A stretch of DNA of 61,396 nucleotides from Sulfurimonas sp. endosymbiont of Alviniconcha boucheti (GTDB taxonomy: Bacteria > Campylobacterota > Campylobacteria > Campylobacterales > Sulfurimonadaceae). Both the position numbers and the translations under genes were made by a program. How positions within the stretch are numbered: position 1 is the first letter of the stretch; every line of letters starts with the position of its first letter. The notes beneath the pieces were generated by a model that did no database searches, was not told the origin of the DNA, and worked only from the letters and a program-made list of their open reading frames with translations. Of the stretch, positions 1 to 61,396 are shown one piece after another. The DNA is taken from positions 437,951 to 499,346 of the forward strand of contig JAICBP010000084.1 of NCBI GenBank assembly GCA_021766785.1, given 5' to 3'.

Positions 1-366
1 AAGTGCTGCTTTTGTGCCTAAATATAAAGAAAGTACAAAAATCACTACTAAAGCTGTAATGTTCATACATAGTGTCACTGGTAAACGTTTGAGTATCTCA
101 CTGCTTACATCTGCACCACTTACAAATGAGACACCAAAATGAAGGGTAAGTATATTTTTTGCCCATTCAAAATATTGTTGTGTTAAAGACTTATCAAGTC
201 CGTAAACAACCTTGAGCTTTTGAATAGCCTCTTTTGTCATGTTTGGGTTGAGCTCTCCTGCTCCAAAAAAGGAGTTTGGTGCGGCATGGACAGCTAAAAA
301 AGATATGATAGAGATAAGAAGAAGCATAAGAATAATATATGCTAGTTTTTTAAGTATTGTTTTCAT
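1..366 (-). CDS. ABC peptide-type transporter permease, DppB/OppB family (N-terminal part, runs off window)
   Basis: This 122-codon open frame starts at an ATG at 366 and stays open to the window edge, so only the N-terminus is present. A hydrophobic first helix (about residues 8-30) is followed by the periplasmic segment typical of DppB/OppB permeases, including the phrase VYGLDKSLTQQYFEWAKNIL and a GVSF stretch, and then by the start of a second transmembrane helix. Such permeases form the inner-membrane channel of peptide or nickel ABC importers with a DppC-like partner. That partner would lie outside the window, so the substrate cannot be judged. An AGAGAAC ribosome-binding site precedes the start. 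Confidence 0.8.
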   Translation of the reverse strand, partial: MKTILKKLAYIILMLLLISIISFLAVHAAPNSFFGAGELNPNMTKEAIQKLKVVYGLDKSLTQQYFEWAKNILTLHFGVSFVSGADVSSEILKRLPVTLCMNITALVVIFVLSLYLGTKAAL

Positions 367-548
367 ATCTGTTCTCTTATGAGACTAACTTTAGTCGGTA
401 TTTTACAGTTTTTTAACGGTTGTCTTATATTATTACAGACAATCTACTTTTTTTTGTATTTATTGAATAGAGATCTAAAGTATTATTTTGATCTTTGGCT
501 ATTAACATAGATACAGATAATTATAACATAAGATTGTAAGTGCGGGTT

Positions 549-567
549 AACTCCCTTTTAGGGAGTT
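549..567 (-). terminator. Short inverted repeat downstream of the porin gene
   Basis: AACTCCCT at 549-556 pairs with AGGGAGTT at 560-567 around a 3-nt loop, 12 bases past the porin stop codon. A run of T is lacking on the minus strand, so this is a weak terminator candidate. Confidence 0.4.
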
Positions 568-578
568 AGAAGTTCGTT

Positions 579-1781
579 CTAGTAGTTAAGAGTTAAGTAA
601 ACTTGAATTTGATCGTAATTATCATCAGCACCAAGAGTAATATTACTAAATACAAAAGAAGTATCTAATGAACCAAAAGTTCTAGTAGCACTTAAAGTGA
701 TCTCCTGTAAGTCACCTGCACTATTTTCAGCATTATGATCAGCATTTGTGTAATATAAACCTAAATCAAGAATATCAGTAATAGGTGCTTCAACAGTTAC
801 ATTATAAGCCGTTGTATCAGCTTGTGTAACCTTACCATAATTCCACCATGCTTCAGTATAAAACTTAGACTTACCTGAACCAGCTAAGTTAAAACCTGCA
901 CCAGCATCTTTACCAGTTTGAGAGTAAGAAACTTTAGCAGTAAAAGTGTCTTTCATTTCATAACCAGCCATTACTGCGAATGCATCACTTGACTTAGTTG
1001 TTACACCATTTATTTCACCAATACCTGTATATTGCGCACCAAGAAGAACTCCTTCCATATCTAAATCAGCTTCTAACCAGTAAGCTGTTGTAACATTTGT
1101 TGCACCAAAATACCATGCTTGAGCTGTTAATGGCTTCCAAGAGTTGTTGATAGCACCTATAGCATATGCACCTTTATAAAACTGATTAAATGTACTTTCG
1201 TTCTTAATACCTTGAACAACATTCGCAGACCCAACTGTAGATGCGTTTGTATCAGCTGTTCCAGGAGTTGCTCCAACAAACTGACCATTTGAACCACCAA
1301 CATAAGCACCAACTATAGTAGTACCAGGGATATTTTGATTAATTACAACAGCTGCTTCAAAAGTATTTTCTACGATTGACCATTTCTCTGTAAATACTAA
1401 TGGAGTATCTAGTTCCATACGACCTATTTTTGTAGTCGTCTTACCAGCAGTCGCTGCAACCCATAAATCATTTACAATATAAGAGTCAGTAATACCATTT
1501 GTTCCTTCCCAAACATTATTTACTAATTGATGCTCAAGACCTAAAGTAGAGAGTGCAGTAACTTTTGTACCAGCAGATACACCTTTCATCAGATCTGTAG
1601 AGATACTTAAACTTGCGGCAGCTTGACCAGAAGCTCCAGCTTTATCAAATAAGCTATTTTTGTTCTTATCAACAGTATCATAGAATAACTTAGCATCACC
1701 ACTAACTTTTGTGTTCTCAATTGCAAATGCACTCGAACCTAATAGCAGTGCTGTCACCAAACTCATTTTTGTAAATTTCAT
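579..1781 (-). CDS. Outer-membrane porin, Campylobacterota major porin-like
   Basis: A 400-residue protein with a clear signal peptide (MKFTKMSLVTALLLGSSAFA, cleavage about residue 20) and no further hydrophobic helices. The mature part alternates hydrophobic and polar residues, is rich in Gly, Ala, Thr and Asn, and ends in an aromatic-terminated strand (LTLNY), as expected of a beta-barrel outer-membrane pore. Early text such as VSGDAKLFYDT resembles porins of Sulfurimonas and its relatives. It is monocistronic, with a good AAGGAGA ribosome-binding site and its own promoter-like region. The likely role is general diffusion across the outer membrane; substrate selectivity cannot be read from the sequence. 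Confidence 0.75.
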   Translation of the reverse strand: MKFTKMSLVTALLLGSSAFAIENTKVSGDAKLFYDTVDKNKNSLFDKAGASGQAAASLSISTDLMKGVSAGTKVTALSTLGLEHQLVNNVWEGTNGITDSYIVNDLWVAATAGKTTTKIGRMELDTPLVFTEKWSIVENTFEAAVVINQNIPGTTIVGAYVGGSNGQFVGATPGTADTNASTVGSANVVQGIKNESTFNQFYKGAYAIGAINNSWKPLTAQAWYFGATNVTTAYWLEADLDMEGVLLGAQYTGIGEINGVTTKSSDAFAVMAGYEMKDTFTAKVSYSQTGKDAGAGFNLAGSGKSKFYTEAWWNYGKVTQADTTAYNVTVEAPITDILDLGLYYTNADHNAENSAGDLQEITLSATRTFGSLDTSFVFSNITLGADDNYDQIQVYLTLNY

Positions 1782-1785
1782 ATTT

Positions 1786-1822
1786 TCTCCTTATATACTT
1801 ACAAATTTCGATAAGCATTGTA
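1786..1822 (-). promoter_or_regulatory. Porin promoter -10 and ribosome-binding site
   Basis: On the minus strand TGC-TACAAT (the -10 hexamer lies at 1817-1822) sits about 35 bases before the porin ATG and is followed by AAGGAGA at 1786-1792. The -10 has an extended TG-like context, and no strong -35 is visible, which is common in this phylum. Confidence 0.5.
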
Positions 1823-1889
1823 GCACAACCTATGCTTAAAATAACATTAAAATGAGATATTATTAATCCTTTTCTACTATACTACCCAT

Positions 1890-2028
1890 ATGAAACAGAT
1901 AATATCACAAACTAATCTAACTTCAAGAGTTCATAGATAAGCAAATAGCATATAGAAAATCTCATCCCTTAGATGAATCAAAATCCAATGTGAAAAGACT
2001 AGAGAGAATGCCTGTTATTGGGAAATAG
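1890..2028 (+). pseudogene. Small frameshifted coding remnant between porin and tpiA
   Basis: Reading from ATG at 1890 gives MKQIISQTNL. Skipping one A near 1920 continues in an open frame, with LQEFIDKQIAYRKSHPLDES and then KSNVKRLERMPVIGK, to a TAG at 2026. The composition is protein-like, with charged and amphipathic residues, and the stop lies just before the convergent tpiA end. One inserted base would explain the break. I do not recognise the family, and there is no convincing ribosome-binding site. It could be the decayed tail of a lost gene or chance. Confidence 0.3.
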
Positions 2029-2037
2029 ACAAAATCT

Positions 2038-2745
2038 TTATTGCGAAAGCTCCTCTGCATAAGAGATCATAGTGCAGAAGTGTTCTACATAGAGTGCTGC
2101 ACTTCCTACTAAAATACCATCTACATTTAACACATTTAACACCTCTTTGGCGTTTGTGACTTTTACACTACCACCGTAGAGAAGTGGTGCTTTTGATTTT
2201 TTCTTAAGTTTTTTATGTATAGAGGCTATATCTTCTAGGGTTGGAGTAAGTCCTGTGCCTATAGCCCATACTGGCTCATAAGCTATGATGAGATTTTCAT
2301 ACTCTGTATCTATACCTTCATACTGAGCAGATATATACTCCATCATCTCTTGCTCACCAGCCTCGCGTTTAGGGAGTGGTTCGCCTATGCAGTAAACTAT
2401 TTTAAAACCTAACTTCTTGTAGTAGTTAAATTTCGCTACTATCGATTCTTGAGTTTCACCTAAAATATGTCGGCGTTCACTATGTCCTATAAGTATAGTT
2501 TTAATAGCAAACTCATTAAGATGTGTTTCGCCTATCTCACCAGTAAATGCCCCTTCCTGTGTAGGATAAGCATTTTGTGCTCCTACTATAATGGAAGTAT
2601 TATTTTCATCTAGTGAACTCATTGCAGGAAACACCAGCACCTCTTGAGTGATAGCATTATTTGTTACATAACTCTCTAACTCTTGTATGTATTGTTTTGT
2701 CTCTTTTCTTGTGAAGTTTGTTTTGAGATTTGCTGCTATTATCAT
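2038..2745 (-). CDS. tpiA: Triosephosphate isomerase
   Basis: A 235-residue TIM-barrel enzyme that interconverts dihydroxyacetone phosphate and glyceraldehyde 3-phosphate in the cytoplasm. The N-terminal NLKTNF holds the substrate lysine (MIIAANLKTN), GHSERR carries the catalytic histidine, and YEPVWAIGTG carries the catalytic glutamate. LYGGSV and GILVGSAAL form the phosphate-binding loops. The length is slightly below the usual 245-255 residues, as is normal in Campylobacterota. It is the last gene of a gap-pgk-tpiA block on the minus strand, 77 bases after pgk, and serves lower glycolysis or gluconeogenesis. Confidence 0.95.
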   Translation of the reverse strand: MIIAANLKTNFTRKETKQYIQELESYVTNNAITQEVLVFPAMSSLDENNTSIIVGAQNAYPTQEGAFTGEIGETHLNEFAIKTILIGHSERRHILGETQESIVAKFNYYKKLGFKIVYCIGEPLPKREAGEQEMMEYISAQYEGIDTEYENLIIAYEPVWAIGTGLTPTLEDIASIHKKLKKKSKAPLLYGGSVKVTNAKEVLNVLNVDGILVGSAALYVEHFCTMISYAEELSQ

Positions 2746-2822
2746 TTTTTATGCCTTTAGTATATCTTTGAATGTTTACTTTACCATTTGTCTCGGTGAA
2801 GCGAAAGTGCCATATTCTGTGA

Positions 2823-4004
2823 CTACTCTGGTTTTGTAATGAGTTGTGCTACACCTGGTAGAATTTTTCCTTCTAGTAACTCTAGCGAAGCACCTCCACC
2901 TGTTGAGATAAACGTCATCTCTTCATCTACATTAATGCGTTGGACAAGGTCTGCTGTATCTCCTCCACCCACTACTGTTGTTGCATACGAGTCTGCTACA
3001 AAATGGGCTATCTTACTAGATCCACGAGCAAATTTTTCCATCTCATAGACACCCATAGGACCATTCCAAAGTACAGTTTGAACATCATTTAGTCCCTCAC
3101 GATAGAGTCTTACAGTCGCAGGACCGATGTCAAGACCCATCCATCCCTTTGGAATCTCTTGTGCTGTTACTATCTTGCTTACCGCATCTTCAGCAAACTT
3201 ATCTGCTGCTACTACATCTATAGGAAGATAAAACTTTACACCGAGCTTTTTCGCCTCATCCATAATATTTTGCGCTTCTTCTAAAAGCTCATCCTCAACA
3301 AGTGACGCTCCAATATCATAACCGAGTTGTTTGAGAAATGTAAACGCCATCCCTCCACCTATAAAGACTTTGTCCACCTTTGGAAGAAGATTGACTAGAG
3401 CTTCAAGTTTTCCTGAAACTTTACTCCCACCAACTATAGCTGCAAAAGGACGTACTGGTTCATCAATAAGCTTTCCAAAGAACTGTATCTCACGCTCTAG
3501 TAAAAATCCAGCAGCTTTATGTTTATCATCAAAAAACTTCGTAATGCCTTCTACTGAAGCATGCGATCTATGACTTACACCAAAGGCATCATTCACATAA
3601 AAATCTGCCATAGAAGCAAGTTTTTCACTAAACTTGGCATCATTTTTTGTCTCACCCATCTCATAACGGATATTTTCTAAAAGAAGTACTTCATGACGTG
3701 GTAAGTCAGCAGCAAGCTTTAGTGTAGCATCATCTACTACAGCAGGTGCTAATGCAACATGGCGTTTAAGAAGTTGTTGAAGTCTTCTTGCTACCGGTGC
3801 AAGAGAGTACTTTTCATCTACTTCACCAGAAGCTAAGATAACTGCACAGTCCTGATCTAGGCAGTAGTTTATAGTTGCTACAGCAGATCGAATACGTCTA
3901 TCATCAGAGATATTTCCAAATTCATCCATTGGAACATTAAAATCACAACGGATAAATACTTTTTTGTCTTTAATCTCTAACTTTTTTATATTTAATAATT
4001 TCAA
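2823..4004 (-). CDS. pgk: Phosphoglycerate kinase
   Basis: Transfers phosphate between 1,3-bisphosphoglycerate and ADP. The N-domain shows [12 protein letters not shown] and ENIRYEMGE, and the C-domain shows [20 protein letters not shown] and the nucleotide loop [12 protein letters not shown] and [14 protein letters not shown]. The family N-terminus is [20 protein letters not shown], so I place the start at a TTG at 4004. An ATGAGGG just upstream then supplies the Shine-Dalgarno bases (GAGGG). In-frame ATGs at 4016 and 4040 would add 4 or 12 residues that do not look like the family. Predicted length is 393 residues, the normal size. It lies between gap and tpiA. Confidence 0.93.
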
Positions 4005-4091
4005 TTTAACCCTCATGTTTATAATTTTTCTATCTCGCACTTGAGTAGTAAATCAACCCAAACGGAAAAGAGATCACTCTCCTTGACTAGA

Positions 4092-5093
4092 TTATCGAGA
4101 GATATGTAAAGCCATATCTACTAAACGCATAGAGTAACCCCACTCATTATCGTACCAAGCCATGATCTTCACCATGTCTCCTCCTATAACCTGAGTCAAA
4201 TCCTCAGCAACAATAGAAGAGTACTCACACCCTACAAAATCTTGAGAAACTCTCATCTCTTTGTCCATAAGAAGTAAGCCTTTAAGTCTGCCCTCTGCTG
4301 CTTCATTGAAAACTTTTGTCACCTCTTCTTTTGTTGTACCTCGTTTTACCACGACATTTAAGTCCACCATAGAGACATCTGGTGTCGGAACACGAACAGA
4401 CTGTCCATGAAGACGACCTTCAAGCTGAGGCATAACAAGGCTAATAGCTTTTGCAGCACCTGTTGTCGTAGGGATCATATTGATAGCACCTGCACGAGCA
4501 CGGCGTTTATCTTTTGAGTGTTTTACATCTAAGATGTTTTGATCGTTTGTATATGAGTGAATAGTAGTCATAAGTCCCTTTTCAATACCAAAAGCATCAT
4601 CTAAAATACGAGCGACAGGACCTAAGCAGTTTGTAGTACAACTGGCGTTTGATACGATCTTTTGCCCATCATATAGTTCTTCGTTTACACCCATAACAAA
4701 AGTATCTGTTTCTTTATCCTTTGATGGTGCAGAAAAAAGTACTTTTTCAATACCATTATCTAAATGTACTTGTGCAGACTCTTGTGTTAGGAAAACGCCT
4801 GTACACTCTAAAACCATATCTGCACCGCACTCAGCGAACTTGAGATTTTTAGGATCACGGTCAGAAAACACTCTTATCTTTTGACCATCAATGCTAATAT
4901 TTTCTTCATCTAATTGCTCTACACTACTTGTGAATGTAGCATGTACTGAATCATTTTTGAGAAGATATAACATCATTTCCATACTTGCCATATCGTTAAT
5001 CGCTACAACTTCAACATCATCTCTATTAGCTGCTATACGAGCGACACAACGACCAATTCTACCAAATCCATTAATTGCTATTTTAAGTGCCAT
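4092..5093 (-). CDS. gap: Glyceraldehyde-3-phosphate dehydrogenase, type I
   Basis: A 333-residue NAD(P)-dependent enzyme oxidising glyceraldehyde 3-phosphate to 1,3-bisphosphoglycerate. The Rossmann start is KIAINGFGRIGRCVAR. The catalytic cysteine sits in SNASCTTNCLGP near residue 152, the active histidine in TIHSYTNDQ, and the family phrase WYDNEWGYSMRLVD lies near the C-terminus. It is the first gene of the gap-pgk-tpiA block. The start is 60 bases from the divergent nadD-rsfS gene, so both promoters share a short AT-rich spacer. This is housekeeping carbon metabolism; in autotrophic relatives it also serves gluconeogenesis. Confidence 0.95.
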   Translation of the reverse strand: MALKIAINGFGRIGRCVARIAANRDDVEVVAINDMASMEMMLYLLKNDSVHATFTSSVEQLDEENISIDGQKIRVFSDRDPKNLKFAECGADMVLECTGVFLTQESAQVHLDNGIEKVLFSAPSKDKETDTFVMGVNEELYDGQKIVSNASCTTNCLGPVARILDDAFGIEKGLMTTIHSYTNDQNILDVKHSKDKRRARAGAINMIPTTTGAAKAISLVMPQLEGRLHGQSVRVPTPDVSMVDLNVVVKRGTTKEEVTKVFNEAAEGRLKGLLLMDKEMRVSQDFVGCEYSSIVAEDLTQVIGGDMVKIMAWYDNEWGYSMRLVDMALHISR

Positions 5094-5153
5094 TATAATT
5101 CCTATAATTTTAATTCAATTATTTTAACTAAATTTAGCTATAATTCCTATTAA

Positions 5154-6029
5154 ATGAAAACTATTGCACTTTTTGGAGGAAGTTTTGATCCTCCTCATCT
5201 TGGACACTATAGTATTGTGCATGCACTTTTAGAGATAAAAGAGATTGATGAAATCATCGTAATGCCCACCTATCTAAATCCATTTAAAGATGCTTCATTT
5301 GCTCCAGCAGAGCTACGTTTGCGATGGCTTAAAGAGATATTTAAAGAAGAAAGAAAAGTCACTGTGAGTGATTTTGAAATACAAGAAGAGAAAAAAGTTC
5401 CAACCATTACGACAGTAGAAAATCTATCCAAAAATTGTGATAAAATTTATCTCATAATTGGAGCTGATAATCTAAAAGGTTTGCACTCTTGGTATCGTTA
5501 TAGTGAACTAGAAAAACTTGTAACTTTCATGGTAGCACATAGAGAGAGTATTTCTATACCTCCTTACTATGCCGATCTGCAAGTTGAAGTAAATATCTCT
5601 TCTTCAGAGATTCGTAAGAACATACAAGAAGAGATGCTCTGTAGAGTAAATGCTAAAGAGATAGTGCAGTATTATAAAAAACAATTAAGGACAACAATGA
5701 GAGAGAGAATAAAAAAAATCACAAATGTACTCGATACTAATAAAGCAGAAGATATAGAGGTTTTTGATCTTCATGAAAAAAACTACTTCGTGGAGTATGC
5801 TATCATTGCTTCATCACTTGGAAGCAGACATACTCTAGCACTTCTTGATCACCTAAAAAAAGGTATAAAACCAGAAGAGACTTTTAACAATGTCGATGAA
5901 AGTGGTGACTGGGTTGTTATAGACTTAGGTGATCTTCTCATACATATCATGACAGCTGAGTATAGAGCAAAGTATGATATGGAGACTTTTTTAAGTGAGC
6001 TTGGGCAATCTACTGGTGAGGAGTGGTAA
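5154..6029 (+). CDS. nadD: Fusion of nicotinate-nucleotide adenylyltransferase (NadD) and ribosomal silencing factor (RsfS)
   Basis: Residues 1-181 are NadD, which adenylates nicotinate mononucleotide in NAD synthesis. The nucleotidyltransferase signature [11 protein letters not shown] is at the start, ISSSEIR lies near residue 165, and LIIGADNL is in the middle. From residue 182 ([12 protein letters not shown]) to the end is an RsfS/DUF143 domain with the family phrases [26 protein letters not shown] and [10 protein letters not shown]; RsfS binds L14 and blocks subunit joining. No stop separates them, so they form one 291-residue frame. In Campylobacter the two are separate neighbours. An AAGGA precedes the ATG at residue 182, so free RsfS may also be made. 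The 3' end overlaps the convergent transglycosylase gene by 20 bases. Confidence 0.9.
5687..5699 (+). promoter_or_regulatory. rsfS: Internal ribosome-binding site and start codon for RsfS
   Basis: AAGGA at 5687-5691, five bases, then ATG at 5697-5699 in frame with the upstream NadD part. Spacing and strength are those of a normal start, so a separate RsfS of about 109 residues could be translated from the same message. Confidence 0.55.
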
Positions 6030-7434
6030 GTTTAGACTGAGAAAGCAACTGATTTTCTAGTATATCTCTGTAATTATAAATAGACTCCACATATTTTACA
6101 GCTTCATTTCCTCTTGAGTAGCCATACTTCAAACCTCTATAGTATTTCTTCTGTGAAAGCAGAGGAAGTACTACTTTTAGATCACTCCATATATTTTCAT
6201 TAAGTCCTGTCTCTTTTGCAAGAATCTGTGCATCTCTAATATGTCCCATCCCTATATCATATGCGGCAAGTGCAAATTTGAGCCGATTTTCTCCTTTTAC
6301 CTTATCATCTACAAGCTTTAACATCTGTTTAATATGTCGTGTACCGCCAACTATACTCTCTTTTGGATTAAGTCTATTTTTGACACCAAGGAGTTTTGCT
6401 GTATGGCGAGTAAGCATCATTAATCCTCTTACACCTGTAAAACTTTTAGCTTTTGCATTCCAATGAGACTCTTGGTAAGAGATAGCAGCAATAAGTGTCC
6501 ATGGAATACCAAATTTCGTTGCCGCTTCTTGAAAAATTTTTTTGTATTTTGAAAGTCTTGATTTTATACGCTTATAAAATACCTTTATATTATAATAATC
6601 GAAAAAGAGAACATAAGAGTAGTAGTGATCTTTAAGTTGAGCTATCTTTCCTTGCTGATTATAGAAGTTTAACCATGTGTACATATCTTCTTTAAGATAT
6701 GTTGCACCAGCTGGAAGAATCCATGCAAGTTGCTCACGACCACTGATAGAAAATGCCATAGCGATTTCAGGATAATAACGTAGGTTCAAAGCATAAATAT
6801 TTGAATCGACTATGGTGCAGTCTATTTGATGTTTAGAGACTTTTTCTAAAATTTCCTCTGTTGAAAGATCTTTTGTATAAGTAGCATTTATATCAAAACC
6901 ATCATTTTTTAAGGAGATAATAGTCTCTTTATAACTTGTCTGATCCCCTACTAAGATGTTGAGACCAGCTAAATCTTCAATATCACGTGGAAAGATATTT
7001 TTATTTAACATATCTCGATGACAAACAACTTGTTCTTGTATTTCAAAATAGGAAGGACCAAAATAGTATTTTTTTTCTCGTAATGGCGTTTTTGTCAATG
7101 ATGCGGAGGTAATATCTATATCACTATCTTTACTTAGTTCTAATGCTTCTGCTATAGTATGTGCTGTTTTTATTTTAAGTTTCACTCCAAGATGTTTTGC
7201 GTACTCTTTAAGAAGATCATACTCAAAGCCTTGTTCCCCATCTACACCGATATAATAAGTTGTAGGACCATTTAAAAGTACTACACTCAGTACTTTTTTT
7301 CGTTTTATTTTCTCTAAATAAGAGATCTTTTTTATCTTTTTTCCTGGAGTATAGGCACTATGACTTAACCATCCAAAAATGAAGAGAGAAGATGCAAAAA
7401 AGCTAGAGAGCAAGAGGTACGATATTTTATTCAT
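6010..7434 (-). CDS. mltF: MltF-like membrane-bound lytic transglycosylase
   Basis: A 474-residue protein starting with a membrane anchor or signal (residues 5-25). Residues about 45-270 form a periplasmic solute-binding fold, with [32 protein letters not shown] and [15 protein letters not shown]. Residues about 300-455 form a goose-lysozyme-like SLT domain with the catalytic glutamate in [14 protein letters not shown] near residue 323 and the phrases [13 protein letters not shown] and [13 protein letters not shown]. This is the MltF architecture, which cleaves the glycan strands of peptidoglycan from the outer-membrane side. The 3' end overlaps nadD-rsfS by 20 bases in convergent orientation, and the histidine kinase gene lies 23 bases upstream. 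Confidence 0.85.
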
Positions 7435-7457
7435 TGTGTTAGTTTACAGATATAAAC

Positions 7458-8735
7458 TTATGCAAAGATAAAACGGTTCACTCCATTTTCATATTCGTAA
7501 GCTAACACTTTGTCATGAGCCTTCAAAATAGAATCTACAAGATAGAGTCCTAAGCCAAAACTATTTTTTGAAGGATTCTCTTTGGTAAAAGGTTCTATAT
7601 AATAAGAGAGAGGATAAGCTAAACGTTTACCTTTGTTCTCAAAACTTAGCTCGCCTTGAATCATACAGATCTTTATATGTCCATCAGAAGAGTACTTCAT
7701 AGCATTATCTATCATATTTTTTATAGCTGTTGTGTAGAGTCTATAGTTTGCATTTATTTTTGTATCTGCATTTACATAAACACTTACTAACTCTCTCTCA
7801 ACCATCGCCATATCTATAGCACCATCAATAATATCAATCACTCTATAATCATTAAAGTCGATTTTATCATTCATACTTGTTACCTCTTCTATGAGTGCAA
7901 ACTCTGTAACAAGTGTCTCTAGTCTGTGAAATATACTCTCAAAACGTGCGCGTTGCTTCTCAGAAGAGAGCATCTGTGTTGCGATAGTTCCTTTTGCAAT
8001 TGGGGTCTTGAGTTCATGCATAATATTTCTTAAAAAAAGTGTTCGGGCTTCTAAGAGAGTATTTATCTTCTCTCTTGTGTTTTCAAGCTCATTTGAGACT
8101 AAGCCTATTTCATCACAAGAGTTTGTCTCAAAGGATATGTCAAGCTTACCATTTCCAAAAAGTGCTATCTTTTTCCTTAAACGAATAAGTGGCCTTAACT
8201 TCTGTAGAACAAGTACAAAGGAGAGACTAATAATCATAAAAATTGTACTGTAAGCATAGAGTAAATTTATATAAGAGTAAGGTCTAAGATCTTCATCTTT
8301 TATAAGGATCGCTGCATTTTTTGTCTGCATGTAAAAATAGATATTTTTATGGTATTCAAGCATTGTTGCACGAAGTCTTGTTACTATGTTATTTTGCCTA
8401 ATTAAACCATCTCTACTAAGAGAGAGCGCACTACTCACACTATGAAACCCCTCCCGTTTAAGAATTTTTGCTTTTTGCAATACTCTTTTTTGTTCTTTGC
8501 TATCTCTTATAGCTTGGAGTTTATAGATAGCTAAATTTGCATCTAACATAATTTCAGGATTTTGTCTCTGTTGATGGTCTCTATATATCTGGGTAATTAC
8601 AGCATACTTCATAAATATATGATCTATATACTGCTCTCTATTGAGCTTATAAAATTCCCAAAAAATGGCACTTAAACTCACTAAAGAGACACTTAGTGCA
8701 AAGAGTACAGTTATAAGAACAGCATGTTTTTTCAA
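7458..8735 (-). CDS. Sensor histidine kinase, ArsS-like family
   Basis: A 425-residue membrane sensor. It has a transmembrane helix at residues 5-27, a periplasmic helical segment of about 125 residues, a second helix near 150-178, and a HAMP-like linker (LRPLIRLRKKIALFGNGKLD). A HisKA H-box follows, RNIMHELKTPIAKG, with the phosphoacceptor histidine near residue 242. The ATPase domain has NMIDNAMKYS (N box) and FGLGLYLVDSILKAH (G box). The style matches the ArsS/HP0165 group, which senses acid in Helicobacter, but the signal here is unknown. The gene lies 7 bases after the response regulator it presumably phosphorylates. Confidence 0.85.
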   Translation of the reverse strand: MKKHAVLITVLFALSVSLVSLSAIFWEFYKLNREQYIDHIFMKYAVITQIYRDHQQRQNPEIMLDANLAIYKLQAIRDSKEQKRVLQKAKILKREGFHSVSSALSLSRDGLIRQNNIVTRLRATMLEYHKNIYFYMQTKNAAILIKDEDLRPYSYINLLYAYSTIFMIISLSFVLVLQKLRPLIRLRKKIALFGNGKLDISFETNSCDEIGLVSNELENTREKINTLLEARTLFLRNIMHELKTPIAKGTIATQMLSSEKQRARFESIFHRLETLVTEFALIEEVTSMNDKIDFNDYRVIDIIDGAIDMAMVERELVSVYVNADTKINANYRLYTTAIKNMIDNAMKYSSDGHIKICMIQGELSFENKGKRLAYPLSYYIEPFTKENPSKNSFGLGLYLVDSILKAHDKVLAYEYENGVNRFIFA

Positions 8736-8742
8736 GTCTGTT

Positions 8743-9405
8743 TTACTTTAGAAGTTTGTAACCAACACCACGAACAGACTCTATGAGAGACTTATCACCA
8801 AGCTTATTTCTTATGCGACCGACCATAACATCTATACTTTTGTTTGAAGAGTCTTCATTTATGGCGTTTACATTATGGATAAGATCTTCACGCGAGACTA
8901 CAAGTCCTTGCTTTGCAATCATATAAGAGAGTATGCCAAACTCTGCATTTGTAAGTTCAATTGTACGTCCTTTATAGGTTATAACCATAGTCGCCTTATC
9001 ACATTTAAAATCACTCTTATTTTCTGCTTTTTCTTCTGACTTTGCTTCATAACGGCGAAGAACAGAGTGAATACGCGCCTCAAGTTCTCTAGGATCATAA
9101 GGCTTTGGCAAATAGTCATCTGCACCGAGTTCTAAAGCTTTTATCTTATCTGTTACATCGGAACGAGCAGAGGAGATAATAATGGGAATATCTTGGCGTT
9201 CGCGAATCGCTTCACACACCTCAAGACCATCCATGCCAGGAAGAGTCAAGTCAAGTATAACCAAGTTGAAAGGTTCCAACTTTAATATACTTACCGCTTT
9301 AAAAGGGTCATCTTCAGTAATAACCTCAAACTCAAATTGCTCTAAATACTCTGTTAATATTTCAGCAAGTTCTAAATCATCTTCTATCATTAATATTTTA
9401 TTCAT
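8743..9405 (-). CDS. OmpR/PhoB-type response regulator, ArsR-like (HP0166 family)
   Basis: A 220-residue two-domain regulator. The receiver domain has MIEDD at the start, the phospho-acceptor Asp in LVILDLTLPGMDG (about residue 52), and a lysine in DYLPKPYDPRELEARIHSVL. A winged-helix DNA-binding domain follows, with LTNAEFGILSYMI, SREDLIHNV and SIDVMVGRIRNKLGD, ending in RGVGYKLL. The start is set at MNKILMIEDD. A longer frame back to 9537 would add 44 residues foreign to the family. It pairs with the histidine kinase just downstream. Confidence 0.9.
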   Translation of the reverse strand: MNKILMIEDDLELAEILTEYLEQFEFEVITEDDPFKAVSILKLEPFNLVILDLTLPGMDGLEVCEAIRERQDIPIIISSARSDVTDKIKALELGADDYLPKPYDPRELEARIHSVLRRYEAKSEEKAENKSDFKCDKATMVITYKGRTIELTNAEFGILSYMIAKQGLVVSREDLIHNVNAINEDSSNKSIDVMVGRIRNKLGDKSLIESVRGVGYKLLK

Positions 9406-9547
9406 AGAAGAAGTATAACAAAGAGAAACTAATAGTTTGATAACTAGGATATGGGAAGAATAAATAGTACTAATCAAGAGAGTACTTAAACCCTCTTTTT
9501 TGCTAATGCAAAAAGATGATGAAAATATGAGGCACACTTAGGCAAAA

Positions 9548-9561
9548 CATACTTTTGTATG
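9548..9561 (-). terminator. Possible ilvC terminator hairpin
   Basis: CATAC and GTATG arms around a 4-nt loop, followed on the minus strand by TTTT, 36 bases past the ilvC stop. The stem is short, so support is modest. Confidence 0.35.
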
Positions 9562-9597
9562 AGAACCTAAATGTAATGAAGCAGATTTATTACTATT

Positions 9598-10699
<1,102 letters not shown>

Positions 10700-10772
10700 T
10701 ATTAGTTTTATAATTATAGAAGATTTTATTTAAGTAAATCCAAATGAGATTTTTGCTCAAAAACTGCCAATA

Positions 10773-10970
10773 TTTGAAAAAGTTATCTTGACTTATTGGG
10801 TGTATTATCGTACAGATCAAAGTTTAAAATTTGTAGACTGATAGAAGAAAAACAGTACAAAAACAAAACAATTTTAAACATCAAACCATAAAATAAAGAG
10901 TAAAGATGTAGCATATAGTAACAAGTGTTTAGAAAATTAGCTTTTTGAAATTGTTACCTTGACTTATTGG
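10773..10970 (+). repeat. 27-base direct repeat (two copies, 24/27 identical) upstream of the unknown gene
   Basis: Copies at 10773-10799 and 10944-10970 share TTTGAAA, then GTTAYCTTGACTTATTGG, and differ at three positions. Starts are 171 bases apart on the same strand. Each copy is followed within a few bases by a TA-rich -10-like hexamer (TATTAT, TATATT). The arrangement suggests two promoters or two sites for one regulator ahead of the gene at 11021. Confidence 0.55.
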
Positions 10971-11020
10971 AGTAGTATATTTAAACTCACCGAAACAGAT
11001 AGAACGACATAGGAAATAAA

Positions 11021-11674
11021 ATGAAAAAATTCAATCTTTTTAAAGAGATTATTACGGCGGATAGAAGAGAACTCATACAGGCTATAAATAGTACTCAAAC
11101 CTTTGCTATCAACTACAAGGGCGAAATAAAAACTCCACCTTATGCAGATAAAGAGATACTCATATTTGAAAGAGAAGAGCTTCCTAAGCCAGTGAGTGCA
11201 CTTCCTTCTGAAACTTCGATAAAACTAGAGGAGGTATTTGGCAAAAATTACCAGATAGTTGAAGATGAAGATCGTGTCCTTATAAAAGCTTTTTCAAACT
11301 GGCAAGAGCTTATAGGCTTAAACACTCCAAGAAGCTCTTATGATGATACAACTGCTGATGGCGTTGCAGAATTTTCTAACAAAAATCTTGAAGAGATTGG
11401 TTGGCACGCAACTGAGTTTAATATCAACTATAGAACACTTGTAGAACTTGCAGAAGAAAAATGTAAAGGTATCACTCTCTGTATAGAACAAGAGGAGCCT
11501 CAGTATCAGTTTAGCGGGCTTGGGTTTATTTTTAATGATAATGAAGCAGAAAAAATCTTTTTTGAGTATGCAAAAAAACATGTCCAATATATGATAGATA
11601 CTCATGAAGAGTTTATCAAAGAGCGTTTAACAGATGATGAAAAAGATGCTGCAAAATTCTTCGGTCTTCTTTAG
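11021..11674 (+). CDS. Conserved-looking protein of unknown function, 217 residues
   Basis: I do not recognise this family. The protein is soluble and acidic with no signal peptide. It opens with MKKFNLFKEIITADRRELIQ and ends with a charged helical region (RLTDDEKDAAKFFGLL). The phrases YADKEILIFEREELPKPV and GITLCIEQEEPQYQFSG occur in the middle. A weak AGGAAAT lies before the start. It has its own upstream region with two direct repeats and converges on feoB with a 71-base gap. Coding is supported by typical codon use and the clear start, not by homology. Confidence 0.6.
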   Translation: MKKFNLFKEIITADRRELIQAINSTQTFAINYKGEIKTPPYADKEILIFEREELPKPVSALPSETSIKLEEVFGKNYQIVEDEDRVLIKAFSNWQELIGLNTPRSSYDDTTADGVAEFSNKNLEEIGWHATEFNINYRTLVELAEEKCKGITLCIEQEEPQYQFSGLGFIFNDNEAEKIFFEYAKKHVQYMIDTHEEFIKERLTDDEKDAAKFFGLL

Positions 11675-11745
11675 ACATGCAGTTTATCTATACAACAAAA
11701 GATCACTATACCAACAAAAATACAGTAGAGAACTCAAAGGGTGCT

Positions 11746-13884
11746 TTAAAATAAAAATCGTGTGAAGGTGTAAGCTATAAACGCCATGATATAAGCAACT
11801 ACTGAAGTGAATGCAAAAAGATAGAAAAAGTACTTGATATGCCCAGCTTCACGAGTAAAGACTATAGAAGCTGCTAAACAAGGTAGATAAATCATAATAA
11901 CCACAATAAACGCCACTGCAGATGGAAATGAGATATTTTTACTTATGGCACCCATCAGTGATCTGTTCTCTTGATCAACATCATTTCCTAATGCATATAA
12001 AACACCAAGAGTAGAAACAACAACTTCTTTTGCAGCTAAACCAGCTTGCAAGGCTACACTCATTTTCCAGTCAAAACCAAGTGGTGTAAAAATAGACTCT
12101 GAAAATTTTCCTATTACCCCTAAATAACTCTGTTCTAGTTCTAATTCATTCAGCGTATTATGTAGCTCTTCTTTAAGGACTATATCTTTTGTCTGTTCTA
12201 TCTTTGTCTCATAACTTTGAGTGAGTTTAATGTTATGCGGGTAGTTACTTAAAAACCAGATAAGCATAGAGGCAGCTGCTATGTAAGTGCCTGCTTTTTT
12301 AAGATACATCATAGTCTTTGTAAGAACTGTATGCCAAATAAGTTTAAAAGTTGGTAGTCTATACTTTGGCATCTCCATAACAAAAGGTTCATCTTTGCCT
12401 TTAAATGCGGTAAGTTTAAGAATTTTTGCTGAGATGAGACCAAGAATAGCTCCACTTACATAAATAAAAAAAAGAATATTTCCTGCCATTTCAGGAGAGA
12501 AGAAAGCTCCTGCAAAAAGCACATAGACAGGCAGTCTAGCACCACAAGACATAAAACCAATAATGAAGAGAGTAAGAAGTCTATCTCGATCATTCTTAAG
12601 GATTCTTGCAGACATATAAGCTGGAATAGAACACCCAAAACCAGTTACAAGAGGAATAAAACTCTGTCCATGCAGTCCAAACTTATGGAAAAAACCATCA
12701 AGCAAAAATGCAACTCGACTCATGTAACCAGTCCCCTCAAGTAGAGCAATACCCATAAAAAGAATAATGATATTTGGCACAAAAAGGACTACTGCTCCAA
12801 CACCTGCAATAACACCATCTACTACTAAGGAGCGTATATCATCATTAGCTATTGTCGCTCCTATCGTATCACCAAACCAAGTGAAAAATATATCTATATA
12901 CTCCATAGGAATATTACCTATTTCAAAAGTGAGCTGAAAAAGTGACCACATAAAAAAGAGAAAGATAGGAATACCTAAAACTGGGTGAATCAAAATAGAG
13001 TCTATCTTTTCAGTAAGTGTCCTTTTCTCTTCTTGCTTTTTTTGATTAAGTACTTCTGCTGTGACACCACGGTTAAATGAAGCATACTCTTCAGCAAAAG
13101 CCTCCTTAATATCATCACTATTATGGTGAAGTTTTATATGCTTTCCTGCTTCTATAAGTATAGGCTGTAACTCTATCCAAATAGGTTCATCATGCAATTT
13201 AGCATAAGTTGTTTTATCTCCTTTGAGGAGATTAATTGCAATATTTCTGTAAGTATTTTCCGATTCAAACTTATGCTTATCAAGATACCACACTAGTTGC
13301 GCTATCTCCTCTTCTACAGATTCGCTAAAGTATAGTTTTGTCTGACTTTTTGCTGTTTCATATTTAAGAGTCACTGCTTCTATAAGCTTATCTATACCCT
13401 CTTTTGTTACCGCTGAAACTTTTATACAAGGTACACCTATAAGCTCTGACATATACTCTGCATCTATATTGATACCCTCTTTCTCAGCTTCATCTATCAT
13501 GTTTAATGCAATGACCACTTGTTTACTCATAGTAAGAAGTTCTGAAGTGAGTTGTAGGTTTTTTTCTAAATTTGTAGAATCTACGACATTTATTATAATA
13601 TCATAATCTCCTGTACATAAGTATTCGTGGGTTACACGTTCTTCTATAGTGTAGTCAGTAAAGGCATAAGTTCCTGGGAGATCGACCACCGTAAAATGAT
13701 ACTCTTTATAGTTAAAAAGTACTTCTGTTTTATCTACTGTAACACCGGAAAAGTTTCCTACATGCAGATGTGCATTTGACACAGAGTTAATAAGCATACT
13801 CTTTCCAACATTTGGTTGTCCTACAAGTGCTACTTTTATATGGTTTATTATTATGGGACAAGCTTTTGCATCTACTCTATTCAT
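11746..13884 (-). CDS. feoB: Ferrous iron transporter FeoB
   Basis: A 712-residue inner-membrane Fe(II) transporter. The N-terminal G domain shows G1 GQPNVGKS, the G2 region NFSGVTVDKTEV, G3 DLPGTYAF and G4 NMIDEAEKEG, followed by a helical GDI-like segment. From about residue 290 come many transmembrane helices with two Gate motifs (GVGAVVLFVPNI with TGFGCSIPAYMSARI, and AGLAAKEVVVSTLGVLYALG). The start overlaps the feoA stop by 4 bases (ATGA), so the two are translationally coupled. A Fur box lies upstream of feoA, which predicts induction under iron limitation. Confidence 0.95.
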   Translation of the reverse strand: MNRVDAKACPIIINHIKVALVGQPNVGKSMLINSVSNAHLHVGNFSGVTVDKTEVLFNYKEYHFTVVDLPGTYAFTDYTIEERVTHEYLCTGDYDIIINVVDSTNLEKNLQLTSELLTMSKQVVIALNMIDEAEKEGINIDAEYMSELIGVPCIKVSAVTKEGIDKLIEAVTLKYETAKSQTKLYFSESVEEEIAQLVWYLDKHKFESENTYRNIAINLLKGDKTTYAKLHDEPIWIELQPILIEAGKHIKLHHNSDDIKEAFAEEYASFNRGVTAEVLNQKKQEEKRTLTEKIDSILIHPVLGIPIFLFFMWSLFQLTFEIGNIPMEYIDIFFTWFGDTIGATIANDDIRSLVVDGVIAGVGAVVLFVPNIIILFMGIALLEGTGYMSRVAFLLDGFFHKFGLHGQSFIPLVTGFGCSIPAYMSARILKNDRDRLLTLFIIGFMSCGARLPVYVLFAGAFFSPEMAGNILFFIYVSGAILGLISAKILKLTAFKGKDEPFVMEMPKYRLPTFKLIWHTVLTKTMMYLKKAGTYIAAASMLIWFLSNYPHNIKLTQSYETKIEQTKDIVLKEELHNTLNELELEQSYLGVIGKFSESIFTPLGFDWKMSVALQAGLAAKEVVVSTLGVLYALGNDVDQENRSLMGAISKNISFPSAVAFIVVIMIYLPCLAASIVFTREAGHIKYFFYLFAFTSVVAYIMAFIAYTFTRFLF

Positions 13885-14108
13885 ATCTGTTCCACTTCTA
13901 TAAGTTTTGCTTCTTCTGCACGAAGGGCTATACGCATCTTCCCTACTTTTACTTCTATGGTACTTTTAGCAGGAGCATGTTCTAAAACCTCAACTTTTAC
14001 CTCTTTCATAATACCAAAAGAGATAAGTCTCTGTTTTAAATCACCATCAGCGTTCAGTTTTACAATTTTTACTTTACTAGCTTTGTGACAATCAAAAAGT
14101 GTTCTCAT
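13881..14108 (-). CDS. feoA: Ferrous iron transport protein FeoA
   Basis: A 75-residue SH3-like protein with the FeoA pattern: KIVKLNADGDLKQRLISFGI, then GIMKEVKVEVLEHAPAKST, and IALRAEEAKLIEVE at the end. FeoA is cytoplasmic and supports FeoB activity. It is the first gene of the feoAB operon and overlaps feoB by 4 bases. The Fur-like site starts about 30 bases upstream of its ATG. Confidence 0.9.
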   Translation of the reverse strand: MRTLFDCHKASKVKIVKLNADGDLKQRLISFGIMKEVKVEVLEHAPAKSTIEVKVGKMRIALRAEEAKLIEVEQI

Positions 14109-14138
14109 ATAAGTTCTTCTTTATCTATTTTATTAAAA

Positions 14139-14153
14139 TTATAATCATTATCA
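14139..14153. promoter_or_regulatory. Fur box ahead of feoAB
   Basis: The stretch ATAATCATTATCA, within TTATAATCATTATCATTT, matches the classical Fur inverted repeat around ATAAT-N-ATTATC in nearly all positions. It lies between feoA and the divergent pssA, and control of feoAB is the natural reading. Confidence 0.7.
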
Positions 14154-14220
14154 TTTAAAAAAAGCTTAATTTCTTTTTCTATTTGTTATAATACTCTTAT
14201 TACAACAAATAAGGCAGTTT

Positions 14221-14778
14221 ATGAAATTTCTTTGGACACCCTCTTCTCACTTTAATCTCGCAAATCTTTTTACATTTGTAAATATTACAGCTGGTCTTAT
14301 GGCGACCTACTTCATCACACAGCATAACTTTGTTTTAGCTATTGTTTTAGCTTGGATTGGTGGTGCATTTGATATCTTTGATGGTAAAATAGCAAGAAAG
14401 TACAATCTTAGTAATGAATTTGGAGTACAACTTGATAGCTTTGCAGACTTTTTAAGCTTTGTTCTTGTACCTGTTTTTCTTATATTTCAAGCAATATACT
14501 CTACCCAACTCCATTCTATCTCTCTTCTTGTAGCTTCTTTTATTAGTATCTACTATGTTATCTCTGGACTACGCAGACTTATACACTTTAACCTCAATGC
14601 AGACGCAGGTGAGGTCGAGAACTATTTTACAGGTGTACCAACACCACTTGGAGCTATACTTTTGTGGCTTGTTTATCTTACAAATGCTTATGGTATTCTA
14701 CCGGCGTTTGTAGTAATAGGGGCTATGGCTATTATCGCTTGGAGTCTTAACTCTACTATAAAAGTTAAGCATCCTTAG
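14221..14778 (+). CDS. pssA: CDP-diacylglycerol-serine O-phosphatidyltransferase (PssA-type CDP-alcohol transferase)
   Basis: A 185-residue membrane enzyme with about five hydrophobic helices. The CDP-alcohol signature runs through FDIFDGKIARKYNLSNEFG and VQLDSFADFLSF, giving the DG-AR-G-D-D metal-binding pattern. SGLRRLIHFNLNA and YFTGVPTPLGAILLW are typical of type II PssA. It makes phosphatidylserine, the precursor of phosphatidylethanolamine. It is shorter than many PssA proteins (about 230-250 residues) but the catalytic core is complete. The last 14 bases overlap a small convergent gene. Phosphatidylglycerophosphate synthase is a less likely alternative. Confidence 0.8.
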   Translation: MKFLWTPSSHFNLANLFTFVNITAGLMATYFITQHNFVLAIVLAWIGGAFDIFDGKIARKYNLSNEFGVQLDSFADFLSFVLVPVFLIFQAIYSTQLHSISLLVASFISIYYVISGLRRLIHFNLNADAGEVENYFTGVPTPLGAILLWLVYLTNAYGILPAFVVIGAMAIIAWSLNSTIKVKHP

Positions 14779-14962
14779 TTTTTTTTCTAAACTTGCAACT
14801 GCCAACTGAGATGCTTTTGCCACTCTTTATACTCTCTTTTACATAAAGGAGAGTTCCAGCAGGGTCTGCGTCTCCTATCTCTTCTTCTATTATATTCAAT
14901 AGCTCTTTCTCATTTGTATCTCTCCAACTCTTTTCGTAACTATATTGTGTCTGTATTGTCAT
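14765..14962 (-). CDS. Small protein of unknown function, 65 residues
   Basis: A short charged protein: MTIQTQYSYEKSWRDTNEKE, then an acidic stretch (IIEEEIGDADPAG) and a basic tail (SCKFRKKTKDA). There is no signal peptide or membrane helix. It begins 13 bases after the nucleotidase stop on the same strand, so it could be the last gene of that operon, and overlaps pssA by 14 bases. No family is recognised, so coding status rests on context and composition. Confidence 0.5.
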   Translation of the reverse strand: MTIQTQYSYEKSWRDTNEKELLNIIEEEIGDADPAGTLLYVKESIKSGKSISVGSCKFRKKTKDA

Positions 14963-14975
14963 TGTTTCTCACTAT

Positions 14976-15935
14976 TTATTTCTCTTTTTTTAAAACTGAA
15001 TCAGAATTATGAAGTACTTTTCCAGATGGTATATAATTGGATGTATCATCAAGATGAATATCTTGATCATCAAAAAATATATGTGCCTTAAATGCTCTTA
15101 ATATTTTAGATTTTTCTACACCACCTAAAAAAAATATCTCATCAACATAGACTCCCCAAGTTCTGAGAGTTTTTATTACTCTCATCTCTGCTGGTGCATT
15201 TCTCGCTGTAACGATTGCAACTCTAACAGGAGAGTACTCTACACTAAAAGGGAGTCTATCTTGCAGTTTTGAGAGTTTCTTTAGTAAGTTAGCATATGGA
15301 CCCTCACCCATAGGATCATTTTGTTTTGAATTTTCATTTTCATGAAAACTTTGAATACCCTCTGCTTTATAGACTATTTCGCTACTCTCATCAAAAATAA
15401 CTGCATCTCCATCAAAAGCTATTCTCACTTGTCCTTGAGGTATTTTCTCCATATCACTTGGAGGCTCTTTTACTAAAGCCACAGCACAAATGTTAGCATC
15501 TCTTACCTTCTGAGCATCATCTCTGTTTGTTGTTAAGAATAGATCGACATCAAAAGCCTCTAGGTAGTCTGTAACAGACTCTCCTCCTGTGAATGCACTT
15601 CTACTTATTGATAAATTTTTTTTACGAATGTTATTAAAGACTTGAATACCTGTCTCAGGACTATTTCTAGACATCACAACAACCTCTACTAAGGGGCTTT
15701 TCTCTTTTGCTTTTTTATACTTGTTTAGATTTAAAAGTGCTTCCACAAGAGGTATACCAGTTCCATCGTTTAATGGTTCATCCTCCATTCTTAGCATAAA
15801 CTCTCTATACTCTTTTATCGCCGTCTCCTTATCTTGCTCTAGTTTTTCTCTAAAGATTTTATCTGCTTCACTTAGATCAAAGAGTGCAGTAGCACTAATA
15901 CCAATTACCAATGTATCTGACAAATCAAGTCCCAT
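14976..15935 (-). CDS. 5'-nucleotidase, cytosolic type (PF06189-like)
   Basis: A 319-residue soluble protein resembling bacterial members of the 5'-nucleotidase family, which dephosphorylate nucleoside 5'-monophosphates. Recognisable phrases are LVIGISATALFDLSEADKIF, MSRNSPETGIQVFNNI, RSAFTGGES and the HAD-like acidic and threonine motifs RIAFDGDAVIFDESSE, AIVTARNAPAEMRVIKTL and HIFFDDQDIHLD. It lies between rmuC and the 65-residue gene in a minus-strand run. Nucleotide salvage is the likely role. Confidence 0.75.
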   Translation of the reverse strand: MGLDLSDTLVIGISATALFDLSEADKIFREKLEQDKETAIKEYREFMLRMEDEPLNDGTGIPLVEALLNLNKYKKAKEKSPLVEVVVMSRNSPETGIQVFNNIRKKNLSISRSAFTGGESVTDYLEAFDVDLFLTTNRDDAQKVRDANICAVALVKEPPSDMEKIPQGQVRIAFDGDAVIFDESSEIVYKAEGIQSFHENENSKQNDPMGEGPYANLLKKLSKLQDRLPFSVEYSPVRVAIVTARNAPAEMRVIKTLRTWGVYVDEIFFLGGVEKSKILRAFKAHIFFDDQDIHLDDTSNYIPSGKVLHNSDSVLKKEK

Positions 15936-15953
15936 TTATTCCTCCCCCTTTTT

Positions 15954-17228
15954 TTACTCATCTTCTTGGACAGATATACTCAGTTTTTTCTTTGGTTTTA
16001 GTCCTAGTTTAACTATATTTTGTGCACGTTTTATTACATTTCCTCGACCAGAGCTAAGTCTATTCATAGAAGTATCATAACTCTCTTGAGCTTTTTGTAG
16101 GTGCGTACCTACTTTTTTAAGCTCCTCTACAAAACCTACAAGTTTATCATACATAGCTTCTGCTTCATTAGCGATTTTGAGTGCATGCTCCTCTTGTCTT
16201 TGTGTTCTCCATATATGCTCAATAGTACGAAGTGTAACTAGTAGGGTTGAAGGAGAGACTACTAAAATATTCTGTTCATAAGCACTTTTAAAAAACTCTC
16301 CATCTTGTTCCAATGCAAGTAAAAAAGCACCTTCTATAGGCATAAATAGAAGAACAAAATCTAAAGTGTTTATACCTACTAATTTTTCATACTTCTTCTC
16401 ACTTAACTCTTTCACATGGGACTTTATACTATTTATATGCTCTTTAAGAGAGAGCTTTTTCACACTCTCATCTTCAGCACTTATAAAACGCTCATATGCA
16501 ACAAGTGAGACTTTTGAATCCACTATGATATCGCGTTCTTCTGGCATATGGATAATAACATCAGGGAAATAAGTTTTACCTTCCGATGACTTAAGATTTA
16601 CTTGAAGTTCATACTCCACACCCTTACGTAAGCCTGACTGTTCCAAAATATTTTCTAGTACTATCTCTCCCCAGTTTCCTTGTGTTTTATTCTCGCCTTT
16701 GAGTGCTTTTGTGAGATTGATAGCATCTTGTGAGAGTTGAGAGTTCATCTCTTTCAAACGCGAGAGTTCATCTTTGAGAAGATAGGTCTCTTTGAGGTGT
16801 GAAGCAGAACGCTCTTTTGCCTCTTTTGAAAAGGCTGTTATCTGTTCTCTAAAAGGTTTTAACATAAGAGAGAGTTGCTCTTGGCTTGTATGGCTAAACT
16901 GTTCTGCTTTATCTTCAAAGATCTTATTTGCAAGGAGTTTAAACTCACGATTAAGATCCTCTTTCGCTTTTTGGAGTAGCTCTAATTTTTGTGCTGATGC
17001 ATTTAATTGTTCTTCATGCTTTGTTTGTAGTACTGCATACTGAAGTTCTAAGTTTTTACATCGCTCTTGAAGTTTAGATTCATTTGCTTGAAGATGCTCA
17101 AGCATATTATTCTTCTCAATAACTACCCTCTCTTGCATCTTTGTTTTTGCTCTTAAATGTAAAAACAAAGTAAGTAAAAATAGAAAGCCTATAAGCAGAA
17201 TAACACTAAATATAAGAAAAATATCCAA
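15954..17228 (-). CDS. rmuC: DNA recombination protein RmuC
   Basis: A 424-residue protein with one N-terminal membrane helix (residues 3-24), a long coiled coil (about 30-170), and the RmuC nuclease-like domain with GNWGEIVLENILEQSGLRKG, FPDVIIHMPEERDIIVDSKV and GAFLLALEQDGEFFKSAYEQ. RmuC is linked to limiting inversions at short inverted repeats and is related to PD-(D/E)XK nucleases; D-S-K in IVDSKVSL fits that core. It is the first gene of a run with the nucleotidase. Confidence 0.9.
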   Translation of the reverse strand: MDIFLIFSVILLIGFLFLLTLFLHLRAKTKMQERVVIEKNNMLEHLQANESKLQERCKNLELQYAVLQTKHEEQLNASAQKLELLQKAKEDLNREFKLLANKIFEDKAEQFSHTSQEQLSLMLKPFREQITAFSKEAKERSASHLKETYLLKDELSRLKEMNSQLSQDAINLTKALKGENKTQGNWGEIVLENILEQSGLRKGVEYELQVNLKSSEGKTYFPDVIIHMPEERDIIVDSKVSLVAYERFISAEDESVKKLSLKEHINSIKSHVKELSEKKYEKLVGINTLDFVLLFMPIEGAFLLALEQDGEFFKSAYEQNILVVSPSTLLVTLRTIEHIWRTQRQEEHALKIANEAEAMYDKLVGFVEELKKVGTHLQKAQESYDTSMNRLSSGRGNVIKRAQNIVKLGLKPKKKLSISVQEDE

Positions 17229-17408
17229 CAGAGACTCCTTAGATAATAAATAGATTTAATGTACTATATTTTCTATCATATAGCACTATCAAACATAAAT
17301 AGTTTAACAAAATCATCCTGAAATTAATACACTTATCTCTTGAATTGAGATTTGAATTGGTATTTTCATTGAAATATCATTAAGTTTTGGTATAATTCGC
17401 CAAATATT

Positions 17409-17466
17409 TAAGGAGAAGATACCTGCATACATTAAGAATCATAGTGCAACTTGTATTATCTCCTTA
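17409..17466 (+). promoter_or_regulatory. Inverted repeat in the 5' leader of the DEAD-box helicase gene
   Basis: TAAGGAGA at 17409-17416 is matched exactly by TCTCCTTA at 17459-17466, with 42 bases between, just before the AAAGGA ribosome-binding site of the helicase. The right arm is itself an anti-Shine-Dalgarno-like sequence and is followed by TTTT. A leader fold could control translation or attenuate transcription. Confidence 0.4.
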
Positions 17467-17481
17467 TTTTAAAGGATAATG

Positions 17482-19017
17482 ATGCAAGAAAATGCACAAA
17501 CAGAAACAACAGAAGAAAAAACACTCACATTTGCCGATTTAGGTCTAAAACCAGAAATACTTAAAAGTGTTAAATTTGCAGGTTTTACAACACCCTCTCC
17601 TATTCAAGAAAAAGCGATCCCCGTTGTAATCGCTGGAAAAGATATGGTAGGGCAAGCGCATACAGGTACAGGAAAAACTGCTGCATTTAGTCTCCCCGCA
17701 CTACACAACATGAAAATGGATGGGTCAGTTGAGATGCTAGTAATCACTCCAACTCGTGAACTCGCTACTCAAGTAAGTGATGAGATTTTTAAGTATGGTC
17801 GTAACTTGGGAGCCAAAACTGTAACAGTGTATGGTGGTAGCTCTTACAAACGCCAACTTGATCTTATCGCTCGTGGTGCTTCAGTAGTTGTAGCAACTCC
17901 TGGACGAATGCTAGATATACTTAAGAGAGGTATGATTCCAGACTTTGCACCAGAACTTGTTGTTCTTGATGAAGCTGATGAGATGCTAGACATGGGCTTT
18001 TTAGATGATATAAATGAAATTTTTTCATATCTTCCATCGAACCGTCAAACTTTACTTTTTTCTGCGACTATGCCAGCACCTATTAAGACACTTGCTAGCC
18101 GTATTTTACAAGACCCTGCATTTATCTCTATTACTAAAGGTGAGACTACAAATACTGATATAGAACAACTCTACTATGTTATTGATGAACATGAGCGTGA
18201 TGATGCAATTATCCGTCTTATGGACTCTGAAGAGACAAACAAATCGGTAGTATTTTGCCGTACAAAATCAGAAGTAGATAGACTCTCCAATGTCCTTTCA
18301 AATGCAGGTTACCTCGCAAATGGACTCCATGGAGATATGGAACAAAGACAACGTGAAAATGTTATAAAAGGTTTTAAACAAAACTCTGTAAGAGTACTTG
18401 TTGCGACAGATGTTGCTGCTCGTGGTATTCATGTAAATAATATCTCTCATGTCTTTAACTACCATATTCCTTTTGATCCTGAATCTTATGTACACCGCAT
18501 TGGGCGAACTGGCCGTGCCGGAACTAAGGGTAAAGCTATCACACTCTTAACACCACTGGAATTTAAAGAACTTCAACGTATTAAACAAAAAGTAGGTACA
18601 TCAATGAACCATGCTTTTGTCCCAAGTAAAAATGATCTCAGAAGTACAACTATAGATAATATGGTAAAAGTAATCGAAGATCACAAAATCTATGATGAAG
18701 CACACAAAATACTTGATCGTCTTAAAGAAGATATAGATGAAGAGACTATAATGTTTAAACTTATCTCTATGATCTTAGACAAGCAAGATATCAAAGGTCC
18801 ATCAAACATTGGTATTCCTGCTGATAAGCTTGATGCTATTTTACAACGTGCTGCAAAACGTGGTGGTGGCAGCAATGGTCGTAGGCATCGTAGTGGTGGA
18901 TATGGAAGAAATAGTAACCGTGGAGGTGGTTACCGTAGAAATCGAAGTAATAGTGGCGGTGATCGCAATCGATCGGGAGGAAGAAGCTCATCTGGATACA
19001 GAGGTAACCGAGACTAA
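17482..19017 (+). CDS. DEAD-box ATP-dependent RNA helicase with RGG-rich tail
   Basis: Two RecA-like domains with every motif visible: Q motif (TPSPIQEKAIP), I AHTGTGKT, Ia PTRELA, II VLDEADEMLD, III SATM, IV VVFCRTKSEV, V VATDVAARGIHV and VI HRIGRTGRAG. The C-terminus (last ~55 residues) is a Gly-Arg-Ser-Asn-rich RNA-binding tail. It unwinds structured RNA in ribosome assembly or mRNA decay and is often cold-induced. ATGs at 17479 and 17482 are in frame. The second has the better 5-base spacing to AAAGGA, so it is used. The closest relatives are the DeaD/RhlE group. Confidence 0.92.
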   Translation: MQENAQTETTEEKTLTFADLGLKPEILKSVKFAGFTTPSPIQEKAIPVVIAGKDMVGQAHTGTGKTAAFSLPALHNMKMDGSVEMLVITPTRELATQVSDEIFKYGRNLGAKTVTVYGGSSYKRQLDLIARGASVVVATPGRMLDILKRGMIPDFAPELVVLDEADEMLDMGFLDDINEIFSYLPSNRQTLLFSATMPAPIKTLASRILQDPAFISITKGETTNTDIEQLYYVIDEHERDDAIIRLMDSEETNKSVVFCRTKSEVDRLSNVLSNAGYLANGLHGDMEQRQRENVIKGFKQNSVRVLVATDVAARGIHVNNISHVFNYHIPFDPESYVHRIGRTGRAGTKGKAITLLTPLEFKELQRIKQKVGTSMNHAFVPSKNDLRSTTIDNMVKVIEDHKIYDEAHKILDRLKEDIDEETIMFKLISMILDKQDIKGPSNIGIPADKLDAILQRAAKRGGGSNGRRHRSGGYGRNSNRGGGYRRNRSNSGGDRNRSGGRSSSGYRGNRD

Positions 19018-19068
19018 CCTCTCTTTTACTCTATAACTATAAAATAATTACTTAAAAAGGGTATTCTC

Positions 19069-19452
19069 ATGCAAAATATGATTATCTATGAAGATGTCAA
19101 CCTCTATGTTGAAAAACAAGAGAGTGAAATCCCTTGGCTTAAAATCTTTACTAAAGAGCCCTATAAAGAGTTAAGTGATGTACCTATTGAATTAAGAAAA
19201 AAGTTATGGGATAGTTATGATATCATTGAGCATGAAATGCTTCATTACTACAACCCAATTAAAATCAATATGGCATCATTTGCAAATAAACTTCCGCGTG
19301 TCCATATTCATGTGATGGCTAGATTTGAAGAGGATAGTTACTTTCCAGAACCCATCTGGGGTCAAAAGCAAAGAGATGCGAAATTACTACTTCCAAATGA
19401 AGCAGAGTTTCATAAACGTGTTCTTTATCTACTTATGCAAAAGCACAGTTAA
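19069..19452 (+). CDS. HIT-family protein with altered histidine triad (HxHxM)
   Basis: A 127-residue protein. The triad region PRVHIHVMARFEEDSYFPEP and the following IWG match small bacterial HIT proteins, nucleotide hydrolases or transferases whose motif is HxHxHxx. Here the third position is Met. The middle histidine, the nucleophile in characterised HIT enzymes, is kept. An AAAAGG ribosome-binding site sits 8 bases before the ATG. It follows the helicase gene by 51 bases on the same strand and converges on fabH. Substrate unknown. Confidence 0.7.
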   Translation: MQNMIIYEDVNLYVEKQESEIPWLKIFTKEPYKELSDVPIELRKKLWDSYDIIEHEMLHYYNPIKINMASFANKLPRVHIHVMARFEEDSYFPEPIWGQKQRDAKLLLPNEAEFHKRVLYLLMQKHS

Positions 19453-19462
19453 AGAGAAGATA

Positions 19463-20461
19463 CTACTGTTTAGGGGCAAAAGGTATGAGTGCAGATCCCC
19501 AAGTGAGTCCACCACCAAAAGCATCAAGAAGCATAAGCTCCCCTGTTTTTAAATTTCCAGATTCATATATATCATTTATAGCCATTGGAATAGATGCACC
19601 TGATGTATTACCATACTTTGATACAGTAAGAACGACCTGCTCTTTCTTCATTTTAAGAGCATCACCTACTGCTTTAATAATACGTAAATTTGCTTGATGA
19701 GGTACAAAGTGAACTATCTTATCAGCAGTTAAATTATTATCTGCCAAAATTTCTTTCACATCTTTAGTCAAGGTTTTCACTGCAACCTTAAAAGTCTCAT
19801 TTCCTTTCATCTGCATAAAACAAGAAGAGGCTTCATCGGCAAGTGCATCATGAGAAGAACCTGAACCACCATTTGGTGTCATAAGAAGATCGGCATACTC
19901 TCCATCAGCACCAGTATGAATATCTATAATTGCTTCACTTTTATCCTCTGTTGCACAGATAACAGCAGATCCTGCACCATCACCAAAGAGAATGCAAGTA
20001 CCTCGGTCACTATAGTCTGTAATAGCTGAAAGTTTTTCTGCACCTATAATTAGTACATTTTTTTTCATCCCAGATTCAATAAATGCCTTCGCAATAGAGA
20101 GAGCATAGACAAATCCTGTACAAGCAGCAGATATATCAAATGCAGTTGCACCCTTTATACCAAGTTTTGTAGAGATGATAGCTGCAGTTGAAGGCATACA
20201 GAAATAATCTGGAGAGATAGTAGCACAAACGACCATATCAATATCATCAACACTAACATCACTTCTTTCAAGTGCTTTTTGTGCAGCTTTCATACCTAAA
20301 TCAGATGTAAATTCATTCTTAGCAGCGATACGACGCTCTTTAATACCTGTTCTTTTTGTAATCCATTCATCAGAAGTATCTACTAATGTAGATAACTCTG
20401 CATTAGTTAATACTCTTGTGGGAGCATATGCACCAATTGAGCGAAATGCTGCATATGCCAT
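19463..20461 (-). CDS. fabH: Beta-ketoacyl-ACP synthase III
   Basis: A 332-residue thiolase-fold enzyme that starts fatty-acid synthesis by condensing acetyl-CoA with malonyl-ACP. The catalytic triad is visible: Cys in ISAACTGFVYAL, His in HFVPHQANLRII, and Asn in KYGNTSGASIP. The N-terminal phrase VDTSDEWITKRTGIKERRIA is typical. The ATG overlaps the plsX stop by one base, which indicates tight coupling. The order fabH-plsX-rpmF-yceD-ndk is the conserved Campylobacterota block read from its 3' end. Confidence 0.95.
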   Translation of the reverse strand: MAYAAFRSIGAYAPTRVLTNAELSTLVDTSDEWITKRTGIKERRIAAKNEFTSDLGMKAAQKALERSDVSVDDIDMVVCATISPDYFCMPSTAAIISTKLGIKGATAFDISAACTGFVYALSIAKAFIESGMKKNVLIIGAEKLSAITDYSDRGTCILFGDGAGSAVICATEDKSEAIIDIHTGADGEYADLLMTPNGGSGSSHDALADEASSCFMQMKGNETFKVAVKTLTKDVKEILADNNLTADKIVHFVPHQANLRIIKAVGDALKMKKEQVVLTVSKYGNTSGASIPMAINDIYESGNLKTGELMLLDAFGGGLTWGSALIPFAPKQ

Positions 20462-21459
20462 TATACTTCCTTCTCTTTAAGTTCTTTTAGTCTTAAAACG
20501 ATATGTTCGTTGACACCAGTATCCACATAAGCAATCGCTTGATAAATAGCATTCTCTATTGCTTTTGCATTACTTTTGCCATGACTCACAATGGCACATC
20601 CTTTAATACCAATAAGTGGAGCCCCACCAACCTCGGCATAATCTATCTCTTTTTTAAGTAGTTTAAATACTTTACGCATTAAAAGTGCACCGGTAATAGC
20701 TACAGGAGATTTTCTAATATAATCTTTTATCAGTTGCGAAATTGTAGCCGCAACACCTTCACTTGTTTTAAGCATGATATTTCCAACAAAACCATCACAA
20801 GTGATTACATCACAAGAACCATTAAAGATATCTCCACCTTCAACATTTCCAACAAAACCTTTATATCCAACAAGAAGTTTATATGCTGCTTTTGTGACTT
20901 CAGTTCCTTTAGATTTTTCTTCACCATTTGCTAAAAGTCCTATAGTAGGTTCATCTACTCCTAAGACATCTTCAGCATAGCATCCACCCATAACAGCAAA
21001 CTCTGCTAAATGCTCTGGCTTTGAATCAACATTTGCCCCTACATCAAGAACAACACAACGACGATTTAATTTCGTAGGCATTAGAGTTACAAGTGCAGGA
21101 CGAGAGACACCTTTAAGACGACCAAGTCTCAACGTTGCTAATGTCATTGTCGCTCCACTGTGTCCAGCTGAGACAATACCATCAGCCTCACCTTTTTTAA
21201 CAAGATCGACTGCTTTATAAATGGTACTATCTTTTCGCTTAATTGCATCAGTTGCAGCATCACTCATAGAGATTACATCATCACACTCAACTATAGAAAT
21301 CTTATCTCTATAACGTTTTGGTAACAGAGGTAAAATTTCTGACTCTTTTCCTACAAGAATTGGTGCGAATTGTCTCTTTTTAAGTGCTTGTATGCAACCT
21401 TTTACAATTGGCTCCGGACCAAAGTCCCCGCCCATTGCATCAATAGCAATTTTAATCAT
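20461..21459 (-). CDS. plsX: Phosphate acyltransferase PlsX
   Basis: A 332-residue enzyme that converts acyl-ACP to acyl-phosphate for phospholipid synthesis. The N-terminus MIKIAIDAMGGDFGPEPIVKG and the phrases SAGHSGATMTLATLRLGR, LDVGANVDSKPEHL and GNIMLKTSEGVA are diagnostic. It lies between rpmF and fabH, an order found in many bacteria, and shares one base with the fabH start codon. Confidence 0.95.
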   Translation of the reverse strand: MIKIAIDAMGGDFGPEPIVKGCIQALKKRQFAPILVGKESEILPLLPKRYRDKISIVECDDVISMSDAATDAIKRKDSTIYKAVDLVKKGEADGIVSAGHSGATMTLATLRLGRLKGVSRPALVTLMPTKLNRRCVVLDVGANVDSKPEHLAEFAVMGGCYAEDVLGVDEPTIGLLANGEEKSKGTEVTKAAYKLLVGYKGFVGNVEGGDIFNGSCDVITCDGFVGNIMLKTSEGVAATISQLIKDYIRKSPVAITGALLMRKVFKLLKKEIDYAEVGGAPLIGIKGCAIVSHGKSNAKAIENAIYQAIAYVDTGVNEHIVLRLKELKEKEV

Positions 21460-21462
21460 TAA

Positions 21463-21612
21463 CTATTTATACTCACCAGTAGTTGGGTTGATGTGATGTG
21501 GTAACTTATAGGTTCCGTCTTCACATTTAACTGGTTTTGCTAAAGTGATTTTATAGTGAGTTCTTCTTTTCGCTGAACGTGAGTGAGATACTCTTCTCTT
21601 AGGTACTGCCAT
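21463..21612 (-). CDS. rpmF: 50S ribosomal protein L32
   Basis: A 49-residue basic protein read from ATG at 21612. [20 protein letters not shown] is the classic L32 N-terminus, and it ends INPTTGEYK. Only one cysteine remains (PVKCEDGTY), so it is the zinc-free form. It sits between yceD and plsX, the usual place. Confidence 0.95.
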
Positions 21613-21639
21613 GGTAATAATTCCTTTCTATTTTAAATT

Positions 21640-21993
21640 TTAGTTCTTACATTTTTTGCAACTATGATAGTCGCTTTTGATGAGTTCAATTTCAGAGTGC
21701 AATAACTCTTCTATCTCAACTGCACCATCAAAAGACTCAACAACATCTAAATCAATACTGCCATCATCTTCAAAAATACCATCATTGATAAAAAATTCTA
21801 TATTTTCATCAAGTGATAGTATAAACTCCTCCGCACAGATATCACAATCTTTATACAGAGATCCACTAAGTTTTGCTTTAAGTAGAATTAATTTGCCCAT
21901 ATAATACTCTAAATAACCTTTAAAAGTTATTTCGTTAGACTTTATTTCAAAATCTAATGGCGTTTTTGTAACACGCCTTAGTACTATCTTCAC
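21640..21993 (-). CDS. yceD: YceD/DUF177 family protein, 23S rRNA accumulation
   Basis: A 117-residue acidic protein. The paired cysteines CDICAEEF and the C-terminal HSCKKCKN fit the YceD (DUF177) family, which sits upstream of rpmF in most bacteria and affects 23S rRNA accumulation. The acidic centre (DDGSIDLDVVESFDGAVEIE) is also typical. It lies 27 bases before rpmF and 9 bases after ndk, in one likely operon. Confidence 0.85.
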   Translation of the reverse strand: MKIVLRRVTKTPLDFEIKSNEITFKGYLEYYMGKLILLKAKLSGSLYKDCDICAEEFILSLDENIEFFINDGIFEDDGSIDLDVVESFDGAVEIEELLHSEIELIKSDYHSCKKCKN

Positions 21994-22002
21994 AAATATA
22001 AC

Positions 22003-22416
22003 TTAAGAGATTTCTCTTTCTGAAAAGAAAAATGCAATTTCTATCGCCGCATTTTCAGTAGAGTCACTTCCATGAACTGCATTTGCATCAATATTTTCAG
22101 CGAAGTCTGCACGGATAGTACCTGCTTCTGCTTCTTGAGGGTTAGTAGCACCCATTAAATCACGGTTTATTTGCATAGCATTTTCACCTTCTAAAACAGT
22201 TACAACAACTGGACCAGAGATCATAAAATCTACTAAATCGTTAAAGAAAGGTCGCTCAGAGTGAACTGCGTAAAATGCTTCTGCATCTGCACGTGAAAGT
22301 TGCATCTTCTTTGTTGCAGCGATTTTTAAACCATTGCTTTCAAATCTATCTAAAATCTTGCCTACAACACCTTTAGCTACTGCATCTGGTTTAATTATTG
22401 ATAGTGTACGTTCCAT
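22003..22416 (-). CDS. ndk: Nucleoside diphosphate kinase
   Basis: A 137-residue enzyme that equilibrates NDP and NTP pools. The start [20 protein letters not shown], the phrase [16 protein letters not shown] and the active-site histidine in [12 protein letters not shown] are all present. The true start is the ATG at 22416, six bases after GGAG. A TTG immediately upstream would add one residue but is not needed. It heads the ndk-yceD-rpmF-plsX-fabH run. Confidence 0.95.
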
Positions 22417-22556
22417 CAAATCTCCTCTGAAAATATAAAATTAGAATGAAATTATACCTCAATAAAGATGTATTGTAGTTTAAAAAAGAGATTTTTTTAT
22501 TATTTTAAAATAGTGAAAGGTTGAAGTGCCAAGGTGACACTTCAAAAAAGTAGAAG

Positions 22557-22841
22557 TTACTCTACTATATTCTCATGGTTTGAACGCTGTTCATCAGAGA
22601 TATCTTCTCTGTGTTCTGGACTATCACCGATAGCATCCCAAGTAATACAACCCTCAGTAGGACATGCTGTTGCACATGCTGGTTCATCATGGTGACCAAC
22701 ACACTCTACACACTTATCACCATATACATAGTAAACTTCTTCACCAGTTGGATTATCATCTTCATCTACAATCGCTTCAACTGGACACTCATCTATACAT
22801 GCACCACAGTTGATACAAGTATCATTAATTAATACTGCCAT
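22557..22841 (-). CDS. fdxA: 2[4Fe-4S] ferredoxin, Allochromatium type
   Basis: A 94-residue electron carrier. The first cluster motif is CINCGACIDECP. The second is CVEC followed by an 8-residue insert and CATACP, and this C-x2-C-x8-C-x3-C spacing with a long C-terminal tail marks Alvin-type ferredoxins. It serves reductive central metabolism. It neighbours ndk as in Campylobacter jejuni, where the related gene is called fdxA. Confidence 0.9.
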   Translation of the reverse strand: MAVLINDTCINCGACIDECPVEAIVDEDDNPTGEEVYYVYGDKCVECVGHHDEPACATACPTEGCITWDAIGDSPEHREDISDEQRSNHENIVE

Positions 22842-23035
22842 TTAATACTCCTAAATTGATTTAGGTAACTATACAATGAAGATTTTTAAATGTAGCTAAA
22901 AGTACTTTGTTTTGTAAATAAATTAAGAAATTGTAACCTATAGAAGATTCTTAAAAAGGAGAAGTTGTAAAGAAATAAAATTGTCAAGAGAAAAGTGGTG
23001 AAATTTTCACCACACTAACTAGAGTTCCTATAGAG

Positions 23036-24193
23036 TTAAACTCCTAAGAAAGATTTAATCTCCTCTACACGATCTGTTTTTTCCCAGGAAAAGCCATCTT
23101 CTTCTCGACCGAAGTGACCATAAGCGGCAGTTTTTCTATAGATAGGCTTTAGCAAATCAAGAGACTTAATAATTCCAGCAGGGCTAAGATCAAAAAGCTC
23201 TTTTACACAAGCTTCTATTTTGGCTTCCTCCACTTTTCCTGTTCCATGAGTATCTACCATAATAGAGACAGGCTCTACAATACCAATAGCATAAGCAACT
23301 TGAATAGTTACCTCTTCACATATACCAGAAGCTACAAGATTTTTTGCAACATGTCGAGCTGCATATGCAGCTGAACGATCGACCTTAGTAGGATCTTTAC
23401 CACTAAATGCACCACCACCATGAGGGCAGCTTCCACCGTAAGTATCAACAATAATCTTACGGCCTGTAAGCCCAGCATCACCTTGAGGCCCACCAATCAC
23501 AAACTTACCAGTAGGGTTGATATGAAAGATCGTCTCATTATTCATCATCTCAGATGGAACAACATGCTTAATAACCTCCTCAATCATATCTTGACGAATC
23601 TGCTCCTGCGAAATGCCATCATTATGCTGTGTAGAGATAACAACAGTATCTATAGAAAATGGTTTATTATCTACATACTTTACACTTATTTGTGCTTTTC
23701 CATCAGGACGGAGGTAGGGAACTATTCCCTCTTTTCGTACAAACGCCAGTCTTTGTGTAAGACGATGTGCTAAATGAATAGGCAGAGGCATAAGTACATC
23801 TGTCTCACGACAAGCATATCCAAACATCAAACCTTGATCACCAGCACCAATTTCTCCATCAGCTTGGTCAACACCCTGATTAATATCAGGTGACTGTTCA
23901 CCAATTCCATTAAGAACTGCTGCCGCTCTATGGTCAAAACCATATGTTGCATCTGTATATCCAATCTCTTGAATAACTTTTCTTGCAATATCTTGCATAG
24001 GGGCATATGCCGTTGTTTTCAGTTCGCCTGCAATTACACAAAAACCATTTGATACCAAAGTTTCACACGCTACACGTGCCTTTGGATCATGCTCAATAAT
24101 ATAATCCAGAATCGCATCACTAATCTGATCTGCCATCTTATCAGGGTGCCCTTCTGTTACAGACTCTGAAGTAAATATATACTCTTTCGTCAT
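23036..24193 (-). CDS. metK: S-adenosylmethionine synthetase
   Basis: A 385-residue enzyme making S-adenosylmethionine from methionine and ATP. Signature text: [36 protein letters not shown] and [20 protein letters not shown], with the P-loop-like GGAFSGKD. It lies between the ferredoxin and a divergent peroxiredoxin gene, inserted into an order where Campylobacter has fdxA next to ahpC. A 194-base spacer separates it from the ferredoxin, so it is probably its own unit. Confidence 0.96.
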
Positions 24194-24366
24194 CGATTTT
24201 TCCTTATTGAAGTATAGAGTCTAGCTCCATAAATCATTAGAATTATAGCCAAATTTAATTATTTAACAATTTATATATCCTTAAATTGTTAGACTACTTC
24301 TCTCTAACTTAGTCTTCATTAATGAAATTTTGTTAAAATTCCAATATTACATAAAAAAGGATATAT

Positions 24367-24963
24367 ATGTTAGTAACAAAACAAGCTCCAGACTTTACAG
24401 CGACTACAGTTTTAGCAGATGGCTCAATAGTTGATGATTTTAAATTATCAGAAAATTATGGTGAAAAAGGTACAGTCCTTTTCTTCTACCCACTAGACTT
24501 CACATTTGTTTGTCCATCAGAGATCATTGCATTCTCTCATAAAGTGGAAGAGTTTAAAGAGCGTGGTATTAATGTTATTGGTGTGTCTGTAGATAGCCAA
24601 TTTTCTCATTTCGCATGGAGAGAGACAGCAGTTGAAAATGGTGGCATTGGGCATGTTAATATGCCTCTAGTAGCAGACCTTACAAAAGAGATTTCTAAAG
24701 CATATGATGTTCTTTTAGATGATGGTGTAGCACTTCGCGGTTCATTCCTTATAGATGCAGATGGTACTATTCGTCATGCAGTTATCAATGACTTACCACT
24801 TGGAAGAAACATTGACGAAATGATCCGTATGGTTGATACTATGCTTTTTACTAATGAGTTTGGTGAAGTATGTCCAGCTGGTTGGGTAAAAGGTGATGAG
24901 GGTATGAAAGAGACTCCTGAAGGTGTTGCAGAGTACTTAGCAAAACACGAAGACGAATTATAA
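24367..24963 (+). CDS. Typical 2-Cys peroxiredoxin (AhpC/TSA family)
   Basis: A 198-residue peroxidase reducing hydrogen peroxide and organic peroxides. The peroxidatic cysteine is in LDFTFVCPSEIIAFS (about residue 49), and the resolving cysteine is in EFGEVCPAGWVKGDEGMK (about residue 170). GVSVDSQFSHFAWRET is also typical. It is transcribed alone, away from metK, with AAAAAGGA ahead of the start. In Campylobacter the equivalent gene (ahpC) next to fdxA is iron-controlled; no clear Fur box is visible here. Confidence 0.92.
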   Translation: MLVTKQAPDFTATTVLADGSIVDDFKLSENYGEKGTVLFFYPLDFTFVCPSEIIAFSHKVEEFKERGINVIGVSVDSQFSHFAWRETAVENGGIGHVNMPLVADLTKEISKAYDVLLDDGVALRGSFLIDADGTIRHAVINDLPLGRNIDEMIRMVDTMLFTNEFGEVCPAGWVKGDEGMKETPEGVAEYLAKHEDEL

Positions 24964-25048
24964 AAGCTCCTCTCTCTTTTTATTGTACCTCTTCTTTACG
25001 AGGTATAATACCTTCTTTTAACAACTAAATTTTATATACAACACTAAA

Positions 25049-25936
25049 CTATTTTTTCATTCCAACAACTACACCACCTATAATGATACAGCCAATACCT
25101 ACACATGTAAGAACATCAGCAAAGAGATCACCAAGGAGGTAACCAAAGCCAACAGCAAAGGGAATATTTGTATAACTAATCACACCAATTACACTTAGGT
25201 TCGCACTACTGTAAGCCTTTGTAAGAAGCCACTGAGAAAGAGTAGAGATAAGAGCCATAAAACCTATAAGAAACCAAATATTGAGACTTGTAGGCAAAAT
25301 AAACTCAGGAAATAAGAAGCTAAGGTACTCTGGTGTATCTACATATGGAGCAAGTATAAATAGTACTAAAGGAAAAAGTGTTCCTACTCCTACAAAAGAG
25401 AGTACAATAATACGAGAATCATAAATATCCTTAATCTTTTTTATTGTAGTGTATGCTGCCGCAGCAAAAAAACCACCAAGCACACCTAAAATATGCTCAT
25501 AAGAGAGTGCCATTCCAAAAGGTTTCGTTATAAGAACTATCCCTATAAATCCAACAAACAAAGCAAAAAGAGTCCTTTTATGCAACTGCTCTCCCAATAA
25601 GAAATAAGCGAGTATAGTTACAAAAAGTGGAGAAGTTTTATTAAGAGTAATAGCTTCACCTAAAGGAATAGTTGTGATAGTATAAAAAAAAAGTATCATA
25701 GCTGTAAAACCAAGAACTCCACGAGTAAAAAGGAGATAGATCTTACCACCTCTGAGTGTAGGAGGGGTATGTTTTAATGCGTACAGTATCAATACAACGC
25801 CAATAGCATTTCTAAAAAACACTATTTCTAATGCTGAGATGTCCTCACTCAATATTTTTGCAAGTGCACCATTTAAAGCTGATATCATTGCACCTAAAAG
25901 CATATAAAATATGCCCTTATCAATTACTCTAAGCAT
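25049..25936 (-). CDS. DMT-superfamily permease, EamA type
   Basis: A 295-residue inner-membrane protein with about ten hydrophobic helices in two EamA repeats. Typical phrases: ISALNGALAKILSEDISALE, FFRNAIGVVLIL and ITLNKTSPLFVTILAYFLLG in the first half, and STLSQWLLTKAYSSANLSVI and SYTNIPFAVGFGYLLGDLF in the second. Such carriers export or import amino acids, nucleotides or other metabolites, and the substrate is not predictable. It directly follows the 711-residue propeller gene with no gap, so the two are probably co-transcribed. Confidence 0.85.
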   Translation of the reverse strand: MLRVIDKGIFYMLLGAMISALNGALAKILSEDISALEIVFFRNAIGVVLILYALKHTPPTLRGGKIYLLFTRGVLGFTAMILFFYTITTIPLGEAITLNKTSPLFVTILAYFLLGEQLHKRTLFALFVGFIGIVLITKPFGMALSYEHILGVLGGFFAAAAYTTIKKIKDIYDSRIIVLSFVGVGTLFPLVLFILAPYVDTPEYLSFLFPEFILPTSLNIWFLIGFMALISTLSQWLLTKAYSSANLSVIGVISYTNIPFAVGFGYLLGDLFADVLTCVGIGCIIIGGVVVGMKK

Positions 25937-28072
25937 CTATTGTGTTACTTTAGAGTATAACCAAAAATCTTGAGGTTTTCTTCGTGATTGTGTTCTTGTT
26001 AATACAAACTTTAAGGAGGATTGTTTAACATACATCTTTATAGTATTTTTTATTTCCACATCCAAACCAAAATTATCTATATAATAGAGTATAAGTTCTT
26101 TAGCTCTCTTATATTCAGCTTTTTTGAGATTAGATTTTATTTTGATACGGTAAGCAAGTCTAAGTAGATCCCCTATTCTATCACTTCTTGAAGAAAGTTT
26201 AAGCAGATCACCTAAAGCCACTAGAAGTTCATCAACTAAACCCATAATCGCATACTTTTCATATACCTTTATTTTTTTATTCCATTTTTCTTCTAGTTGT
26301 TTTCCTAAATCACTCTCTTTTAGAAAATCATTTGCATCCATAAGTTTATAACAAAGAAAAAGATTATCCTCCTGAAATGCATCCTTAAGTTTTCTAAAAT
26401 TCTGAGACATCTCTCGAAGCTGAGACGCTGTTTTCTCATACTGAAGCACTTTCTCCAATCTTTGAATGATAGACTCTGCATGATCTATATTTCCAATATT
26501 TATTAATTCTTTTGCTCTATGCACGCTCTCTTGCATCTCTTTTTGTAATGATTGATAGTTATCTAAGTGTGTAAAATCTTTATTTTCTCTGACTATTTCG
26601 TTTAGTTTTGCAAACTCTTTATCTTCTATAGCATGCAAGAACTCAATAAACTCCTTATTTTTATACAAGATATTTTTTATAAGAGTTCGCTTTGAAGGTA
26701 CCATAATATAATCTTGTAAAAGAGCTTTTGCTCCCTGTAAATTATTTAATTGCATCTGTTTTTGTGCTTCAATAAAACTTTTCTTCCAAAATTTTTCTAC
26801 ACTTTTGTACTCTTTTGTCTCTTTTAATGCAGGATATCTATCCGACATTGAATAGACTAAGGCATATCTCTTTTCATGAAAGAGAATCTGGAATTTTTCA
26901 TAATGCTTAAACGCCGTATATATCAACTCTACCTCATTTCTCTTTGGTGCGATTTGAAGAAGAGGTCTTGTAATCTTATCAGCAGAGTGCATATCCCCTT
27001 TTATAAGATATTGCACGGCTACCTTAAGAGTTTGTGCAAAGCATTCATCTAAATAACTATTTTCTTTAGAACCTCTTAGCATTGGAGCATTTTGAAGAAA
27101 TTGATATGCTTCATAAATTTTATGATTATCTATTAATAACTTTACATGACTCAACTTTTCAAGTTCTATACTAAAAAAAGTTGCATCCTGTAAGACTATA
27201 AGAAAAGACTCTTCATCTTTTTGTACTATAGTATCTACAGGAGCATCAAACTCTAAGTATCTATTCTCTACTACCTTGAGTGTTTTACAATTTATGAGGG
27301 AAATATAATTTTTATTTGAGCTTACAAGGATATAGTCCTTATTTGGCATTGCTATAATACTTTTAATATTTAAAAATGGTGCATTAAGCCTTTTGATTTT
27401 AGAAGTATCTTCTAAAGATATAATCTCTATTACTCCATCACTATTTCCACTAATGAGACACTTATCGTTGAGAAAGTAAAGAGCCTCAATCCTTGATCTT
27501 GCTCTTATACGGGTAATAATTTGTGTGTTGGCCCTTGAATACAGATTTATAACATAGATAGCACCACCATAACCACTACAAGCAAATTTCTCTTTGTGAA
27601 AGGCAAAAGCACTGACATAATTAACTTCTTTTTGAGAAAAACTCTCATCTGGAAGTAGATAAGGGAAAGAGCAGAGTCTTGATAGTTGTGCACAACTATT
27701 AAATCTATACTGCAATACTCGTCCTCTATTTGTACCAATTATAATATAAGTAGAAGAGAGATCAAAGTCGATAATCTCTATATTTTCATTTGGAATATCT
27801 ATTATTTTTATAATCGCTTGAGTTTTTAATAACATTATGAAAACTCTATTTTTATTCACAAAAGCAACAAGACGAGAATCTTTGCTAAAAACGGTTAATG
27901 ATGTCTCTGGAGTAAGCTCTTTTGGAAGTATATTTGAGACTACTGAGTACTCTTTTGCGTCAACTACTCTTATACCACTGTTACTTGTAGCAAAAATAAT
28001 ATTTCCATCTTCTAATACTTTTACATTAAGTATTGAAGAGTCAGCTTTAAAACACTTATTTATCGTTGGCAA
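25937..28072 (-). CDS. Beta-propeller plus alpha-helical repeat protein of unknown function
   Basis: A 711-residue soluble protein. Residues about 1-310 contain WD40-like strands, for example NIIFATSNSGIRVVDAKEYS, AFAFHKEKFACSGYGGAIYV and DYILVSSNKNYISLINCKT. Residues about 320-690 are almost wholly helical, with repeated charged segments (YEAYQFLQNAPML, EAQKQMQLNNLQGAKALLQD) suggesting a TPR- or solenoid-like scaffold. The combination resembles coat or scaffold proteins in shape only. No catalytic motif or signal peptide is seen. It abuts the EamA gene and lies 56 bases downstream of the PIF1-like helicase gene. Confidence 0.6.
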   Translation of the reverse strand: MPTINKCFKADSSILNVKVLEDGNIIFATSNSGIRVVDAKEYSVVSNILPKELTPETSLTVFSKDSRLVAFVNKNRVFIMLLKTQAIIKIIDIPNENIEIIDFDLSSTYIIIGTNRGRVLQYRFNSCAQLSRLCSFPYLLPDESFSQKEVNYVSAFAFHKEKFACSGYGGAIYVINLYSRANTQIITRIRARSRIEALYFLNDKCLISGNSDGVIEIISLEDTSKIKRLNAPFLNIKSIIAMPNKDYILVSSNKNYISLINCKTLKVVENRYLEFDAPVDTIVQKDEESFLIVLQDATFFSIELEKLSHVKLLIDNHKIYEAYQFLQNAPMLRGSKENSYLDECFAQTLKVAVQYLIKGDMHSADKITRPLLQIAPKRNEVELIYTAFKHYEKFQILFHEKRYALVYSMSDRYPALKETKEYKSVEKFWKKSFIEAQKQMQLNNLQGAKALLQDYIMVPSKRTLIKNILYKNKEFIEFLHAIEDKEFAKLNEIVRENKDFTHLDNYQSLQKEMQESVHRAKELINIGNIDHAESIIQRLEKVLQYEKTASQLREMSQNFRKLKDAFQEDNLFLCYKLMDANDFLKESDLGKQLEEKWNKKIKVYEKYAIMGLVDELLVALGDLLKLSSRSDRIGDLLRLAYRIKIKSNLKKAEYKRAKELILYYIDNFGLDVEIKNTIKMYVKQSSLKFVLTRTQSRRKPQDFWLYSKVTQ

Positions 28073-28128
28073 CTTTCACTCCACAATCAAATATCTTTTA
28101 TTATATCTATTCAATCAAAAAGAATACC

Positions 28129-29397
28129 TTAAGACGCTTTCTCCTCTTTAACAAATTGCACCGCTCGATCATCTACATAAGCAAGATCATACCACTGTTT
28201 TTTGGGAGCTATAAGATTTAAGCTGTTTGGGTTTGAACTTCTAGAGAGTGCTACATAAAACTGTGAAGGAGCAAATATTTCATTTGTCTCTATAATAAGG
28301 TCTTCTATACTCATCCCTTGTGACTTGTGAATAGTTATAGCAAACGCCAGCTTTATTGGGAACTGATAAATACTAAAAACTTTCTCTTCAAACATCTCTT
28401 TTTTGCCTTTAACACTCTTCTCAACCCACCTTAACTTACTTTGAGCTACACTCTCTAGTTTGATGACTTTACCGTCATTTTTTTGTACATAAAGATAAGT
28501 CTCATCCACATTAACCACTATACCTCGTTCACCATTAAAATAGTTCCACGAGTTTCTTGTAAATAGTACAGGAGCCCCTATCTTCAGTTCTAGATTTTGC
28601 TCAATTCTCGCATCATTCATAAATCGTTCGATTTCACTCTCTGCAGTAGATTTAAGATGCTTAACGATTTGTGCTTCTTTACAAAAGAGTTCACTATCTA
28701 TATGTTCAAGTTGCATTTTATTGTGATAATTTGCAGAGCTGTTCTTTCCAAAAAGAAAGGTAAAGCATCTCATATCTTCTGGAAGTGGTTTGATGTACTC
28801 ATTGAGTTGGTTATGCACAGACTCATTTACATATCCAAAACGTACAGAGTGTAAAAGCTCTATAAATGCGATATCACTTGTTCTATAAATATGTGTGAGT
28901 TCTATCTTCTCAAACGCCATCACTTGCCATGCCTCAGACTCAAATGCAAAGTGCACTTCTCTTGATCCTCTCACAACAGGAGGAAGTTGTAAAAAATCTC
29001 CTACTACTAAAACAACCCCAGAAAATCCAGCCTGCTTTAAACGCAAACTTATCATCTCAAAAAGATCAGCACTTACCATACTGATTTCATCTATTACTAA
29101 CAGATCCATCGAGTTAATTAGCTTTTTTATTCTCTTTTTTACTTCATATTTACCATTAACTTCTAGTGCTTCAAGAGTATCACAAATACCAAGGTCTAAA
29201 AAACTATGAAGAGTTTGTCCACCAATAAGTGTAGCGGCCATACCTGTTGAAGCTAATTTTGCCACCCTCTTTGCTTCACTTTCAAAATATCCTATCACTT
29301 CACGAGTAATAGTTGTCTTACCAACCCCAGCACCACCTGTCAAAAAAAGATTTTGTTTTTGAGAAAGTTTTTCTATGATACTATTTAGACAATTCAT
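28129..29397 (-). CDS. PIF1-like superfamily 1B DNA helicase (compact)
   Basis: A 422-residue helicase. Walker A is FLTGGAGVGKTTITREVI, motif Ia gives STGMAATLIGGQTLHSFL, Walker B is LLVIDEISMVSADLFEMI, motif III is VVGDFLQLPPV, the arginine region is LTHIYRTSD, and the C-terminal motifs are FAITIHKSQGMSIEDLIIE and FYVALSRSSNP. These match the PIF1/RecD2-like SF1B family, 5'-3' helicases acting on DNA structures. The protein is short, essentially the core only. Confidence 0.85.
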   Translation of the reverse strand: MNCLNSIIEKLSQKQNLFLTGGAGVGKTTITREVIGYFESEAKRVAKLASTGMAATLIGGQTLHSFLDLGICDTLEALEVNGKYEVKKRIKKLINSMDLLVIDEISMVSADLFEMISLRLKQAGFSGVVLVVGDFLQLPPVVRGSREVHFAFESEAWQVMAFEKIELTHIYRTSDIAFIELLHSVRFGYVNESVHNQLNEYIKPLPEDMRCFTFLFGKNSSANYHNKMQLEHIDSELFCKEAQIVKHLKSTAESEIERFMNDARIEQNLELKIGAPVLFTRNSWNYFNGERGIVVNVDETYLYVQKNDGKVIKLESVAQSKLRWVEKSVKGKKEMFEEKVFSIYQFPIKLAFAITIHKSQGMSIEDLIIETNEIFAPSQFYVALSRSSNPNSLNLIAPKKQWYDLAYVDDRAVQFVKEEKAS

Positions 29398-29783
29398 AAA
29401 AAGATAATAACCATTTTTACTATAAAATCAGCTAAACTCCAATAATATTTTTTAGATTAGACTTCTCCTAAAACCATCAATTTTCACCCCACCATTTTTT
29501 TAAATAAGTCAGATATTAAAATCATTGATACACTTATTTGGAAGTAAGTAAATACCATTAACTGTCAAGCTCAAAGTAAGTTCCTTGATATATCAGTTAG
29601 TATATTTGTATTCATAATCACAAAATTAGAAAAATAAAGTGATTCTTCTTAAAAAAATTATAATAAAAAAATCAAGGTGGAGACTTTGTACTACCTTGAT
29701 TTTTGATATTTTATTTTTTAGAATGTGTCATCTTATTTTGATGTGTATCGGTACTTGATTAGCTAAGAGTGATGATAGAGTGA
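29398..29783. other. 386-base AT-rich intergenic region, edge of the accessory island
   Basis: No gene is supported here. The only clear structure is the terminator hairpin at 29667-29704, which serves the Fic gene. The region separates the core helicase gene from the Fic/HepT cluster and may contain the far boundary of that island, but I see no copy of the tRNA-Ser 3' end. Confidence 0.5.
29667..29704 (-). terminator. Rho-independent terminator of the HTH-Fic unit
   Basis: AAAAATCAAGGT at 29667-29678 and ACCTTGATTTTT at 29693-29704 form a perfect 12-bp stem with a 14-base loop, followed on the minus strand by a T-rich run. It sits about 80 bases past the Fic stop. The symmetry allows action in both directions. 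Confidence 0.75.
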
Positions 29784-30383
29784 TTAAAGTAGATTAGATT
29801 GTAATTTTATTAAATCTCTATAATCCATATTATCAGCTTTTTTCAAAGCATTTATATACTCATCTCTATGTAAATTTTCTTTTGATAATAAATTTTCATT
29901 CCATTTTGTGGGTTCTAAACTATTTTGTTTTAGATAAATATTTGCCAACATTCTACTCCATCTACCATTACCATTTTTAAAAGGATGGATTTGTACTGCT
30001 CTATGATGAAGTCTTGAAGCTATCTCGATAATATCAAAACTTTTATTTTTTTCCCAATATTCTAAATCATCTACAAGTTTTTTTAACTCTGTGCTTACTA
30101 AATAAGCTTTAACACCGATACTTAACTCAACTTGTCTTATTTTTCCTGCCCATTCCCAAACATCTCCAAACATATCAAAATGAAGTTTTAAAAACCATTC
30201 ATAAGTAAAAGGAGCTAATTTTTTATCAGGTTTTATTGATAGATATTTTAAAGTAGCTTTTGTAATATTTTTTGCTTCAAATAAATATACATCTTGTAAA
30301 GTATATTGTTTATTTGTATCAAGTTTTAAACCTGATATATCATCTGCATATGTTGCACCTTTGATTTTAGTTGTATCTTTCAT
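29784..30383 (-). CDS. Fic-domain protein (AMPylating or related transferase)
   Basis: A 199-residue Fic protein. The catalytic loop HPFKNGNGRWSR matches HPFx(D/N)GNGRxxR exactly. The flanking text LHFDMFGDVWEWAGKIR and ASRLHHRAVQIHPF is close to the 'mobile mystery protein B' group of Fic enzymes. Fic proteins transfer AMP or other phosphate groups to hydroxyl residues of target proteins. No inhibitory (S/T)xxxE(G/N) helix is seen in this chain, so control may come from a partner. An HTH gene precedes it by 8 bases on the same strand, a toxin-regulator arrangement. Confidence 0.88.
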   Translation of the reverse strand: MKDTTKIKGATYADDISGLKLDTNKQYTLQDVYLFEAKNITKATLKYLSIKPDKKLAPFTYEWFLKLHFDMFGDVWEWAGKIRQVELSIGVKAYLVSTELKKLVDDLEYWEKNKSFDIIEIASRLHHRAVQIHPFKNGNGRWSRMLANIYLKQNSLEPTKWNENLLSKENLHRDEYINALKKADNMDYRDLIKLQSNLL

Positions 30384-30391
30384 ATTTTATA

Positions 30392-30772
30392 TTAACTTGC
30401 CCATAAATTTTTTTGATATTTTCCAGTTAAAAACTGTTTTTTTGTATCTTCTATTAAAATATTTAAATTACTTTTTTCTAAACCTTGCATTTCTAATGAT
30501 GATGTATCTTGAACTAAAGATACAATGTATAGTGCTTTTTGTTCAGCTCTTTGTTTCTTTAAAGTATCTATATCAACAACTTCATTACCTGCAAAATCTA
30601 ATCCTAATAAGTTTGTAATCTTTTCAACTGTACTAAGCTTAACATCATCCCCACTAAAAAATCTTGATATAGTTCTATACCCAAGATTTGAAAGTTTAGA
30701 AAGATTTTCAATTGTAATGCCAATTTCTTCTTTTCTAGCTTTCACTTTTTGTAATAAATGTAATCTAGTCAT
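30392..30772 (-). CDS. XRE-type helix-turn-helix regulator paired with Fic
   Basis: A 126-residue protein from ATG at 30772 (MTRLHLLQKVKARKEEIG). The helix-turn-helix is TIENLSKLSNLGYRTISRFF, followed by KLSTVEKITNLLGLDF as in XRE/Cro proteins. The C-terminal half is helical (LKKQRAEQKALYIVSLVQDT) and may contact the Fic protein. The frame extends upstream to 30832 but the added 20 residues are poor in regulator character. It ends 8 bases before the Fic gene, so likely autoregulates the pair. Confidence 0.8.
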   Translation of the reverse strand: MTRLHLLQKVKARKEEIGITIENLSKLSNLGYRTISRFFSGDDVKLSTVEKITNLLGLDFAGNEVVDIDTLKKQRAEQKALYIVSLVQDTSSLEMQGLEKSNLNILIEDTKKQFLTGKYQKNLWAS

Positions 30773-30959
30773 AATACATACCTTAAAATTAAATGTATAT
30801 TTATTATGCCATAAGTGGCTTAAAAAAATCAAGTTTATTTTTAACTTTATATGGACATTTGATTATAAAGTAAGAAAATAAGGTATATAATGCCCCTAAA
30901 ATCTAAGACAGCAATTCAGTAGAATTTATTTTCAAAAAAGTTAAAATAATTAACTTTTT

Positions 30960-31331
30960 CTAATTTGAGAGCTTATCTATCAATAAAGATATTTTACTTT
31001 CTAAATCATCTAACTTCTCATCACAAATCATAAAAACTGTTTCAGAGTCTATATCTATGTAGTGATGAGTTATTATCTCTCTTGTTTTGATAATGTTACT
31101 CCAATATGTTTTAGTAGCAACTTCTAACAAGAACTCTCTATCTCTCTTATCTATATTTTTTAATGCTTCCCCAATAGACTGTAATCGCATAGAGATAGAG
31201 TCTAGCTTCATCATCCCATCTTTGCTATACATAAAGTCATCACTACTGCTAATGTCCTCAAATCTATCTTTAATCATCTCAATACTCTCAAGGATGAATT
31301 TTAATAGCTCTAAATTATTCGCTTTATCCAT
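30960..31331 (-). CDS. hepT: HepT-like HEPN-domain toxin RNase
   Basis: A 123-residue helical protein of the DUF86/HepT family. The HEPN active motif Rx4HxY is read in KTREIITHHYIDIDSET. HepT toxins act as RNases and are neutralised by MntA, which AMPylates the tyrosine of this motif. The start overlaps the upstream nucleotidyltransferase gene by 8 bases, the usual MntA-HepT order. Confidence 0.88.
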   Translation of the reverse strand: MDKANNLELLKFILESIEMIKDRFEDISSSDDFMYSKDGMMKLDSISMRLQSIGEALKNIDKRDREFLLEVATKTYWSNIIKTREIITHHYIDIDSETVFMICDEKLDDLESKISLLIDKLSN

Positions 31332-31614
31332 AAATCACATCTTTTTGAATATTGGCAATGATAACTTGATTGTTATTTTTATGTTTATGAAACAAATCTA
31401 TCTTTTTGTGATACAACTCTTCAAGATAATTCCAAAGTCCTGCAAGATTATCAAATGTTTTATGTTTAAACTCTACATAAATATCAATATCACTCTCTTT
31501 AGTTTGCTTATCTTTTGCATAGCTACCAAATAAACCTATCTTATCGACCTCAAATTCTTTCTCAATATAAGGTTTGTTATCTGCTAATTTACTTAATATT
31601 TCATTTTTAGTCAT
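31324..31614 (-). CDS. mntA: MntA-like minimal nucleotidyltransferase antitoxin
   Basis: A 96-residue MNT protein from ATG at 31614, behind a strong AAGGAGG. The signature GSx10DxD is exact: GSYAKDKQTKESDID, with the third acidic residue in YVEFKH. In the known type VII toxin-antitoxin system MntA adds AMP to HepT. A longer frame to 31638 would place the ribosome-binding site inside the gene, so it is rejected. Confidence 0.88.
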   Translation of the reverse strand: MTKNEILSKLADNKPYIEKEFEVDKIGLFGSYAKDKQTKESDIDIYVEFKHKTFDNLAGLWNYLEELYHKKIDLFHKHKNNNQVIIANIQKDVIYG

Positions 31615-31654
31615 ATTCTTAAACCTCCTTATTCTCAATTCAAATTTTGAGTCT

Positions 31655-31861
31655 TCATTTTCTTAAGTTCATTATATCATTTTCTAGTTTGATTTTTTCT
31701 AACAGAGGATTCCCTTCACTTATATTTCTAAATTCTATTTTCTTAGAGCCACTTGCAGATTCCCACAAAAGTAATGGCTGCTTAGTTAGGTGGAAATTGC
31801 ATTTATTGGTTGAATGGGCGTTCTTAAAGTTGTGAAAGTACTTATTTTTAGGGTTTAGAAG
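31655..31861 (-). pseudogene. Coding remnant between tRNA-Ser and mntA
   Basis: On the minus strand an open frame runs from the tRNA-Ser 3' end to a TGA at 31655 with no start codon near its beginning. It reads, in part, NPKNKYFHNFKNAHSTNK, PLLLWESASGSKKIEF and RNISEGNPLLEKIKLENDIM. It looks like the C-terminal tail of a gene whose front has been lost at the tRNA junction, as happens when mobile DNA inserts at a tRNA. Family not recognised. Confidence 0.35.
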
Positions 31862-31950
31862 TGGTGGACCCTCAGGGATTCGAACCCTGGGAGGTGTGAC
31901 CCTCGCCGGTTTTCAAGACCGGTGCATTCGACCAACTCTGCCAAAGATCC
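31862..31950 (-). tRNA. tRNA-Ser (anticodon TGA)
   Basis: The minus strand gives a class II tRNA of 89 bases with encoded CCA. The acceptor GGATCTT pairs with AGGGTCC (three G-U wobbles counted in). The anticodon loop is CTTGAAA, followed by a long variable arm and the T-arm CAGGGTTCGAATCCCTG. Its 3' end faces the accessory island. Confidence 0.93.
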
Positions 31951-31979
31951 ACATCTATTTTATTATAAACTATATAAAA

Positions 31980-32053
31980 TGGAGGTGCCACCCAGATTTG
32001 AACTGGGGATAGCAGCTTTGCAGGCTGCGGCCTTACCACTTGGCGATGGCACC
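31980..32053 (-). tRNA. tRNA-Cys (anticodon GCA)
   Basis: 74 bases with encoded CCA. The acceptor GGTGCCA pairs with TGGCACC, the anticodon arm is CAGCCTGCAAAGCTG, and the T-arm is CCCAGTTCAAATCTGGG. It is 27 bases from the tRNA-Leu gene. Confidence 0.95.
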
Positions 32054-32076
32054 AGTCAATTTATCTTTCACATCGA

Positions 32077-32163
32077 TGGTGCCCGGAGCCGGACTTGAAC
32101 CGGCACAGTATTGCTACCGGGGGATTTTAAGTCCCCTGCGTCTACCAATTTCGCCATCCGGGC
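32077..32163 (-). tRNA. tRNA-Leu (anticodon TAA)
   Basis: 87-base class II tRNA with encoded CCA. The acceptor GCCCGGA pairs with TCCGGGC, the anticodon loop is CTTAAAA within GGGGA and TCCCC, and the T-arm is GCCGGTTCAAGTCCGGC. Confidence 0.95.
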
Positions 32164-32203
32164 ATCTATCTATGAAATTATAGTTTTATAATATTAAATT
32201 AAA

Positions 32204-32278
32204 TGGAGCGGGAAACGAGGTTCGAACTCGCGACCCCAACCTTGGCAAGGTTATGCTCTACCACTGAGCTATTCCCGC
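32204..32278 (-). tRNA. tRNA-Gly (anticodon GCC)
   Basis: 75 bases with encoded CCA. The acceptor GCGGGAA pairs with TTCCCGC, the anticodon arm is AACCTTGCCAAGGTT, and the T-arm is GCGAGTTCGAACCTCGT. It is first in the four-tRNA cluster on the minus strand (Gly-Leu-Cys-Ser). Confidence 0.95.
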
Positions 32279-32429
32279 ATCCAAACTCTTACGACAAAGT
32301 GTCTATAAGTGAGCCGGAATTATAGCCGATTGTTTTTCATTTGTAAAGAGTTTTTAGCCTAAATTTTAAAAAAAGTGGTATAATTTCATTTATAATTTCT
32401 AATAATAAATTATAAATAAGGATTTTTTG

Positions 32430-34118
32430 ATGAGAAGTGATACTATAAAAAAAGGTTTTGACAAAGCTCCACACCGTTCATTACTACGTGCAACAGGTCT
32501 AAAAGATGAGGATTTTGATAAGCCGTTTATTGGTATTGCAAATTCATATATAGACATTATTCCTGGGCACTTTTTTCTTCATGAGTACGGTGAGATAGTA
32601 AAAGAGGCTATTCGTGAAGCAGGTGGCGTTCCATTTGTATTTAATACTATAGGCGTTGATGATGGGATAGCAATGGGGCACGATGGTATGCTTTACTCCC
32701 TCCCATCTCGTGAAATTATCGCAGATTCTATTGAGACTGTTATGAATGCTCATAAACTTGATGCTATGATCTGTATTCCAAACTGCGATAAGATTGTCCC
32801 AGGTATGATTATGGGTTCACTGCGTGTTAATGTTCCTACTATTTTTGTCTCTGGTGGACCTATGCCTGCTGGGCATAAAAAAGATGGTACTCCTATTGAT
32901 CTTTCGACGGCGTTTGAAGCAGTTGGAGAATTTAACGATGGGAAGATGACAGAAGAAGAACTCCATGAAATAGAGTGTGAGGCTTGTCCTTCTGGTGGTT
33001 CATGTTCTGGTATGTTTACAGCAAACTCTATGAACACTCTCTGTGAAGCTATGGGTATAGCACTTACTGGAAATGGTACAGTGCTTGCGATGACTCCAGA
33101 ACGTATTGCTATGGTAAAAGAGGCTGCTAAGCGTATAGTTGAGTTAGCAAAGATGAAAAATAATGAGAAGTACAACTTTAAAAATATTCTTAATGAAAAA
33201 GCAATTCACAATGCATTTGTCGTAGATATGGCGATGGGTGGAAGTTCAAACACTGTTCTTCATATGTTAGCTATTGCAAAAGAAGCTGATGTTGAGTTCA
33301 AAATAGAAAATATTAATGCTATTGCAGAAAAAGTAGCACATATCGCAAAAATCTCTCCATCACTCACAACTGTACATATGAAAGATATTGATGATGCAGG
33401 TGGAGTAAACGCCGTTATGAAAGAGGTAAGTCGCCGTGGAGGTTTACTAAACTTAGATGCACAGATGATTACTGGTGAAACTTTAGCTGAGCGTATAAAA
33501 GGTGCTGAGATAAAAGATACTTCAATCATTCATACAAATGAAAATGCCTATTCTCAAGTGGGGGGTCTCTCTATTCTTTTTGGTAATCTTGCAACTGAAG
33601 GTGCAGTAGTAAAAAGTGCTGGTATAGCTCCAAGTATGCGTGCCTTTAAGGGAACAGCTATCTGCTTTAATTCACAAACAGAAGCTATCAAAGGTATTAT
33701 GGGTAAAAAAGTACAAGCTGGAGATGTTGTAGTTATTCGTTATGAGGGTCCAAAGGGTGGTCCAGGTATGCAAGAGATGCTTGCTCCTACAGCACTTATT
33801 CAAGGAATGGGGCTTGGTGAATCTGTAGCCCTCATTACAGATGGACGTTTCTCAGGTGCAACTAAAGGAGCTTCTATAGGGCATGTCTCACCTGAAGCCG
33901 CTGAGGGTGGACTTATAGCCCTCATAGAAGATGGCGATGAGATAGAGCTTGATGTAGATAAGCATATTTTACAACTTAATGTAAGTGAAGACGTTTTAGC
34001 ACAAAGAAAAGTTGCTTATATCCCATACAAAAATGAAGTAACATCAAAGTGGCTCAAACGCTACCAATTATTAGTATCAAATGCATCAAATGGTGCAGTA
34101 CTAAAAACACAATTATAA
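32430..34118 (+). CDS. ilvD: Dihydroxy-acid dehydratase
   Basis: A 562-residue Fe-S enzyme making 2-keto acids for branched-chain amino acids. Phrases: [20 protein letters not shown], the cluster cysteines in [12 protein letters not shown] and [20 protein letters not shown], and [20 protein letters not shown] and [20 protein letters not shown]. The start is ATG at 32430, behind TAAGGA. A TTG one codon upstream is rejected. It runs into thrS after 17 bases, suggesting an ilvD-thrS-infC message. Confidence 0.96.
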
Positions 34119-34135
34119 GAGAATAGGAAAAGATA

Positions 34136-35944
34136 TTGAGTGTAATAGCAATAAAATATAATGATGAAATAGTAGATTTAGTGACTGCGCAGGAGCGTGG
34201 TATTGAGGGTGAAGAGATAGAACTTAACAACTCGCATGACTCTTTGGATGTACTCCGCCACTCCACAGCACACCTTATGGCGCAAGCGATTAAGTCGCTT
34301 TATCCTGATGCTAAATTTTATGTAGGTCCAACGGTAAAAGAGGGTTTTTACTACGATTTTAAAACAGAGTTGGAGATAGGTGAAGGTGATCTTAAAAAGA
34401 TTGAGAAACAGATGCTCTCTTTTGCCAAGAAAAAGTATAAGATAGAAAAATATACCATCTCTATGGATGAGGCAAAAGAGAAGTTCAAAGATGATCATCT
34501 CAAGCTTTCAGTAATGCAGAGAATCCAAGATGAGAGAGTAAGTATCTATAAGCAAGGTGAGTTTGAAGACTTATGCCGTGGACCTCATTTACCATCTATT
34601 GGACTTATTCGTTACTTTAAGCTTACAAAGATAGCTGGTGCTTACCTTGGTGGTGATTCTAAGAACGAAATGCTTACTCGCATATATGGTATTGCATTTG
34701 CAGATAAAGAGTCTCTTAAGGCTCATATGCAAATGATAGCTCAAGCTGAAAAACGTGACCACCGTAAACTTGGAAATGAGATGAAACTTTTTACTTTTCG
34801 TGAAGAGGTTGGAGCTGGTTTTCCTATCTGGCTTCCAGCTGGTGGACGTCTTCGTGCTCGTTTAGAATCACTACTTTTTAAAGCTCATCGTAAACGCGGT
34901 TATGAGCCGGTTCGTGGTCCAGAAATGCTCCGTGCTGATCTTTGGAAAACTTCAGGGCATTACCAAAATTACGGTGAAAATATGTACTTCACAAATATTG
35001 ATGAGATTGAGTTTGGTGTGAAACCTATGAACTGTGTTGGGCATATTAAAGTTTATGAAGATGATCTTCACTCTTACCGTGATCTCCCTATAAAGTACTT
35101 TGAGTATGGTGTAGTACATCGTCATGAGATGACTGGTGCACTTCATGGACTTTTTCGTGTTCGTGAGTTTACTCAAGATGATGCACATATTTTTTGCACA
35201 GTAGATCAAATAGAAGAGCAGATCATTGAAGTTATTGACTTTGTGGATAAGATTATGACTACTTTTGGCTTTAAGTACAATATGACTATTAGTACTAAAC
35301 CTGAAAAGGCAGTTGGTGATGCAGAGGTTTGGGAAAAGTCAGAAGCTGCACTTGTTCGTGCGATGAAGAGACACAAGCTCCCTTATACTATAGATGAGGG
35401 CGGTGGAGCTTTTTATGGTCCTAAAATTGATATCAAAATCCTTGATGCGATTGGACGTGAATGGCAATGTGGAACTGTACAGTTGGACAATAACTTACCA
35501 GAACGTTTTAAGCTTGAGTATAATGGCGAAGAGAATGAAAAGATACAACCTGTAATGATTCACCGTGCGATATTAGGCTCATTTGAGCGTTTTATAGGGA
35601 TTTTAACTGAGCATTATGCTGGTGAGTTCCCTATGTTTATTGCTCCTACACAAGTAGCAATTGTTCCTGTTGCTGAAGTACATAAAGAATATGCTAAGCT
35701 TTTATCAGATAAACTTATCAACATTAATGCTGATAGTGAAATATATGCTAAAAATGATTCACTAAACAAACGTATTCGTGTAGCAGAAAAGACTCGTGTT
35801 CCTATGATCGCTGTTATAGGTGATGAAGAGATAGAAAATAAGAGTGTATCTATTCGTGATAGAAGGACAAGGGAACAATATACTATAAGTGAAGAAGAAT
35901 TTCTTAAACTTATACAAACTAAAATAAATGAGGTAAATTTTTGA
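34136..35944 (+). CDS. thrS: Threonyl-tRNA synthetase
   Basis: A 602-residue class II synthetase. It has a short N-terminal part, the editing domain with [11 protein letters not shown] and [10 protein letters not shown], the catalytic core with motif 2 [20 protein letters not shown] and MNCVGH, motif 3 [20 protein letters not shown], and the anticodon-binding domain with QVAIVPVAE. The TGS domain is reduced, so the protein is shorter than E. coli ThrS (642), as usual in this phylum. The start is a TTG seven bases after AGGA. The stop overlaps the infC start by 4 bases. Confidence 0.95.
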
Positions 35945-36456
35945 GTAAAAAAAACCGTGTAATAATGAATGATGATATTCGTGCAACAGAAGTAAGATGT
36001 AATGTAGATGGAGCAGAGTCTTTAGGTATAGTATCTATTGATGAAGCTATGGAAAAAGCAAATGAATTAGACATGGACTTAGTGTTAATAGCACCAGATG
36101 CAAAGCCTCCTGTTGCAAAGATTATGGATTACGGTAAATACAGATACCAAGAAGAGAAAAAACTTAAAGAGCAACGTAAAAATCAAGTGAAGATTGTTGT
36201 TAAAGAGATTAAACTTTCAGTAAAAATAGCTGAAAATGATATGAACTTTAAAGTTAAACATGCAAGGGAGTTTTTGGAAAAAGGTTTTCATGTAAAATTT
36301 CGTGTATTTTTGCGTGGCCGTGAGATGGCTCATCCAGAAGCTGGAAAAGAAGTACTTCTGCGTGTCTGGCCTATGGTTGAGGATATTGGTGTAATGGAAA
36401 AACCACCTAAATTTGAAGGTCGTTACTTTAATATGTATGTTACTCCCCAAAAATAA
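35941..36456 (+). CDS. infC: Translation initiation factor IF-3
   Basis: A 171-residue factor that keeps ribosomal subunits apart and checks the initiator tRNA. The N-domain is [20 protein letters not shown], and the linker and C-domain include [39 protein letters not shown] and [18 protein letters not shown]. The start codon is TTG in a TTGA overlap with the thrS stop. Unusual starts are a known feature of infC and allow self-control. The usual followers rpmI and rplT are absent here. Confidence 0.95.
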
Positions 36457-36553
36457 TAAGTAGTGATCTTTTGAGAGCATAATGCTCTCCTTTTAATATA
36501 ATCAAATAAAATAAATGTTATAATACTGTTCAATAAATTAATAAAGGAAAATT

Positions 36554-37069
36554 ATGATTAGAAAAATGCCTTGGTGGTTAGGTGGTATATTAATGGCAGG
36601 ACTCCTGCTGTTTGCTTTTTCACATATTGGTGCTTCAAGACCTATTGGAGCTTCTACATATGTACCATATTTTGCAGGAATTCTCTTCAATTTAGATCCA
36701 CAAGAGTACCCTTATCTTCAAGAAGTAAATAATGCAGGAGCATGGGAAGGGGTAATGCTATTAGGTGCATTGTTTGGTGGATTTATTACTTCTGTCTTTA
36801 TAACAAAAACTTTTAAGTTTACTGTTATGCCAGCAGGTTGGAAAAAGTATAAAAATGATTCTGTGTTATCTCGTCTCTTTTGGAGTTTTTTAGGTGGTTT
36901 TTTACTTATAGTAGGTGCTAGACTCGCTGGAGGGTGTACAAGTGGGCATTTTTTAAGTGGGATGAGCCAAGGAGCTATAAGTAGTATGATTTTTGGTGGA
37001 GTAGTACTTATAACAGTGCTTGTAACTGGAAAATTATTTTATAAAAGTGGAGCAGAAAATGATAGATAG
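36554..37069 (+). CDS. YeeE/YedE family sulfur transporter half, first
   Basis: A 171-residue membrane protein with about four or five helices. GAWEGVMLLGALFGGFITSV and ARLAGGCTSGHFLSGMSQGA carry the conserved Gly-rich and Cys motif of YeeE/YedE proteins, which move thiosulfate or other sulfane sulfur. It covers about half the length of single-chain YeeE. The second half follows with a 23-base overlap, so the two very likely form one heteromeric transporter. Confidence 0.88.
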   Translation: MIRKMPWWLGGILMAGLLLFAFSHIGASRPIGASTYVPYFAGILFNLDPQEYPYLQEVNNAGAWEGVMLLGALFGGFITSVFITKTFKFTVMPAGWKKYKNDSVLSRLFWSFLGGFLLIVGARLAGGCTSGHFLSGMSQGAISSMIFGGVVLITVLVTGKLFYKSGAENDR

Positions 37070-37637
37070 AATATTAAGTATGTTTACAACAGTTGGGCAT
37101 GAACCTCACGGATCCATTTTAGTAATACTCTTTATAGGTTTTGTCTTTGGTTTTATACTACAGTACACTCGTGTAGCAGAATTTGACAAAATTGCTGGTT
37201 TTGCAATGATGAAAGATACTATTGTACCAAAAATGCTTTTTTTTGCAATAGGTTTAACTAGTATAGGTCTTTATTTCATGGTTAAGATGGGGTATGCAGA
37301 GTATCATATAAAGCCTATTTTGCTAGGTGGTCTTGTCATTGGTGGTATTATCTTTGGTATAGGAATGGCTATTTTTGGTAAGTGCCCTGGAACTGGTCCT
37401 GTATCTATTGCTGATGGTAGAATGGATGTTCTAGTTGGTGCCATAGGTGGTGTCCTTGGTGGACTTATCTTTACAGTTTACTATGATAAGTTTAAATTAA
37501 TTATGGGTAAGAGTTTAGGAAAGGATAGTTTAACTACTATTTTTACTGGACATGAGAGTCTTGCTATCTTCATCTTTGGAATAGGTCTTATTGTTATAAG
37601 TATTATTATTCCTCTTCGAGAGCTAGATGAAGAGTAG
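37047..37637 (+). CDS. YeeE/YedE family sulfur transporter half, second
   Basis: A 196-residue membrane protein with about five helices. GFVFGFILQYTRVAEFDKIA and GIGMAIFGKCPGTGPVSIAD contain the conserved Gly-Lys-Cys-Pro-Gly motif of the family. The 23-base overlap with the first half indicates translational coupling. The pair probably imports thiosulfate or a related reduced sulfur species, fitting a sulfur-oxidising or sulfur-reducing host. It converges on the MFS gene. Confidence 0.88.
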   Translation: MEQKMIDRILSMFTTVGHEPHGSILVILFIGFVFGFILQYTRVAEFDKIAGFAMMKDTIVPKMLFFAIGLTSIGLYFMVKMGYAEYHIKPILLGGLVIGGIIFGIGMAIFGKCPGTGPVSIADGRMDVLVGAIGGVLGGLIFTVYYDKFKLIMGKSLGKDSLTTIFTGHESLAIFIFGIGLIVISIIIPLRELDEE

Positions 37638-37649
37638 GTGAAAAAATCT

Positions 37650-38975
37650 CTATTTAGAGATTTTCACTTTTAAATTTTCTTCTTTTATAGCTTCAGTTAC
37701 ATATTTTATAACTACAACATCTTCTGTTTCATTAATATACCATTCCGCAATATTTTTATCTTCCAGTGCATGAAGTTTATCAAAATCAACATCTCTTTGA
37801 GGAACAAATAGATGAGAATGTTTTACTGGATTTTGGAGTTTAAATGCTGTCCATATTAACCAAAGAACAATAAGAGCTGAGATGGAGATAGTTAAACTCT
37901 CACGATTACTAATATCAAGATAAAGCCCAGCAAATGTACCGCCTAAAAAAGTAGCAAAGTATGCAGAAGAGTTAGAGATACCTAATGCTGCACCTTTTTG
38001 GTGTACTTTTGCAAATTTAGAAATCATCGATTGAACAAGTGGTTCCATCATATTAAACGCCACGAAAAATGCAACAACACCAACAACAAATACGATACTA
38101 GAGTCTGTAAAGCCCATAATAAGGAAAGAGACTAAAAAGAGAACAATACTTATAAGAAAGATCTGTTTTGGAATATTTTTCTTCTCACCAAATACAGCTG
38201 CTGGTCCCATAGCAACAAGACCAGCGATCATCGCAGGAAGATATGCCATCCATAGTTCATTTTTCTCCCAGCCAAAACCATACTGCTCTTTTGTAAGAAG
38301 TATAGGAATAAGAACAAATGCAACAGTCATAAGACCTTTTTGAAAGGTATTGATGATAATCATATTTAATAGATTACTATCTTTTAAAATATCAGATGTT
38401 TTTGAAGTGTTATGGTAAATATGCTTTATTTTTGGTGGTGTTGGCACTTTCATAAAAAGTACACCTATAGCAAGAGTAGCTAATATAGCAGTAATTAAAA
38501 AGATAGTGCTAATACCAAAATGTGAAGCAATCACTGGACCAAGCCCCATAGCAAGAGCAAAACTCATAGCGATAAATCCACCCATAATAGCCATAGCCTT
38601 ACCACGAACTTCTTCTTCTACAAGGTCGGAGATCATAGCTGTCACAACTGCACCTATAGCTCCAGCACCTTGTAAAAAACGCCCTATCATAAGCATATAG
38701 ATATCTGTCGCATAGGCAGAAATAAGTGAACCTATTAGAAATATAAGTAGTCCTATAAGGATAGTAGGTTTACGACCTATTTTATCACTCATAGTCCCAA
38801 ATGGCACTTGAAAAATCGCCTGGGTTAATGCATAACCACCAACAATTATACCAACTAAAAATGGAGTTGCACCTTTTAAATCTAGTGCATAAACAGAGAG
38901 AACTGGTAAAACAAGAAAAAGTCCTAAAAACCTTAAAAAAAGAATAGAGGAGAGAGGAAGTACTTTTTTGAACAT
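37650..38975 (-). CDS. Major facilitator superfamily transporter
   Basis: A 441-residue carrier with about twelve transmembrane helices and the family loop motif GTMSDKIGRKPTILIG between helices 2 and 3. IGRFLQGAGAIGAVVTAMIS fits the drug:H+ antiporter-like motif of helix 4. About 50 residues at the C-terminus (DVDFDKLHALEDKNIAEWYI onward) are soluble and cytoplasmic. Efflux is likely but the substrate is unknown. It ends 12 bases from the convergent YeeE gene. Confidence 0.87.
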   Translation of the reverse strand: MFKKVLPLSSILFLRFLGLFLVLPVLSVYALDLKGATPFLVGIIVGGYALTQAIFQVPFGTMSDKIGRKPTILIGLLIFLIGSLISAYATDIYMLMIGRFLQGAGAIGAVVTAMISDLVEEEVRGKAMAIMGGFIAMSFALAMGLGPVIASHFGISTIFLITAILATLAIGVLFMKVPTPPKIKHIYHNTSKTSDILKDSNLLNMIIINTFQKGLMTVAFVLIPILLTKEQYGFGWEKNELWMAYLPAMIAGLVAMGPAAVFGEKKNIPKQIFLISIVLFLVSFLIMGFTDSSIVFVVGVVAFFVAFNMMEPLVQSMISKFAKVHQKGAALGISNSSAYFATFLGGTFAGLYLDISNRESLTISISALIVLWLIWTAFKLQNPVKHSHLFVPQRDVDFDKLHALEDKNIAEWYINETEDVVVIKYVTEAIKEENLKVKISK

Positions 38976-39065
38976 ATAAAGCCTTTACATTGAAATCTTA
39001 CACTTATAGTATAATGTCAAAATTATAATGAAAGTAGAATAATAGACACCTATAAGGAAAAGCAA

Positions 39066-39653
39066 ATGAAATTAGTTTTAGCTACCTCTAATAAAGGCAA
39101 AGTGAGAGAAATAAAAGCTATATGTCAAGATTTTGAGGTTATACCTTATTCTGACTTAATCCAAGAGTTTGAGATAATTGAAGATGCCCACACATTTAAA
39201 AGTAATGCTCTTCTAAAAGCTCATGCAGTTTTTGACGCGATAGGAGATGAAAATATTATAGTTATTGCTGATGATAGTGGTATAAGTGTAGATGTGTTAA
39301 ATGGTGCACCAGGAATTTATAGTGCAAGATATTCTGGAAAAGGGGCAGATGATAGAGAAAATCTCAATACTCTTATGAAAAATATAAAAGCTGCTGGAGT
39401 AGAGAGTTCACCTGCTTACTATACTGCAGCTATAGCTATCGTTACAAAAGATGTCGAGAGAACTGTACATGGGTGGATGCATGGAACGGCGTTAACACAA
39501 GCAAGAGGAGATGGAGGATTTGGATATGATCCGATGTTTATACCACTAGGGCATAAAAAAACGCTAGGTGAATTAGATGATGCAGTAAAAAGAGAACTCT
39601 CTCATCGCTCCAAGGCACTAAACCTTGCTAAAAAAATCTTAAAAATCCTCTAA
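39066..39653 (+). CDS. rdgB: Non-canonical purine NTP pyrophosphatase (RdgB/HAM1)
   Basis: A 195-residue house-cleaning enzyme that hydrolyses dITP, ITP and XTP. The N-terminal LVLATSNKGKVREIKAI, the acidic ADDSGISVDVLNGAPGIYSA, RYSGKGADD and GDGGFGYDPMFIP, and HRSKAL near the end, are all diagnostic. An AAGGAAAAG ribosome-binding site precedes the start. It converges on uppP with an 8-base gap. Confidence 0.94.
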   Translation: MKLVLATSNKGKVREIKAICQDFEVIPYSDLIQEFEIIEDAHTFKSNALLKAHAVFDAIGDENIIVIADDSGISVDVLNGAPGIYSARYSGKGADDRENLNTLMKNIKAAGVESSPAYYTAAIAIVTKDVERTVHGWMHGTALTQARGDGGFGYDPMFIPLGHKKTLGELDDAVKRELSHRSKALNLAKKILKIL

Positions 39654-39661
39654 TTTCAAGT

Positions 39662-40432
39662 TTAGTTAAAGAGAAGGAGTAAGACAAGACCGAAGATAAT
39701 TCTATAAATTCCAAACGCCACAAAAGTAAACTTTTCTAAGAACTTCAAAAAAAGTTTTATAGTAAGGTAAGCCACAATAAAAGAGACTGAAAAACCAATA
39801 CTAAGGTTAAGTAAGTTAGCACCATCAAACTCTTTGTAATGTTTAAGAATATCATGAACAGTTACTGCACTCATCACAGGAAAAGCAAGGAGGAAACTAA
39901 ACTCAGCACTTGCTTTACGACTCAAACCAACAAGAAGAGCACCTATAATGGTAGAACCAGCACGACTAGTCCCTGGAATAAGTGCAAATATCTGTGTGAA
40001 ACCAATAACTAGAGACTGTTTTATAGTTATATTTTCTACATTACCTAAAAGTTTTGTTTCATCTTTTATAAAGAATTTTTCAACAACAAGAAAAATAATA
40101 CCACCAATAATAAACATAACCGCTACAATGTTGATACTAAAGAGCTCTTTTATCTGATGAGAGAAAATAAATCCTATAATCGCTATAGGCAGAAATGCAA
40201 TAAATACTTTTTTCCACAAATCGATTTTTTGCAGAGTAAATTTATCTTTGTAGTTAAAGATAACCGCTAAAATGGCAGAGAATTGAATAATAACCTCAAA
40301 TGCTTTTGTAACATTAGTCTGTTTGATACCTAAAAATTCACTAGCTACAATAAGGTGACCTGTCGATGAAATAGGAAGAAATTCAGTAAATCCTTCTATT
40401 GTTCCTAAAATGATAGAACTTAATATCTCCAT
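39662..40432 (-). CDS. uppP: Undecaprenyl-diphosphatase UppP/BacA
   Basis: A 256-residue inner-membrane phosphatase recycling the lipid carrier of peptidoglycan synthesis. Both active motifs are present: GTIEGFTEFLPISSTGHLIV near the start and LIPGTSRAGSTIIGALLVGL in the centre. About eight helices are predicted. It is a single gene, convergent with rdgB. Confidence 0.94.
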   Translation of the reverse strand: MEILSSIILGTIEGFTEFLPISSTGHLIVASEFLGIKQTNVTKAFEVIIQFSAILAVIFNYKDKFTLQKIDLWKKVFIAFLPIAIIGFIFSHQIKELFSINIVAVMFIIGGIIFLVVEKFFIKDETKLLGNVENITIKQSLVIGFTQIFALIPGTSRAGSTIIGALLVGLSRKASAEFSFLLAFPVMSAVTVHDILKHYKEFDGANLLNLSIGFSVSFIVAYLTIKLFLKFLEKFTFVAFGIYRIIFGLVLLLLFN

Positions 40433-40618
40433 GTTCTTCCTTATTATATGGGTGTATCTGACTTAAAATAGCAAATAGTATTCCAAAATATTTATATTTC
40501 TAAATAGGAAACTAATGCTATGCTACTCCTATAAATCAATACCAATATTAAGTAATGCTTTTTCTATTGACAAGCTCATTTGAGAGAGATTTTATACAAA
40601 ACTTGCTATAATCATTTT

Positions 40619-41482
40619 ATGAAAAAAACTGTTATAGCACACTCTCCAGATGCCGATGATATTTTTATGTACTATGCTATTAAGTTTGGTTGGGTAGATA
40701 TGAAAGAGACTCTATTTGAGAATGTTGCTAAAGATATTCAAACACTCAATGAAGATGCTATAAATGGCGTTTATGATATAGTAGCTATTAGTTTTGCCCT
40801 CTATCCACATATAAAGAGTGAGTATGCACCTCTTCGCACTGCTGTAAGTTTTGGTGAAGGCTATGGTCCTAAACTTATAAAACGCAAGGGTGAAAAACTC
40901 AAAAAAAACTTTAAAGTTGCACTTAGTGGAAAACATACAACCAATGCAATGCTCTTTCGTATTGCCTATCCTGATGCCCGTATCACTTATATGAACTTTT
41001 TAGAGATAGAGCAGGCTGTTCTTGATGGTGAGGTTCATGCAGGTGTTCTCATTCATGAATCTATCTTAACATATAATACAGAACTTGAGGTGGAACGAGA
41101 GATGTGGGATATTTGGCAAGAGTTAGCAGGAGAAAATCTTCCTCTCCCTCTTGGTGGTATGGCTATTCGTCGCTCACTTCCCCTTACAAAAGCTATAGCC
41201 TATGAAGAAACACTTACAAAAGCTGTACAAGTAGCACGTGACCATAAAGAGAGACTCTCAAAAATGCTCATAGAAAGAGACTTAGTTCGCATAGATGCTC
41301 AAACACTCGATAAGTATCTTGAACTTTATGCAAATGATGAGTCTATCTCTCTTAGCCCTCTTCAGTATAGAGCAATAAATAAGCTTTTTGAACTTGGTTA
41401 TAAGTATGGCTTTTATGATGAACCTGTTAAGGTTGAAGATTATCTTATACCTACTGAATATATAGAACAAAGGAGAGGATAA
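40619..41482 (+). CDS. mqnD: 1,4-dihydroxy-6-naphthoate synthase (futalosine menaquinone pathway)
   Basis: A 287-residue protein of the MqnA/MqnD solute-binding fold. AHSPDADDIFMYYAIKF at the start, the Gly-rich FGEGYGPKLI, LSGKHTTNAMLFRIAYPDA and the late LPLPLGGMAIRR match MqnD, which converts cyclic dehypoxanthinyl futalosine to dihydroxynaphthoate. The start is ATG at 40619. The frame is open 13 codons upstream without family text. It is followed 3 bases later by fliQ. The futalosine route is the normal menaquinone pathway of this phylum. Confidence 0.88.
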   Translation: MKKTVIAHSPDADDIFMYYAIKFGWVDMKETLFENVAKDIQTLNEDAINGVYDIVAISFALYPHIKSEYAPLRTAVSFGEGYGPKLIKRKGEKLKKNFKVALSGKHTTNAMLFRIAYPDARITYMNFLEIEQAVLDGEVHAGVLIHESILTYNTELEVEREMWDIWQELAGENLPLPLGGMAIRRSLPLTKAIAYEETLTKAVQVARDHKERLSKMLIERDLVRIDAQTLDKYLELYANDESISLSPLQYRAINKLFELGYKYGFYDEPVKVEDYLIPTEYIEQRRG

Positions 41483-41485
41483 AAG

Positions 41486-41752
41486 ATGGAAGCAAAACTT
41501 GTTGCTCTTGGTGTAGAAACATTTAAAATAGCACTTATGCTAGCTCTTCCTGGACTTCTCACGGGAATGTTTCTCGGACTTGCAGTCTCTATCTTTCAAG
41601 CGACAACACAGATCAATGAAATGACCCTCTCTTTTATCCCAAAAATTATCGGTGTTGTTATTGTTATAGTACTTACGATGCCATGGATGCTCAACGAGAT
41701 GACAGATTTTGCACGACATGTTTTTGAGCTAATGCCTACTTTTATAGAGTAG
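41486..41752 (+). CDS. fliQ: Flagellar export apparatus protein FliQ
   Basis: An 88-residue protein with two transmembrane helices. Typical text: LALPGLLTGMFLGLAVSIFQ, then ATTQINEMTLSFIPKI. FliQ is part of the FliPQR channel of the flagellar type III export gate. It lies between mqnD and murB; fliQ next to murB is also seen in Campylobacter jejuni. Its presence shows the host builds flagella. Confidence 0.93.
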   Translation: MEAKLVALGVETFKIALMLALPGLLTGMFLGLAVSIFQATTQINEMTLSFIPKIIGVVIVIVLTMPWMLNEMTDFARHVFELMPTFIE

Positions 41753-41762
41753 ATCACTCTCT

Positions 41763-42545
41763 ATGCGTACAAAGATCATAAATTTTTCAAACTACTCTTC
41801 TTTGAAAATAGGTGGATGTTTTGAGGTTGCTCTTCTTGAAGATGACTTTTCAAATATTAATGAGTACTACCTTATAGGCTCTTGCAATAACACACTAATT
41901 GGCATAAACCCACCACCATTGATGCTACTCTCTAAAATGTACGACTATATCAAAATAGAAGATGGCGTTTTAAAGATAGGAGGAGCAACTCCTTCTGGAA
42001 AGATTGCCTCTTTCTGTAAAAAGAATAATATAGCAAACTTTGAGTTTCTCTCTCATCTTCCAGGAAAACTTGGGGGGCTTGTTTATATGAATGCAGGTCT
42101 CAAAGAGTTTGAGATTTTTAATCATCTTATTGAGATAAAAACACCAAATGGTACAGTTTTAAAAAAAAATATAGAGTATGGGTATAGATATACAGATATA
42201 ACAGTACCTATACTTGAAGCATCATTTACTCTGCAAGAAGGGTATATGCTAGAAAAAGTGGAACTATTTAAAAATATGCGAAGTAACCAGCCCTCAGAAC
42301 CAAGTGCAGGAAGTTGTTTTAAAAATCCTGTAGGAGATTATGCTGGCAGACTTATAGAAGAGGTTGGACTTAAAGGAGTAATGCGAGGTGCTATCTGCTT
42401 TAGCGAGAAGCATGCAAATTTTCTTATCAACAATGGTGGCGGAGAGTTCGAAGATGCAATCTGGCTTATAAAAGAGGCTCAAGCACGAGTCAAAGAGAAG
42501 TTTAACATCGAGCTTGAATGTGAAATAGTTATACTAGAAACGTAG
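41763..42545 (+). CDS. murB: UDP-N-acetylenolpyruvoylglucosamine reductase
   Basis: A 260-residue flavoprotein reducing enolpyruvyl-UDP-GlcNAc in peptidoglycan synthesis. The FAD-binding LSHLPGKLGGLVYMNAG and the catalytic SAGSCFKNPVGDYAGRLIEE (Ser proton donor) are visible, as are GAICFSEKHANFLINNGG and a final CEIVILET. The short form is typical of Campylobacterota. The start follows fliQ by 10 bases. The last 12 bases overlap the convergent outer-membrane gene, and degenerate copies of this 3' end recur between the following array members. Confidence 0.94.
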   Translation: MRTKIINFSNYSSLKIGGCFEVALLEDDFSNINEYYLIGSCNNTLIGINPPPLMLLSKMYDYIKIEDGVLKIGGATPSGKIASFCKKNNIANFEFLSHLPGKLGGLVYMNAGLKEFEIFNHLIEIKTPNGTVLKKNIEYGYRYTDITVPILEASFTLQEGYMLEKVELFKNMRSNQPSEPSAGSCFKNPVGDYAGRLIEEVGLKGVMRGAICFSEKHANFLINNGGGEFEDAIWLIKEAQARVKEKFNIELECEIVILET

Positions 42546-43298
42546 ATTTAGACCAGCATAAACGCCTGAAGCATTTATAACGTGAGAAAAAGCTCCTTGT
42601 ACTCTATATCCAACTTCTATAGTTGGCTTATTAGGTATAGAGGCTAGTATATAATCTACTTTTGCACGTATATCAAATCCTAGTGGTGGAATTGCCAGTT
42701 TAGCATCTGTTTCAACAACAATATTTTTTATCACGGTTTGTGCTCTACTTCGCACGTATAAAAAAGGAAAAGGTGTATCTAATAATTTCTCCTCACTATA
42801 ACCAGGAAAATTCTTTGTAGCCGATACCGTATAGGTATGTTTTAACAATCTTATTCCAAGTCCTACATCTATCATCCAAGCATTATTATCTAAAATAGTA
42901 TAATAAGGGATAAAATCATAGTGAGTAATTATAGACTTTATATTAGCAAGATCTGATGTTGTGTTAAAGTGAGCAAATTTTGATGTTTTATAGTGAGCAA
43001 AATCTGATGTTTTAATGGAATCAAAATCTCCTTGTACTTTACCTTGTTGTTCTGTTGCAGTATATTCAATTCTAATATTTGGTACAATATGGACCCAATG
43101 CTTCACTGACATCCATGCATATCCTTGTATATAAGCAGTTTCATTTGAAGTATAGGTTCTCTCCTCTTCTGTATATGAGGGGTTAATACTTGGTGAACTC
43201 ATCCATGCACCTGCACCCATCTTCATTTGTACCAAATCTGCACTTGCTATTGTAACCAAAACAGTACCAAATACAATAATTGATAATAATTTTTTCAT
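42534..43298 (-). CDS. TIGR04219-type outer-membrane beta-barrel protein, array copy 1
   Basis: 254 residues with a signal peptide (MKKLLSIIVFGTVLVTIASA) and an aromatic-ended C-terminus (SGVYAGLNLRF). Shared array phrases are MKMGAGAWMSSPS near the start, the central HYDFIPYYTILDNNAWMIDVGLGIRL split over two strands, YVRSRAQTVIKNIVVETDAK, and KVDYIL near the end. A short extra run of SDFAHYKTSKFAHFNTTSDL repeats itself internally. Good GGAGACAAAATG start. Its 3' end overlaps murB by 12 bases, so this copy most likely keeps the ancestral position. Confidence 0.85.
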   Translation of the reverse strand: MKKLLSIIVFGTVLVTIASADLVQMKMGAGAWMSSPSINPSYTEEERTYTSNETAYIQGYAWMSVKHWVHIVPNIRIEYTATEQQGKVQGDFDSIKTSDFAHYKTSKFAHFNTTSDLANIKSIITHYDFIPYYTILDNNAWMIDVGLGIRLLKHTYTVSATKNFPGYSEEKLLDTPFPFLYVRSRAQTVIKNIVVETDAKLAIPPLGFDIRAKVDYILASIPNKPTIEVGYRVQGAFSHVINASGVYAGLNLRF

Positions 43299-43416
43299 TT
43301 TGTCTCCATAAATAAGAATAGTGTATTATATCAGAGTAAATACATTTAAATTCTTAAAAAGACTCAGGCACAACTCAAAGAAATTTCAATATTGGGTTTA
43401 AATATAAAAAATTATA

Positions 43417-44127
43417 CTAAAAATATAGATTTAAACCAGCATAAACGCCTGAAGCATTTATAACATTTGAAGAATTTTCCTGTATTCTGTATCCTAGTTC
43501 TATAGTTGGATGATTAGCTATAAAGTCTAGTGTGTAATCTACTTTTGTGCGTATATCAACTCCTAGTGGTGCAATTGCCACTTTTGCATCTGACTCAATA
43601 CTAATATTTTTTATCGCAGTTTGTGCTCTAACTCGTATGTATAAAAAAGGGAAATAAAATAGTCCCCCTTCTCTACTATAACCAGAAAAAGTCCTTGTGG
43701 CTGATACTATATAACCACTCTTTATAAATTTTATACCAAGTCCTAAATCCAGGATCTTACCAGTCTTATCAAAAATATTATAATAAGGGATTAAATCAAA
43801 TTGAGTCAGTGTAGATTTTACATTAGCAAAATCTAATGTTTTAAACTTTTCAAAATCTCCTTTTACTTTACCTTCTTCTTCTGTTGAAACATACTCAAGT
43901 CTAATATTTGGTATTACAGAGACTGATTGCTTCACCGATATCCATACATATACATTTGTACTAGCAGTTTCATTCGAAATATAGGTGCTTTTTTCTTTTA
44001 TGTATGTAGTTCTAATACTTGGTGTATTCATCCATACACCCTCACCCATCTCCATATGTGTAAAATCTGCACTTACTACTGTAGCTAAGATAGTACAATA
44101 TGCAATAATTGATAGTAATTTCTTCAT
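43417..44127 (-). CDS. TIGR04219-type outer-membrane beta-barrel protein, array copy 2
   Basis: 236 residues from ATG at 44127 behind GGAG (the frame is open 13 codons further but the signal peptide begins here, MKKLLSIIAYCTILATVVSA). The barrel phrases are as in its neighbours: MEMGEGVWMNTPSIRTTYI, TQFDLIPYYNIFDKTGKIL, YIRVRAQTAIKNISIESDAK and a GVYAGLNLYF end. It is very close to copy 3 in the central part, which suggests recent duplication or gene conversion. Confidence 0.85.
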   Translation of the reverse strand: MKKLLSIIAYCTILATVVSADFTHMEMGEGVWMNTPSIRTTYIKEKSTYISNETASTNVYVWISVKQSVSVIPNIRLEYVSTEEEGKVKGDFEKFKTLDFANVKSTLTQFDLIPYYNIFDKTGKILDLGLGIKFIKSGYIVSATRTFSGYSREGGLFYFPFLYIRVRAQTAIKNISIESDAKVAIAPLGVDIRTKVDYTLDFIANHPTIELGYRIQENSSNVINASGVYAGLNLYF

Positions 44128-44238
44128 TTTTATCTCCATAAGTGTATTATAGCAAAGTAAGTACATTTAAATTCTTAAAAAGGCTTAGGCACGAATAAAA
44201 AAGAAGTTTACCATTAAACTTTAATATGAATTATCATA

Positions 44239-44952
44239 CTAAAAAGATAGATTGAGACCAGCATAAAAACCTGAAGCATTTAAAACATTATAAGCAGATC
44301 CTTGCACTCTGTAGCCTACTCCTATAGTTGGCTTATAAGGTATTAAGTCTAGTGTATAATCTACTTTTGCACGTATATCAAACCCTATGGGAGGAATTGC
44401 CACTTTAGCATCCGACTCAATACTAATATTTTTTATCGCGGTTTGTGTTTTAGCTCGTATATATAAGAAAGGAATAGGAATAGGAAAGAAGAACCCCTTA
44501 GTAGAGCCAGAAAAAGTCTTTGTAGCCGATACTGTATAGTCACTCTCTAGCAATCTTGCACCAAATCCTAAATCCAAAATCCAGTTAGTATTATCTAAAA
44601 TATTATAATAAGGTATAAGATCATACTGAGTCGTTTTATACTTTATATTAGCAAAATCTGTTGTCTTAAACTCTACAAAATCTCCTTTTATTTTACCTCG
44701 TTCTTCTGTTGAAACATACTCAAGTCTAATATTTGGTAGCAGAGAGATTAGATGCTTCACTGATACCCATGCATACCCATTTGTCGTAGCATTTTGATTA
44801 AAAATTCCAGTTTTTTTTTGTTTTGCATAGGTAAGGTTAGAAATTGGAGCATTCATCCATACACCTGCACCCATCTTAACTTGTACAAACTCTGCACTTA
44901 CTGTTGTTGCTAAAATAGTACCACATGCAAGAGTTGATAGTAATTTTTTCAA
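44239..44952 (-). CDS. TIGR04219-type outer-membrane beta-barrel protein, array copy 3 (TTG start)
   Basis: 237 residues. The signal peptide LKKLLSTLACGTILATTVSA aligns with the other copies only if the start is the TTG at 44952, which sits properly behind GGAG; the paralogues have ATG at this place. VKMGAGVWMNAPI, TQYDLIPYYNILDNTNWIL, IRAKTQTAIKNISIESDAK and GFYAGLNLSF are the shared barrel phrases. The upstream spacer is the shortest in the array. Confidence 0.82.
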   Translation of the reverse strand: MKKLLSTLACGTILATTVSAEFVQVKMGAGVWMNAPISNLTYAKQKKTGIFNQNATTNGYAWVSVKHLISLLPNIRLEYVSTEERGKIKGDFVEFKTTDFANIKYKTTQYDLIPYYNILDNTNWILDLGFGARLLESDYTVSATKTFSGSTKGFFFPIPIPFLYIRAKTQTAIKNISIESDAKVAIPPIGFDIRAKVDYTLDLIPYKPTIGVGYRVQGSAYNVLNASGFYAGLNLSF

Positions 44953-45013
44953 TTTTTTCTCCAAAAGAAATAAAGAGATGTTTTCCATCGAACTTTCATA
45001 TGAACTTATTATA

Positions 45014-45775
45014 CTAGAAAGATAGATTTAGACCAGCATAAGCACCTGAGGAATATATACTCCTTGTTGTTTTATCTTTGCTGCTATCATTGATTTCATT
45101 AAATGCTTGTATTCTATATCCTACTTCTATAGTTGGCTGAATAAAAGAGATAATATCTAATGTATAATCTACTTTTGCACGTATATCAACTCCTAGTTGT
45201 GGCATTAGTTTAGTGTCTGACTCGATGCTAATATTTGTTATTGGAGTTTGCACTCTACCTCGTACATAAAAAAGAGGAATAACACTCCATTTTGTATCAT
45301 TATGACCAGAAAAAGTCTTTGTAGCTGATACTGCATAGTCTATCTTCTGAACTTTGATGTCAAGTCCTAAATCTAATATGATCCAATTAGTATTATCTAA
45401 TATATTATAATAAGGGATAAGATCATACTGAGTCATTGTAAACTCTGCATTAGCAAAATCTAACACTTCAAAGTTTTTAAACTTTCCTTTTGCTTTACCT
45501 TGATCTTTTGTTGTAATATACTCAAATCTAATATTTGGTATTAGAGAGATTGGATGCTTTACTAACATCCATACATATCCATCTGTATTAGCAGTTTTAA
45601 TTGAAGTATAGATTCCGTCATCCACAGGAGCTAGAGAGGTGTTATATGCATATGTAAATTTGGTACTTGATCTATTCATCCATGCACCTGCACCCATCTT
45701 AACTTGTGCAAAATCTGCACTTGCTGTTGTCGCTAAAAGAGTACCACATGCAAAAGTTGATAGTAATTTTTTCAA
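45014..45775 (-). CDS. TIGR04219-type outer-membrane beta-barrel protein, array copy 4 (TTG start)
   Basis: 253 residues, again best started at a TTG (45775) that replaces the ATG of copies 1, 2 and 5 (LKKLLSTFACGTLLATTASA). It has insertions near residue 40 (NTSLAPVDDGIYTS) and before the end (NEINDSSKDKTTRS), which fall where surface loops would lie. Shared phrases are VKMGAGAWMNRSS, TQYDLIPYYNILDNTNWI and GAYAGLNLSF. Copies 4 and 5 are more alike than either is to copies 1-3. Confidence 0.82.
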   Translation of the reverse strand: MKKLLSTFACGTLLATTASADFAQVKMGAGAWMNRSSTKFTYAYNTSLAPVDDGIYTSIKTANTDGYVWMLVKHPISLIPNIRFEYITTKDQGKAKGKFKNFEVLDFANAEFTMTQYDLIPYYNILDNTNWIILDLGLDIKVQKIDYAVSATKTFSGHNDTKWSVIPLFYVRGRVQTPITNISIESDTKLMPQLGVDIRAKVDYTLDIISFIQPTIEVGYRIQAFNEINDSSKDKTTRSIYSSGAYAGLNLSF

Positions 45776-45895
45776 TTTTTTCTCCAAAAGTAATACTGAC
45801 ACATTATATCAGAGTAAATGTGCGTAAACTCTTAAAGAGGCTCAAGGCATCTCAAAAAGAAGTTTACCATTGATCCTGAGTGTGAAATAATTATA

Positions 45896-46636
45896 CTAGA
45901 AACGTAGACCTAAACCAGCATAAACACCTGAAAAATCTATACTCATCTTTGTTTTATCGTTATCGATAGAGGCATCAAATTTTTGTACTCTGTATCCTAT
46001 CTCTATTGCTGGCTGAATAATAGGCGTAATATCTAGCGTATAATCTACTTTTGCTCGTATATCATATACTGTTGAAGTACCGTTTGTTATATATTTAACA
46101 TCTGATTCAATACCAATATTTGTTATTGGGATTTGTACTCTACCTCGTACATATAAAAGAGGAATAACACTCCATGCTTTATCACTATGACCAGAAAAAC
46201 CCTTTGTTACAGATACTGTATAGTCTGTCTCTTGAATTTTTAAGTCAACCCCTAAATCTAATGTAATCCAAGCAGTATTATCTAAAATATTGTAATAAGG
46301 AATAAGATCATACTGAGTCATTGTGAACTTTGCAGTAGCCAAATTTGGTATTGTAAAATCTTTAAACCTTCCTTCTGCTTTACCTTGATCTTTCATTGTA
46401 ACATACTCAAGTCTAAGATTTGGTATTACTGGAATTGGATGCTTCACAAACATCCAGATATATCCATCTGTATTAGCAGTTTTGTCTGAAGAATAAGTTC
46501 CTTTATCTGTATATGTAAGGTTAGCATCTGGTGTATTCATCCATGCACCCGCACCCATCTCAATTCGTGCAAAATCTGCACTTGCTGTTGTAGCTAAAAC
46601 AGTACCACACGCAATAGTTGATAGCAATTTTTTCAT
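45896..46636 (-). CDS. TIGR04219-type outer-membrane beta-barrel protein, array copy 5
   Basis: 246 residues from ATG at 46636 (MKKLLSTIACGTVLATTASA signal). It is the first in transcription order. IEMGAGAWMNTPDANLTY, TQYDLIPYYNILDNTAWITL, YVRGRVQIPITNIGIESDVK and GVYAGLGLRF are the family phrases. Its 3' end is preceded by the best fossil of the murB tail. Function is unknown: such barrels are found in several marine proteobacteria, and no enzyme motif is present. Confidence 0.85.
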   Translation of the reverse strand: MKKLLSTIACGTVLATTASADFARIEMGAGAWMNTPDANLTYTDKGTYSSDKTANTDGYIWMFVKHPIPVIPNLRLEYVTMKDQGKAEGRFKDFTIPNLATAKFTMTQYDLIPYYNILDNTAWITLDLGVDLKIQETDYTVSVTKGFSGHSDKAWSVIPLLYVRGRVQIPITNIGIESDVKYITNGTSTVYDIRAKVDYTLDITPIIQPAIEIGYRVQKFDASIDNDKTKMSIDFSGVYAGLGLRF

Positions 46637-46738
46637 TTTTTTCTCCATAAGTAATAATGGTGTATTATATCAGAGTAAGTGTACTTGAATTCTTAAGAAA
46701 AGGATTTATTTAAAAAAAGGAGTAAGAAAATATACTCC

Positions 46739-46765
46739 ACCTCAGAAGAGGTAGAGGTAGAGGTA
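46739..46765 (-). terminator. Short hairpin and GAGGTA hexamer repeat past tpx
   Basis: ACCTC at 46739-46743 and GAGGT at 46748-46752 can pair around AGAA, directly followed by further GAGGTA units (three in total, 46748-46765). It lies 24-50 bases past the tpx stop. It may end tpx transcription, and the hexamer could vary in copy number. Confidence 0.35.
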
Positions 46766-46788
46766 GTTTATTAGTTAAAAGTTACTAC

Positions 46789-47292
46789 TTAACTAACAGC
46801 AGCGATTGCAGCATCATAGTTAGGTTCTTCAGTAATTTCTGGAACAATCTCTTTGTAAGTAACAATACCCTCTTCATTTACAGCAAATATTGCTCTACAA
46901 GTAACACCTGCTAAAACTGATCCACCAAGTAAAACACCATAAGCATTTGCGAAATCTTTGTTACGGAAGTCAGAAGTAACAGTTAAATCATTAATTCCTT
47001 CAGTTTGACAAAAACGTCCAGCAGCAAATGGAAGATCAAGAGAAACAATAGTTGCAGTCACATCACTAAGTGTTGCAGCTTTAGCATTGAAGTTACGAGT
47101 TTCAGTAGCACACACACCTGTGTCTAAAGAAGGAACAACGATAATAAGTTGTTTTTTACCAGTAGCTCCACCAACTACTACATCACCTAAACCATCTGAG
47201 TTTACAACAGTAATTGCTGGTGCTTTATCTCCAACATTTACTTCATTTCCTAATAATTCTACTTCTGTACCTTTAAATTTTGTTGTTGCCAT
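46789..47292 (-). CDS. tpx: Thiol peroxidase
   Basis: A 167-residue atypical 2-Cys peroxiredoxin. The peroxidatic cysteine is in SLDTGVCATETRNFN, and the resolving cysteine is in GRFCQTEGINDLTV, the Tpx spacing. ATTKFKGTEVELLGNEVNVG at the start is typical. It removes peroxides with thioredoxin as donor and adds to the peroxiredoxin at 24.4 kb. It is a single gene with AAGGAG ahead of the start. Confidence 0.94.
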   Translation of the reverse strand: MATTKFKGTEVELLGNEVNVGDKAPAITVVNSDGLGDVVVGGATGKKQLIIVVPSLDTGVCATETRNFNAKAATLSDVTATIVSLDLPFAAGRFCQTEGINDLTVTSDFRNKDFANAYGVLLGGSVLAGVTCRAIFAVNEEGIVTYKEIVPEITEEPNYDAAIAAVS

Positions 47293-47391
47293 TTGGGCTC
47301 CTTATGTTTTGTTGAGAGAAGTATATTTGAAAAAGAATGATTTTACTCTTACTTTCAAATGGAGCATTTCTAATTAAGGTTTTATTAAGTT

Positions 47392-48378
47392 TTAGAGAGT
47401 GCTTCTTGGTGAACTTTTTAACTCTGCTAAAGAAGTAAACATTTTATTTTTATACATATCTACTCCAACTCGTCCTATCATAGCCGCATTATCTGAACAG
47501 TATTTTAGTTCGCTCAAGAGGAGCTCTGCATTATAATCTTGAAGAAGGTTTTTTATTTGTGAACGAAGATATAGGTTGGCAGAAGCTCCACCAACAATGG
47601 CAAAGGTTTTTGGTCTATTTGTTTTAAAGTACTTTTTGAGTTTCATAGTCAAGTGTTTTGTTGCTATATACTCAAAAGAGGCTGCTATGTCTTGAAAGTT
47701 TGGTTTCTCTCTTTTCTCCTCTTCAAGGAGTGCTAAACGTACAGCATTTTTAAGTCCTGAGTAACTAAATGCGATAAGAGGGGATTGGTGAAGTGGTACA
47801 GTAAAGTTATGCTTAAGTCTATCACCACCTCGTGCAAGATCTTCAATAGCTGGACCTCCTGGATAGCCAAGGTGCATCATCTTTGCTACCTTATCAAAAC
47901 TCTCCCCAAAGCTATCATCCATACTCTTTGCTACTGTCTCTATCTCTGTAAGGCTTTTTACTTCCATTACCTGAGTATGTCCACCTGAAACGAGTAAAAC
48001 AGTAAGAGGAAAATGTGCCTCTTTCTCTATAAAAAGTGAGTAGATATGTCCAATAAGATGATTTACTCCGATAATGGGAATATCAAACGCCACAGCTACA
48101 GCCTTAGCCATTGTAACACCCTCTACAAGACTCACAGCAAGACCTGGTGTAGCAGTAACAGCTACCGCTTTGAGTTTTGGAAAATACTTACTCACTTGCT
48201 CAAGTATCTTTGGCAGTGCTTCAGCATGAAGACGAGCAGCGAGTTCAGGAACCACACCACCATATACACTATGCTCTAGTTCTTGACTTATTTTCTTGTG
48301 AAAGAGTAGCTTTTTTGTCGCTATCTCAGTAATCGCAATAGCACTATCATCACATGAACTCTCTATACTTAGTATCAT
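47392..48378 (-). CDS. tsaD: tRNA N6-adenosine threonylcarbamoyltransferase TsaD
   Basis: A 328-residue ASKHA-fold enzyme making t6A37 in ANN-decoding tRNAs. The start [16 protein letters not shown], the metal-binding [42 protein letters not shown] and SGLKNAVR identify it. [13 protein letters not shown] near the end is also standard. It is essential housekeeping, with 100 bases between it and the tpx start. Confidence 0.95.
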
Positions 48379-48612
48379 ATTTTTTCTCTTTATTGTAATA
48401 TATGTAGGTAGTCTCTAGTGATATTTTATCTCAATTTTACTAAATTTCTATCAATGCATCACTATTTTTGTTCTCTACTTTGATGATTACTATAATACAC
48501 TTGATACTCTTTTGAGTAGCTACTTAAAAGATAAAGTTAGTTTTTAATGAAATATAAAATATTTAGGTTAAATGGGTAGAATATACTCAAAGTTAAAAAA
48601 GGAGAAAAGAGT

Positions 48613-49161
48613 ATGAAATTAGCATTTAAAAATGTGATCATATTGAGTTGTATTATTTTACTGAGTAATACTTTATTAGCAGAGGGATTAACACTAAAGA
48701 GCAAAGATATAAGTGGACAAATATCTATTAACCAAGTTTTTAATGGTTTTGGATGTAATGGAAAAAATATTTCACCACAACTGCAATGGAGTAATCCTCC
48801 AAAAGGAACTAAAAGTTTTGCTGTGACTATTTATGATCCAGATGCACCAACAGGAAGTGGATGGTGGCATTGGGTCATTTTTGATATTCCAAAAGGTACA
48901 TATCAAATCGTATCAAACGCCAGTGCTTTAAATAGATTGCCAAAGGGGTCAATTCAGAGTAAAACAGATTTTGGTAAGAGTGAGTTTGGTGGTGCTTGTC
49001 CTCCAAAGGGTTCTCAAGCTCATGCCTATATAGCTACAGTATATGCACTTGATATCAAAAAATTAGGATTAGATAAAGATGCAAATCCTGCACTAGTTGG
49101 ATTTATGTTAAACTCTCATACTATAGAGAAGAGTTCTATCATAGCTTACTATAAAAGATAA
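48613..49161 (+). CDS. Secreted PEBP / YbhB-YbcL family protein
   Basis: 182 residues with a signal peptide (about 1-23, NVIILSCIILLSNTLLA). The PEBP core is clear: NGKNISPQLQWSNPPKGTKS, FAVTIYDPDAPTGSGWWHWV, and FGGACPPKGSQAHAYIATVY carrying the ligand pocket. These proteins bind phosphate-type ligands, and bacterial roles are little known. An AAAAAGGAG precedes the start. It is monocistronic and convergent with comEC. Confidence 0.88.
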   Translation: MKLAFKNVIILSCIILLSNTLLAEGLTLKSKDISGQISINQVFNGFGCNGKNISPQLQWSNPPKGTKSFAVTIYDPDAPTGSGWWHWVIFDIPKGTYQIVSNASALNRLPKGSIQSKTDFGKSEFGGACPPKGSQAHAYIATVYALDIKKLGLDKDANPALVGFMLNSHTIEKSSIIAYYKR

Positions 49162-49198
49162 TTGTTAGAGAGTGGCGTTTAGACTTATTTTCAATATC

Positions 49199-50488
49199 TT
49201 AAGTTAAAACCATATAACATTCATAGAGAACATAAAAAAAGAGAGAGAGGGTGTAAGTCACTAAGAGTAGTAGAATTTTTTTTCTATAAAGCGTAAGTAG
49301 AGAGAGTAAAATTTGCACTACTAAAAAGTAGTAACTTATTTCTATGAGTATGCTCTCCTCTCCTAACTGCATCAGATTTCGTAGTAAAAAATCTAGTAAA
49401 TCCCCATGTCCTAATATATGTAAAAGAATTGCCAATGGATAGTAGAGTGTAAAGAGAGAAGTCCAGAGTATGGAGAGTGGATGGTAGATACTAAAGTTAG
49501 CAAAGATGACTAAAGAGTATGGGAGCATCATAAGATAAACCCAGAGTGGTAAGATTAAAAATTGCCAAAGTTTTGAGTGGCGTTTAAAAAAGATAAGAAA
49601 CAAAAAGATGTAAAACACACCACTACTACTAAGCCAAAAACCTAGACTGAAGAAAAGTCGTACAAAGAGGGCTAAGATAAGTAAAATGGTAAGAAGCAGA
49701 GTCTCCATAGAGAGTACTTCAACTCCTCTATCATAAAGTACAAAACCGACAATAAGCATCACAAAAGCTCGAAGCAGAGAGGGTGGTGAGTCTAAAAAAA
49801 GTAGATAACTCAAAAGAAAAAAGCCTATCATGATAAAAGAGTCCACCTTATAACTTCTATAAGGAAAAAATCTATCTTGTAAAAATCTATAAGGGTATTT
49901 TATGAGAAAAAAGAGCAAAGCAGAGAGTGCACCTAAGTGAAAACCACTAATAGCAATGAGATGTGAAACACCAAGATTTGAAAAGATTTTTTGTAACTCA
50001 TAAGGAAGCTGCTTTGCTGAAAAAAGTGCTTGATAGAGTAGTGATATATCTTTATCTTTATGCTGCTTATCTATAAAATTATTGAGCCTTTTTTTGTAGG
50101 AGTTATCGGGGTAGATTTTAAGAATTTTAGAAAAACAGTAGAAGCCATGCATATACTCATAAAAGCTGATTTTACCTGCCCATACCTCTAACTGTACTCT
50201 TGTATATTTTATATTTGAAAGTTTTTTACTTGCTGTAGAGTAAAAAACAAAGCCTTTATCACTTTTAAACTTAAGCACTTGATAGGTTTTTATTTTGCCT
50301 TTTTTTGTAAGTTTTGATTTTGAGTACTGCTTGAGAACTGTGGCGTTTACAAGTTGAGAGTCAAACTTTGTAAGCTCTTTATAGTTATAATACTCAAAGC
50401 TTATAGAGAGTGTAAAAAGTACAAAAAGAAGTAAAAGAAGATGGAGAGAGTCTCGCCTATTTCTAAAGAGGGGAACTTTCTCTAGCAT
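49199..50488 (-). CDS. comEC: ComEC/Rec2-type competence DNA channel (short form)
   Basis: A 429-residue membrane protein from ATG at 50488. It has one helix near residues 15-35, then a soluble OB-like segment, then the competence domain with FSNLGVSHLIAISGFHLGAL and a run of about eight helices including DSPPSLLRAFVMLIVGFVLY. ComEC carries transforming single-stranded DNA across the inner membrane. There is no C-terminal metallo-beta-lactamase domain, as in other Campylobacterota. It starts one base after the dnaB stop. A longer frame inside dnaB is rejected. Three copies of the YGGCGTTTR motif lie in or beside it. Confidence 0.87.
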   Translation of the reverse strand: MLEKVPLFRNRRDSLHLLLLLFVLFTLSISFEYYNYKELTKFDSQLVNATVLKQYSKSKLTKKGKIKTYQVLKFKSDKGFVFYSTASKKLSNIKYTRVQLEVWAGKISFYEYMHGFYCFSKILKIYPDNSYKKRLNNFIDKQHKDKDISLLYQALFSAKQLPYELQKIFSNLGVSHLIAISGFHLGALSALLFFLIKYPYRFLQDRFFPYRSYKVDSFIMIGFFLLSYLLFLDSPPSLLRAFVMLIVGFVLYDRGVEVLSMETLLLTILLILALFVRLFFSLGFWLSSSGVFYIFLFLIFFKRHSKLWQFLILPLWVYLMMLPYSLVIFANFSIYHPLSILWTSLFTLYYPLAILLHILGHGDLLDFLLRNLMQLGEESILIEISYYFLVVQILLSLLTLYRKKILLLLVTYTLSLFFYVLYECYMVLT

Positions 50489-50489
50489 T

Positions 50490-51935
50490 TTAGAGTGTTG
50501 GCATATCCGCTTTAGGAACATCCATCTGTGCAGATGATGTGTCAATGTTCTCATAAACAGTCTCAATACCAGCACTAAAAGTAGGTCTATCTATAAAACG
50601 AGTAAGTTTTTTCTGAAAAATAAGTTTGACATGTCCTGTAGGACCATTACGCTGTTTACCTATAATGATTTCTGCTTCTTCTTCCTCTTTCTCTATATAC
50701 TCAGAGACAAACTCTTTTCCTTCTGCTTTAGCAGCTTTTTCTCGTTCTTTCTCTTCCTTGTAGAGATAAACATCATCACGATAAACAAAGAGAATAATAT
50801 CGGCATCTTGCTCAATAGAACCAGACTCACGAATATCACTTAGCATAGGACGTTTATCATTACGAGACTCTAATCCACGGTTGAGTTGAGAGAGTGCGAC
50901 TATTGGCATCTCAAGCTCACGTGCAAGCATCTTCAGCCCACGAGAGATATCTGAAACTTGAAGGTGTCGATCTTGGTTTCCACTACCTTGCATAATTTGG
51001 AGATAATCTATGACCGCTATCTCTATCTCTGGATGTTGGTTTTTAAGTTTACGTAGCTTACTACGAAGTTGGTTGATATTGATACTTCCTTGATCATCAA
51101 CATAAAGTTTTGCACTATTCATATTATCGATGGCACCATTGAGACTTGACCACTGATCATCATTCATATCCCCCACACGAAGTTTTTGTAAAGGTATAGA
51201 AGTCTGTATGGAGAGTAGACGTAACATTAGCTGTTCAGCAGGCATTTCAAGGGAGAAGAAGGCTACACCTTTTCCATTCATAATGAGACTATTTACTGTA
51301 TTGAGTATAAATGAAGTTTTCCCCATTGCTGGACGTGCAGCGATAATAACTAGGTCACCCTTTCCAAAACCAGTTGTCATTTTATTGAGTTCTGCATATC
51401 CTGTATCAACACCTACTAGGAGATTATTTCCACGAGCTTTCATCTCTTTGATGTACTCCATTGTATCAAAGGTCATTTTTGGGGCATCTTTGAAGTCTGA
51501 AGTTTGGTTATCCTGAGTAATATCATAGAGTTTTTTCTCTACTATGTCTATGACTTCAGAGGAAGGAAGCTCCTCTTCTACTGTTACCCGTTTTATCTCA
51601 GTTGTGAGTGTTAAGAGATGGCGTTTAAGAGACTTCTCTTTTATCTCATCCACATAGGCTTTTGTATTTGAGATAGGGTTCGCAGAGAGTATCTCAATCA
51701 TCACCTGTTCATCAAACTTCTTTATCTTGATAAGCTCTTTTTTAATGAACTCTTCATCTATTGGTTGATCTTTTTGAAAAAGTAACATCATAACATTGAA
51801 AATATCTTGATGTGCAGGGAGATAAAAATCATCCTCACTTAAAGTAGTTGAGAGATCATCAAACTGACTTGGCTCAAAAACTATAGAGCTTAAGATAGAG
51901 CGTTCAAACGCTAAGTTGTAAAGATTATCTTGCAT
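50490..51935 (-). CDS. dnaB: Replicative DNA helicase DnaB
   Basis: A 481-residue hexameric helicase. The N-terminal helical domain (MQDNLYNLAFERSILSSIVF) binds primase. The RecA domain has Walker A IIAARPAMGKTSFIL, Walker B IAVIDYLQIMQG, VALSQLNRGLESR, and SDIRESGSIEQDADIILFVY. IGKQRNGPTGHVKLIF near the end is typical. It runs directly into comEC on the same strand. Confidence 0.95.
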   Translation of the reverse strand: MQDNLYNLAFERSILSSIVFEPSQFDDLSTTLSEDDFYLPAHQDIFNVMMLLFQKDQPIDEEFIKKELIKIKKFDEQVMIEILSANPISNTKAYVDEIKEKSLKRHLLTLTTEIKRVTVEEELPSSEVIDIVEKKLYDITQDNQTSDFKDAPKMTFDTMEYIKEMKARGNNLLVGVDTGYAELNKMTTGFGKGDLVIIAARPAMGKTSFILNTVNSLIMNGKGVAFFSLEMPAEQLMLRLLSIQTSIPLQKLRVGDMNDDQWSSLNGAIDNMNSAKLYVDDQGSININQLRSKLRKLKNQHPEIEIAVIDYLQIMQGSGNQDRHLQVSDISRGLKMLARELEMPIVALSQLNRGLESRNDKRPMLSDIRESGSIEQDADIILFVYRDDVYLYKEEKEREKAAKAEGKEFVSEYIEKEEEEAEIIIGKQRNGPTGHVKLIFQKKLTRFIDRPTFSAGIETVYENIDTSSAQMDVPKADMPTL

Positions 51936-52042
51936 GAGATCTACTCCTTATATTCTGTTTTGTTTTGTGTAGAGTTCTTTTATAGGTTTCAGTATATCCA
52001 TCTGGCGTTTGTACCAAAGAGAGGAAGTAATTTTCAGCATCT

Positions 52043-53104
52043 TTAGTCCACTCTCTCTGCCATCTCTTCAACCTCACTGACAAATCTATCAACAAGGGCA
52101 TCTTCATCAAGGTTCGCTACAACTTCACCCTTAACCATGACAAGCCCCTTGCCTTTGCCATAAGCTATAGCTACATCAGCATGAGCTGCTTCACCAATGG
52201 CGTTTACTACACAACCCATCACTGAGACATTGAGTGGTGTTTTAATATGTGCAGTTCTTCTCTCTATTTCAGCAACTGCTGTTACTAAGTCAGCTTCTAT
52301 GCGACCACAAGTAGGACAAGAGATAATGTTAAGACCATCTGGCATAGCTCCACTATCTTTTAAGATAGCACGAGCAACTTTGATCTCCTCTTCAAGCTCC
52401 CCTGTTATACTAATACGCATAGTATCACCGATACCATCAAGTAGAAGAGTTCCAAGCCCTATGGAACTTTTTACTGTAGCATGAAAAAGTGTTCCAGCTT
52501 CTGTAACACCAAGATGAAATGGATAATTATTTTTAGGGCGTAACATTCTGTAAGCATCTACTGTTCTACCTACATCACTCGCTTTGAGAGATATTTTTAT
52601 ATCAGAAAAACCTAAATCTTCGAGGTATTTTATGTTGTACTCAGCAGAGGCTACCATACCCTCATGCGTCTGTCCGTATCTATTTTCAAACTCTTTTTCC
52701 AAACTTCCTGAATTAACACCTATACGAATAGGAAGAGAGCGTTCTTGACAAGCTTTTACTATCTCTTTTATGCGAGATTTCTCACCAATATTTCCTGGAT
52801 TAAAACGGATACAGTCCACTGACTCAGCAGCTATGAGAGCTAGTTTATAATTGTAATGAATATCTGCTACAAGTGGAAGAGATATCTGCTCTTTGATAGA
52901 CTTGAGAGCAAGAGCATCTCTCATATCTGGTACAGCGACACGAACTATATCTGCTCCTGCAAAGTGGAGACGATTTATCTGCTCAAGTGTAGCTACTACA
53001 TCATGGGTATTTGAGTAAGTCATAGACTGCGTACTAATAGGTGCATCACCACCAACAGCTACATCACCAACATATATTTTTTTTGTAGGGTATCGTTTTA
53101 TCAT
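52043..53104 (-). CDS. ispG: 4-hydroxy-3-methylbut-2-enyl-diphosphate synthase IspG
   Basis: A 353-residue Fe-S enzyme of the MEP isoprenoid pathway. The start [20 protein letters not shown], the barrel phrases [11 protein letters not shown] and [17 protein letters not shown], and the cluster cysteines in [12 protein letters not shown] and [17 protein letters not shown] are standard. It precedes dnaB by about 107 bases on the same strand. Confidence 0.95.
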
Positions 53105-53152
53105 AAAGTGATTGTAACCACTTTTAGATGAAGAATCGCTTACTTTTAGTCT

Positions 53153-55123
53153 CTAAAACTTCAAATCAACATTTGCATAGAGGTAACGTCCTGGTTCATT
53201 CAGTAGCATTATATTCCCACCACCAGCCATGATAAGTGTTAGATCAGCATAAGTGTTACTTGTTGCATAGCTAGTATCAAAGATATTATTAGCTCCTATG
53301 GTAAGGTCAAACTTTTTGTTAATTGCATGTTTAAGTTTGAAGTTAAGTATGTTCCATGCATCTATGCTCTGTTCACCATTATCATCATCATACTTACTCC
53401 ACTTCTCACTAGCTTTAAACTCTAGTGTTGCTAAAGAGTTGTTGGCATACTCATAGTTGCATGCAAATCTAGCATGCAGAGGTGCCATATTAGCTAGGTC
53501 TTTATCGCTTTGCCCCTCAAGTGCTTTCTCTTTTTCTCCTCTCTTGTAAGCTGCTGTCATATCTAAACTGATAGCATCATTTATATAATAGCTAAGAGTA
53601 GCTTCCCCTCCATAAATTACGGCATCTATATTATAAAAGGCATGAGTTGTTACTCCCTTTTTAATGTAGATATAATCCTGAAGTTGGGAGTAAAAAGCTT
53701 TTATCTTTAGCATAAAGTCATCACTACTATTTTCGTACCCTATATCCAGCTCACGGTTAATAGTCTGTTTAAGGTTTGGTGTTCCTACTACATTACCATT
53801 TTTTAAGAAGTAGAGTTCTCTTGCATCTGGGACACGTGATGCTTGCCCAATTCCAGCAAAAAGCTTGTTATTATCATTGAGGTGATAAGAGGAAAATATA
53901 TTTACACCAATTGCTTGGTAATTATTATCTTGTAAGCCACCTTCATTTGTAATTTTCGTTGTATCTAAGCGCACACCCATACTTAGATCGATATCTCTAT
54001 AACTATTATCTATTTTTGTAAAAAGAGCCATATTCTCTGTTGTAGTATTACTGAGACTATTTGCTTTATAAACTCTGGTAGTGGCATTTTGATACTTTCC
54101 ACTCCATTGGCGTTTACTAGCATCAGCTCCAAGAAGTAGCTTGTATGTAGAGAATTTTAAAGTATTCTTAAACTTTACACCTTGTATAGAAGATTGCATT
54201 GCATTTGTAGTATTTTTAGCAGGGTTACTAGAAGCTTTTCTATATTTTGTACTCATTGGGTGATCTACATCTGAGTAGTAGTACTGAATGTTTACATTTT
54301 TGTAGTTTCTGCTTAAATCTTTGAGATCATAAGCGATGGAATAGATATTTGAATTATCATAGAGTGCATCCATCGGTGTATTTGCATAGAGTATGTTTGT
54401 ACTTCTATTTGCTGTCACACTCAGTTGTAGCTCTTGTTTTTTTAAGGTACTAATAAAGACTTTCATATTGATACTGTTTTTTGTATAAGATGAGGCATCT
54501 TCAAACTCTGCTTTATATTGATTACCTAAAGGTGCTTTCTCTTTTGTTTGCTGTACAAGAGTATTTCCATCTCCATCTTTATATTGATCACTTGACTGAG
54601 TAGAAGCACTTACTAACGCTCGAACTCTGTCATTTCCTCCACTTACTGTTGCACCAAATTTTTTGTAGTTAAAAATACCAGCACCTATATTGAGTTCAAT
54701 TTTTGTTTTTTTTGTTGGCTTTTTTGTTTTTATCTTTATACCACCACTAAGTGTTCCAAAGTTATTTACATCATAAGGACCCTCTATAACTTCAATACTC
54801 TCTATCTGACTTGCTAGGATATGAGAAATTGGTGGATCCATACGATTTGGACAAGCTCCTTTTATCTTTGTTCCATCTATCTCTACAGAGATATTATCAC
54901 GTTTCTGCCCACGAATAAAAATATCATTTGCTATACCACTACGACGGCTTATATCTATACTTGGAACATTTGTACTGAGAGCTTGGGCTACATCTGCTGA
55001 AGTTTGAGCATTTTGTGCAACTTCTGTTATGCGAGTTGACTCTACCCCTAGAGTTTCAAGTTCTATTTCAGCAGCACTAAGAGAAGCAGTCACAAAACAA
55101 GAGAGTAAAATTCTTTTTTTCAT
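53153..55123 (-). CDS. TonB-dependent outer-membrane receptor, OprC/NosA-like, probably copper
   Basis: A 656-residue receptor with signal peptide (1-18), plug domain with DVAQALSTNVPSIDISRRSG, DIFIRGQKRDNISVEIDG and IESIEVIEGPYDVN, and a 22-strand-type barrel ending LYANVDLKF. The plug contains GACPNRMDPPISHI near residue 90, giving the CxxxM motif that binds copper in OprC and is shared with NosA, the receptor needed for nitrous oxide reductase maturation. The substrate call is by motif analogy. It follows ispG in the same direction after a 48-base gap. Confidence 0.85.
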   Translation of the reverse strand: MKKRILLSCFVTASLSAAEIELETLGVESTRITEVAQNAQTSADVAQALSTNVPSIDISRRSGIANDIFIRGQKRDNISVEIDGTKIKGACPNRMDPPISHILASQIESIEVIEGPYDVNNFGTLSGGIKIKTKKPTKKTKIELNIGAGIFNYKKFGATVSGGNDRVRALVSASTQSSDQYKDGDGNTLVQQTKEKAPLGNQYKAEFEDASSYTKNSINMKVFISTLKKQELQLSVTANRSTNILYANTPMDALYDNSNIYSIAYDLKDLSRNYKNVNIQYYYSDVDHPMSTKYRKASSNPAKNTTNAMQSSIQGVKFKNTLKFSTYKLLLGADASKRQWSGKYQNATTRVYKANSLSNTTTENMALFTKIDNSYRDIDLSMGVRLDTTKITNEGGLQDNNYQAIGVNIFSSYHLNDNNKLFAGIGQASRVPDARELYFLKNGNVVGTPNLKQTINRELDIGYENSSDDFMLKIKAFYSQLQDYIYIKKGVTTHAFYNIDAVIYGGEATLSYYINDAISLDMTAAYKRGEKEKALEGQSDKDLANMAPLHARFACNYEYANNSLATLEFKASEKWSKYDDDNGEQSIDAWNILNFKLKHAINKKFDLTIGANNIFDTSYATSNTYADLTLIMAGGGNIMLLNEPGRYLYANVDLKF

Positions 55124-55330
55124 TTTCTATAACCTTATAACTTTAGATTACAAAATTGTATTAAAAGAGTGTTACATTAGTGTTAAAGAGATGCTGGTGT
55201 TAAACCTCAACAAAGAACCCATGATCTTTGAGTATCTTTGTAAGCTTTGGTATATTCTTTTGTAAAACTAACCTTGCACTTTGATAAGAAAGTCTGCTTT
55301 ATCTCTCATCTCTGTTTTTTTTCAAAAACT

Positions 55331-56641
55331 TCATAATACTACCACACCATACTCTTTTAGTATATTTTTTACAGATATAAAATCTTGTTCCATCACCACT
55401 ATATGAAATTTATCTGCTTTTAAAATCTTCTTTTGTAGTTTTACATTTGAGGATATTAATTTTAAAATATCTCTGTTATTCTGAATTTTCATCAAAACTA
55501 CAGATTTTGAAACGACTGAAATAGCATCTACTCGCTCATCTAAAAGTGCAAAAAACTGCTTCCAATTTTGAGGTAGATGTTCTGCTTTAGCGATAAAAGT
55601 CTCTTTTATATTTTGATATTCTAGGTGTGAGGTGATATTTTTCATAATTGATTTTATATCTACTTTATACTTTGTATCATCCACCTTTGTTGCAATCTTT
55701 TCCAAATAGATATTTGAGAGTTTGTTACTATGTTCTACTTTTACTTCATAGTTATAAGCATTAAGAAGTAATTTGTAATCATTTTGACTTTCAAATGTAG
55801 TATTAAATCCAAGTATATAGTGTGCAGATTCTGTAAGTTTATAATACTCTATATTATCAAAGTGGGTCTCATATTCGTATAAGCCTTGTAATATTTTCAC
55901 ATCTTCTTTGTTATATGCTTGAAACTTTGTGACTCCTAAATCACATAAACCCATCTGGTTCATTATTCCAAAAAAAGTTTTTAAAAAGTATCGAATTACT
56001 ACTTTTAGATGTTCTATCTTATTATATTTAATTCGTTTAGAATTACCGTAAAAAGCATAGCAGTATTCATAATCGTTTGTAATATCTTGCATAGTCATAT
56101 TGTTAATATTTATCTTATTTACTAAATCATCAATATTTATCCAGAGAGACTTGTCATGCTCTTTTATCAATTCTACAAGCATCTTTCTGAAATTTTTAAC
56201 ATACTTTCCTTTTGTTGCAGAAGCTTGAAAAATATGATAAAAAAGTTCGGTATTATATTCCAGATTAAGCATATCATTAAATATATCTTTAATAATATCA
56301 CCATCACTCTTTAGCATAAGTTTATGAAATTTATTTGTTGGCAATAGTAGTTTCTTATACTCTAAATATTTATTATTAATAAGTAGGTTAATAAGCCAAG
56401 AGAATGGATACTCCTCAGGTATCTGTGCTAACAATAACTTTTTACTTCGTACCGCAATCTCTCTTTTTTGTGTTATTTTTAACTTAGAACTACTCGCTAC
56501 AGTATATAAAACATTTATAGCAAATAGCATATCTTTTGCTAACAGCTTATCTAATGTTTGCTTACAGTTATCACCACTAAGAGTATATTTATTAACAACA
56601 ATTTTTTCGAATTCTTTAGCTTCATTCATTACAATAGACAT
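55331..56641 (-). CDS. Partner protein of SNF2 helicase, unknown function with helicase-associated-like C-terminus
   Basis: A 436-residue, mostly helical, lysine-rich soluble protein. The first 320 residues are not recognised (YPFSWLINLLINNKYLEYKK is typical of the style). The last 90 residues, with FFALLDERVDAISVVSKSVV, NNRDILKLISSNVKLQKKIL and VKNILKEYGVVVL, resemble the small fold found at the end of bacterial XPB-type helicases (Helicase_C_3, PF13625); this is a pattern-level guess. The start ATG lies 7 bases after the SNF2 stop, and the ribosome-binding AGGA sits in the last SNF2 codons, so the two are coupled. Confidence 0.55.
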   Translation of the reverse strand: MSIVMNEAKEFEKIVVNKYTLSGDNCKQTLDKLLAKDMLFAINVLYTVASSSKLKITQKREIAVRSKKLLLAQIPEEYPFSWLINLLINNKYLEYKKLLLPTNKFHKLMLKSDGDIIKDIFNDMLNLEYNTELFYHIFQASATKGKYVKNFRKMLVELIKEHDKSLWINIDDLVNKININNMTMQDITNDYEYCYAFYGNSKRIKYNKIEHLKVVIRYFLKTFFGIMNQMGLCDLGVTKFQAYNKEDVKILQGLYEYETHFDNIEYYKLTESAHYILGFNTTFESQNDYKLLLNAYNYEVKVEHSNKLSNIYLEKIATKVDDTKYKVDIKSIMKNITSHLEYQNIKETFIAKAEHLPQNWKQFFALLDERVDAISVVSKSVVLMKIQNNRDILKLISSNVKLQKKILKADKFHIVVMEQDFISVKNILKEYGVVVL

Positions 56642-56648
56642 AGTACAT

Positions 56649-59399
56649 TTATCCTAATATATAATCTAAATCTGCACTGCTGAGCTGTTTTAAGCCACCC
56701 TCATCACCACTGATTATCATATCTGTCATATCTTGTTTTTGGGATTGTAACTCTAATATTTTCTCTTCGATTGTCCCTTTTGTAATCATTTTATAAGCAA
56801 AGACTCTATTTTTTTGTCCCATTCTATGTGCACGATCTATTGCTTGATTTTCAGCTGATTTATTCCACCAAGGATCAAATATAAAGACATAGTCTGCTTC
56901 AGTGAGATTAAGTCCAACACCGCCTACTTTAAGTGTCATAAGAAAAAGTTTTATATCTTTACTGTTTTGAAACTTCTCTACTAACTCTTGACGGTTTTTT
57001 GTGCTTCCTGTCATAAGCAGATGATCATAACCAAGACTATCTGCCTTTTCACTGATAAGGTCAAGAGAACCTAAAAAGTTAGCAAAAATGAGTACTTTAT
57101 GATTATTTAGCACTATATCCTCAAGCATCTCAAAAAGATTTTCTATCTTTGAAGAGAGTATTTGATTTTCGCTTTTAAGCTCTGGTGCAGACGCAATTTG
57201 GCGTAAATCGTTAAATGCTTGTAGGATAAGAAACTTTGACTTTTCTATACCATTTGCTCCTATCTGTTGATCTAAAAGTTGCTTATAGTATTCTCTTTTT
57301 TGATTATAAAACTTTTTATGTGCCTCATCCATATCGACATAGACGATCTGCTCCTGTTTTGCTGGTAAATCTTTAAGTACATCTTTTTTGAGACGACGTA
57401 ATAAGAATGGTGATATTTTTGCTTTGAGTATTTTTGCTACCTCTTCATTTGCATCTGTTTGAATTGGAACAGCATAATCTCTTTTAAAATCAGCCAAAGT
57501 AGCAAAGAGACCAGCGTTTATAAATCTAAAAAGGGAGTAGAGCTCAAAGAGTGAGTTCTCAACAGGTGTTCCACTGAGTGCAAATTTATGTTTTGCTTCA
57601 AGTAGCATAACAGCTCTTGATATTTTAGACTCTATATTTTTTATATTTTGTGATTCATCTAAGATGATAGTATCAAACTTTATAGACTTAAGCTTCTTTA
57701 TATCATTTCTCACAAGTGCATAAGTGGTTAATATAATATTGTATTTTTTGAAAACTTCGCTATCCCTTGATGCCCCATAATAGGTATAAAATGAGAGATC
57801 TGGATTGAAATTTTTTAATTCAATACTCCAGTTATTTAGAAGTGATTTTGGCATTACTATGAGAGATGGCGTTCTATTTTTAGGGTAGATATAAGAGAGT
57901 AAAGAGATTGTTTGTAGTGTTTTTCCAAGTCCCATATCATCGGCTAAACATCCTCCAAAGTTGTTATCATAGAGATACTTTAACCATCTAACACCATCTT
58001 TTTGATAATCACGCATTGTGACATTTTTCAGTTTTGGCATTCTTGTTTTTGATGATTTTAGGTTATTGAACCCATTATAAAACTTTTTTGAATCTTTGAA
58101 AACTTTTTGCTCTTTTTGGTGAATAAGTTCTTCAATCTCTGGTAAGTCAAAAAATGAGACTTTAATTCTTTTACCATCTTTTTTAAAAATTCTCTCTAGT
58201 TTAGAAATATAAGATTTATCTATTATCGCTTTTTCACCATTATTTAGAGGAATATAGGCATTCTTTTTATAGAGATTTATCATATCAAAAAGATTAAAAC
58301 TCTCTTCCCCTATAGCTACTGTGACATCCCCACTCTCAAGAAAATCTATCTTCTCTTTAAAGGATACATTGAGAGTAGGTTTTGAAGTATTGTATTTGTA
58401 TGATTTTAGTTTTTCACTTCCAAAAAGTTCTGCTTTTGCAAGGATAGATTGCAAATTTTTAAGAATAAATTCACGACTTAACTCCTCTTCAATTACAAAG
58501 AGCCCATCCTCCTCACTAAAATTTACAGTTTTCATCGATCTCTTGAGTGTGTTGAGTTTACTAAAAATAGTTCCATAAATCTCAAACACATCGCTAAAAT
58601 CACATTCATAGACTGAGATTGTAGATTCCATAGCATTAATGAGAACAATTTTGGAGATATTAAAATTATTAAAAAATTCATGAGAAAGATTTCCTACTGT
58701 TGCTGACGTTCGCAGAACAAGTTCATTATCAGTAGTTATCTTTTCAAATATAACTGCTGGTTTGATAAGTTTCTTCTCATTCTTAAACTCTACAAAATAA
58801 TTCTCATACTCTATCTCAATATTTTCAAAATAAGTAACTAAGATAGTTAGAAACTCTTCTAGCCTCTCTTCAACGATAGTTGTATCAAAACTCTTAAGTT
58901 TTTCAAAATGATCACCAATGCTATGAACTTGTAGTATCTCAGTTTGCACTAGTACATAATTTGGTGTTAAAAATTGAAATGCATCATTCCCCATAACTTG
59001 AGAAAATGCTATTAATTTATCCGCTTTTTTTATAATTTTTAAGGTAATTGATGTGAGAGTTGAACCAAAACTAATGGGATTATTGTTTTCATCAACTAAT
59101 CTATTGTATTGTTTCAAAAGCTCTAAGAGTCGAGGGTGCTTTTTTAGATAAAGGTTAGAACCCTCATCATCCCAGTTGATCTGAAAAAACTCCTCCTCTC
59201 GACTCTGTTGTATTAATTGTAAGATCTCTCTTTCAAGACCATTATAAACTCTAAAATCTAAATCCTTAAGAACTTTCATTTTAGCATCACAAACTTCTAT
59301 ATATGCACCATACTCATCAAATCTTAAAACATAGCGCAGAGAACTTTTCTCTTTTGCTCTTGTTAAGAAATTTTTATTTTGTTTAAATATATCTAGCAA
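56649..59399 (-). CDS. SNF2-family DNA translocase/helicase
   Basis: 916 residues. The N-terminal ~440 residues are an uncharacterised, bacterial-SNF2-associated region. The motor follows: motif I DDMGLGKTLQTISLLSY (about residue 486), Ia MPKSLLNNW, II DESQNIKN (DESQ in place of the common DEAH), III LSGTPVENSLFELY, IV ILFANFLGSL-like VLIFANFLGS, V LKVGGVGLNLTEADYVF and VI AIDRAHRMGQ. Such proteins move on double-stranded DNA and remodel bound proteins; some belong to defence operons. The start is TTG at 59399 behind GGAG. It pairs with the 436-residue gene. Confidence 0.9.
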   Translation of the reverse strand: MLDIFKQNKNFLTRAKEKSSLRYVLRFDEYGAYIEVCDAKMKVLKDLDFRVYNGLEREILQLIQQSREEEFFQINWDDEGSNLYLKKHPRLLELLKQYNRLVDENNNPISFGSTLTSITLKIIKKADKLIAFSQVMGNDAFQFLTPNYVLVQTEILQVHSIGDHFEKLKSFDTTIVEERLEEFLTILVTYFENIEIEYENYFVEFKNEKKLIKPAVIFEKITTDNELVLRTSATVGNLSHEFFNNFNISKIVLINAMESTISVYECDFSDVFEIYGTIFSKLNTLKRSMKTVNFSEEDGLFVIEEELSREFILKNLQSILAKAELFGSEKLKSYKYNTSKPTLNVSFKEKIDFLESGDVTVAIGEESFNLFDMINLYKKNAYIPLNNGEKAIIDKSYISKLERIFKKDGKRIKVSFFDLPEIEELIHQKEQKVFKDSKKFYNGFNNLKSSKTRMPKLKNVTMRDYQKDGVRWLKYLYDNNFGGCLADDMGLGKTLQTISLLSYIYPKNRTPSLIVMPKSLLNNWSIELKNFNPDLSFYTYYGASRDSEVFKKYNIILTTYALVRNDIKKLKSIKFDTIILDESQNIKNIESKISRAVMLLEAKHKFALSGTPVENSLFELYSLFRFINAGLFATLADFKRDYAVPIQTDANEEVAKILKAKISPFLLRRLKKDVLKDLPAKQEQIVYVDMDEAHKKFYNQKREYYKQLLDQQIGANGIEKSKFLILQAFNDLRQIASAPELKSENQILSSKIENLFEMLEDIVLNNHKVLIFANFLGSLDLISEKADSLGYDHLLMTGSTKNRQELVEKFQNSKDIKLFLMTLKVGGVGLNLTEADYVFIFDPWWNKSAENQAIDRAHRMGQKNRVFAYKMITKGTIEEKILELQSQKQDMTDMIISGDEGGLKQLSSADLDYILG

Positions 59400-59477
59400 A
59401 TCTTGCTACTCCTCATAAATTGTTAACTAAAATAGTAAGACTATAAAATTCTATAACTCTGTTGCCAATATTTTTAA

Positions 59478-59576
59478 ATTATAACTAAGAAAATAGGAAA
59501 AATTGACCCCGCAATAGCGGGAATCAAAGGATTAGCGAAAAGTATTGAAGATGAAAATAGTGAACTCTATTTTTAA
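59478..59576 (+). pseudogene. Short coding remnant before the SNF2 gene
   Basis: Between two minus-strand genes, the plus strand reads KKIGKIDPAIAGIKGLAKSI and EDENSELYF, then TAA. It has no start codon nearby and an in-frame stop just upstream. It looks like the C-terminus of a lost gene. The same bases form a CCCGC-AATA-GCGGG hairpin at 59508-59521. Confidence 0.3.
59508..59521. terminator. GC-rich hairpin between the surface-protein and SNF2 genes
   Basis: CCCGC at 59508-59512 and GCGGG at 59517-59521 around AATA form a strong 5-bp stem, 52 bases past the surface-protein stop. On the minus strand it is followed by CAATTTTTCC, so it may end that transcript. Confidence 0.4.
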
Positions 59577-60480
59577 TTACCAATTATAAATAAGCCCTTC
59601 TTATTATCAGTCACATAAATCTTTGTACCATCACTTGATAGAGTAACACCATATACAGCCCCAATAGCTATCTTATATGAGCCAAGCTTAGTTGGATGAG
59701 CTGGATCGCTCGTATCAACAATGACCAAATCATTAGTAGTATCAGCTAGATAAGTCTTTGTGTTATCACTTGATATAGTAACACTAAATGATCCCCCAGC
59801 TGTATCGTATGATCCAAGTTTAGTTGGATGAGCTGGATCACTTATATCTAGTATGACTAAACCATTTTCCCAATCAGCTACATAAGCCTTTGTACCATCA
59901 CTTGATAGAGTAACATTATATGCATTCCCAGCTGTATCGCATGAGCCAAGCTTAGTTGGATGAGCTGGATCACTTATATCAACTATAACTAAACCATTAG
60001 TATCATCAGCTACATAAGCCTTTGTGCCATCACTCGATAGAGTAATACCCATTGACTTCCCAGCTGTATCGTATGAGGCAAGCTTAGTTGGATGAGCTGG
60101 ATTACTTATATCTAGTATGACTAAACCATCTTCCCAATCAGCTAGATAAGCCTTTGTACTATCACTTGATAGTATAACATGTCTTGCAGTCCCAGCTGTG
60201 CCATATGAGCCAAGCTTAGTTGGATGAGCTGGATTACTTATATCTAGTATGACTAAACCATTATAACCATCAGCTACATAAGCTTTTGATCCATCACTTG
60301 ATAAAGTAACATTTTGTGAACTCCCTTTTGTATTGTATGAGCCAAGTTTAGTTGGATTTGATGGGTCGCTTATATCAACGATGACTAAACCATTACTCCA
60401 ATCAGCTACATAAGCCTTTGAGCCATTACTTGATAGAGTAACACTTACTGCAAACCCTGCTGTCTCTAATGAGCCAATCG
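59573..60480 (-). repeat. Seven tandem 132-bp repeats encoding LVIVD blades
   Basis: The phrase GTTGGATGAGCTGGA recurs with starts at 59691, 59823, 59955, 60087 and 60219 and a variant at 60351, exactly 132 bases apart. Central copies are nearly the same at the DNA level, so copy number could change by recombination. Confidence 0.9.
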
Positions 60481-61396
60481 TATATAGATTAGCAGTATCT
60501 ACCATTATCTGTACTTCTTTTCTTGTAGCAGGGGTGCTAAAGTTGTTGTCAGCAGATGTTATATAGTCTCGATACTTCTGTATATTATCTTCATCTATAT
60601 TGTTAAGTGATGGAAAGATACTCCTTAGATCTGCAACTGTTATAGTTGAACTAGCATTATGATGATCTTGTCCAATACGTACAAGAGTAGCCTTTGAAGC
60701 ATTAACTGCATCTATCATACTCTGCAGTTCAGCTCTTGTAGCCGGTGAACTAAAGCTTGTATCTGCACTTGCTATATAGCTACGATAACTATCTTGATAA
60801 TCATCATTTATATTCTCAAGTGCTGGAGTAATAGCTTTTAGTTGTGCAACTGTTACAGTTGATTTATGATTACGGTGTTCATTACCTATCACTTTGAGGA
60901 TACTAACTAATCTCTCTGCTGGCGTTTGATCTTTTATACAACGGACAGAGAATCCACGCCCACGGTAGCTATTACTATAGTCATTTGCATCCAGAGTACC
61001 GTTATGAAACCATAGGTCATGCGGGTATAGTGCGTTTTCTATTGAACCAGTCCAGTACATTCCCTCATTACCTGCATAACCTACACTGTCGCTTTTCCAG
61101 CGCATACCAGCTGTAGGCAGTTTCAGGTCACTTGACATAGAACCGCTATGATTTTGTGAGCTCCAAGTTTGTGTCTCTACATAAAATTCATTAGCAGTAT
61201 CATTTGCTTTATTTGGATTTAGTGGTAATCTGTATCCTACTGGACAGACATTGTTTGCGCTTGATTCGCTTGCCCATAGAGTATCATCTCGGTTTACTCT
61301 CCAATCACTTTGTTTGATAAAGAGTGAATCAGATGGATTATCATTTTTTGTATCTGTGTCACCGTATCTTCCAGTTCCTGTAGTAGCATCTGTCCA
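59573..61396 (-). CDS. Surface-type protein with FISUMP-like domain and seven LVIVD propeller repeats (N-terminus beyond window)
   Basis: The frame is open from the window end to 59573, giving 607 residues of a larger protein. The first ~130 residues have NNVCPVGYRLP, GMYWTGSIENALYPHDLWF and GRGFSVRCIKD, the pattern of the Fibrobacter succinogenes major paralogous domain. Then come two similar ~60-residue helical units (each with ITSADNNFSTPATRKE-like text). The last 305 residues are seven copies of a 44-residue LVIVD repeat (LVILDISNPAHPTKLGSY), enough for one seven-bladed propeller. It is probably exported and adhesin-like. An ATG at 61138 is internal, not the start. Confidence 0.8.
   Translation of the reverse strand, partial: WTDATTGTGRYGDTDTKNDNPSDSLFIKQSDWRVNRDDTLWASESSANNVCPVGYRLPLNPNKANDTANEFYVETQTWSSQNHSGSMSSDLKLPTAGMRWKSDSVGYAGNEGMYWTGSIENALYPHDLWFHNGTLDANDYSNSYRGRGFSVRCIKDQTPAERLVSILKVIGNEHRNHKSTVTVAQLKAITPALENINDDYQDSYRSYIASADTSFSSPATRAELQSMIDAVNASKATLVRIGQDHHNASSTITVADLRSIFPSLNNIDEDNIQKYRDYITSADNNFSTPATRKEVQIMVDTANLYTIGSLETAGFAVSVTLSSNGSKAYVADWSNGLVIVDISDPSNPTKLGSYNTKGSSQNVTLSSDGSKAYVADGYNGLVILDISNPAHPTKLGSYGTAGTARHVILSSDSTKAYLADWEDGLVILDISNPAHPTKLASYDTAGKSMGITLSSDGTKAYVADDTNGLVIVDISDPAHPTKLGSCDTAGNAYNVTLSSDGTKAYVADWENGLVILDISDPAHPTKLGSYDTAGGSFSVTISSDNTKTYLADTTNDLVIVDTSDPAHPTKLGSYKIAIGAVYGVTLSSDGTKIYVTDNKKGLFIIGN

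Follow-up and report, generated by a model that had tools for sequence, protein, structure and literature searches.

TGGCGTTTR, a probable dialect of a DNA uptake or self-recognition sequence in a Sulfurimonas endosymbiont

The 9-mer TGGCGTTTR was found in large excess in a 61,396 nt stretch of DNA (the window) and throughout its source genome (G000; Sulfurimonas, Campylobacterota), and is probably the species' own dialect of a DNA uptake or self-recognition sequence. From the comparison with relatives, the best reading appears to be that its dialects evolve fast, like those of Neisseriaceae and Pasteurellaceae, and the word may be recognised in methylated form, as happens in Campylobacter jejuni. 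The uptake sequence proposed in an earlier note on this DNA is favoured by the excess, the lack of polarity and the turnover of the word; it is plausible, not proven, and a methylation-linked role is possible, either by itself or with the methylated word as what is recognised in uptake. As that note had supposed, no earlier description of an uptake sequence or word of this form in Campylobacterota was found in the open-access literature.

Occurrence in the window and the source genome

GGCGTTT occurred 37 times between positions 2149 and 60927, an exact recount giving the same 20 plus-strand and 17 minus-strand copies as had been counted by eye. The plus-strand copies lie at 2149..2155, 3761..3767, 4502..4508, 4644..4650, 7085..7091, 8863..8869, 10318..10324, 14703..14709, 21959..21965, 32909..32915, 40766..40772, 41964..41970, 49174..49180, 49579..49585 and 50342..50348 (both in comEC), 51620..51626 (in dnaB), 52004..52010, 52199..52205 (in ispG), 54109..54115 and 60921..60927. 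The minus-strand copies lie at 3342..3348, 4793..4799, 11779..11785, 11908..11914, 17848..17854, 23741..23747, 26909..26915, 28342..28348, 28912..28918, 33407..33413, 38055..38061, 38677..38683, 39713..39719, 42560..42566, 43443..43449, 48085..48091 and 48915..48921. In 100 dinucleotide shuffles of the window, the mean was 2.0 copies and the largest count 6. The computed G+C content was 34.3%, close to the 35% estimated earlier.

The excess extended beyond the window, in line with the earlier prediction for an uptake signal. A 0.81 Mb portion of the genome (about 0.71 Mb once masked N are discounted) contained 370 copies of GGCGTTT, compared to 21.9 from a second-order Markov model. The whole genome contained 573 copies of TGGCGTTTR (267 on the plus and 306 on the minus strand), compared to five of the reversed word (2+3), and copies of YGGCGTTT were spaced at a mean of 1.9 kb. 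The constrained flanks first noticed in the window, where 30 of the 37 copies read YGGCGTTTR and 24 read TGGCGTTTR, recurred in the 0.81 Mb: the preceding base was T in 75% and C in 16% of copies, the following base was A in 48% and G in 35%, and the flanks beyond the 9-mer showed no information and no conservation. One-mismatch relatives of TGGCGTTTR showed no general excess, which counts against an uptake role, and the other one-base form, TTGCGTTT, was depleted in G000 (12 compared to 27.6 expected).

Codon use, strand and genomic position

All but two of the window copies (35 of 37) were intragenic, those at 49174 and 52004 being, as claimed earlier, the only ones outside called ORFs. The motif was also less dense between genes than within them, which counts against the uptake reading. 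Intragenic location would suit a by-product of codon or amino-acid use; however, when synonymous codons were shuffled within genes, TGGCGTTTR numbered 97 in the real sequence compared to 5.9, and its complement 111 compared to 4.9. This 16–22-fold excess over a protein- and codon-preserving null, with the word in all six reading frames, upheld the earlier assertion that no codon effect was involved. TGGCGTTTR is an isolated 9-mer, independent of codon use. A mobile or transposed repeat was ruled out by the lack of conserved flanks, and against an assembly artefact the same word was present in independently assembled relatives. Since other relatives carry mutually exclusive replacement words as well, there is a negligible chance that codon use, transposition or assembly produced the pattern.

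The two strands were nearly equally used on contigs C73 (52/55) and C82 (100/114) and no replication polarity was present; in a near-complete relative (G151), the word also lay on mixed strands without polarity. The argument from strand balance against a polar signal therefore held. A nucleoid, segregation or replication signal (KOPS, parS-like or nucleoid occlusion) would account for the genome-wide spread of the word. KOPS is polar, however, and TGGCGTTTR showed no KOPS-like strict replichore polarity; parS-type sites are few in number, and a genus would be expected to keep signals of this kind rather than swap them for unrelated words, making this explanation highly improbable.

The longest motif-free stretches of G000 held accessory genes, among them a type I restriction-modification system, an NRPS, SNF2/PLD genes and another N6-methyltransferase gene; the word appears to be absent from the longest accessory stretches of this genome. 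Together with the length and density of the word, this absence would fit recombination hotspots of the Chi type, read by AddAB or RecBCD, known Chi sites also being short words over-represented in the core genome. Against this, TGGCGTTTR had no Chi-like orientation bias relative to replication, some of the dialects described below are palindromic, and several different words occur inside one genus; known Chi words, by contrast, are common to related genera. A Chi-like role is thus improbable. Overall, the observations are poorly explained by Chi, KOPS or codon effects.

Replacement words in related genomes

Genome-wide counts were made for 135 Sulfurimonas genomes. TGGCGTTTR numbered 573 in G000 and 464 in G151, whereas most members of the genus had about 20. 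Most of the 135 genomes were without TGGCGTTTR, and in many of them another word was similarly dense or denser: YTGCGTTT, which differs from TGGCGTTTR by one base (up to 4199 per genome), TGCGTGAG (621–962 in seven genomes, background in others), YTACATGTA, from the palindrome YTACATGTAR (up to 1257 per genome), or TAGATGCWA (up to 959 per genome). These other words were also balanced between the strands. The dialect groups defined by YTGCGTTT, TGCGTGAG, YTACATGTAR and TAGATGCWA comprised 32, 7, 25 and 14 genomes, respectively. The overlap was 0, compared to an expectation of 15.5, and a value of 0 never arose in 20,000 random draws. In total, 57 of the 135 genomes fell outside all four groups, which counts against the uptake reading. 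Outside the genus, TAGAWTCTA was the word of another family of the class.

The turnover that the earlier note had suggested looking for among related genomes was therefore seen, and was more striking than could then be guessed because the relatives carry other words. Changes of dialect were seen even between close relatives. G151 contained both one-base variants (678 YTGCGTTT and 464 TGGCGTTTR) and G000 lacked the other form, a pattern that looks as in a dialect switch. At orthologous sites in other species, a few core bases differed and the flanks were homologous; copies of the word were shown to originate by point substitution.

The main rival explanation is that each dialect, like the HIP1 repeats of cyanobacteria, is recognised by a DNA methyltransferase of its own genome and accumulates by methylation-dependent repair or recombination with no role in uptake. 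Methyltransferase genes are present in G000, and the YTACATGTAR dialect is palindromic, unlike known uptake sequences and like HIP1. TGGCGTTTR, YTGCGTTT and TGCGTGAG are, however, non-palindromic, and the methyltransferases seen in G000 sit in the motif-free accessory stretches, one of them being of type I; type I enzymes read split sites. Methylation-linked accumulation is accordingly considered unlikely, an uptake or self-recognition dialect being preferred. In some lineages of cyanobacteria, other palindromes have taken the place of HIP1, and each of them has its cognate methyltransferase (PMC4390886), a precedent in favour of the rival.

Comparison with known systems

Like the DUS of Neisseriaceae (PMC3630211), the Sulfurimonas words are short, with hundreds to thousands of copies on both strands, and in both cases the dialects of related species differ by one or a few bases and genomes with two dialects exist. 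The Sulfurimonas words differ in being 8–10 bp in length, TGGCGTTTR lacks the Neisseria core CTG, the copies are mostly intragenic with hairpins rare, and some dialects within the one genus look unrelated or palindromic. The USS of Pasteurellaceae, with two known dialects, AAGTGCGGT and ACAAGCGGT (PMC12616744), shares a 9-mer core and a spacing of similar order; the Sulfurimonas word has no flanking extension, many more dialects and belongs to a different phylum. The features of the DUS/USS class found here were one short word over-represented beyond composition and codon use, its presence on both strands without replication polarity, related taxa with dialects and a single main word in each genome, and competence genes in the form of comEC and the pilin-priA locus.

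The frequent inverted terminator pairs of Neisseria and partly of Haemophilus were not found here. Six pairs less than 60 bases apart were present in the stretch read, only a few of them inverted, and systematic pairing into terminator hairpins was not found, which counts against the uptake reading. Inverted pairs are common in uptake sequences yet non-essential, because a single copy suffices for transformation (PMC12616744).

Within the same phylum, C. jejuni discriminates self-DNA at the first uptake step through CtsM-methylated RAATTY, and shares ComEC and a priA-linked competence protein with a pilin motif; RAATTY differs in its shortness and degeneracy and in needing methylation to be read (PMC8468864, PMC10046745). 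The HIPs (PMC4390886) are likewise massively repeated octamer-class words with alternates in related lineages, and differ in being palindromic, which at least three Sulfurimonas dialects, TGGCGTTTR included, are not. Compared to Chi sites, the Sulfurimonas words are rapidly replaced within the genus.

Competence genes

The comEC gene reported earlier in the window (49199..50575, minus strand) was matched to Pfam PF03772 Competence (E 5e-23). It is a comEC-like gene for the inner-membrane DNA channel of natural transformation, giving context and not sequence specificity. One or more pilin genes lay directly upstream of priA in a conserved layout like that of C. jejuni cj0683-priA, a locus whose product is needed for an efficient start of DNA uptake (PMC10046745). 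One genome, G117, had a single detectable N-methyl pilin-type gene, adjoining priA, and still kept its dialect. No paper showing competence in Sulfurimonas was found in the open-access literature, which counts against the uptake reading.

The priA-linked pilins were considered as the dialect determinant and set aside: alignments showed no visible sorting by dialect in the genomes compared, predicted folds gave no significant PDB match, and neither provided a clear link. Their pI values were mixed. These results for the pilins count against the uptake reading. A type II secretion operon lying immediately beyond the window (C82:503-513 kb) was rejected as the uptake system because its pilin cluster was not among the matches listed for several dialect-bearing genomes (G001, G087, G093 and others).

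Proposed mechanism and significance

From these patterns we infer an uptake preference, a receptor and drive. The word, either bare or, as in C. jejuni, methylated, would be bound on double-stranded DNA in either orientation by a part of the competence machinery that lies at the surface or in the periplasm. DNA carrying the word would be preferentially taken up and recombined, and alleles with copies made by mutation would therefore spread. The word would build up across the core genome where the protein sequence tolerates it, and not in newly acquired islands. If the recognition component shifted its specificity, a new word would accumulate and the old one decay, giving species-specific dialects.

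More broadly, there is perhaps an even chance that a sequence code for self-DNA is in use across large parts of the class Campylobacteria, with many mutually exclusive dialects, palindromic and non-palindromic (YNGCGTTTR, TGCGTGAGR, YTACATGTAR, TAGATGCWA, TAGAWTCTA and others). Such a code would change from one close species to the next more quickly than the codes of Neisseriaceae or Pasteurellaceae, be read by a receptor or a methyltransferase-plus-receptor pair, and define genetic-exchange groups in environmental lineages. To our knowledge, uptake sequences are firmly established in two bacterial families. If true, this would add another independent case to those two, with many dialects and dozens of genomes for each, and a natural series of reader and word evolving together. 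It would open to testing the long-standing question of what spreads such words, biased uptake (molecular drive) or selection against foreign DNA, predict gene exchange between Sulfurimonas species and offer a practical tag for transforming them.

Another enriched word

AAAAGAG was also enriched in many Sulfurimonas. It was biased to the gene strand (745 sense, 286 antisense) and is therefore not a word of the same kind.

Over-representation of the word in the window and source genome

An exact count of the 7-mer GGCGTTT in the window gave 37 copies, 20 on the plus strand and 17 on the minus, as the earlier note had counted by eye, whereas dinucleotide shuffles gave a mean of 2.0 and a maximum of 6. 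Of the 37, 30 fit YGGCGTTTR and 24 TGGCGTTTR. All but two lay within called genes; the exceptions, at 49174 and 52004, had already been pointed out. In the readable 0.81 Mb of the source genome (G000; 2.24 Mb, 83 contigs), the logo of the sites read T/C, GGCGTTT, A/G, matching the constrained flanks (Y before, R after) seen earlier by eye; since zero information was present beyond these nine bases on both sides, the word does not belong to a longer repeat. Across all of G000, TGGCGTTTR occurred 267 and 306 times on the two strands, compared to 2 and 3 for the reversed word. In the Markov comparison proposed in the earlier note, 370 copies of GGCGTTT were found against 21.9 expected (second-order model; 0.81 Mb of G000, ~0.71 Mb unmasked). 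Local word densities exclude long N stretches, namely the locus L016 (G000:C73:100001-120000) and parts of contig C82.

Codon use and strand polarity

Synonymous codons were shuffled within each G000 gene, keeping the proteins and codon use. TGGCGTTTR numbered 97 on the sense strand (5.9 expected) and its complement 111 (4.9 expected), which rules out codon use as the origin of the word, as had been argued from the window. The word was present in 6/6 frames, with antisense copies about as frequent as sense, and together with its overlaps it stood at the top of the ranked coding 8-mers.

The strands were split 52/55 on contig C73 and 100/114 on C82, mixed along both contigs with no clear relation to GC skew there, and were likewise mixed in 20 samples round the chromosome of G151, a nearly complete relative. 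This lack of polarity argues against KOPS and the usual form of Chi, the conclusion previously drawn from the near-equal strands of the window.

A separate word, AAAAGAG, was over-represented in G000 and many Sulfurimonas samples even after codon-preserving shuffles. In G000 most of its copies were in the sense orientation of genes (745, versus 286 antisense), indicating a gene-strand feature of another kind.

Dialects among relatives

By one conserved gene, the nearest named relatives of G000 were Sulfurimonas MAGs; kinship labels of the genome search assigned a further 134 species to its genus. The motif does turn over among related genomes, a comparison also suggested in the earlier note: TGGCGTTTR was at background (~20 per genome) in nearly all other Sulfurimonas and high in close relatives (G151 464, G193 258, G210 244, G221 207, G167 198, G182 188, G200 180 and further ones). 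Samples of 12-400 kb, taken from 31 Sulfurimonas relatives and two other genera, were screened for words over-represented in each. Many relatives had a different word of similar strength, and genome-wide counts agreed: YTGCGTTT (G140 4199, G069 3157, G095 2970, G156 2567; 69 in G000, which is background), TGCGTGAG (G001 962, G203 948, G190 785, G188 767, G031 757, G147 688, G019 621, G197 99; elsewhere <=75), YTACATGTA (G137 1257, G215 1213, G115 1162, others following) and TAGATGCWA (G087 959, G127 914, G101 810).

Four dialect groups (32, 7, 25 and 14) took in 78 of 135 genomes, many of them draft MAGs, with thresholds set by eye after the counts were seen (for most groups at least ~300 copies and ~3-5x the reversed control, with the floor lowered for TGGCGTTTR and for a few partial genomes). 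The groups had 0 overlaps against 15.5 expected, and 0/20,000 random draws reached 0, a descriptive figure as the draws ignore relatedness.

The G059 count of YTACATGTA was inflated by ~135 copies in a CRISPR-like array (L248/L249, G059:C3:140001-180000, joined positions 27448-36257; ~135 repeats of CTTGAACCGATACATGTAATGTATTGAAAC, 66-base period), leaving its group unaffected. The array carries TTACATGTA on one strand, accounting for that word's strand excess in G059.

A single base separates YTGCGTTT from TGGCGTTT. G151 carried both, plus TCGCGTTTA, and G000 just one of the pair, with the other form below expectation (12 versus 27.6). TGCGT is common to TGCGTGAG and YTGCGTTT, and YTACATGTAR is a 10-base palindrome with the forms TTACATGTAA and CTACATGTAG in different species. 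On a tree of two proteins (IspG and DnaB; some nodes weak), dialects were patchy, with repeated switches: the close group round G000 holds TGGCGTTT, both forms, YTGCGTTT, TAGATGCWA (G225) and AGCATGTGGA (G219), and YTACATGTA appears at two separate places. The pattern fits the uptake-sequence dialects of Neisseriaceae (PMC3630211) and Pasteurellaceae (PMC12616744) better than any alternative, and from it we infer the function of the word. Compared with both families, the Sulfurimonas words switch unusually fast and include palindromic forms. No earlier description of the words was found in the open-access literature, and one elsewhere is possible.

In the dnaB genes of G137, G127 and G219 (L208; L219 7187-9664; L185 13085-15562), an insertion of ~1030 bases, the size of a possible intein, interrupts DnaB after residue 207; its position is shared by the three species.

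Origin of the sites

When G000 sites were aligned to other species, the flanks were homologous and the core was off by a few bases, so copies arise by point substitution in place rather than by insertion. G151 kept 10/34 sites and other species few. The longest stretches of G000 free of the motif contain type I restriction-modification genes, an NRPS gene, a cluster of SNF2/PLD and SMC-like genes, and a further N6-methyltransferase gene; such content would be expected of a word that accumulates in long-resident DNA.

Competence genes

The presence of comEC in the window was confirmed (49199-50575). Two or three pilin-like genes lay ~10 kb from ispG in the genomes readable there, including G001, G137, G115, G047, G071, G089, G095, G093 and G225. 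In G001, pilin-like genes are directly upstream of priA; in G000, priA (C81:378255-380096) closely follows a pilin motif at C81:377040, an order also found in G117, G151 and G215. The one detectable pilin-type gene of G117 adjoins priA, and its dialect is retained. In C. jejuni, the pilin-motif protein cj0683, from the operon before priA, is required for DNA uptake to start efficiently (PMC10046745). The priA-linked pilins showed no visible sorting by dialect in the sampled genomes and their predicted folds gave no significant match.

C. jejuni uptake is limited to DNA methylated at RAATTY (PMC8468864, PMC10046745). The main rival to an uptake sequence is a HIP1-like methylation-linked repeat (cf. 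PMC4390886); in a possible mixed model, the methylated word would be recognised during uptake.

Words beyond Sulfurimonas

Incidentally fetched Helicobacter loci had an excess of TAGAATCTA/TAGATTCTA or TGGAATCT; in L033, L034 and L080 the strong species words, TGGAATCT or TAGA(A/T)TCTA, were strand-balanced. One family of the class had many genomes strongly enriched in TAGAWTCTA (up to 1239); the word was at background in some genera of that family and in the other families sampled. In loci of ~21 kb from other phyla, codon-corrected word signals were weaker. An Akkermansia locus (L068, 21.7 kb) had words such as ATCGTACAT far in excess (26 versus 0.2 expected), possibly an interspersed repeat. 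In 11.2 kb of Campylobacter sp. UBA1713 (L044), AAATTTG was in excess, and the coding sequence held 17 copies of GGCGTTT (3.4 expected), the core word of G000 in a distant genus.

Follow-up and report, generated by a model that had tools for sequence, protein, structure and literature searches.

A young nadD-rsfS gene fusion in Sulfurimonas with a probable internal start for free RsfS

Does a gene that joins NadD and RsfS in a single reading frame still allow RsfS to be made on its own? This question is raised by one locus of Sulfurimonas sp. endosymbiont of Alviniconcha boucheti, in a 61,396-nucleotide stretch of contig JAICBP010000084.1 that was analyzed as a whole (hereafter, the window).

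The open reading frame (ORF) occupies positions 5154..6029 on the plus strand and runs for 291 codons from ATG to TAA without interruption. Pfam places a CTP_transf_like domain over residues 6-155 (E 2e-21) and an RsfS domain over residues 188-279 (E 1e-20), and both NCBIfam models score above their thresholds, with 134.4 bits against a cut-off of 112.45 for NadD (TIGR00482) and 83.9 against 56.9 for RsfS (TIGR00090). The preliminary description of this DNA, which had proposed that one open 291-codon frame holds both proteins, is thus confirmed by the ORF call and by both databases. The two signature motifs of NadD are intact: the active-site motif of 11 residues, of GGxFDPxHxGH type and matching the family (residues 8-18; 5175..5207, plus strand), and the C-terminal SSxxIR motif, present as ISSSEIR (residues 148-154; 5595..5615, plus strand). 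In the RsfS part, alignment of the uL14-contact region (5898..5978, plus strand) indicates that the equivalents of W77, D81, R95 and Y98 are retained, and the segments DWVVID and YRAKY line up with solved RsfS chains. These four residues of RsfS contact uL14 (PMC3400551, PMC7125091, PMC9503621).

A genome-wide search found no second copy of either the NadD or the RsfS domain, so the fused gene would have to supply both functions. The gene apparently stands alone on its strand here, because gapA (4092-5093, minus strand) is divergent from it and a convergent gene (6010-7434, minus strand) overlaps its last 20 bases. An AlphaFold2 model of the single fused sequence had a pLDDT of 49.5, too low to use, with a low-confidence helix across the junction.

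The junction of the two domains reads TATTATAAAAAACAATTAAGGACAACAATG. It contains a putative internal Shine-Dalgarno (SD) sequence, AAGGA (5687..5691, plus strand), separated by the spacer CAACA from an ATG at 5697, and the frame that begins there (5697..6029, plus strand) aligns as a free RsfS of 110 amino acids. An AAGGA-N5-ATG element exactly at the RsfS start, as originally reported, is therefore present. The SD match at the junction is 6 bases long; among 339 other internal ATGs in 48 long genes of the window, a match of at least 5 bases occurs at 12 and one of 6 bases at only 1. The region around the internal start is also predicted to be unstructured, with a minimum free energy of 0 compared with a mean of -3.8.

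Just upstream, the nadD tail carries a tract of six A residues (A6; 5676..5681, plus strand), on which the fused state depends. When one A was removed in silico, nadD stopped at 177 amino acids just ahead of rsfS; when one was added, nadD extended to 195 amino acids in an out-of-frame overlap. Because either edit restores a stop or an overlap, a net one-base change (modulo three) in this A-rich tail suffices for fusion. Programmed frameshifting at the tract was considered and dropped. A -1 slip requires its heptamer in a particular phase, and AAAAAAC is in the wrong one.

Comparison within the genus indicates how the fusion arose. Of 123 distinct NadD/RsfS pairs from the Sulfurimonas-like genus, 112 are split and 11 are fused, with at least five changes between the two states on the genus tree. 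The endosymbiont forms a clade with 100% support with its nearest relatives, L032, L036 and L037 (71-79% identical to it), and these three are all split, with a nadD stop. The stop that we had been advised to look for at the junction in related genomes is therefore present in the closest ones, and other members of the genus are fused. One of the three, L037, has TTAAGGACAACAATG in common with the window, but there the TAA serves as the nadD stop. In split species, nadD usually enters rsfS by 8-41 nucleotides in a different frame, most commonly by 11, 16 or 17, and the SD of rsfS sits within the 3' end of nadD. Judged from these comparisons, the fusion in the window is young and local, and its internal SD and ATG are inherited from an overlapping split state.

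Four further fused groups occur in the genus (L033/L035/L088; L086/L089/L123; L109/L114/L138; and L154). In one of these groups, the NadD tail is shorter by about 20 residues and the ORFs have 268-270 amino acids. A search of genome contigs revealed one split relative, L031.

Fusion is widespread in the class. In an even sample of 298 genomes of Campylobacteria, the two genes form a single unbroken, full-length frame in at least 64, spread over at least 17 of 58 genera; this is a lower bound that includes one genome added from a later search, and the true number is higher, since some Sulfurimonas genes fused through a short linker appear as two matches. A rough tree built from 243 pairs, a sample biased toward fused genes, requires at least 21 changes between split and fused states. 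In group f10, which we take to be Sulfurospirillum and its relatives, 39 genomes gave a match and 27 of them carry the fusion, and a single full-length fused frame is found in 32 of 48 genomes of a Campylobacter-like genus (g8; genus label inferred). The original suggestion that Campylobacter has two adjacent genes thus holds for part of that group, but not for those 32 genomes. The fused ORF of G166, presumably Wolinella succinogenes, encodes 297 amino acids and carries AAGGAG-N6-TTG at the RsfS start. Separately, a Sulfurospirillum-like draft (L259, from G433) has a nadD part and a fused part in different frames, and its fused gene seems to be frameshifted or misassembled.

The internal start has been retained in nearly all of these genes. 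Of 80 unique fused ORFs, 72 have a best SD match of 5 bases or more at the start of RsfS, whereas only 2 of the 401 remaining internal ATGs in these ORFs have a match that long. When ten more were added and a longer stretch was searched, an SD at normal spacing together with a start codon was found at the RsfS start in 89 of 90 distinct fused genes. The sole exception (L221) has an SD 11 nucleotides from an ATG. These counts are not independent, because the lineages share common ancestry.

Several features nonetheless distinguish conservation of a nucleotide signal from conservation of protein sequence. The AGG of the internal SD lies in all three codon phases (in 40, 33 and 16 fused genes, respectively), and the SD encodes differing peptides, including TRNP, YQGL and YKEK. 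Three phases and differing peptides imply that conservation acts on the nucleotide motif and not on the amino acid sequence. Where RsfS begins with TTG, the leucine codon is TTG in 14 of 14 cases, although TTG makes up 12.9% of the other leucine codons in these genes; the chance of this outcome is still near 4e-5 when the cases are counted as about five clades. All 15 sequences of the Sulfurospirillum-like group g27 share the string ACA AGG AAT CCA ATG without variation, whereas only 23% of comparable columns are invariant; synonymous diversity in these sequences averages 0.36, and AGG is rare elsewhere in them, at 7 of 203 other arginine codons. The occurrence of the SD in three phases with different amino acids, together with the invariable use of TTG for leucine at TTG starts, points to selection for internal initiation in fused lineages. 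Survival of the SD-start motif in old fused clades points the same way, despite inheritance and shared ancestry. The fusion in the window may itself be too young to show such selection.

We consider it quite probable that the fusion in the window arose recently and in frame by a small indel, that all NadD is now made in fused form, that free RsfS is supplied from the retained internal start, and that the fusion is tolerated. According to this model, a short insertion or deletion within the A-rich 3' end of nadD would have removed its stop codon and brought it into frame with rsfS, a gene that otherwise lies next to nadD or overlaps it. Initiation at the nadD ATG would then yield NadD-RsfS, such that no NadD would be made in any other form, and initiation at AAGGA-N5-ATG would yield free RsfS with its uL14-binding residues. 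Termination-reinitiation coupling is likely for overlapping nadD and rsfS. This coupling would be lost on fusion, leaving the SD-led start alone to provide free RsfS. Such coupling is described as a general principle in PMC10666635. Since the internal start appears to be under selection in fused lineages, free RsfS would be the form that must be kept, and the fusion itself appears to be tolerated and not demonstrably useful. Internal initiation, the ratio of the two products and the activity of the fused protein are what we infer here. The proposal in the preliminary description that the cell makes both fused and free RsfS gains support from the comparative conservation of SD and start codon, by which the internal start is very probably functional, and both forms are probably made.

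Because the fused state hangs on the length of the A6 tract, which comes from one draft genome (83 contigs) of a single isolate, a sequencing or assembly error was retained as a minor alternative. There would then truly be two genes, with nadD ending in QYYKNN before its stop and rsfS beginning a few bases farther on. Deletion of one A yields exactly this layout, much like that of L037, and the three closest relatives are all split. However, fusion is seen in 11 of 123 genomes of the genus. Among these are three sister species whose junction is the same, and two complete single-contig genomes, L086 and L089. Moreover, the long ORFs in the window include no obviously broken genes, and six A residues make a short tract for a consensus-level indel error. 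We therefore regard an error as very unlikely. Another reading would make AAGGA an interdomain pause that assists folding rather than an initiation site. Its location at the domain boundary in nearly all fused genes examined fits this idea, but a start codon is kept at initiation spacing, TTG is strictly retained at non-ATG starts, and split relatives start rsfS at that very site. We regard a pause as very unlikely.

The preliminary description also suggested that a coupling of ribosome hibernation to NAD(P) status might be the reason for keeping the domains together. Fusion could bring NAD synthesis to the 50S subunit, or it could make silencing responsive to NAD. Consistent with such a role, fusion has recurred with both domains apparently intact, and some fused clades, such as f10, are long-lived. 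Many relatives are nevertheless split, the state switches within genera, and the feature most strongly conserved is the ability to make RsfS without NadD. The idea of NAD-dependent ribosomal modification was raised in 2011, when the NadD-YbeB fusion of Wolinella was listed, and neither NAD cleavage nor pyrophosphatase activity was detected for that protein, in what is the sole published test that we found (PMC3223725). Fusion seems to have been gained and lost in many lineages and looks like a by-product of small indels in overlapping genes. With this turnover and the negative Wolinella result, a functional link is unsupported, and we judge it unlikely. Initiation at the retained start, with the fusion tolerated, remains the reading that we prefer.

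The Wolinella succinogenes protein (PMC3223725; Iojap/COG0799) has the same two domains in the same order as the ORF in the window. It was published as a protein only and assayed for NAD cleavage; the present analysis adds the internal start. That fusion was thus already known; the comparative pattern of repeated fusion with a kept start is what deserves further attention. In the open-licence literature, we found no report of repeated NadD-RsfS fusion or of a kept internal start, and the main text of Campylobacter jejuni Ribo-seq and transcription-start papers does not mention the locus. Another family (NF005519, PRK07152), in which NadD is fused to an HD domain that we take to be YqeK-like, likewise joins NadD to the product of a usual neighbor; its model covers only the NadD part of our ORF, at 117 bits compared with a cut-off of 315. 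The C-terminal 110 amino acids are an ordinary member of the RsfS/YbeB/Iojap and MALSU1 family, whose other members are free or have short N-terminal extensions, in contrast to the NadD-fused form in the window. Genes with internal-start isoforms, such as lysC (PMC11955535), also give two products from one frame. Unlike in lysC-type genes, the short product here would be a complete, independent protein that is encoded by a separate gene in sister species.

The start of nadD has a distinctive arrangement of its own. TATAAT, a probable -10 box, lies 9 nucleotides ahead of the nadD ATG (5139..5144, plus strand). Of 123 genomes of the genus, 116 have this hexamer 7-23 nucleotides ahead of nadD, and in 99 the distance is 7-12 nucleotides. 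An SD ahead of nadD is absent in 99 of 105 genus members, as it is in the window. Taken as the -10 box, TATAAT would imply a leader of about 0-5 nucleotides in most species, and Sulfurimonas nadD mRNA thus looks near-leaderless. Few of the genomes examined from outside the genus show this arrangement. In the window, TATAAT also occurs 6-9 nucleotides before the start, with no SD, upstream of 40619 (plus strand) and 44139 (minus strand); these two genes are perhaps near-leaderless as well. A promoter scan found sigma-70-like sites no more often than in shuffled sequences. One can imagine a single Sulfurimonas mRNA whose starts differ in kind: that of nadD (or NadD-RsfS) would be near-leaderless, of the type that intact 70S ribosomes favor, and that of free RsfS would be SD-led. 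Because RsfS keeps ribosomal subunits apart, it might, speculatively, selectively reduce output from the nadD start without shutting off its own translation. We think this feedback very unlikely; if true, it would form a loop that ties NAD synthesis to ribosome silencing.

Other features of the window include a cluster of four tRNA genes (31865-32278, minus strand); an Rfam search of the window returned tRNAs only. A 132-bp tandem repeat of about 6.6 copies (59606-60477) lies inside an ORF at 59573-61138 (minus strand). Two long ORFs on the same strand, 49199-50575 and 50490-51935, overlap by 86 bases, probably because a GTG start was wrongly assigned and not because of a frameshift.

The nadD-rsfS genes of Campylobacteria provide a natural series of repeated fusions in which the ribosome-binding site of the second protein survives inside a new coding sequence. 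They offer a clean case for asking whether bacterial gene fusions abolish the original separate product or only add to it. An annotation of such a gene as "bifunctional" may conceal a free RsfS.

Follow-up and report, generated by a model that had tools for sequence, protein, structure and literature searches.

A five-copy array of outer-membrane barrel genes in a Sulfurimonas endosymbiont carries decayed copies of the murB 3' end between its units

Tandem duplication and amplification in bacteria have been described by a two-step model (PMC11721125) in which a founding duplication is followed by RecA-dependent expansion, with amplification junctions that show microhomology or none. The gene array described here likewise runs head-to-tail, with one novel junction and with unique flanks at its ends. 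It differs from the drug-resistance amplifications treated in that source in being old: its copies have diverged to 71–80% nucleotide identity and have been kept. Relaxed purifying selection with two gene copies is reported in PMC11964449, and, as in models of divergence after duplication (Ohno; innovation-amplification-divergence), the array displays raised dN/dS with some constraint left. The process is an ordinary tandem duplication that has left unusually clear traces, and the general principle is not new; a search of the literature on tandem duplications that leave truncated neighbours or gene remnants behind, and on outer-membrane tandem duplications in Sulfurimonas, did not return this case.

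The array lies in a window of 61,396 nucleotides (the whole stretch of DNA analysed) and consists of five head-to-tail copies of a gene for an outer-membrane barrel, all diverged, in one bacterium whose relatives mostly carry a single copy. All five reading frames are intact and on the minus strand: copy 1 (42534..43298, with an ATG start preceded by GGAG), copy 2 (43417..44127, ATG), copy 3 (44239..44952, with a TTG start behind GGAG and its own promoter spacer deleted), copy 4 (45014..45775, TTG), and copy 5 (45896..46636, ATG). Candidate −10 boxes reading TATAAT, all on the minus strand, precede copies 1 (43325..43330), 2 (44146..44151), and 4 (45803..45808), each identified by sequence match only, and copy 5 (46664..46669), where the TCTGATATAAT context is common to close relatives. 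The unique original flanks are confined to the ends of the array. Beside copy 1 lies the intact, convergent murB (41763..42545, plus strand; NF010479 at 368.8 bits against a cut-off of 273), which shares its final 12 bases with the 3' end of copy 1, where they encode the C-terminus of the array protein. Upstream of copy 5, the fossil-free flank contains two overlapping terminator-like hairpins (46719..46756, minus strand; consensus match only) and then tpx (thiol peroxidase; 46789..47292, minus strand), the ancestral upstream neighbour as judged from neighbour conservation, its annotation standing under a distant match.

All five proteins match TIGR04219 (NCBIfam OMP_w_GlyGly) across the whole profile, with copies 3, 4, and 5 above the cut-off of 105 bits (107.5, 136.6, and 183.1) and copies 1 and 2 below it (97.6 and 85.3); the latter two are, judging from the trees, members by descent that have drifted. 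No Pfam family scores above its cut-off for the barrel protein, and no PDB chain has significant sequence similarity to it (best E 0.76). Papers that name TIGR04219 concern Aeromonas or Photobacterium, as far as their accessible text goes. The predicted model of copy 5 reads as a ten-stranded barrel, like the omptins (OmpT, Pla) and OpcA, and its top ten structural matches have Z scores of 17.2–19.1 and rmsd of 3.1–4.3 over 193–219 residues. Omptin proteases have catalytic Asp/His residues; identity between the array protein and the omptins or OpcA is 10–13%. The likeness is one of architecture and carries no functional claim.

Each of the four spacers carries a decayed copy, 45–63 bases long, of the murB 3' end, in murB orientation (plus strand): 43355..43416 in spacer 1, 3' of copy 2 and joined to sequence upstream of copy 1; 44176..44238 in spacer 2, 3' of copy 3; 44969..45013 in spacer 3, 3' of copy 4 and shortened by deletion; and 45833..45895 in spacer 4, 3' of copy 5 and the best preserved. 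With the murB tail outside the copy 1 overlap (42420–42533) as query, local-alignment scores were 54, 65, 44, and 75 for spacers 1 (43299–43416), 2 (44134–44238), 3 (44962–45013), and 4 (45785–45895), respectively. None of 2000 dinucleotide-preserving shuffles per spacer reached these scores, nor did any of 3032, 3034, 3038, and 3034 control segments of the same length drawn from both strands of the rest of the window, which rules out chance similarity between AT-rich segments as the source. The sequence upstream of copy 5 (46649–46788) scores 16, a chance level equalled or bettered by 1893 of 2000 shuffles, and holds no fossil. An unguided repeat finder independently pairs 42466–42527 with 44172–44233 at 76%, and a BLAST search of the murB tail against its own whole genome gives matches only within the array, namely the tail itself and three of the four fossils; the weakest, 43355–43416, is missed at E≤1. 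An earlier note on this DNA was thus right to see murB-like bases past the array genes, beyond what random AT-rich sequence would give, and to place the sole working murB next to copy 1. It also named the correct fossil as the best, but that fossil is longer than proposed, covering 45833–45895 plus the 12-base overlap between murB and the array gene.

The persistence of murB pieces in all four spacers, together with the coding role of the 12-base overlap, might suggest that the pieces were retained as a working 3' end or terminator of the array genes. This seems quite unlikely: terminator-like sites occur in none of the four spacers, substitutions hit all three murB codon positions (in a tally with the first column mistyped in three rows), three spacers contain 1-base gaps, and the distances between fossils (0.30–0.67) are comparable in size to the neutral distances between copies (0.36–0.60). 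The pieces thus read better as leftovers. Nor do they support an order of duplication read from graded decay, as had been proposed. Sites differing from murB number 14 of 56, 13 of 57, 13 of 45, and 11 of 57 in spacers 1 to 4, or 11, 11, 12, and 7 when the count is limited to the 43 columns shared by all five rows, and these differences are not significant (Fisher p 0.30–0.43 over the 43 columns; 0.49–0.64 over 55 columns without spacer 3). The fossil tree is likewise weak, with spacers 1–3 together in 50% of bootstraps and spacers 2 and 3 in 74%.

Comparison of the junctions places the murB-side breakpoint of the founding duplication at 42465..42478 and the upstream-side breakpoint, in ancestral flank kept at copy 5 alone, at 46690..46703 (both plus strand). 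The same join is found in three of the four spacers, the fourth having lost that stretch in a deletion, so that one founding tandem duplication suffices. The earlier reading that the duplicated unit extended into the convergent gene next door, taking in its end, and that the fossils mark the duplication boundary, is borne out by this common join; the unit was promoter, gene, and murB tail. The parents of the breakpoint share an imperfect CTTA/AAAAG similarity that 1674 of 5000 random placements score as highly, and microhomology is therefore rejected as a demonstrated cause of the founding break.

Surveys of relatives bear on the starting state. Among 135 Sulfurimonas genomes, the array is found in this one only; 101 have matches to copy 3, and in 99 of these there is just one, at a limit of 1e-20 under which partial copies such as that of locus L091 may be missed. 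One further genome (G014) has two matches on two contigs, and the array genome itself gives six matches for five genes because copy 1 appears in two pieces. In 22 same-genus loci with flanks of up to 1.5 kb (L004–L025), the barrel gene adjoins tpx in every case and is convergent to murB in 15; murB is absent within 1.5 kb downstream in six, and its neighbourhood is therefore not universal in the genus. The barrel gene overlaps murB by 18 nt in the relatives' loci L065 and L096 and by 12 nt in L059. Viral contigs gave no relative of the barrel protein and one distant relative of tpx; the sole plasmid match was to tpx, at 1% coverage.

The barrel/murB junction has been duplicated elsewhere. In L091, from another species, a 408-base direct repeat without mismatches surrounds a 3.6-kb insert; the repeat consists of 318 bases from the barrel end and 90 past the stop, 87 of those murB. 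A truncated barrel piece lies beside murB and the full gene beside tpx. This is a fresh, independent duplication at the same junction. A search for murB pieces behind barrel genes without adjacent murB (34 flanks) gave four flanks at p 0 of 200: L091, a real case; L088, probably a real but decayed duplication with the murB end, stops being present; L013, a trivial case in which the flank runs into the true murB 245 bases away; and L042, rejected, its match being an ungapped stretch of 18 residues that contains a stop and runs antisense to another gene. L091 points to more than one duplication of this junction within the genus. Such events, together with the presence of a murB piece in every spacer, could be taken to mean that the array itself arose by repeated independent duplications, each with a fresh murB piece. 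We regard that history as highly improbable, since independent events would differ, as the edges of L091 do, whereas the three readable array junctions coincide; moreover, the single copies of relatives have no convincing upstream murB fossil (one of 45 loci at p<0.01, with 0.45 expected).

The array copies form one clade excluding the genes of relatives (support 100/100), within which the branching is ladder-like, (5,(4,(3,(2,1)))), with supports of 100/99, 100/100, and 98/85. The 73-row tree leaves out six loci, of which three contain a stop and three are short, and represents identical sequences once; a chosen subset of rows went into the 27-row tree and the half trees. Copy 5 is the array copy closest to the single-copy orthologues and has the shortest branch (0.05 versus 0.42 for copy 1). 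It also retains residues 129, 211, and 229–236, missing from copies 1–3, and two residues near 193–194, missing from copies 1–4; the 18 orthologues examined keep residues 129, 190–197, and 209–213, and none lacks the whole 229–236 stretch. The final split is not secure: a sister pairing of copies 2 and 3 is not rejected (p-AU 0.125), and the 3'-half tree weakly unites copies 1 and 3 (65). Synonymous distances do not clearly track the ladder, the smallest being that between copies 1 and 4 (0.36), so that amino-acid changes are the main support for the ladder. Across their first 120 bases copies 3 and 4 agree at 91%, beyond them at 64–85%, and conversion between copies, these two for example, may have occurred.

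The earlier note had taken copy 1, beside murB, as the ancestral position from which the others budded in an order recorded by fossil decay. The working murB does adjoin copy 1 alone, and the fossil in spacer 4 has decayed least. In tandem duplication, however, the first copy retains the old downstream flank and the last copy the old upstream one, and position therefore cannot decide which copy is ancestral. A tree in which copy 1 branches first and copies 2–5 form a clade is rejected (p-AU 1.5e-6), the branch lengths and indel states favour copy 5, fossil decay shows no significant differences, spacer 4 adjoins the first-branching copy and not a young one, and in L091 it is the murB-side piece that is truncated. 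An ancestral copy 1 is accordingly very unlikely; the sequences point to copy 5 as the ancestral-like copy.

The array and its fossils are very probably best explained by a single founding duplication, expansion by unequal exchange, and later decay and divergence. The starting state would have been a single ten-stranded TIGR04219-type barrel gene convergent to murB and overlapping its last codons, since close relatives show that arrangement today. One tandem duplication would have joined a point just upstream of the barrel promoter to a point some 70–80 bases inside the murB 3' end, giving every repeat unit a promoter, a gene, and a murB tail. Extra copies were probably added through unequal exchange between units, the junction spacer being copied each time, which would leave a single working murB at one end and a single original upstream region at the other; because homologous unequal exchange copies one first junction, all spacers should be equally old relative to murB. 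The murB pieces would then have decayed, while the five proteins stayed intact and diverged under weak constraint, chiefly in surface loops, perhaps toward different surface functions; copy 5 would have kept closest to the ancestral sequence, with more change in copy 4 and then in copies 3, 2, and 1.

Copy 3 lost its promoter later, in the deletion that also shortened the spacer 3 fossil, and probably relies on read-through from copy 4. TATAAT occurs on the minus strand at 45013–45008, inside that fossil, and an in-frame ATG lies ahead of copy 3 at 44988, within the antisense murB sequence. That the antisense fossil supplies copy 3 with a −10 box and possibly this ATG, the scar having become a control region, is unlikely; if true, a dead piece of murB would have been put to use after the promoter was lost.

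Omega is 0.47–0.92 in all ten array pairs versus 0.03–0.17 in all 12 orthologue pairs, which were chosen by hand (nine with neutral distance <1, at 0.08–0.17, and three saturated, at 0.03–0.05). Amino-acid constraint on the array copies is thus weak, with frames still kept open; in neutral simulations an open frame survives in 0.1–2%. The stem of copies 1–3, chosen for testing after the free-ratio fit had been seen, has an omega of 3.97 that differs from the rest (p 0.010) and is not significantly above 1 (p 0.098), and positive selection is not taken as proven.

Where two genes converge and overlap, a complete tandem copy of one drags along the end of its neighbour. Each repeat of this array thereby holds a murB scrap without a job, a neutral yardstick beside five diverging proteins. 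This yardstick puts the age of the array on the scale used for synonymous change and reveals faster change in the array proteins than in their orthologues.

Five head-to-tail genes on the minus strand, each of about 240-260 codons with an open frame, separate murB (plus strand, 41763-42545) from tpx (minus strand, 46789-47292); they are numbered from copy 1 beside murB to copy 5 beside tpx. Each matches the outer-membrane β-barrel family TIGR04219 of NCBIfam, with scores for copies 1 to 5 of 97.6, 85.3, 107.5, 136.6, and 183.1 bits (cut-off, 105). From its AlphaFold2 model (mean pLDDT 91.9), copy 5 is read here as a predicted ten-stranded barrel, and the model of copy 1 (pLDDT 85.0, residues 102-112 poor) is also a barrel-like chain of strands. 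The closest solved folds are those of the omptins, OpcA, and a Legionella porin (Z 17.2-19.1, identity 10-13%), with the next row at Z 11.2. Elsewhere in the window, two pairs of toxin-antitoxin type, together spanning 29784-31638, adjoin a four-tRNA cluster (31862-32278): one (29784-30832) consists of a Fic/DOC protein and its HTH partner, and the other (30960-31638) is nucleotidyltransferase/HepT-like. A 521-residue LVIVD-repeat β-propeller protein is encoded at 59573-61138.

The spacers between copies, numbered from the murB side, were proposed in an earlier note to carry fossils of the murB 3′-end, and this resemblance is real: aligned with the murB tail (minus its overlap with copy 1), spacers 1-4 score 54, 65, 44, and 75, values reached by 0 of 2000 dinucleotide shuffles and 0 of 3032 to 3038 control segments per spacer. 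Alignment of the murB tail found no such piece upstream of copy 5. Copied gene-upstream sequence (AAATTCTTAA or similar) comes first in the spacers and is followed without a gap by the murB tail. Because the spacers run from the one into the other, the repeat unit comprises promoter, gene, and murB tail, and the switch point is identical in spacers 1, 2, and 4; the claim that the fossils record a duplication boundary was right. Spacer 3, at only 52 bases, has lost the copy 3 promoter, the join, and the start of the fossil to a deletion. The upstream break falls just past the promoter, whose TCTGATATAAT core occurs in 7 of the 12 relatives listed (loci L004, L012, L017, L018, L046, L059, and L081); similarity between the two break sites is no greater than chance. 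An exact TATAAT is present within the last 75 bases in 71 of 105 upstream regions (one genome being counted twice) versus 19.6 expected, and the box is retained at copies 1, 2, 4, and 5. Upstream of copy 3 (44952-45016), the murB fossil contains a minus-strand TATAAT and an in-frame ATG, and copy 3 has a TATAAT nowhere else. On the boldest reading left of this sequence, the fossil may now be acting as the copy 3 promoter.

A relative was found in 29 of 41 genomes searched, the endosymbiont's own being one of the 41. At all 22 same-genus loci (L004-L025, flanks up to 1.5 kb), tpx adjoins the barrel gene; murB is convergent to it at 15, is missing there at six, and at one the contig ends. The tree contains nine members of the sister clade; in eight of them murB is at most 450 bases away, and in L091 it is past an insert. 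Copy 3 is matched at E ≤ 1e-20 in 101 of 135 genomes of the genus (Sulfurimonas in most record titles) and not in 34, with five matches in its own genome, two on two contigs in genome G014, and one in each of the other 99; the five-copy array is therefore private to its own species, as far as searched. A convincing murB piece upstream of the single gene was found in none of 45 loci, L093 alone giving p < 0.01 (0.45 expected). Convergent barrel/murB overlaps recur in Sulfurimonas, with lengths of 4, 11, 12, 18, and 36 bases (18 in L065 and L096, 12 in L059; also L072, L094, and others), the murB end in longer overlaps being supplied by the antisense of the last barrel codons. In a few relatives (L021, L088, L106, and the matches in genomes G143 and G150), the single-copy orthologue has an in-frame stop, reflecting either recent loss or assembly error.

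In tandem duplication, daughters are equal in age, the first retaining the old downstream neighbor and the last the old upstream neighbor. The array proteins form one clade (support 100/100), within which copy 5 branches off first, followed by 4, then 3, then 1 and 2. The 5′ half gives the same ladder, as does the 3′ half except for a weak (1,3) grouping. Sisterhood of copies 4 and 5 is rejected (p-AU 0.002), and that of 2 and 3 is not (0.125). In copy 5 numbering, residues 129, 211, and 229-236 are absent from copies 1-3, and two residues near 193-194 from copies 1-4; in the 18 orthologues listed, 129, 190-197, and 209-213 are present throughout, and 229-236 is never wholly missing, although some are shorter there. 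Ladder and indel states thus make copy 5 the best proxy for the ancestor. Copy 1, previously taken as ancestral, is rejected as the first branch (p-AU 1.5e-6), and it is copy 5 that keeps the orthologue residues.

Nor do the fossils give an order of duplication through graded decay, as had been suggested: fossils 1-4 differ from murB at 11, 11, 12, and 7 sites over the 43 columns common to all, and no contrast is significant (p 0.30-0.43; 0.49-0.64 over 55 columns with spacer 3 left out). Exchange between genes would add units by copying an existing spacer, never fresh murB, so that all fossils would have left murB at one time. Any order would lie in what the fossils share with one another, where the signal is weak; spacers 1-3 group in 50% of bootstraps, in agreement with copy 5 branching first.

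Neutral distances between copies (0.36-0.60, with no clear ladder) and between fossils (0.30-0.67) are alike, so that the fossils act as a yardstick of neutral change and the duplications are closely spaced in time. Array-wide omega is 0.65, below 1 (lnL -2924.99 versus -2931.68), and pairwise values are 0.47-0.92, against which 12 chosen orthologue pairs give 0.03-0.17; the omega of 3.97 on the stem of copies 1-3 no more than hints at a burst there. With regions as drawn here, amino-acid differences are found in 54% of extracellular codon pairs, 46% of those in periplasmic turns, and 35% of those in strand cores. In simulated neutral decay, an open frame survives in 0.1-2% of trials per copy, and the copies have therefore been kept. 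Copies 3 and 4 both begin with TTG and are 91% alike in the first 120 bases (44842-44961 and 45665-45784) and 64-85% beyond, as if by conversion. The process behind the array is already known: a founding duplication would have been followed by expansion through recombination, as described in PMC11721125, and then by relaxed selection (PMC11964449).

Other rearrangements affect the same junction. L091 (Sulfurimonas sp. 355-202_metabat1_scaf2bin.007) has the order tpx, full barrel gene, PhoX-like gene, cytochrome-P460-like gene, barrel 3′ piece, and, abutting that piece, murB. A stretch of 408 bases occurs twice there as a perfect direct repeat, at 6472-6879 and at 10515-10922, and the 3,635 bases inserted between its copies carry the PhoX-like and cytochrome-P460-like genes. 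The repeat holds 318 bases of the barrel end and 90 past the stop, 87 of them murB, and a perfect murB fossil therefore stands directly behind the full gene. Because its edges are unlike those of the array, this is a separate, independent duplication. Insertion of a segment carrying that stretch would account for it, though it could also be an assembly artefact. Behind the barrel gene of L088 (ending at 3054) is a murB tail that has decayed and contains stops; no other murB match was found in this 9-kb locus, and the barrel gene has a stop as well. Taken together, the array, L091, and L088 thus indicate that the barrel-murB junction has undergone at least two, and probably three, rearrangements involving a copied murB end.
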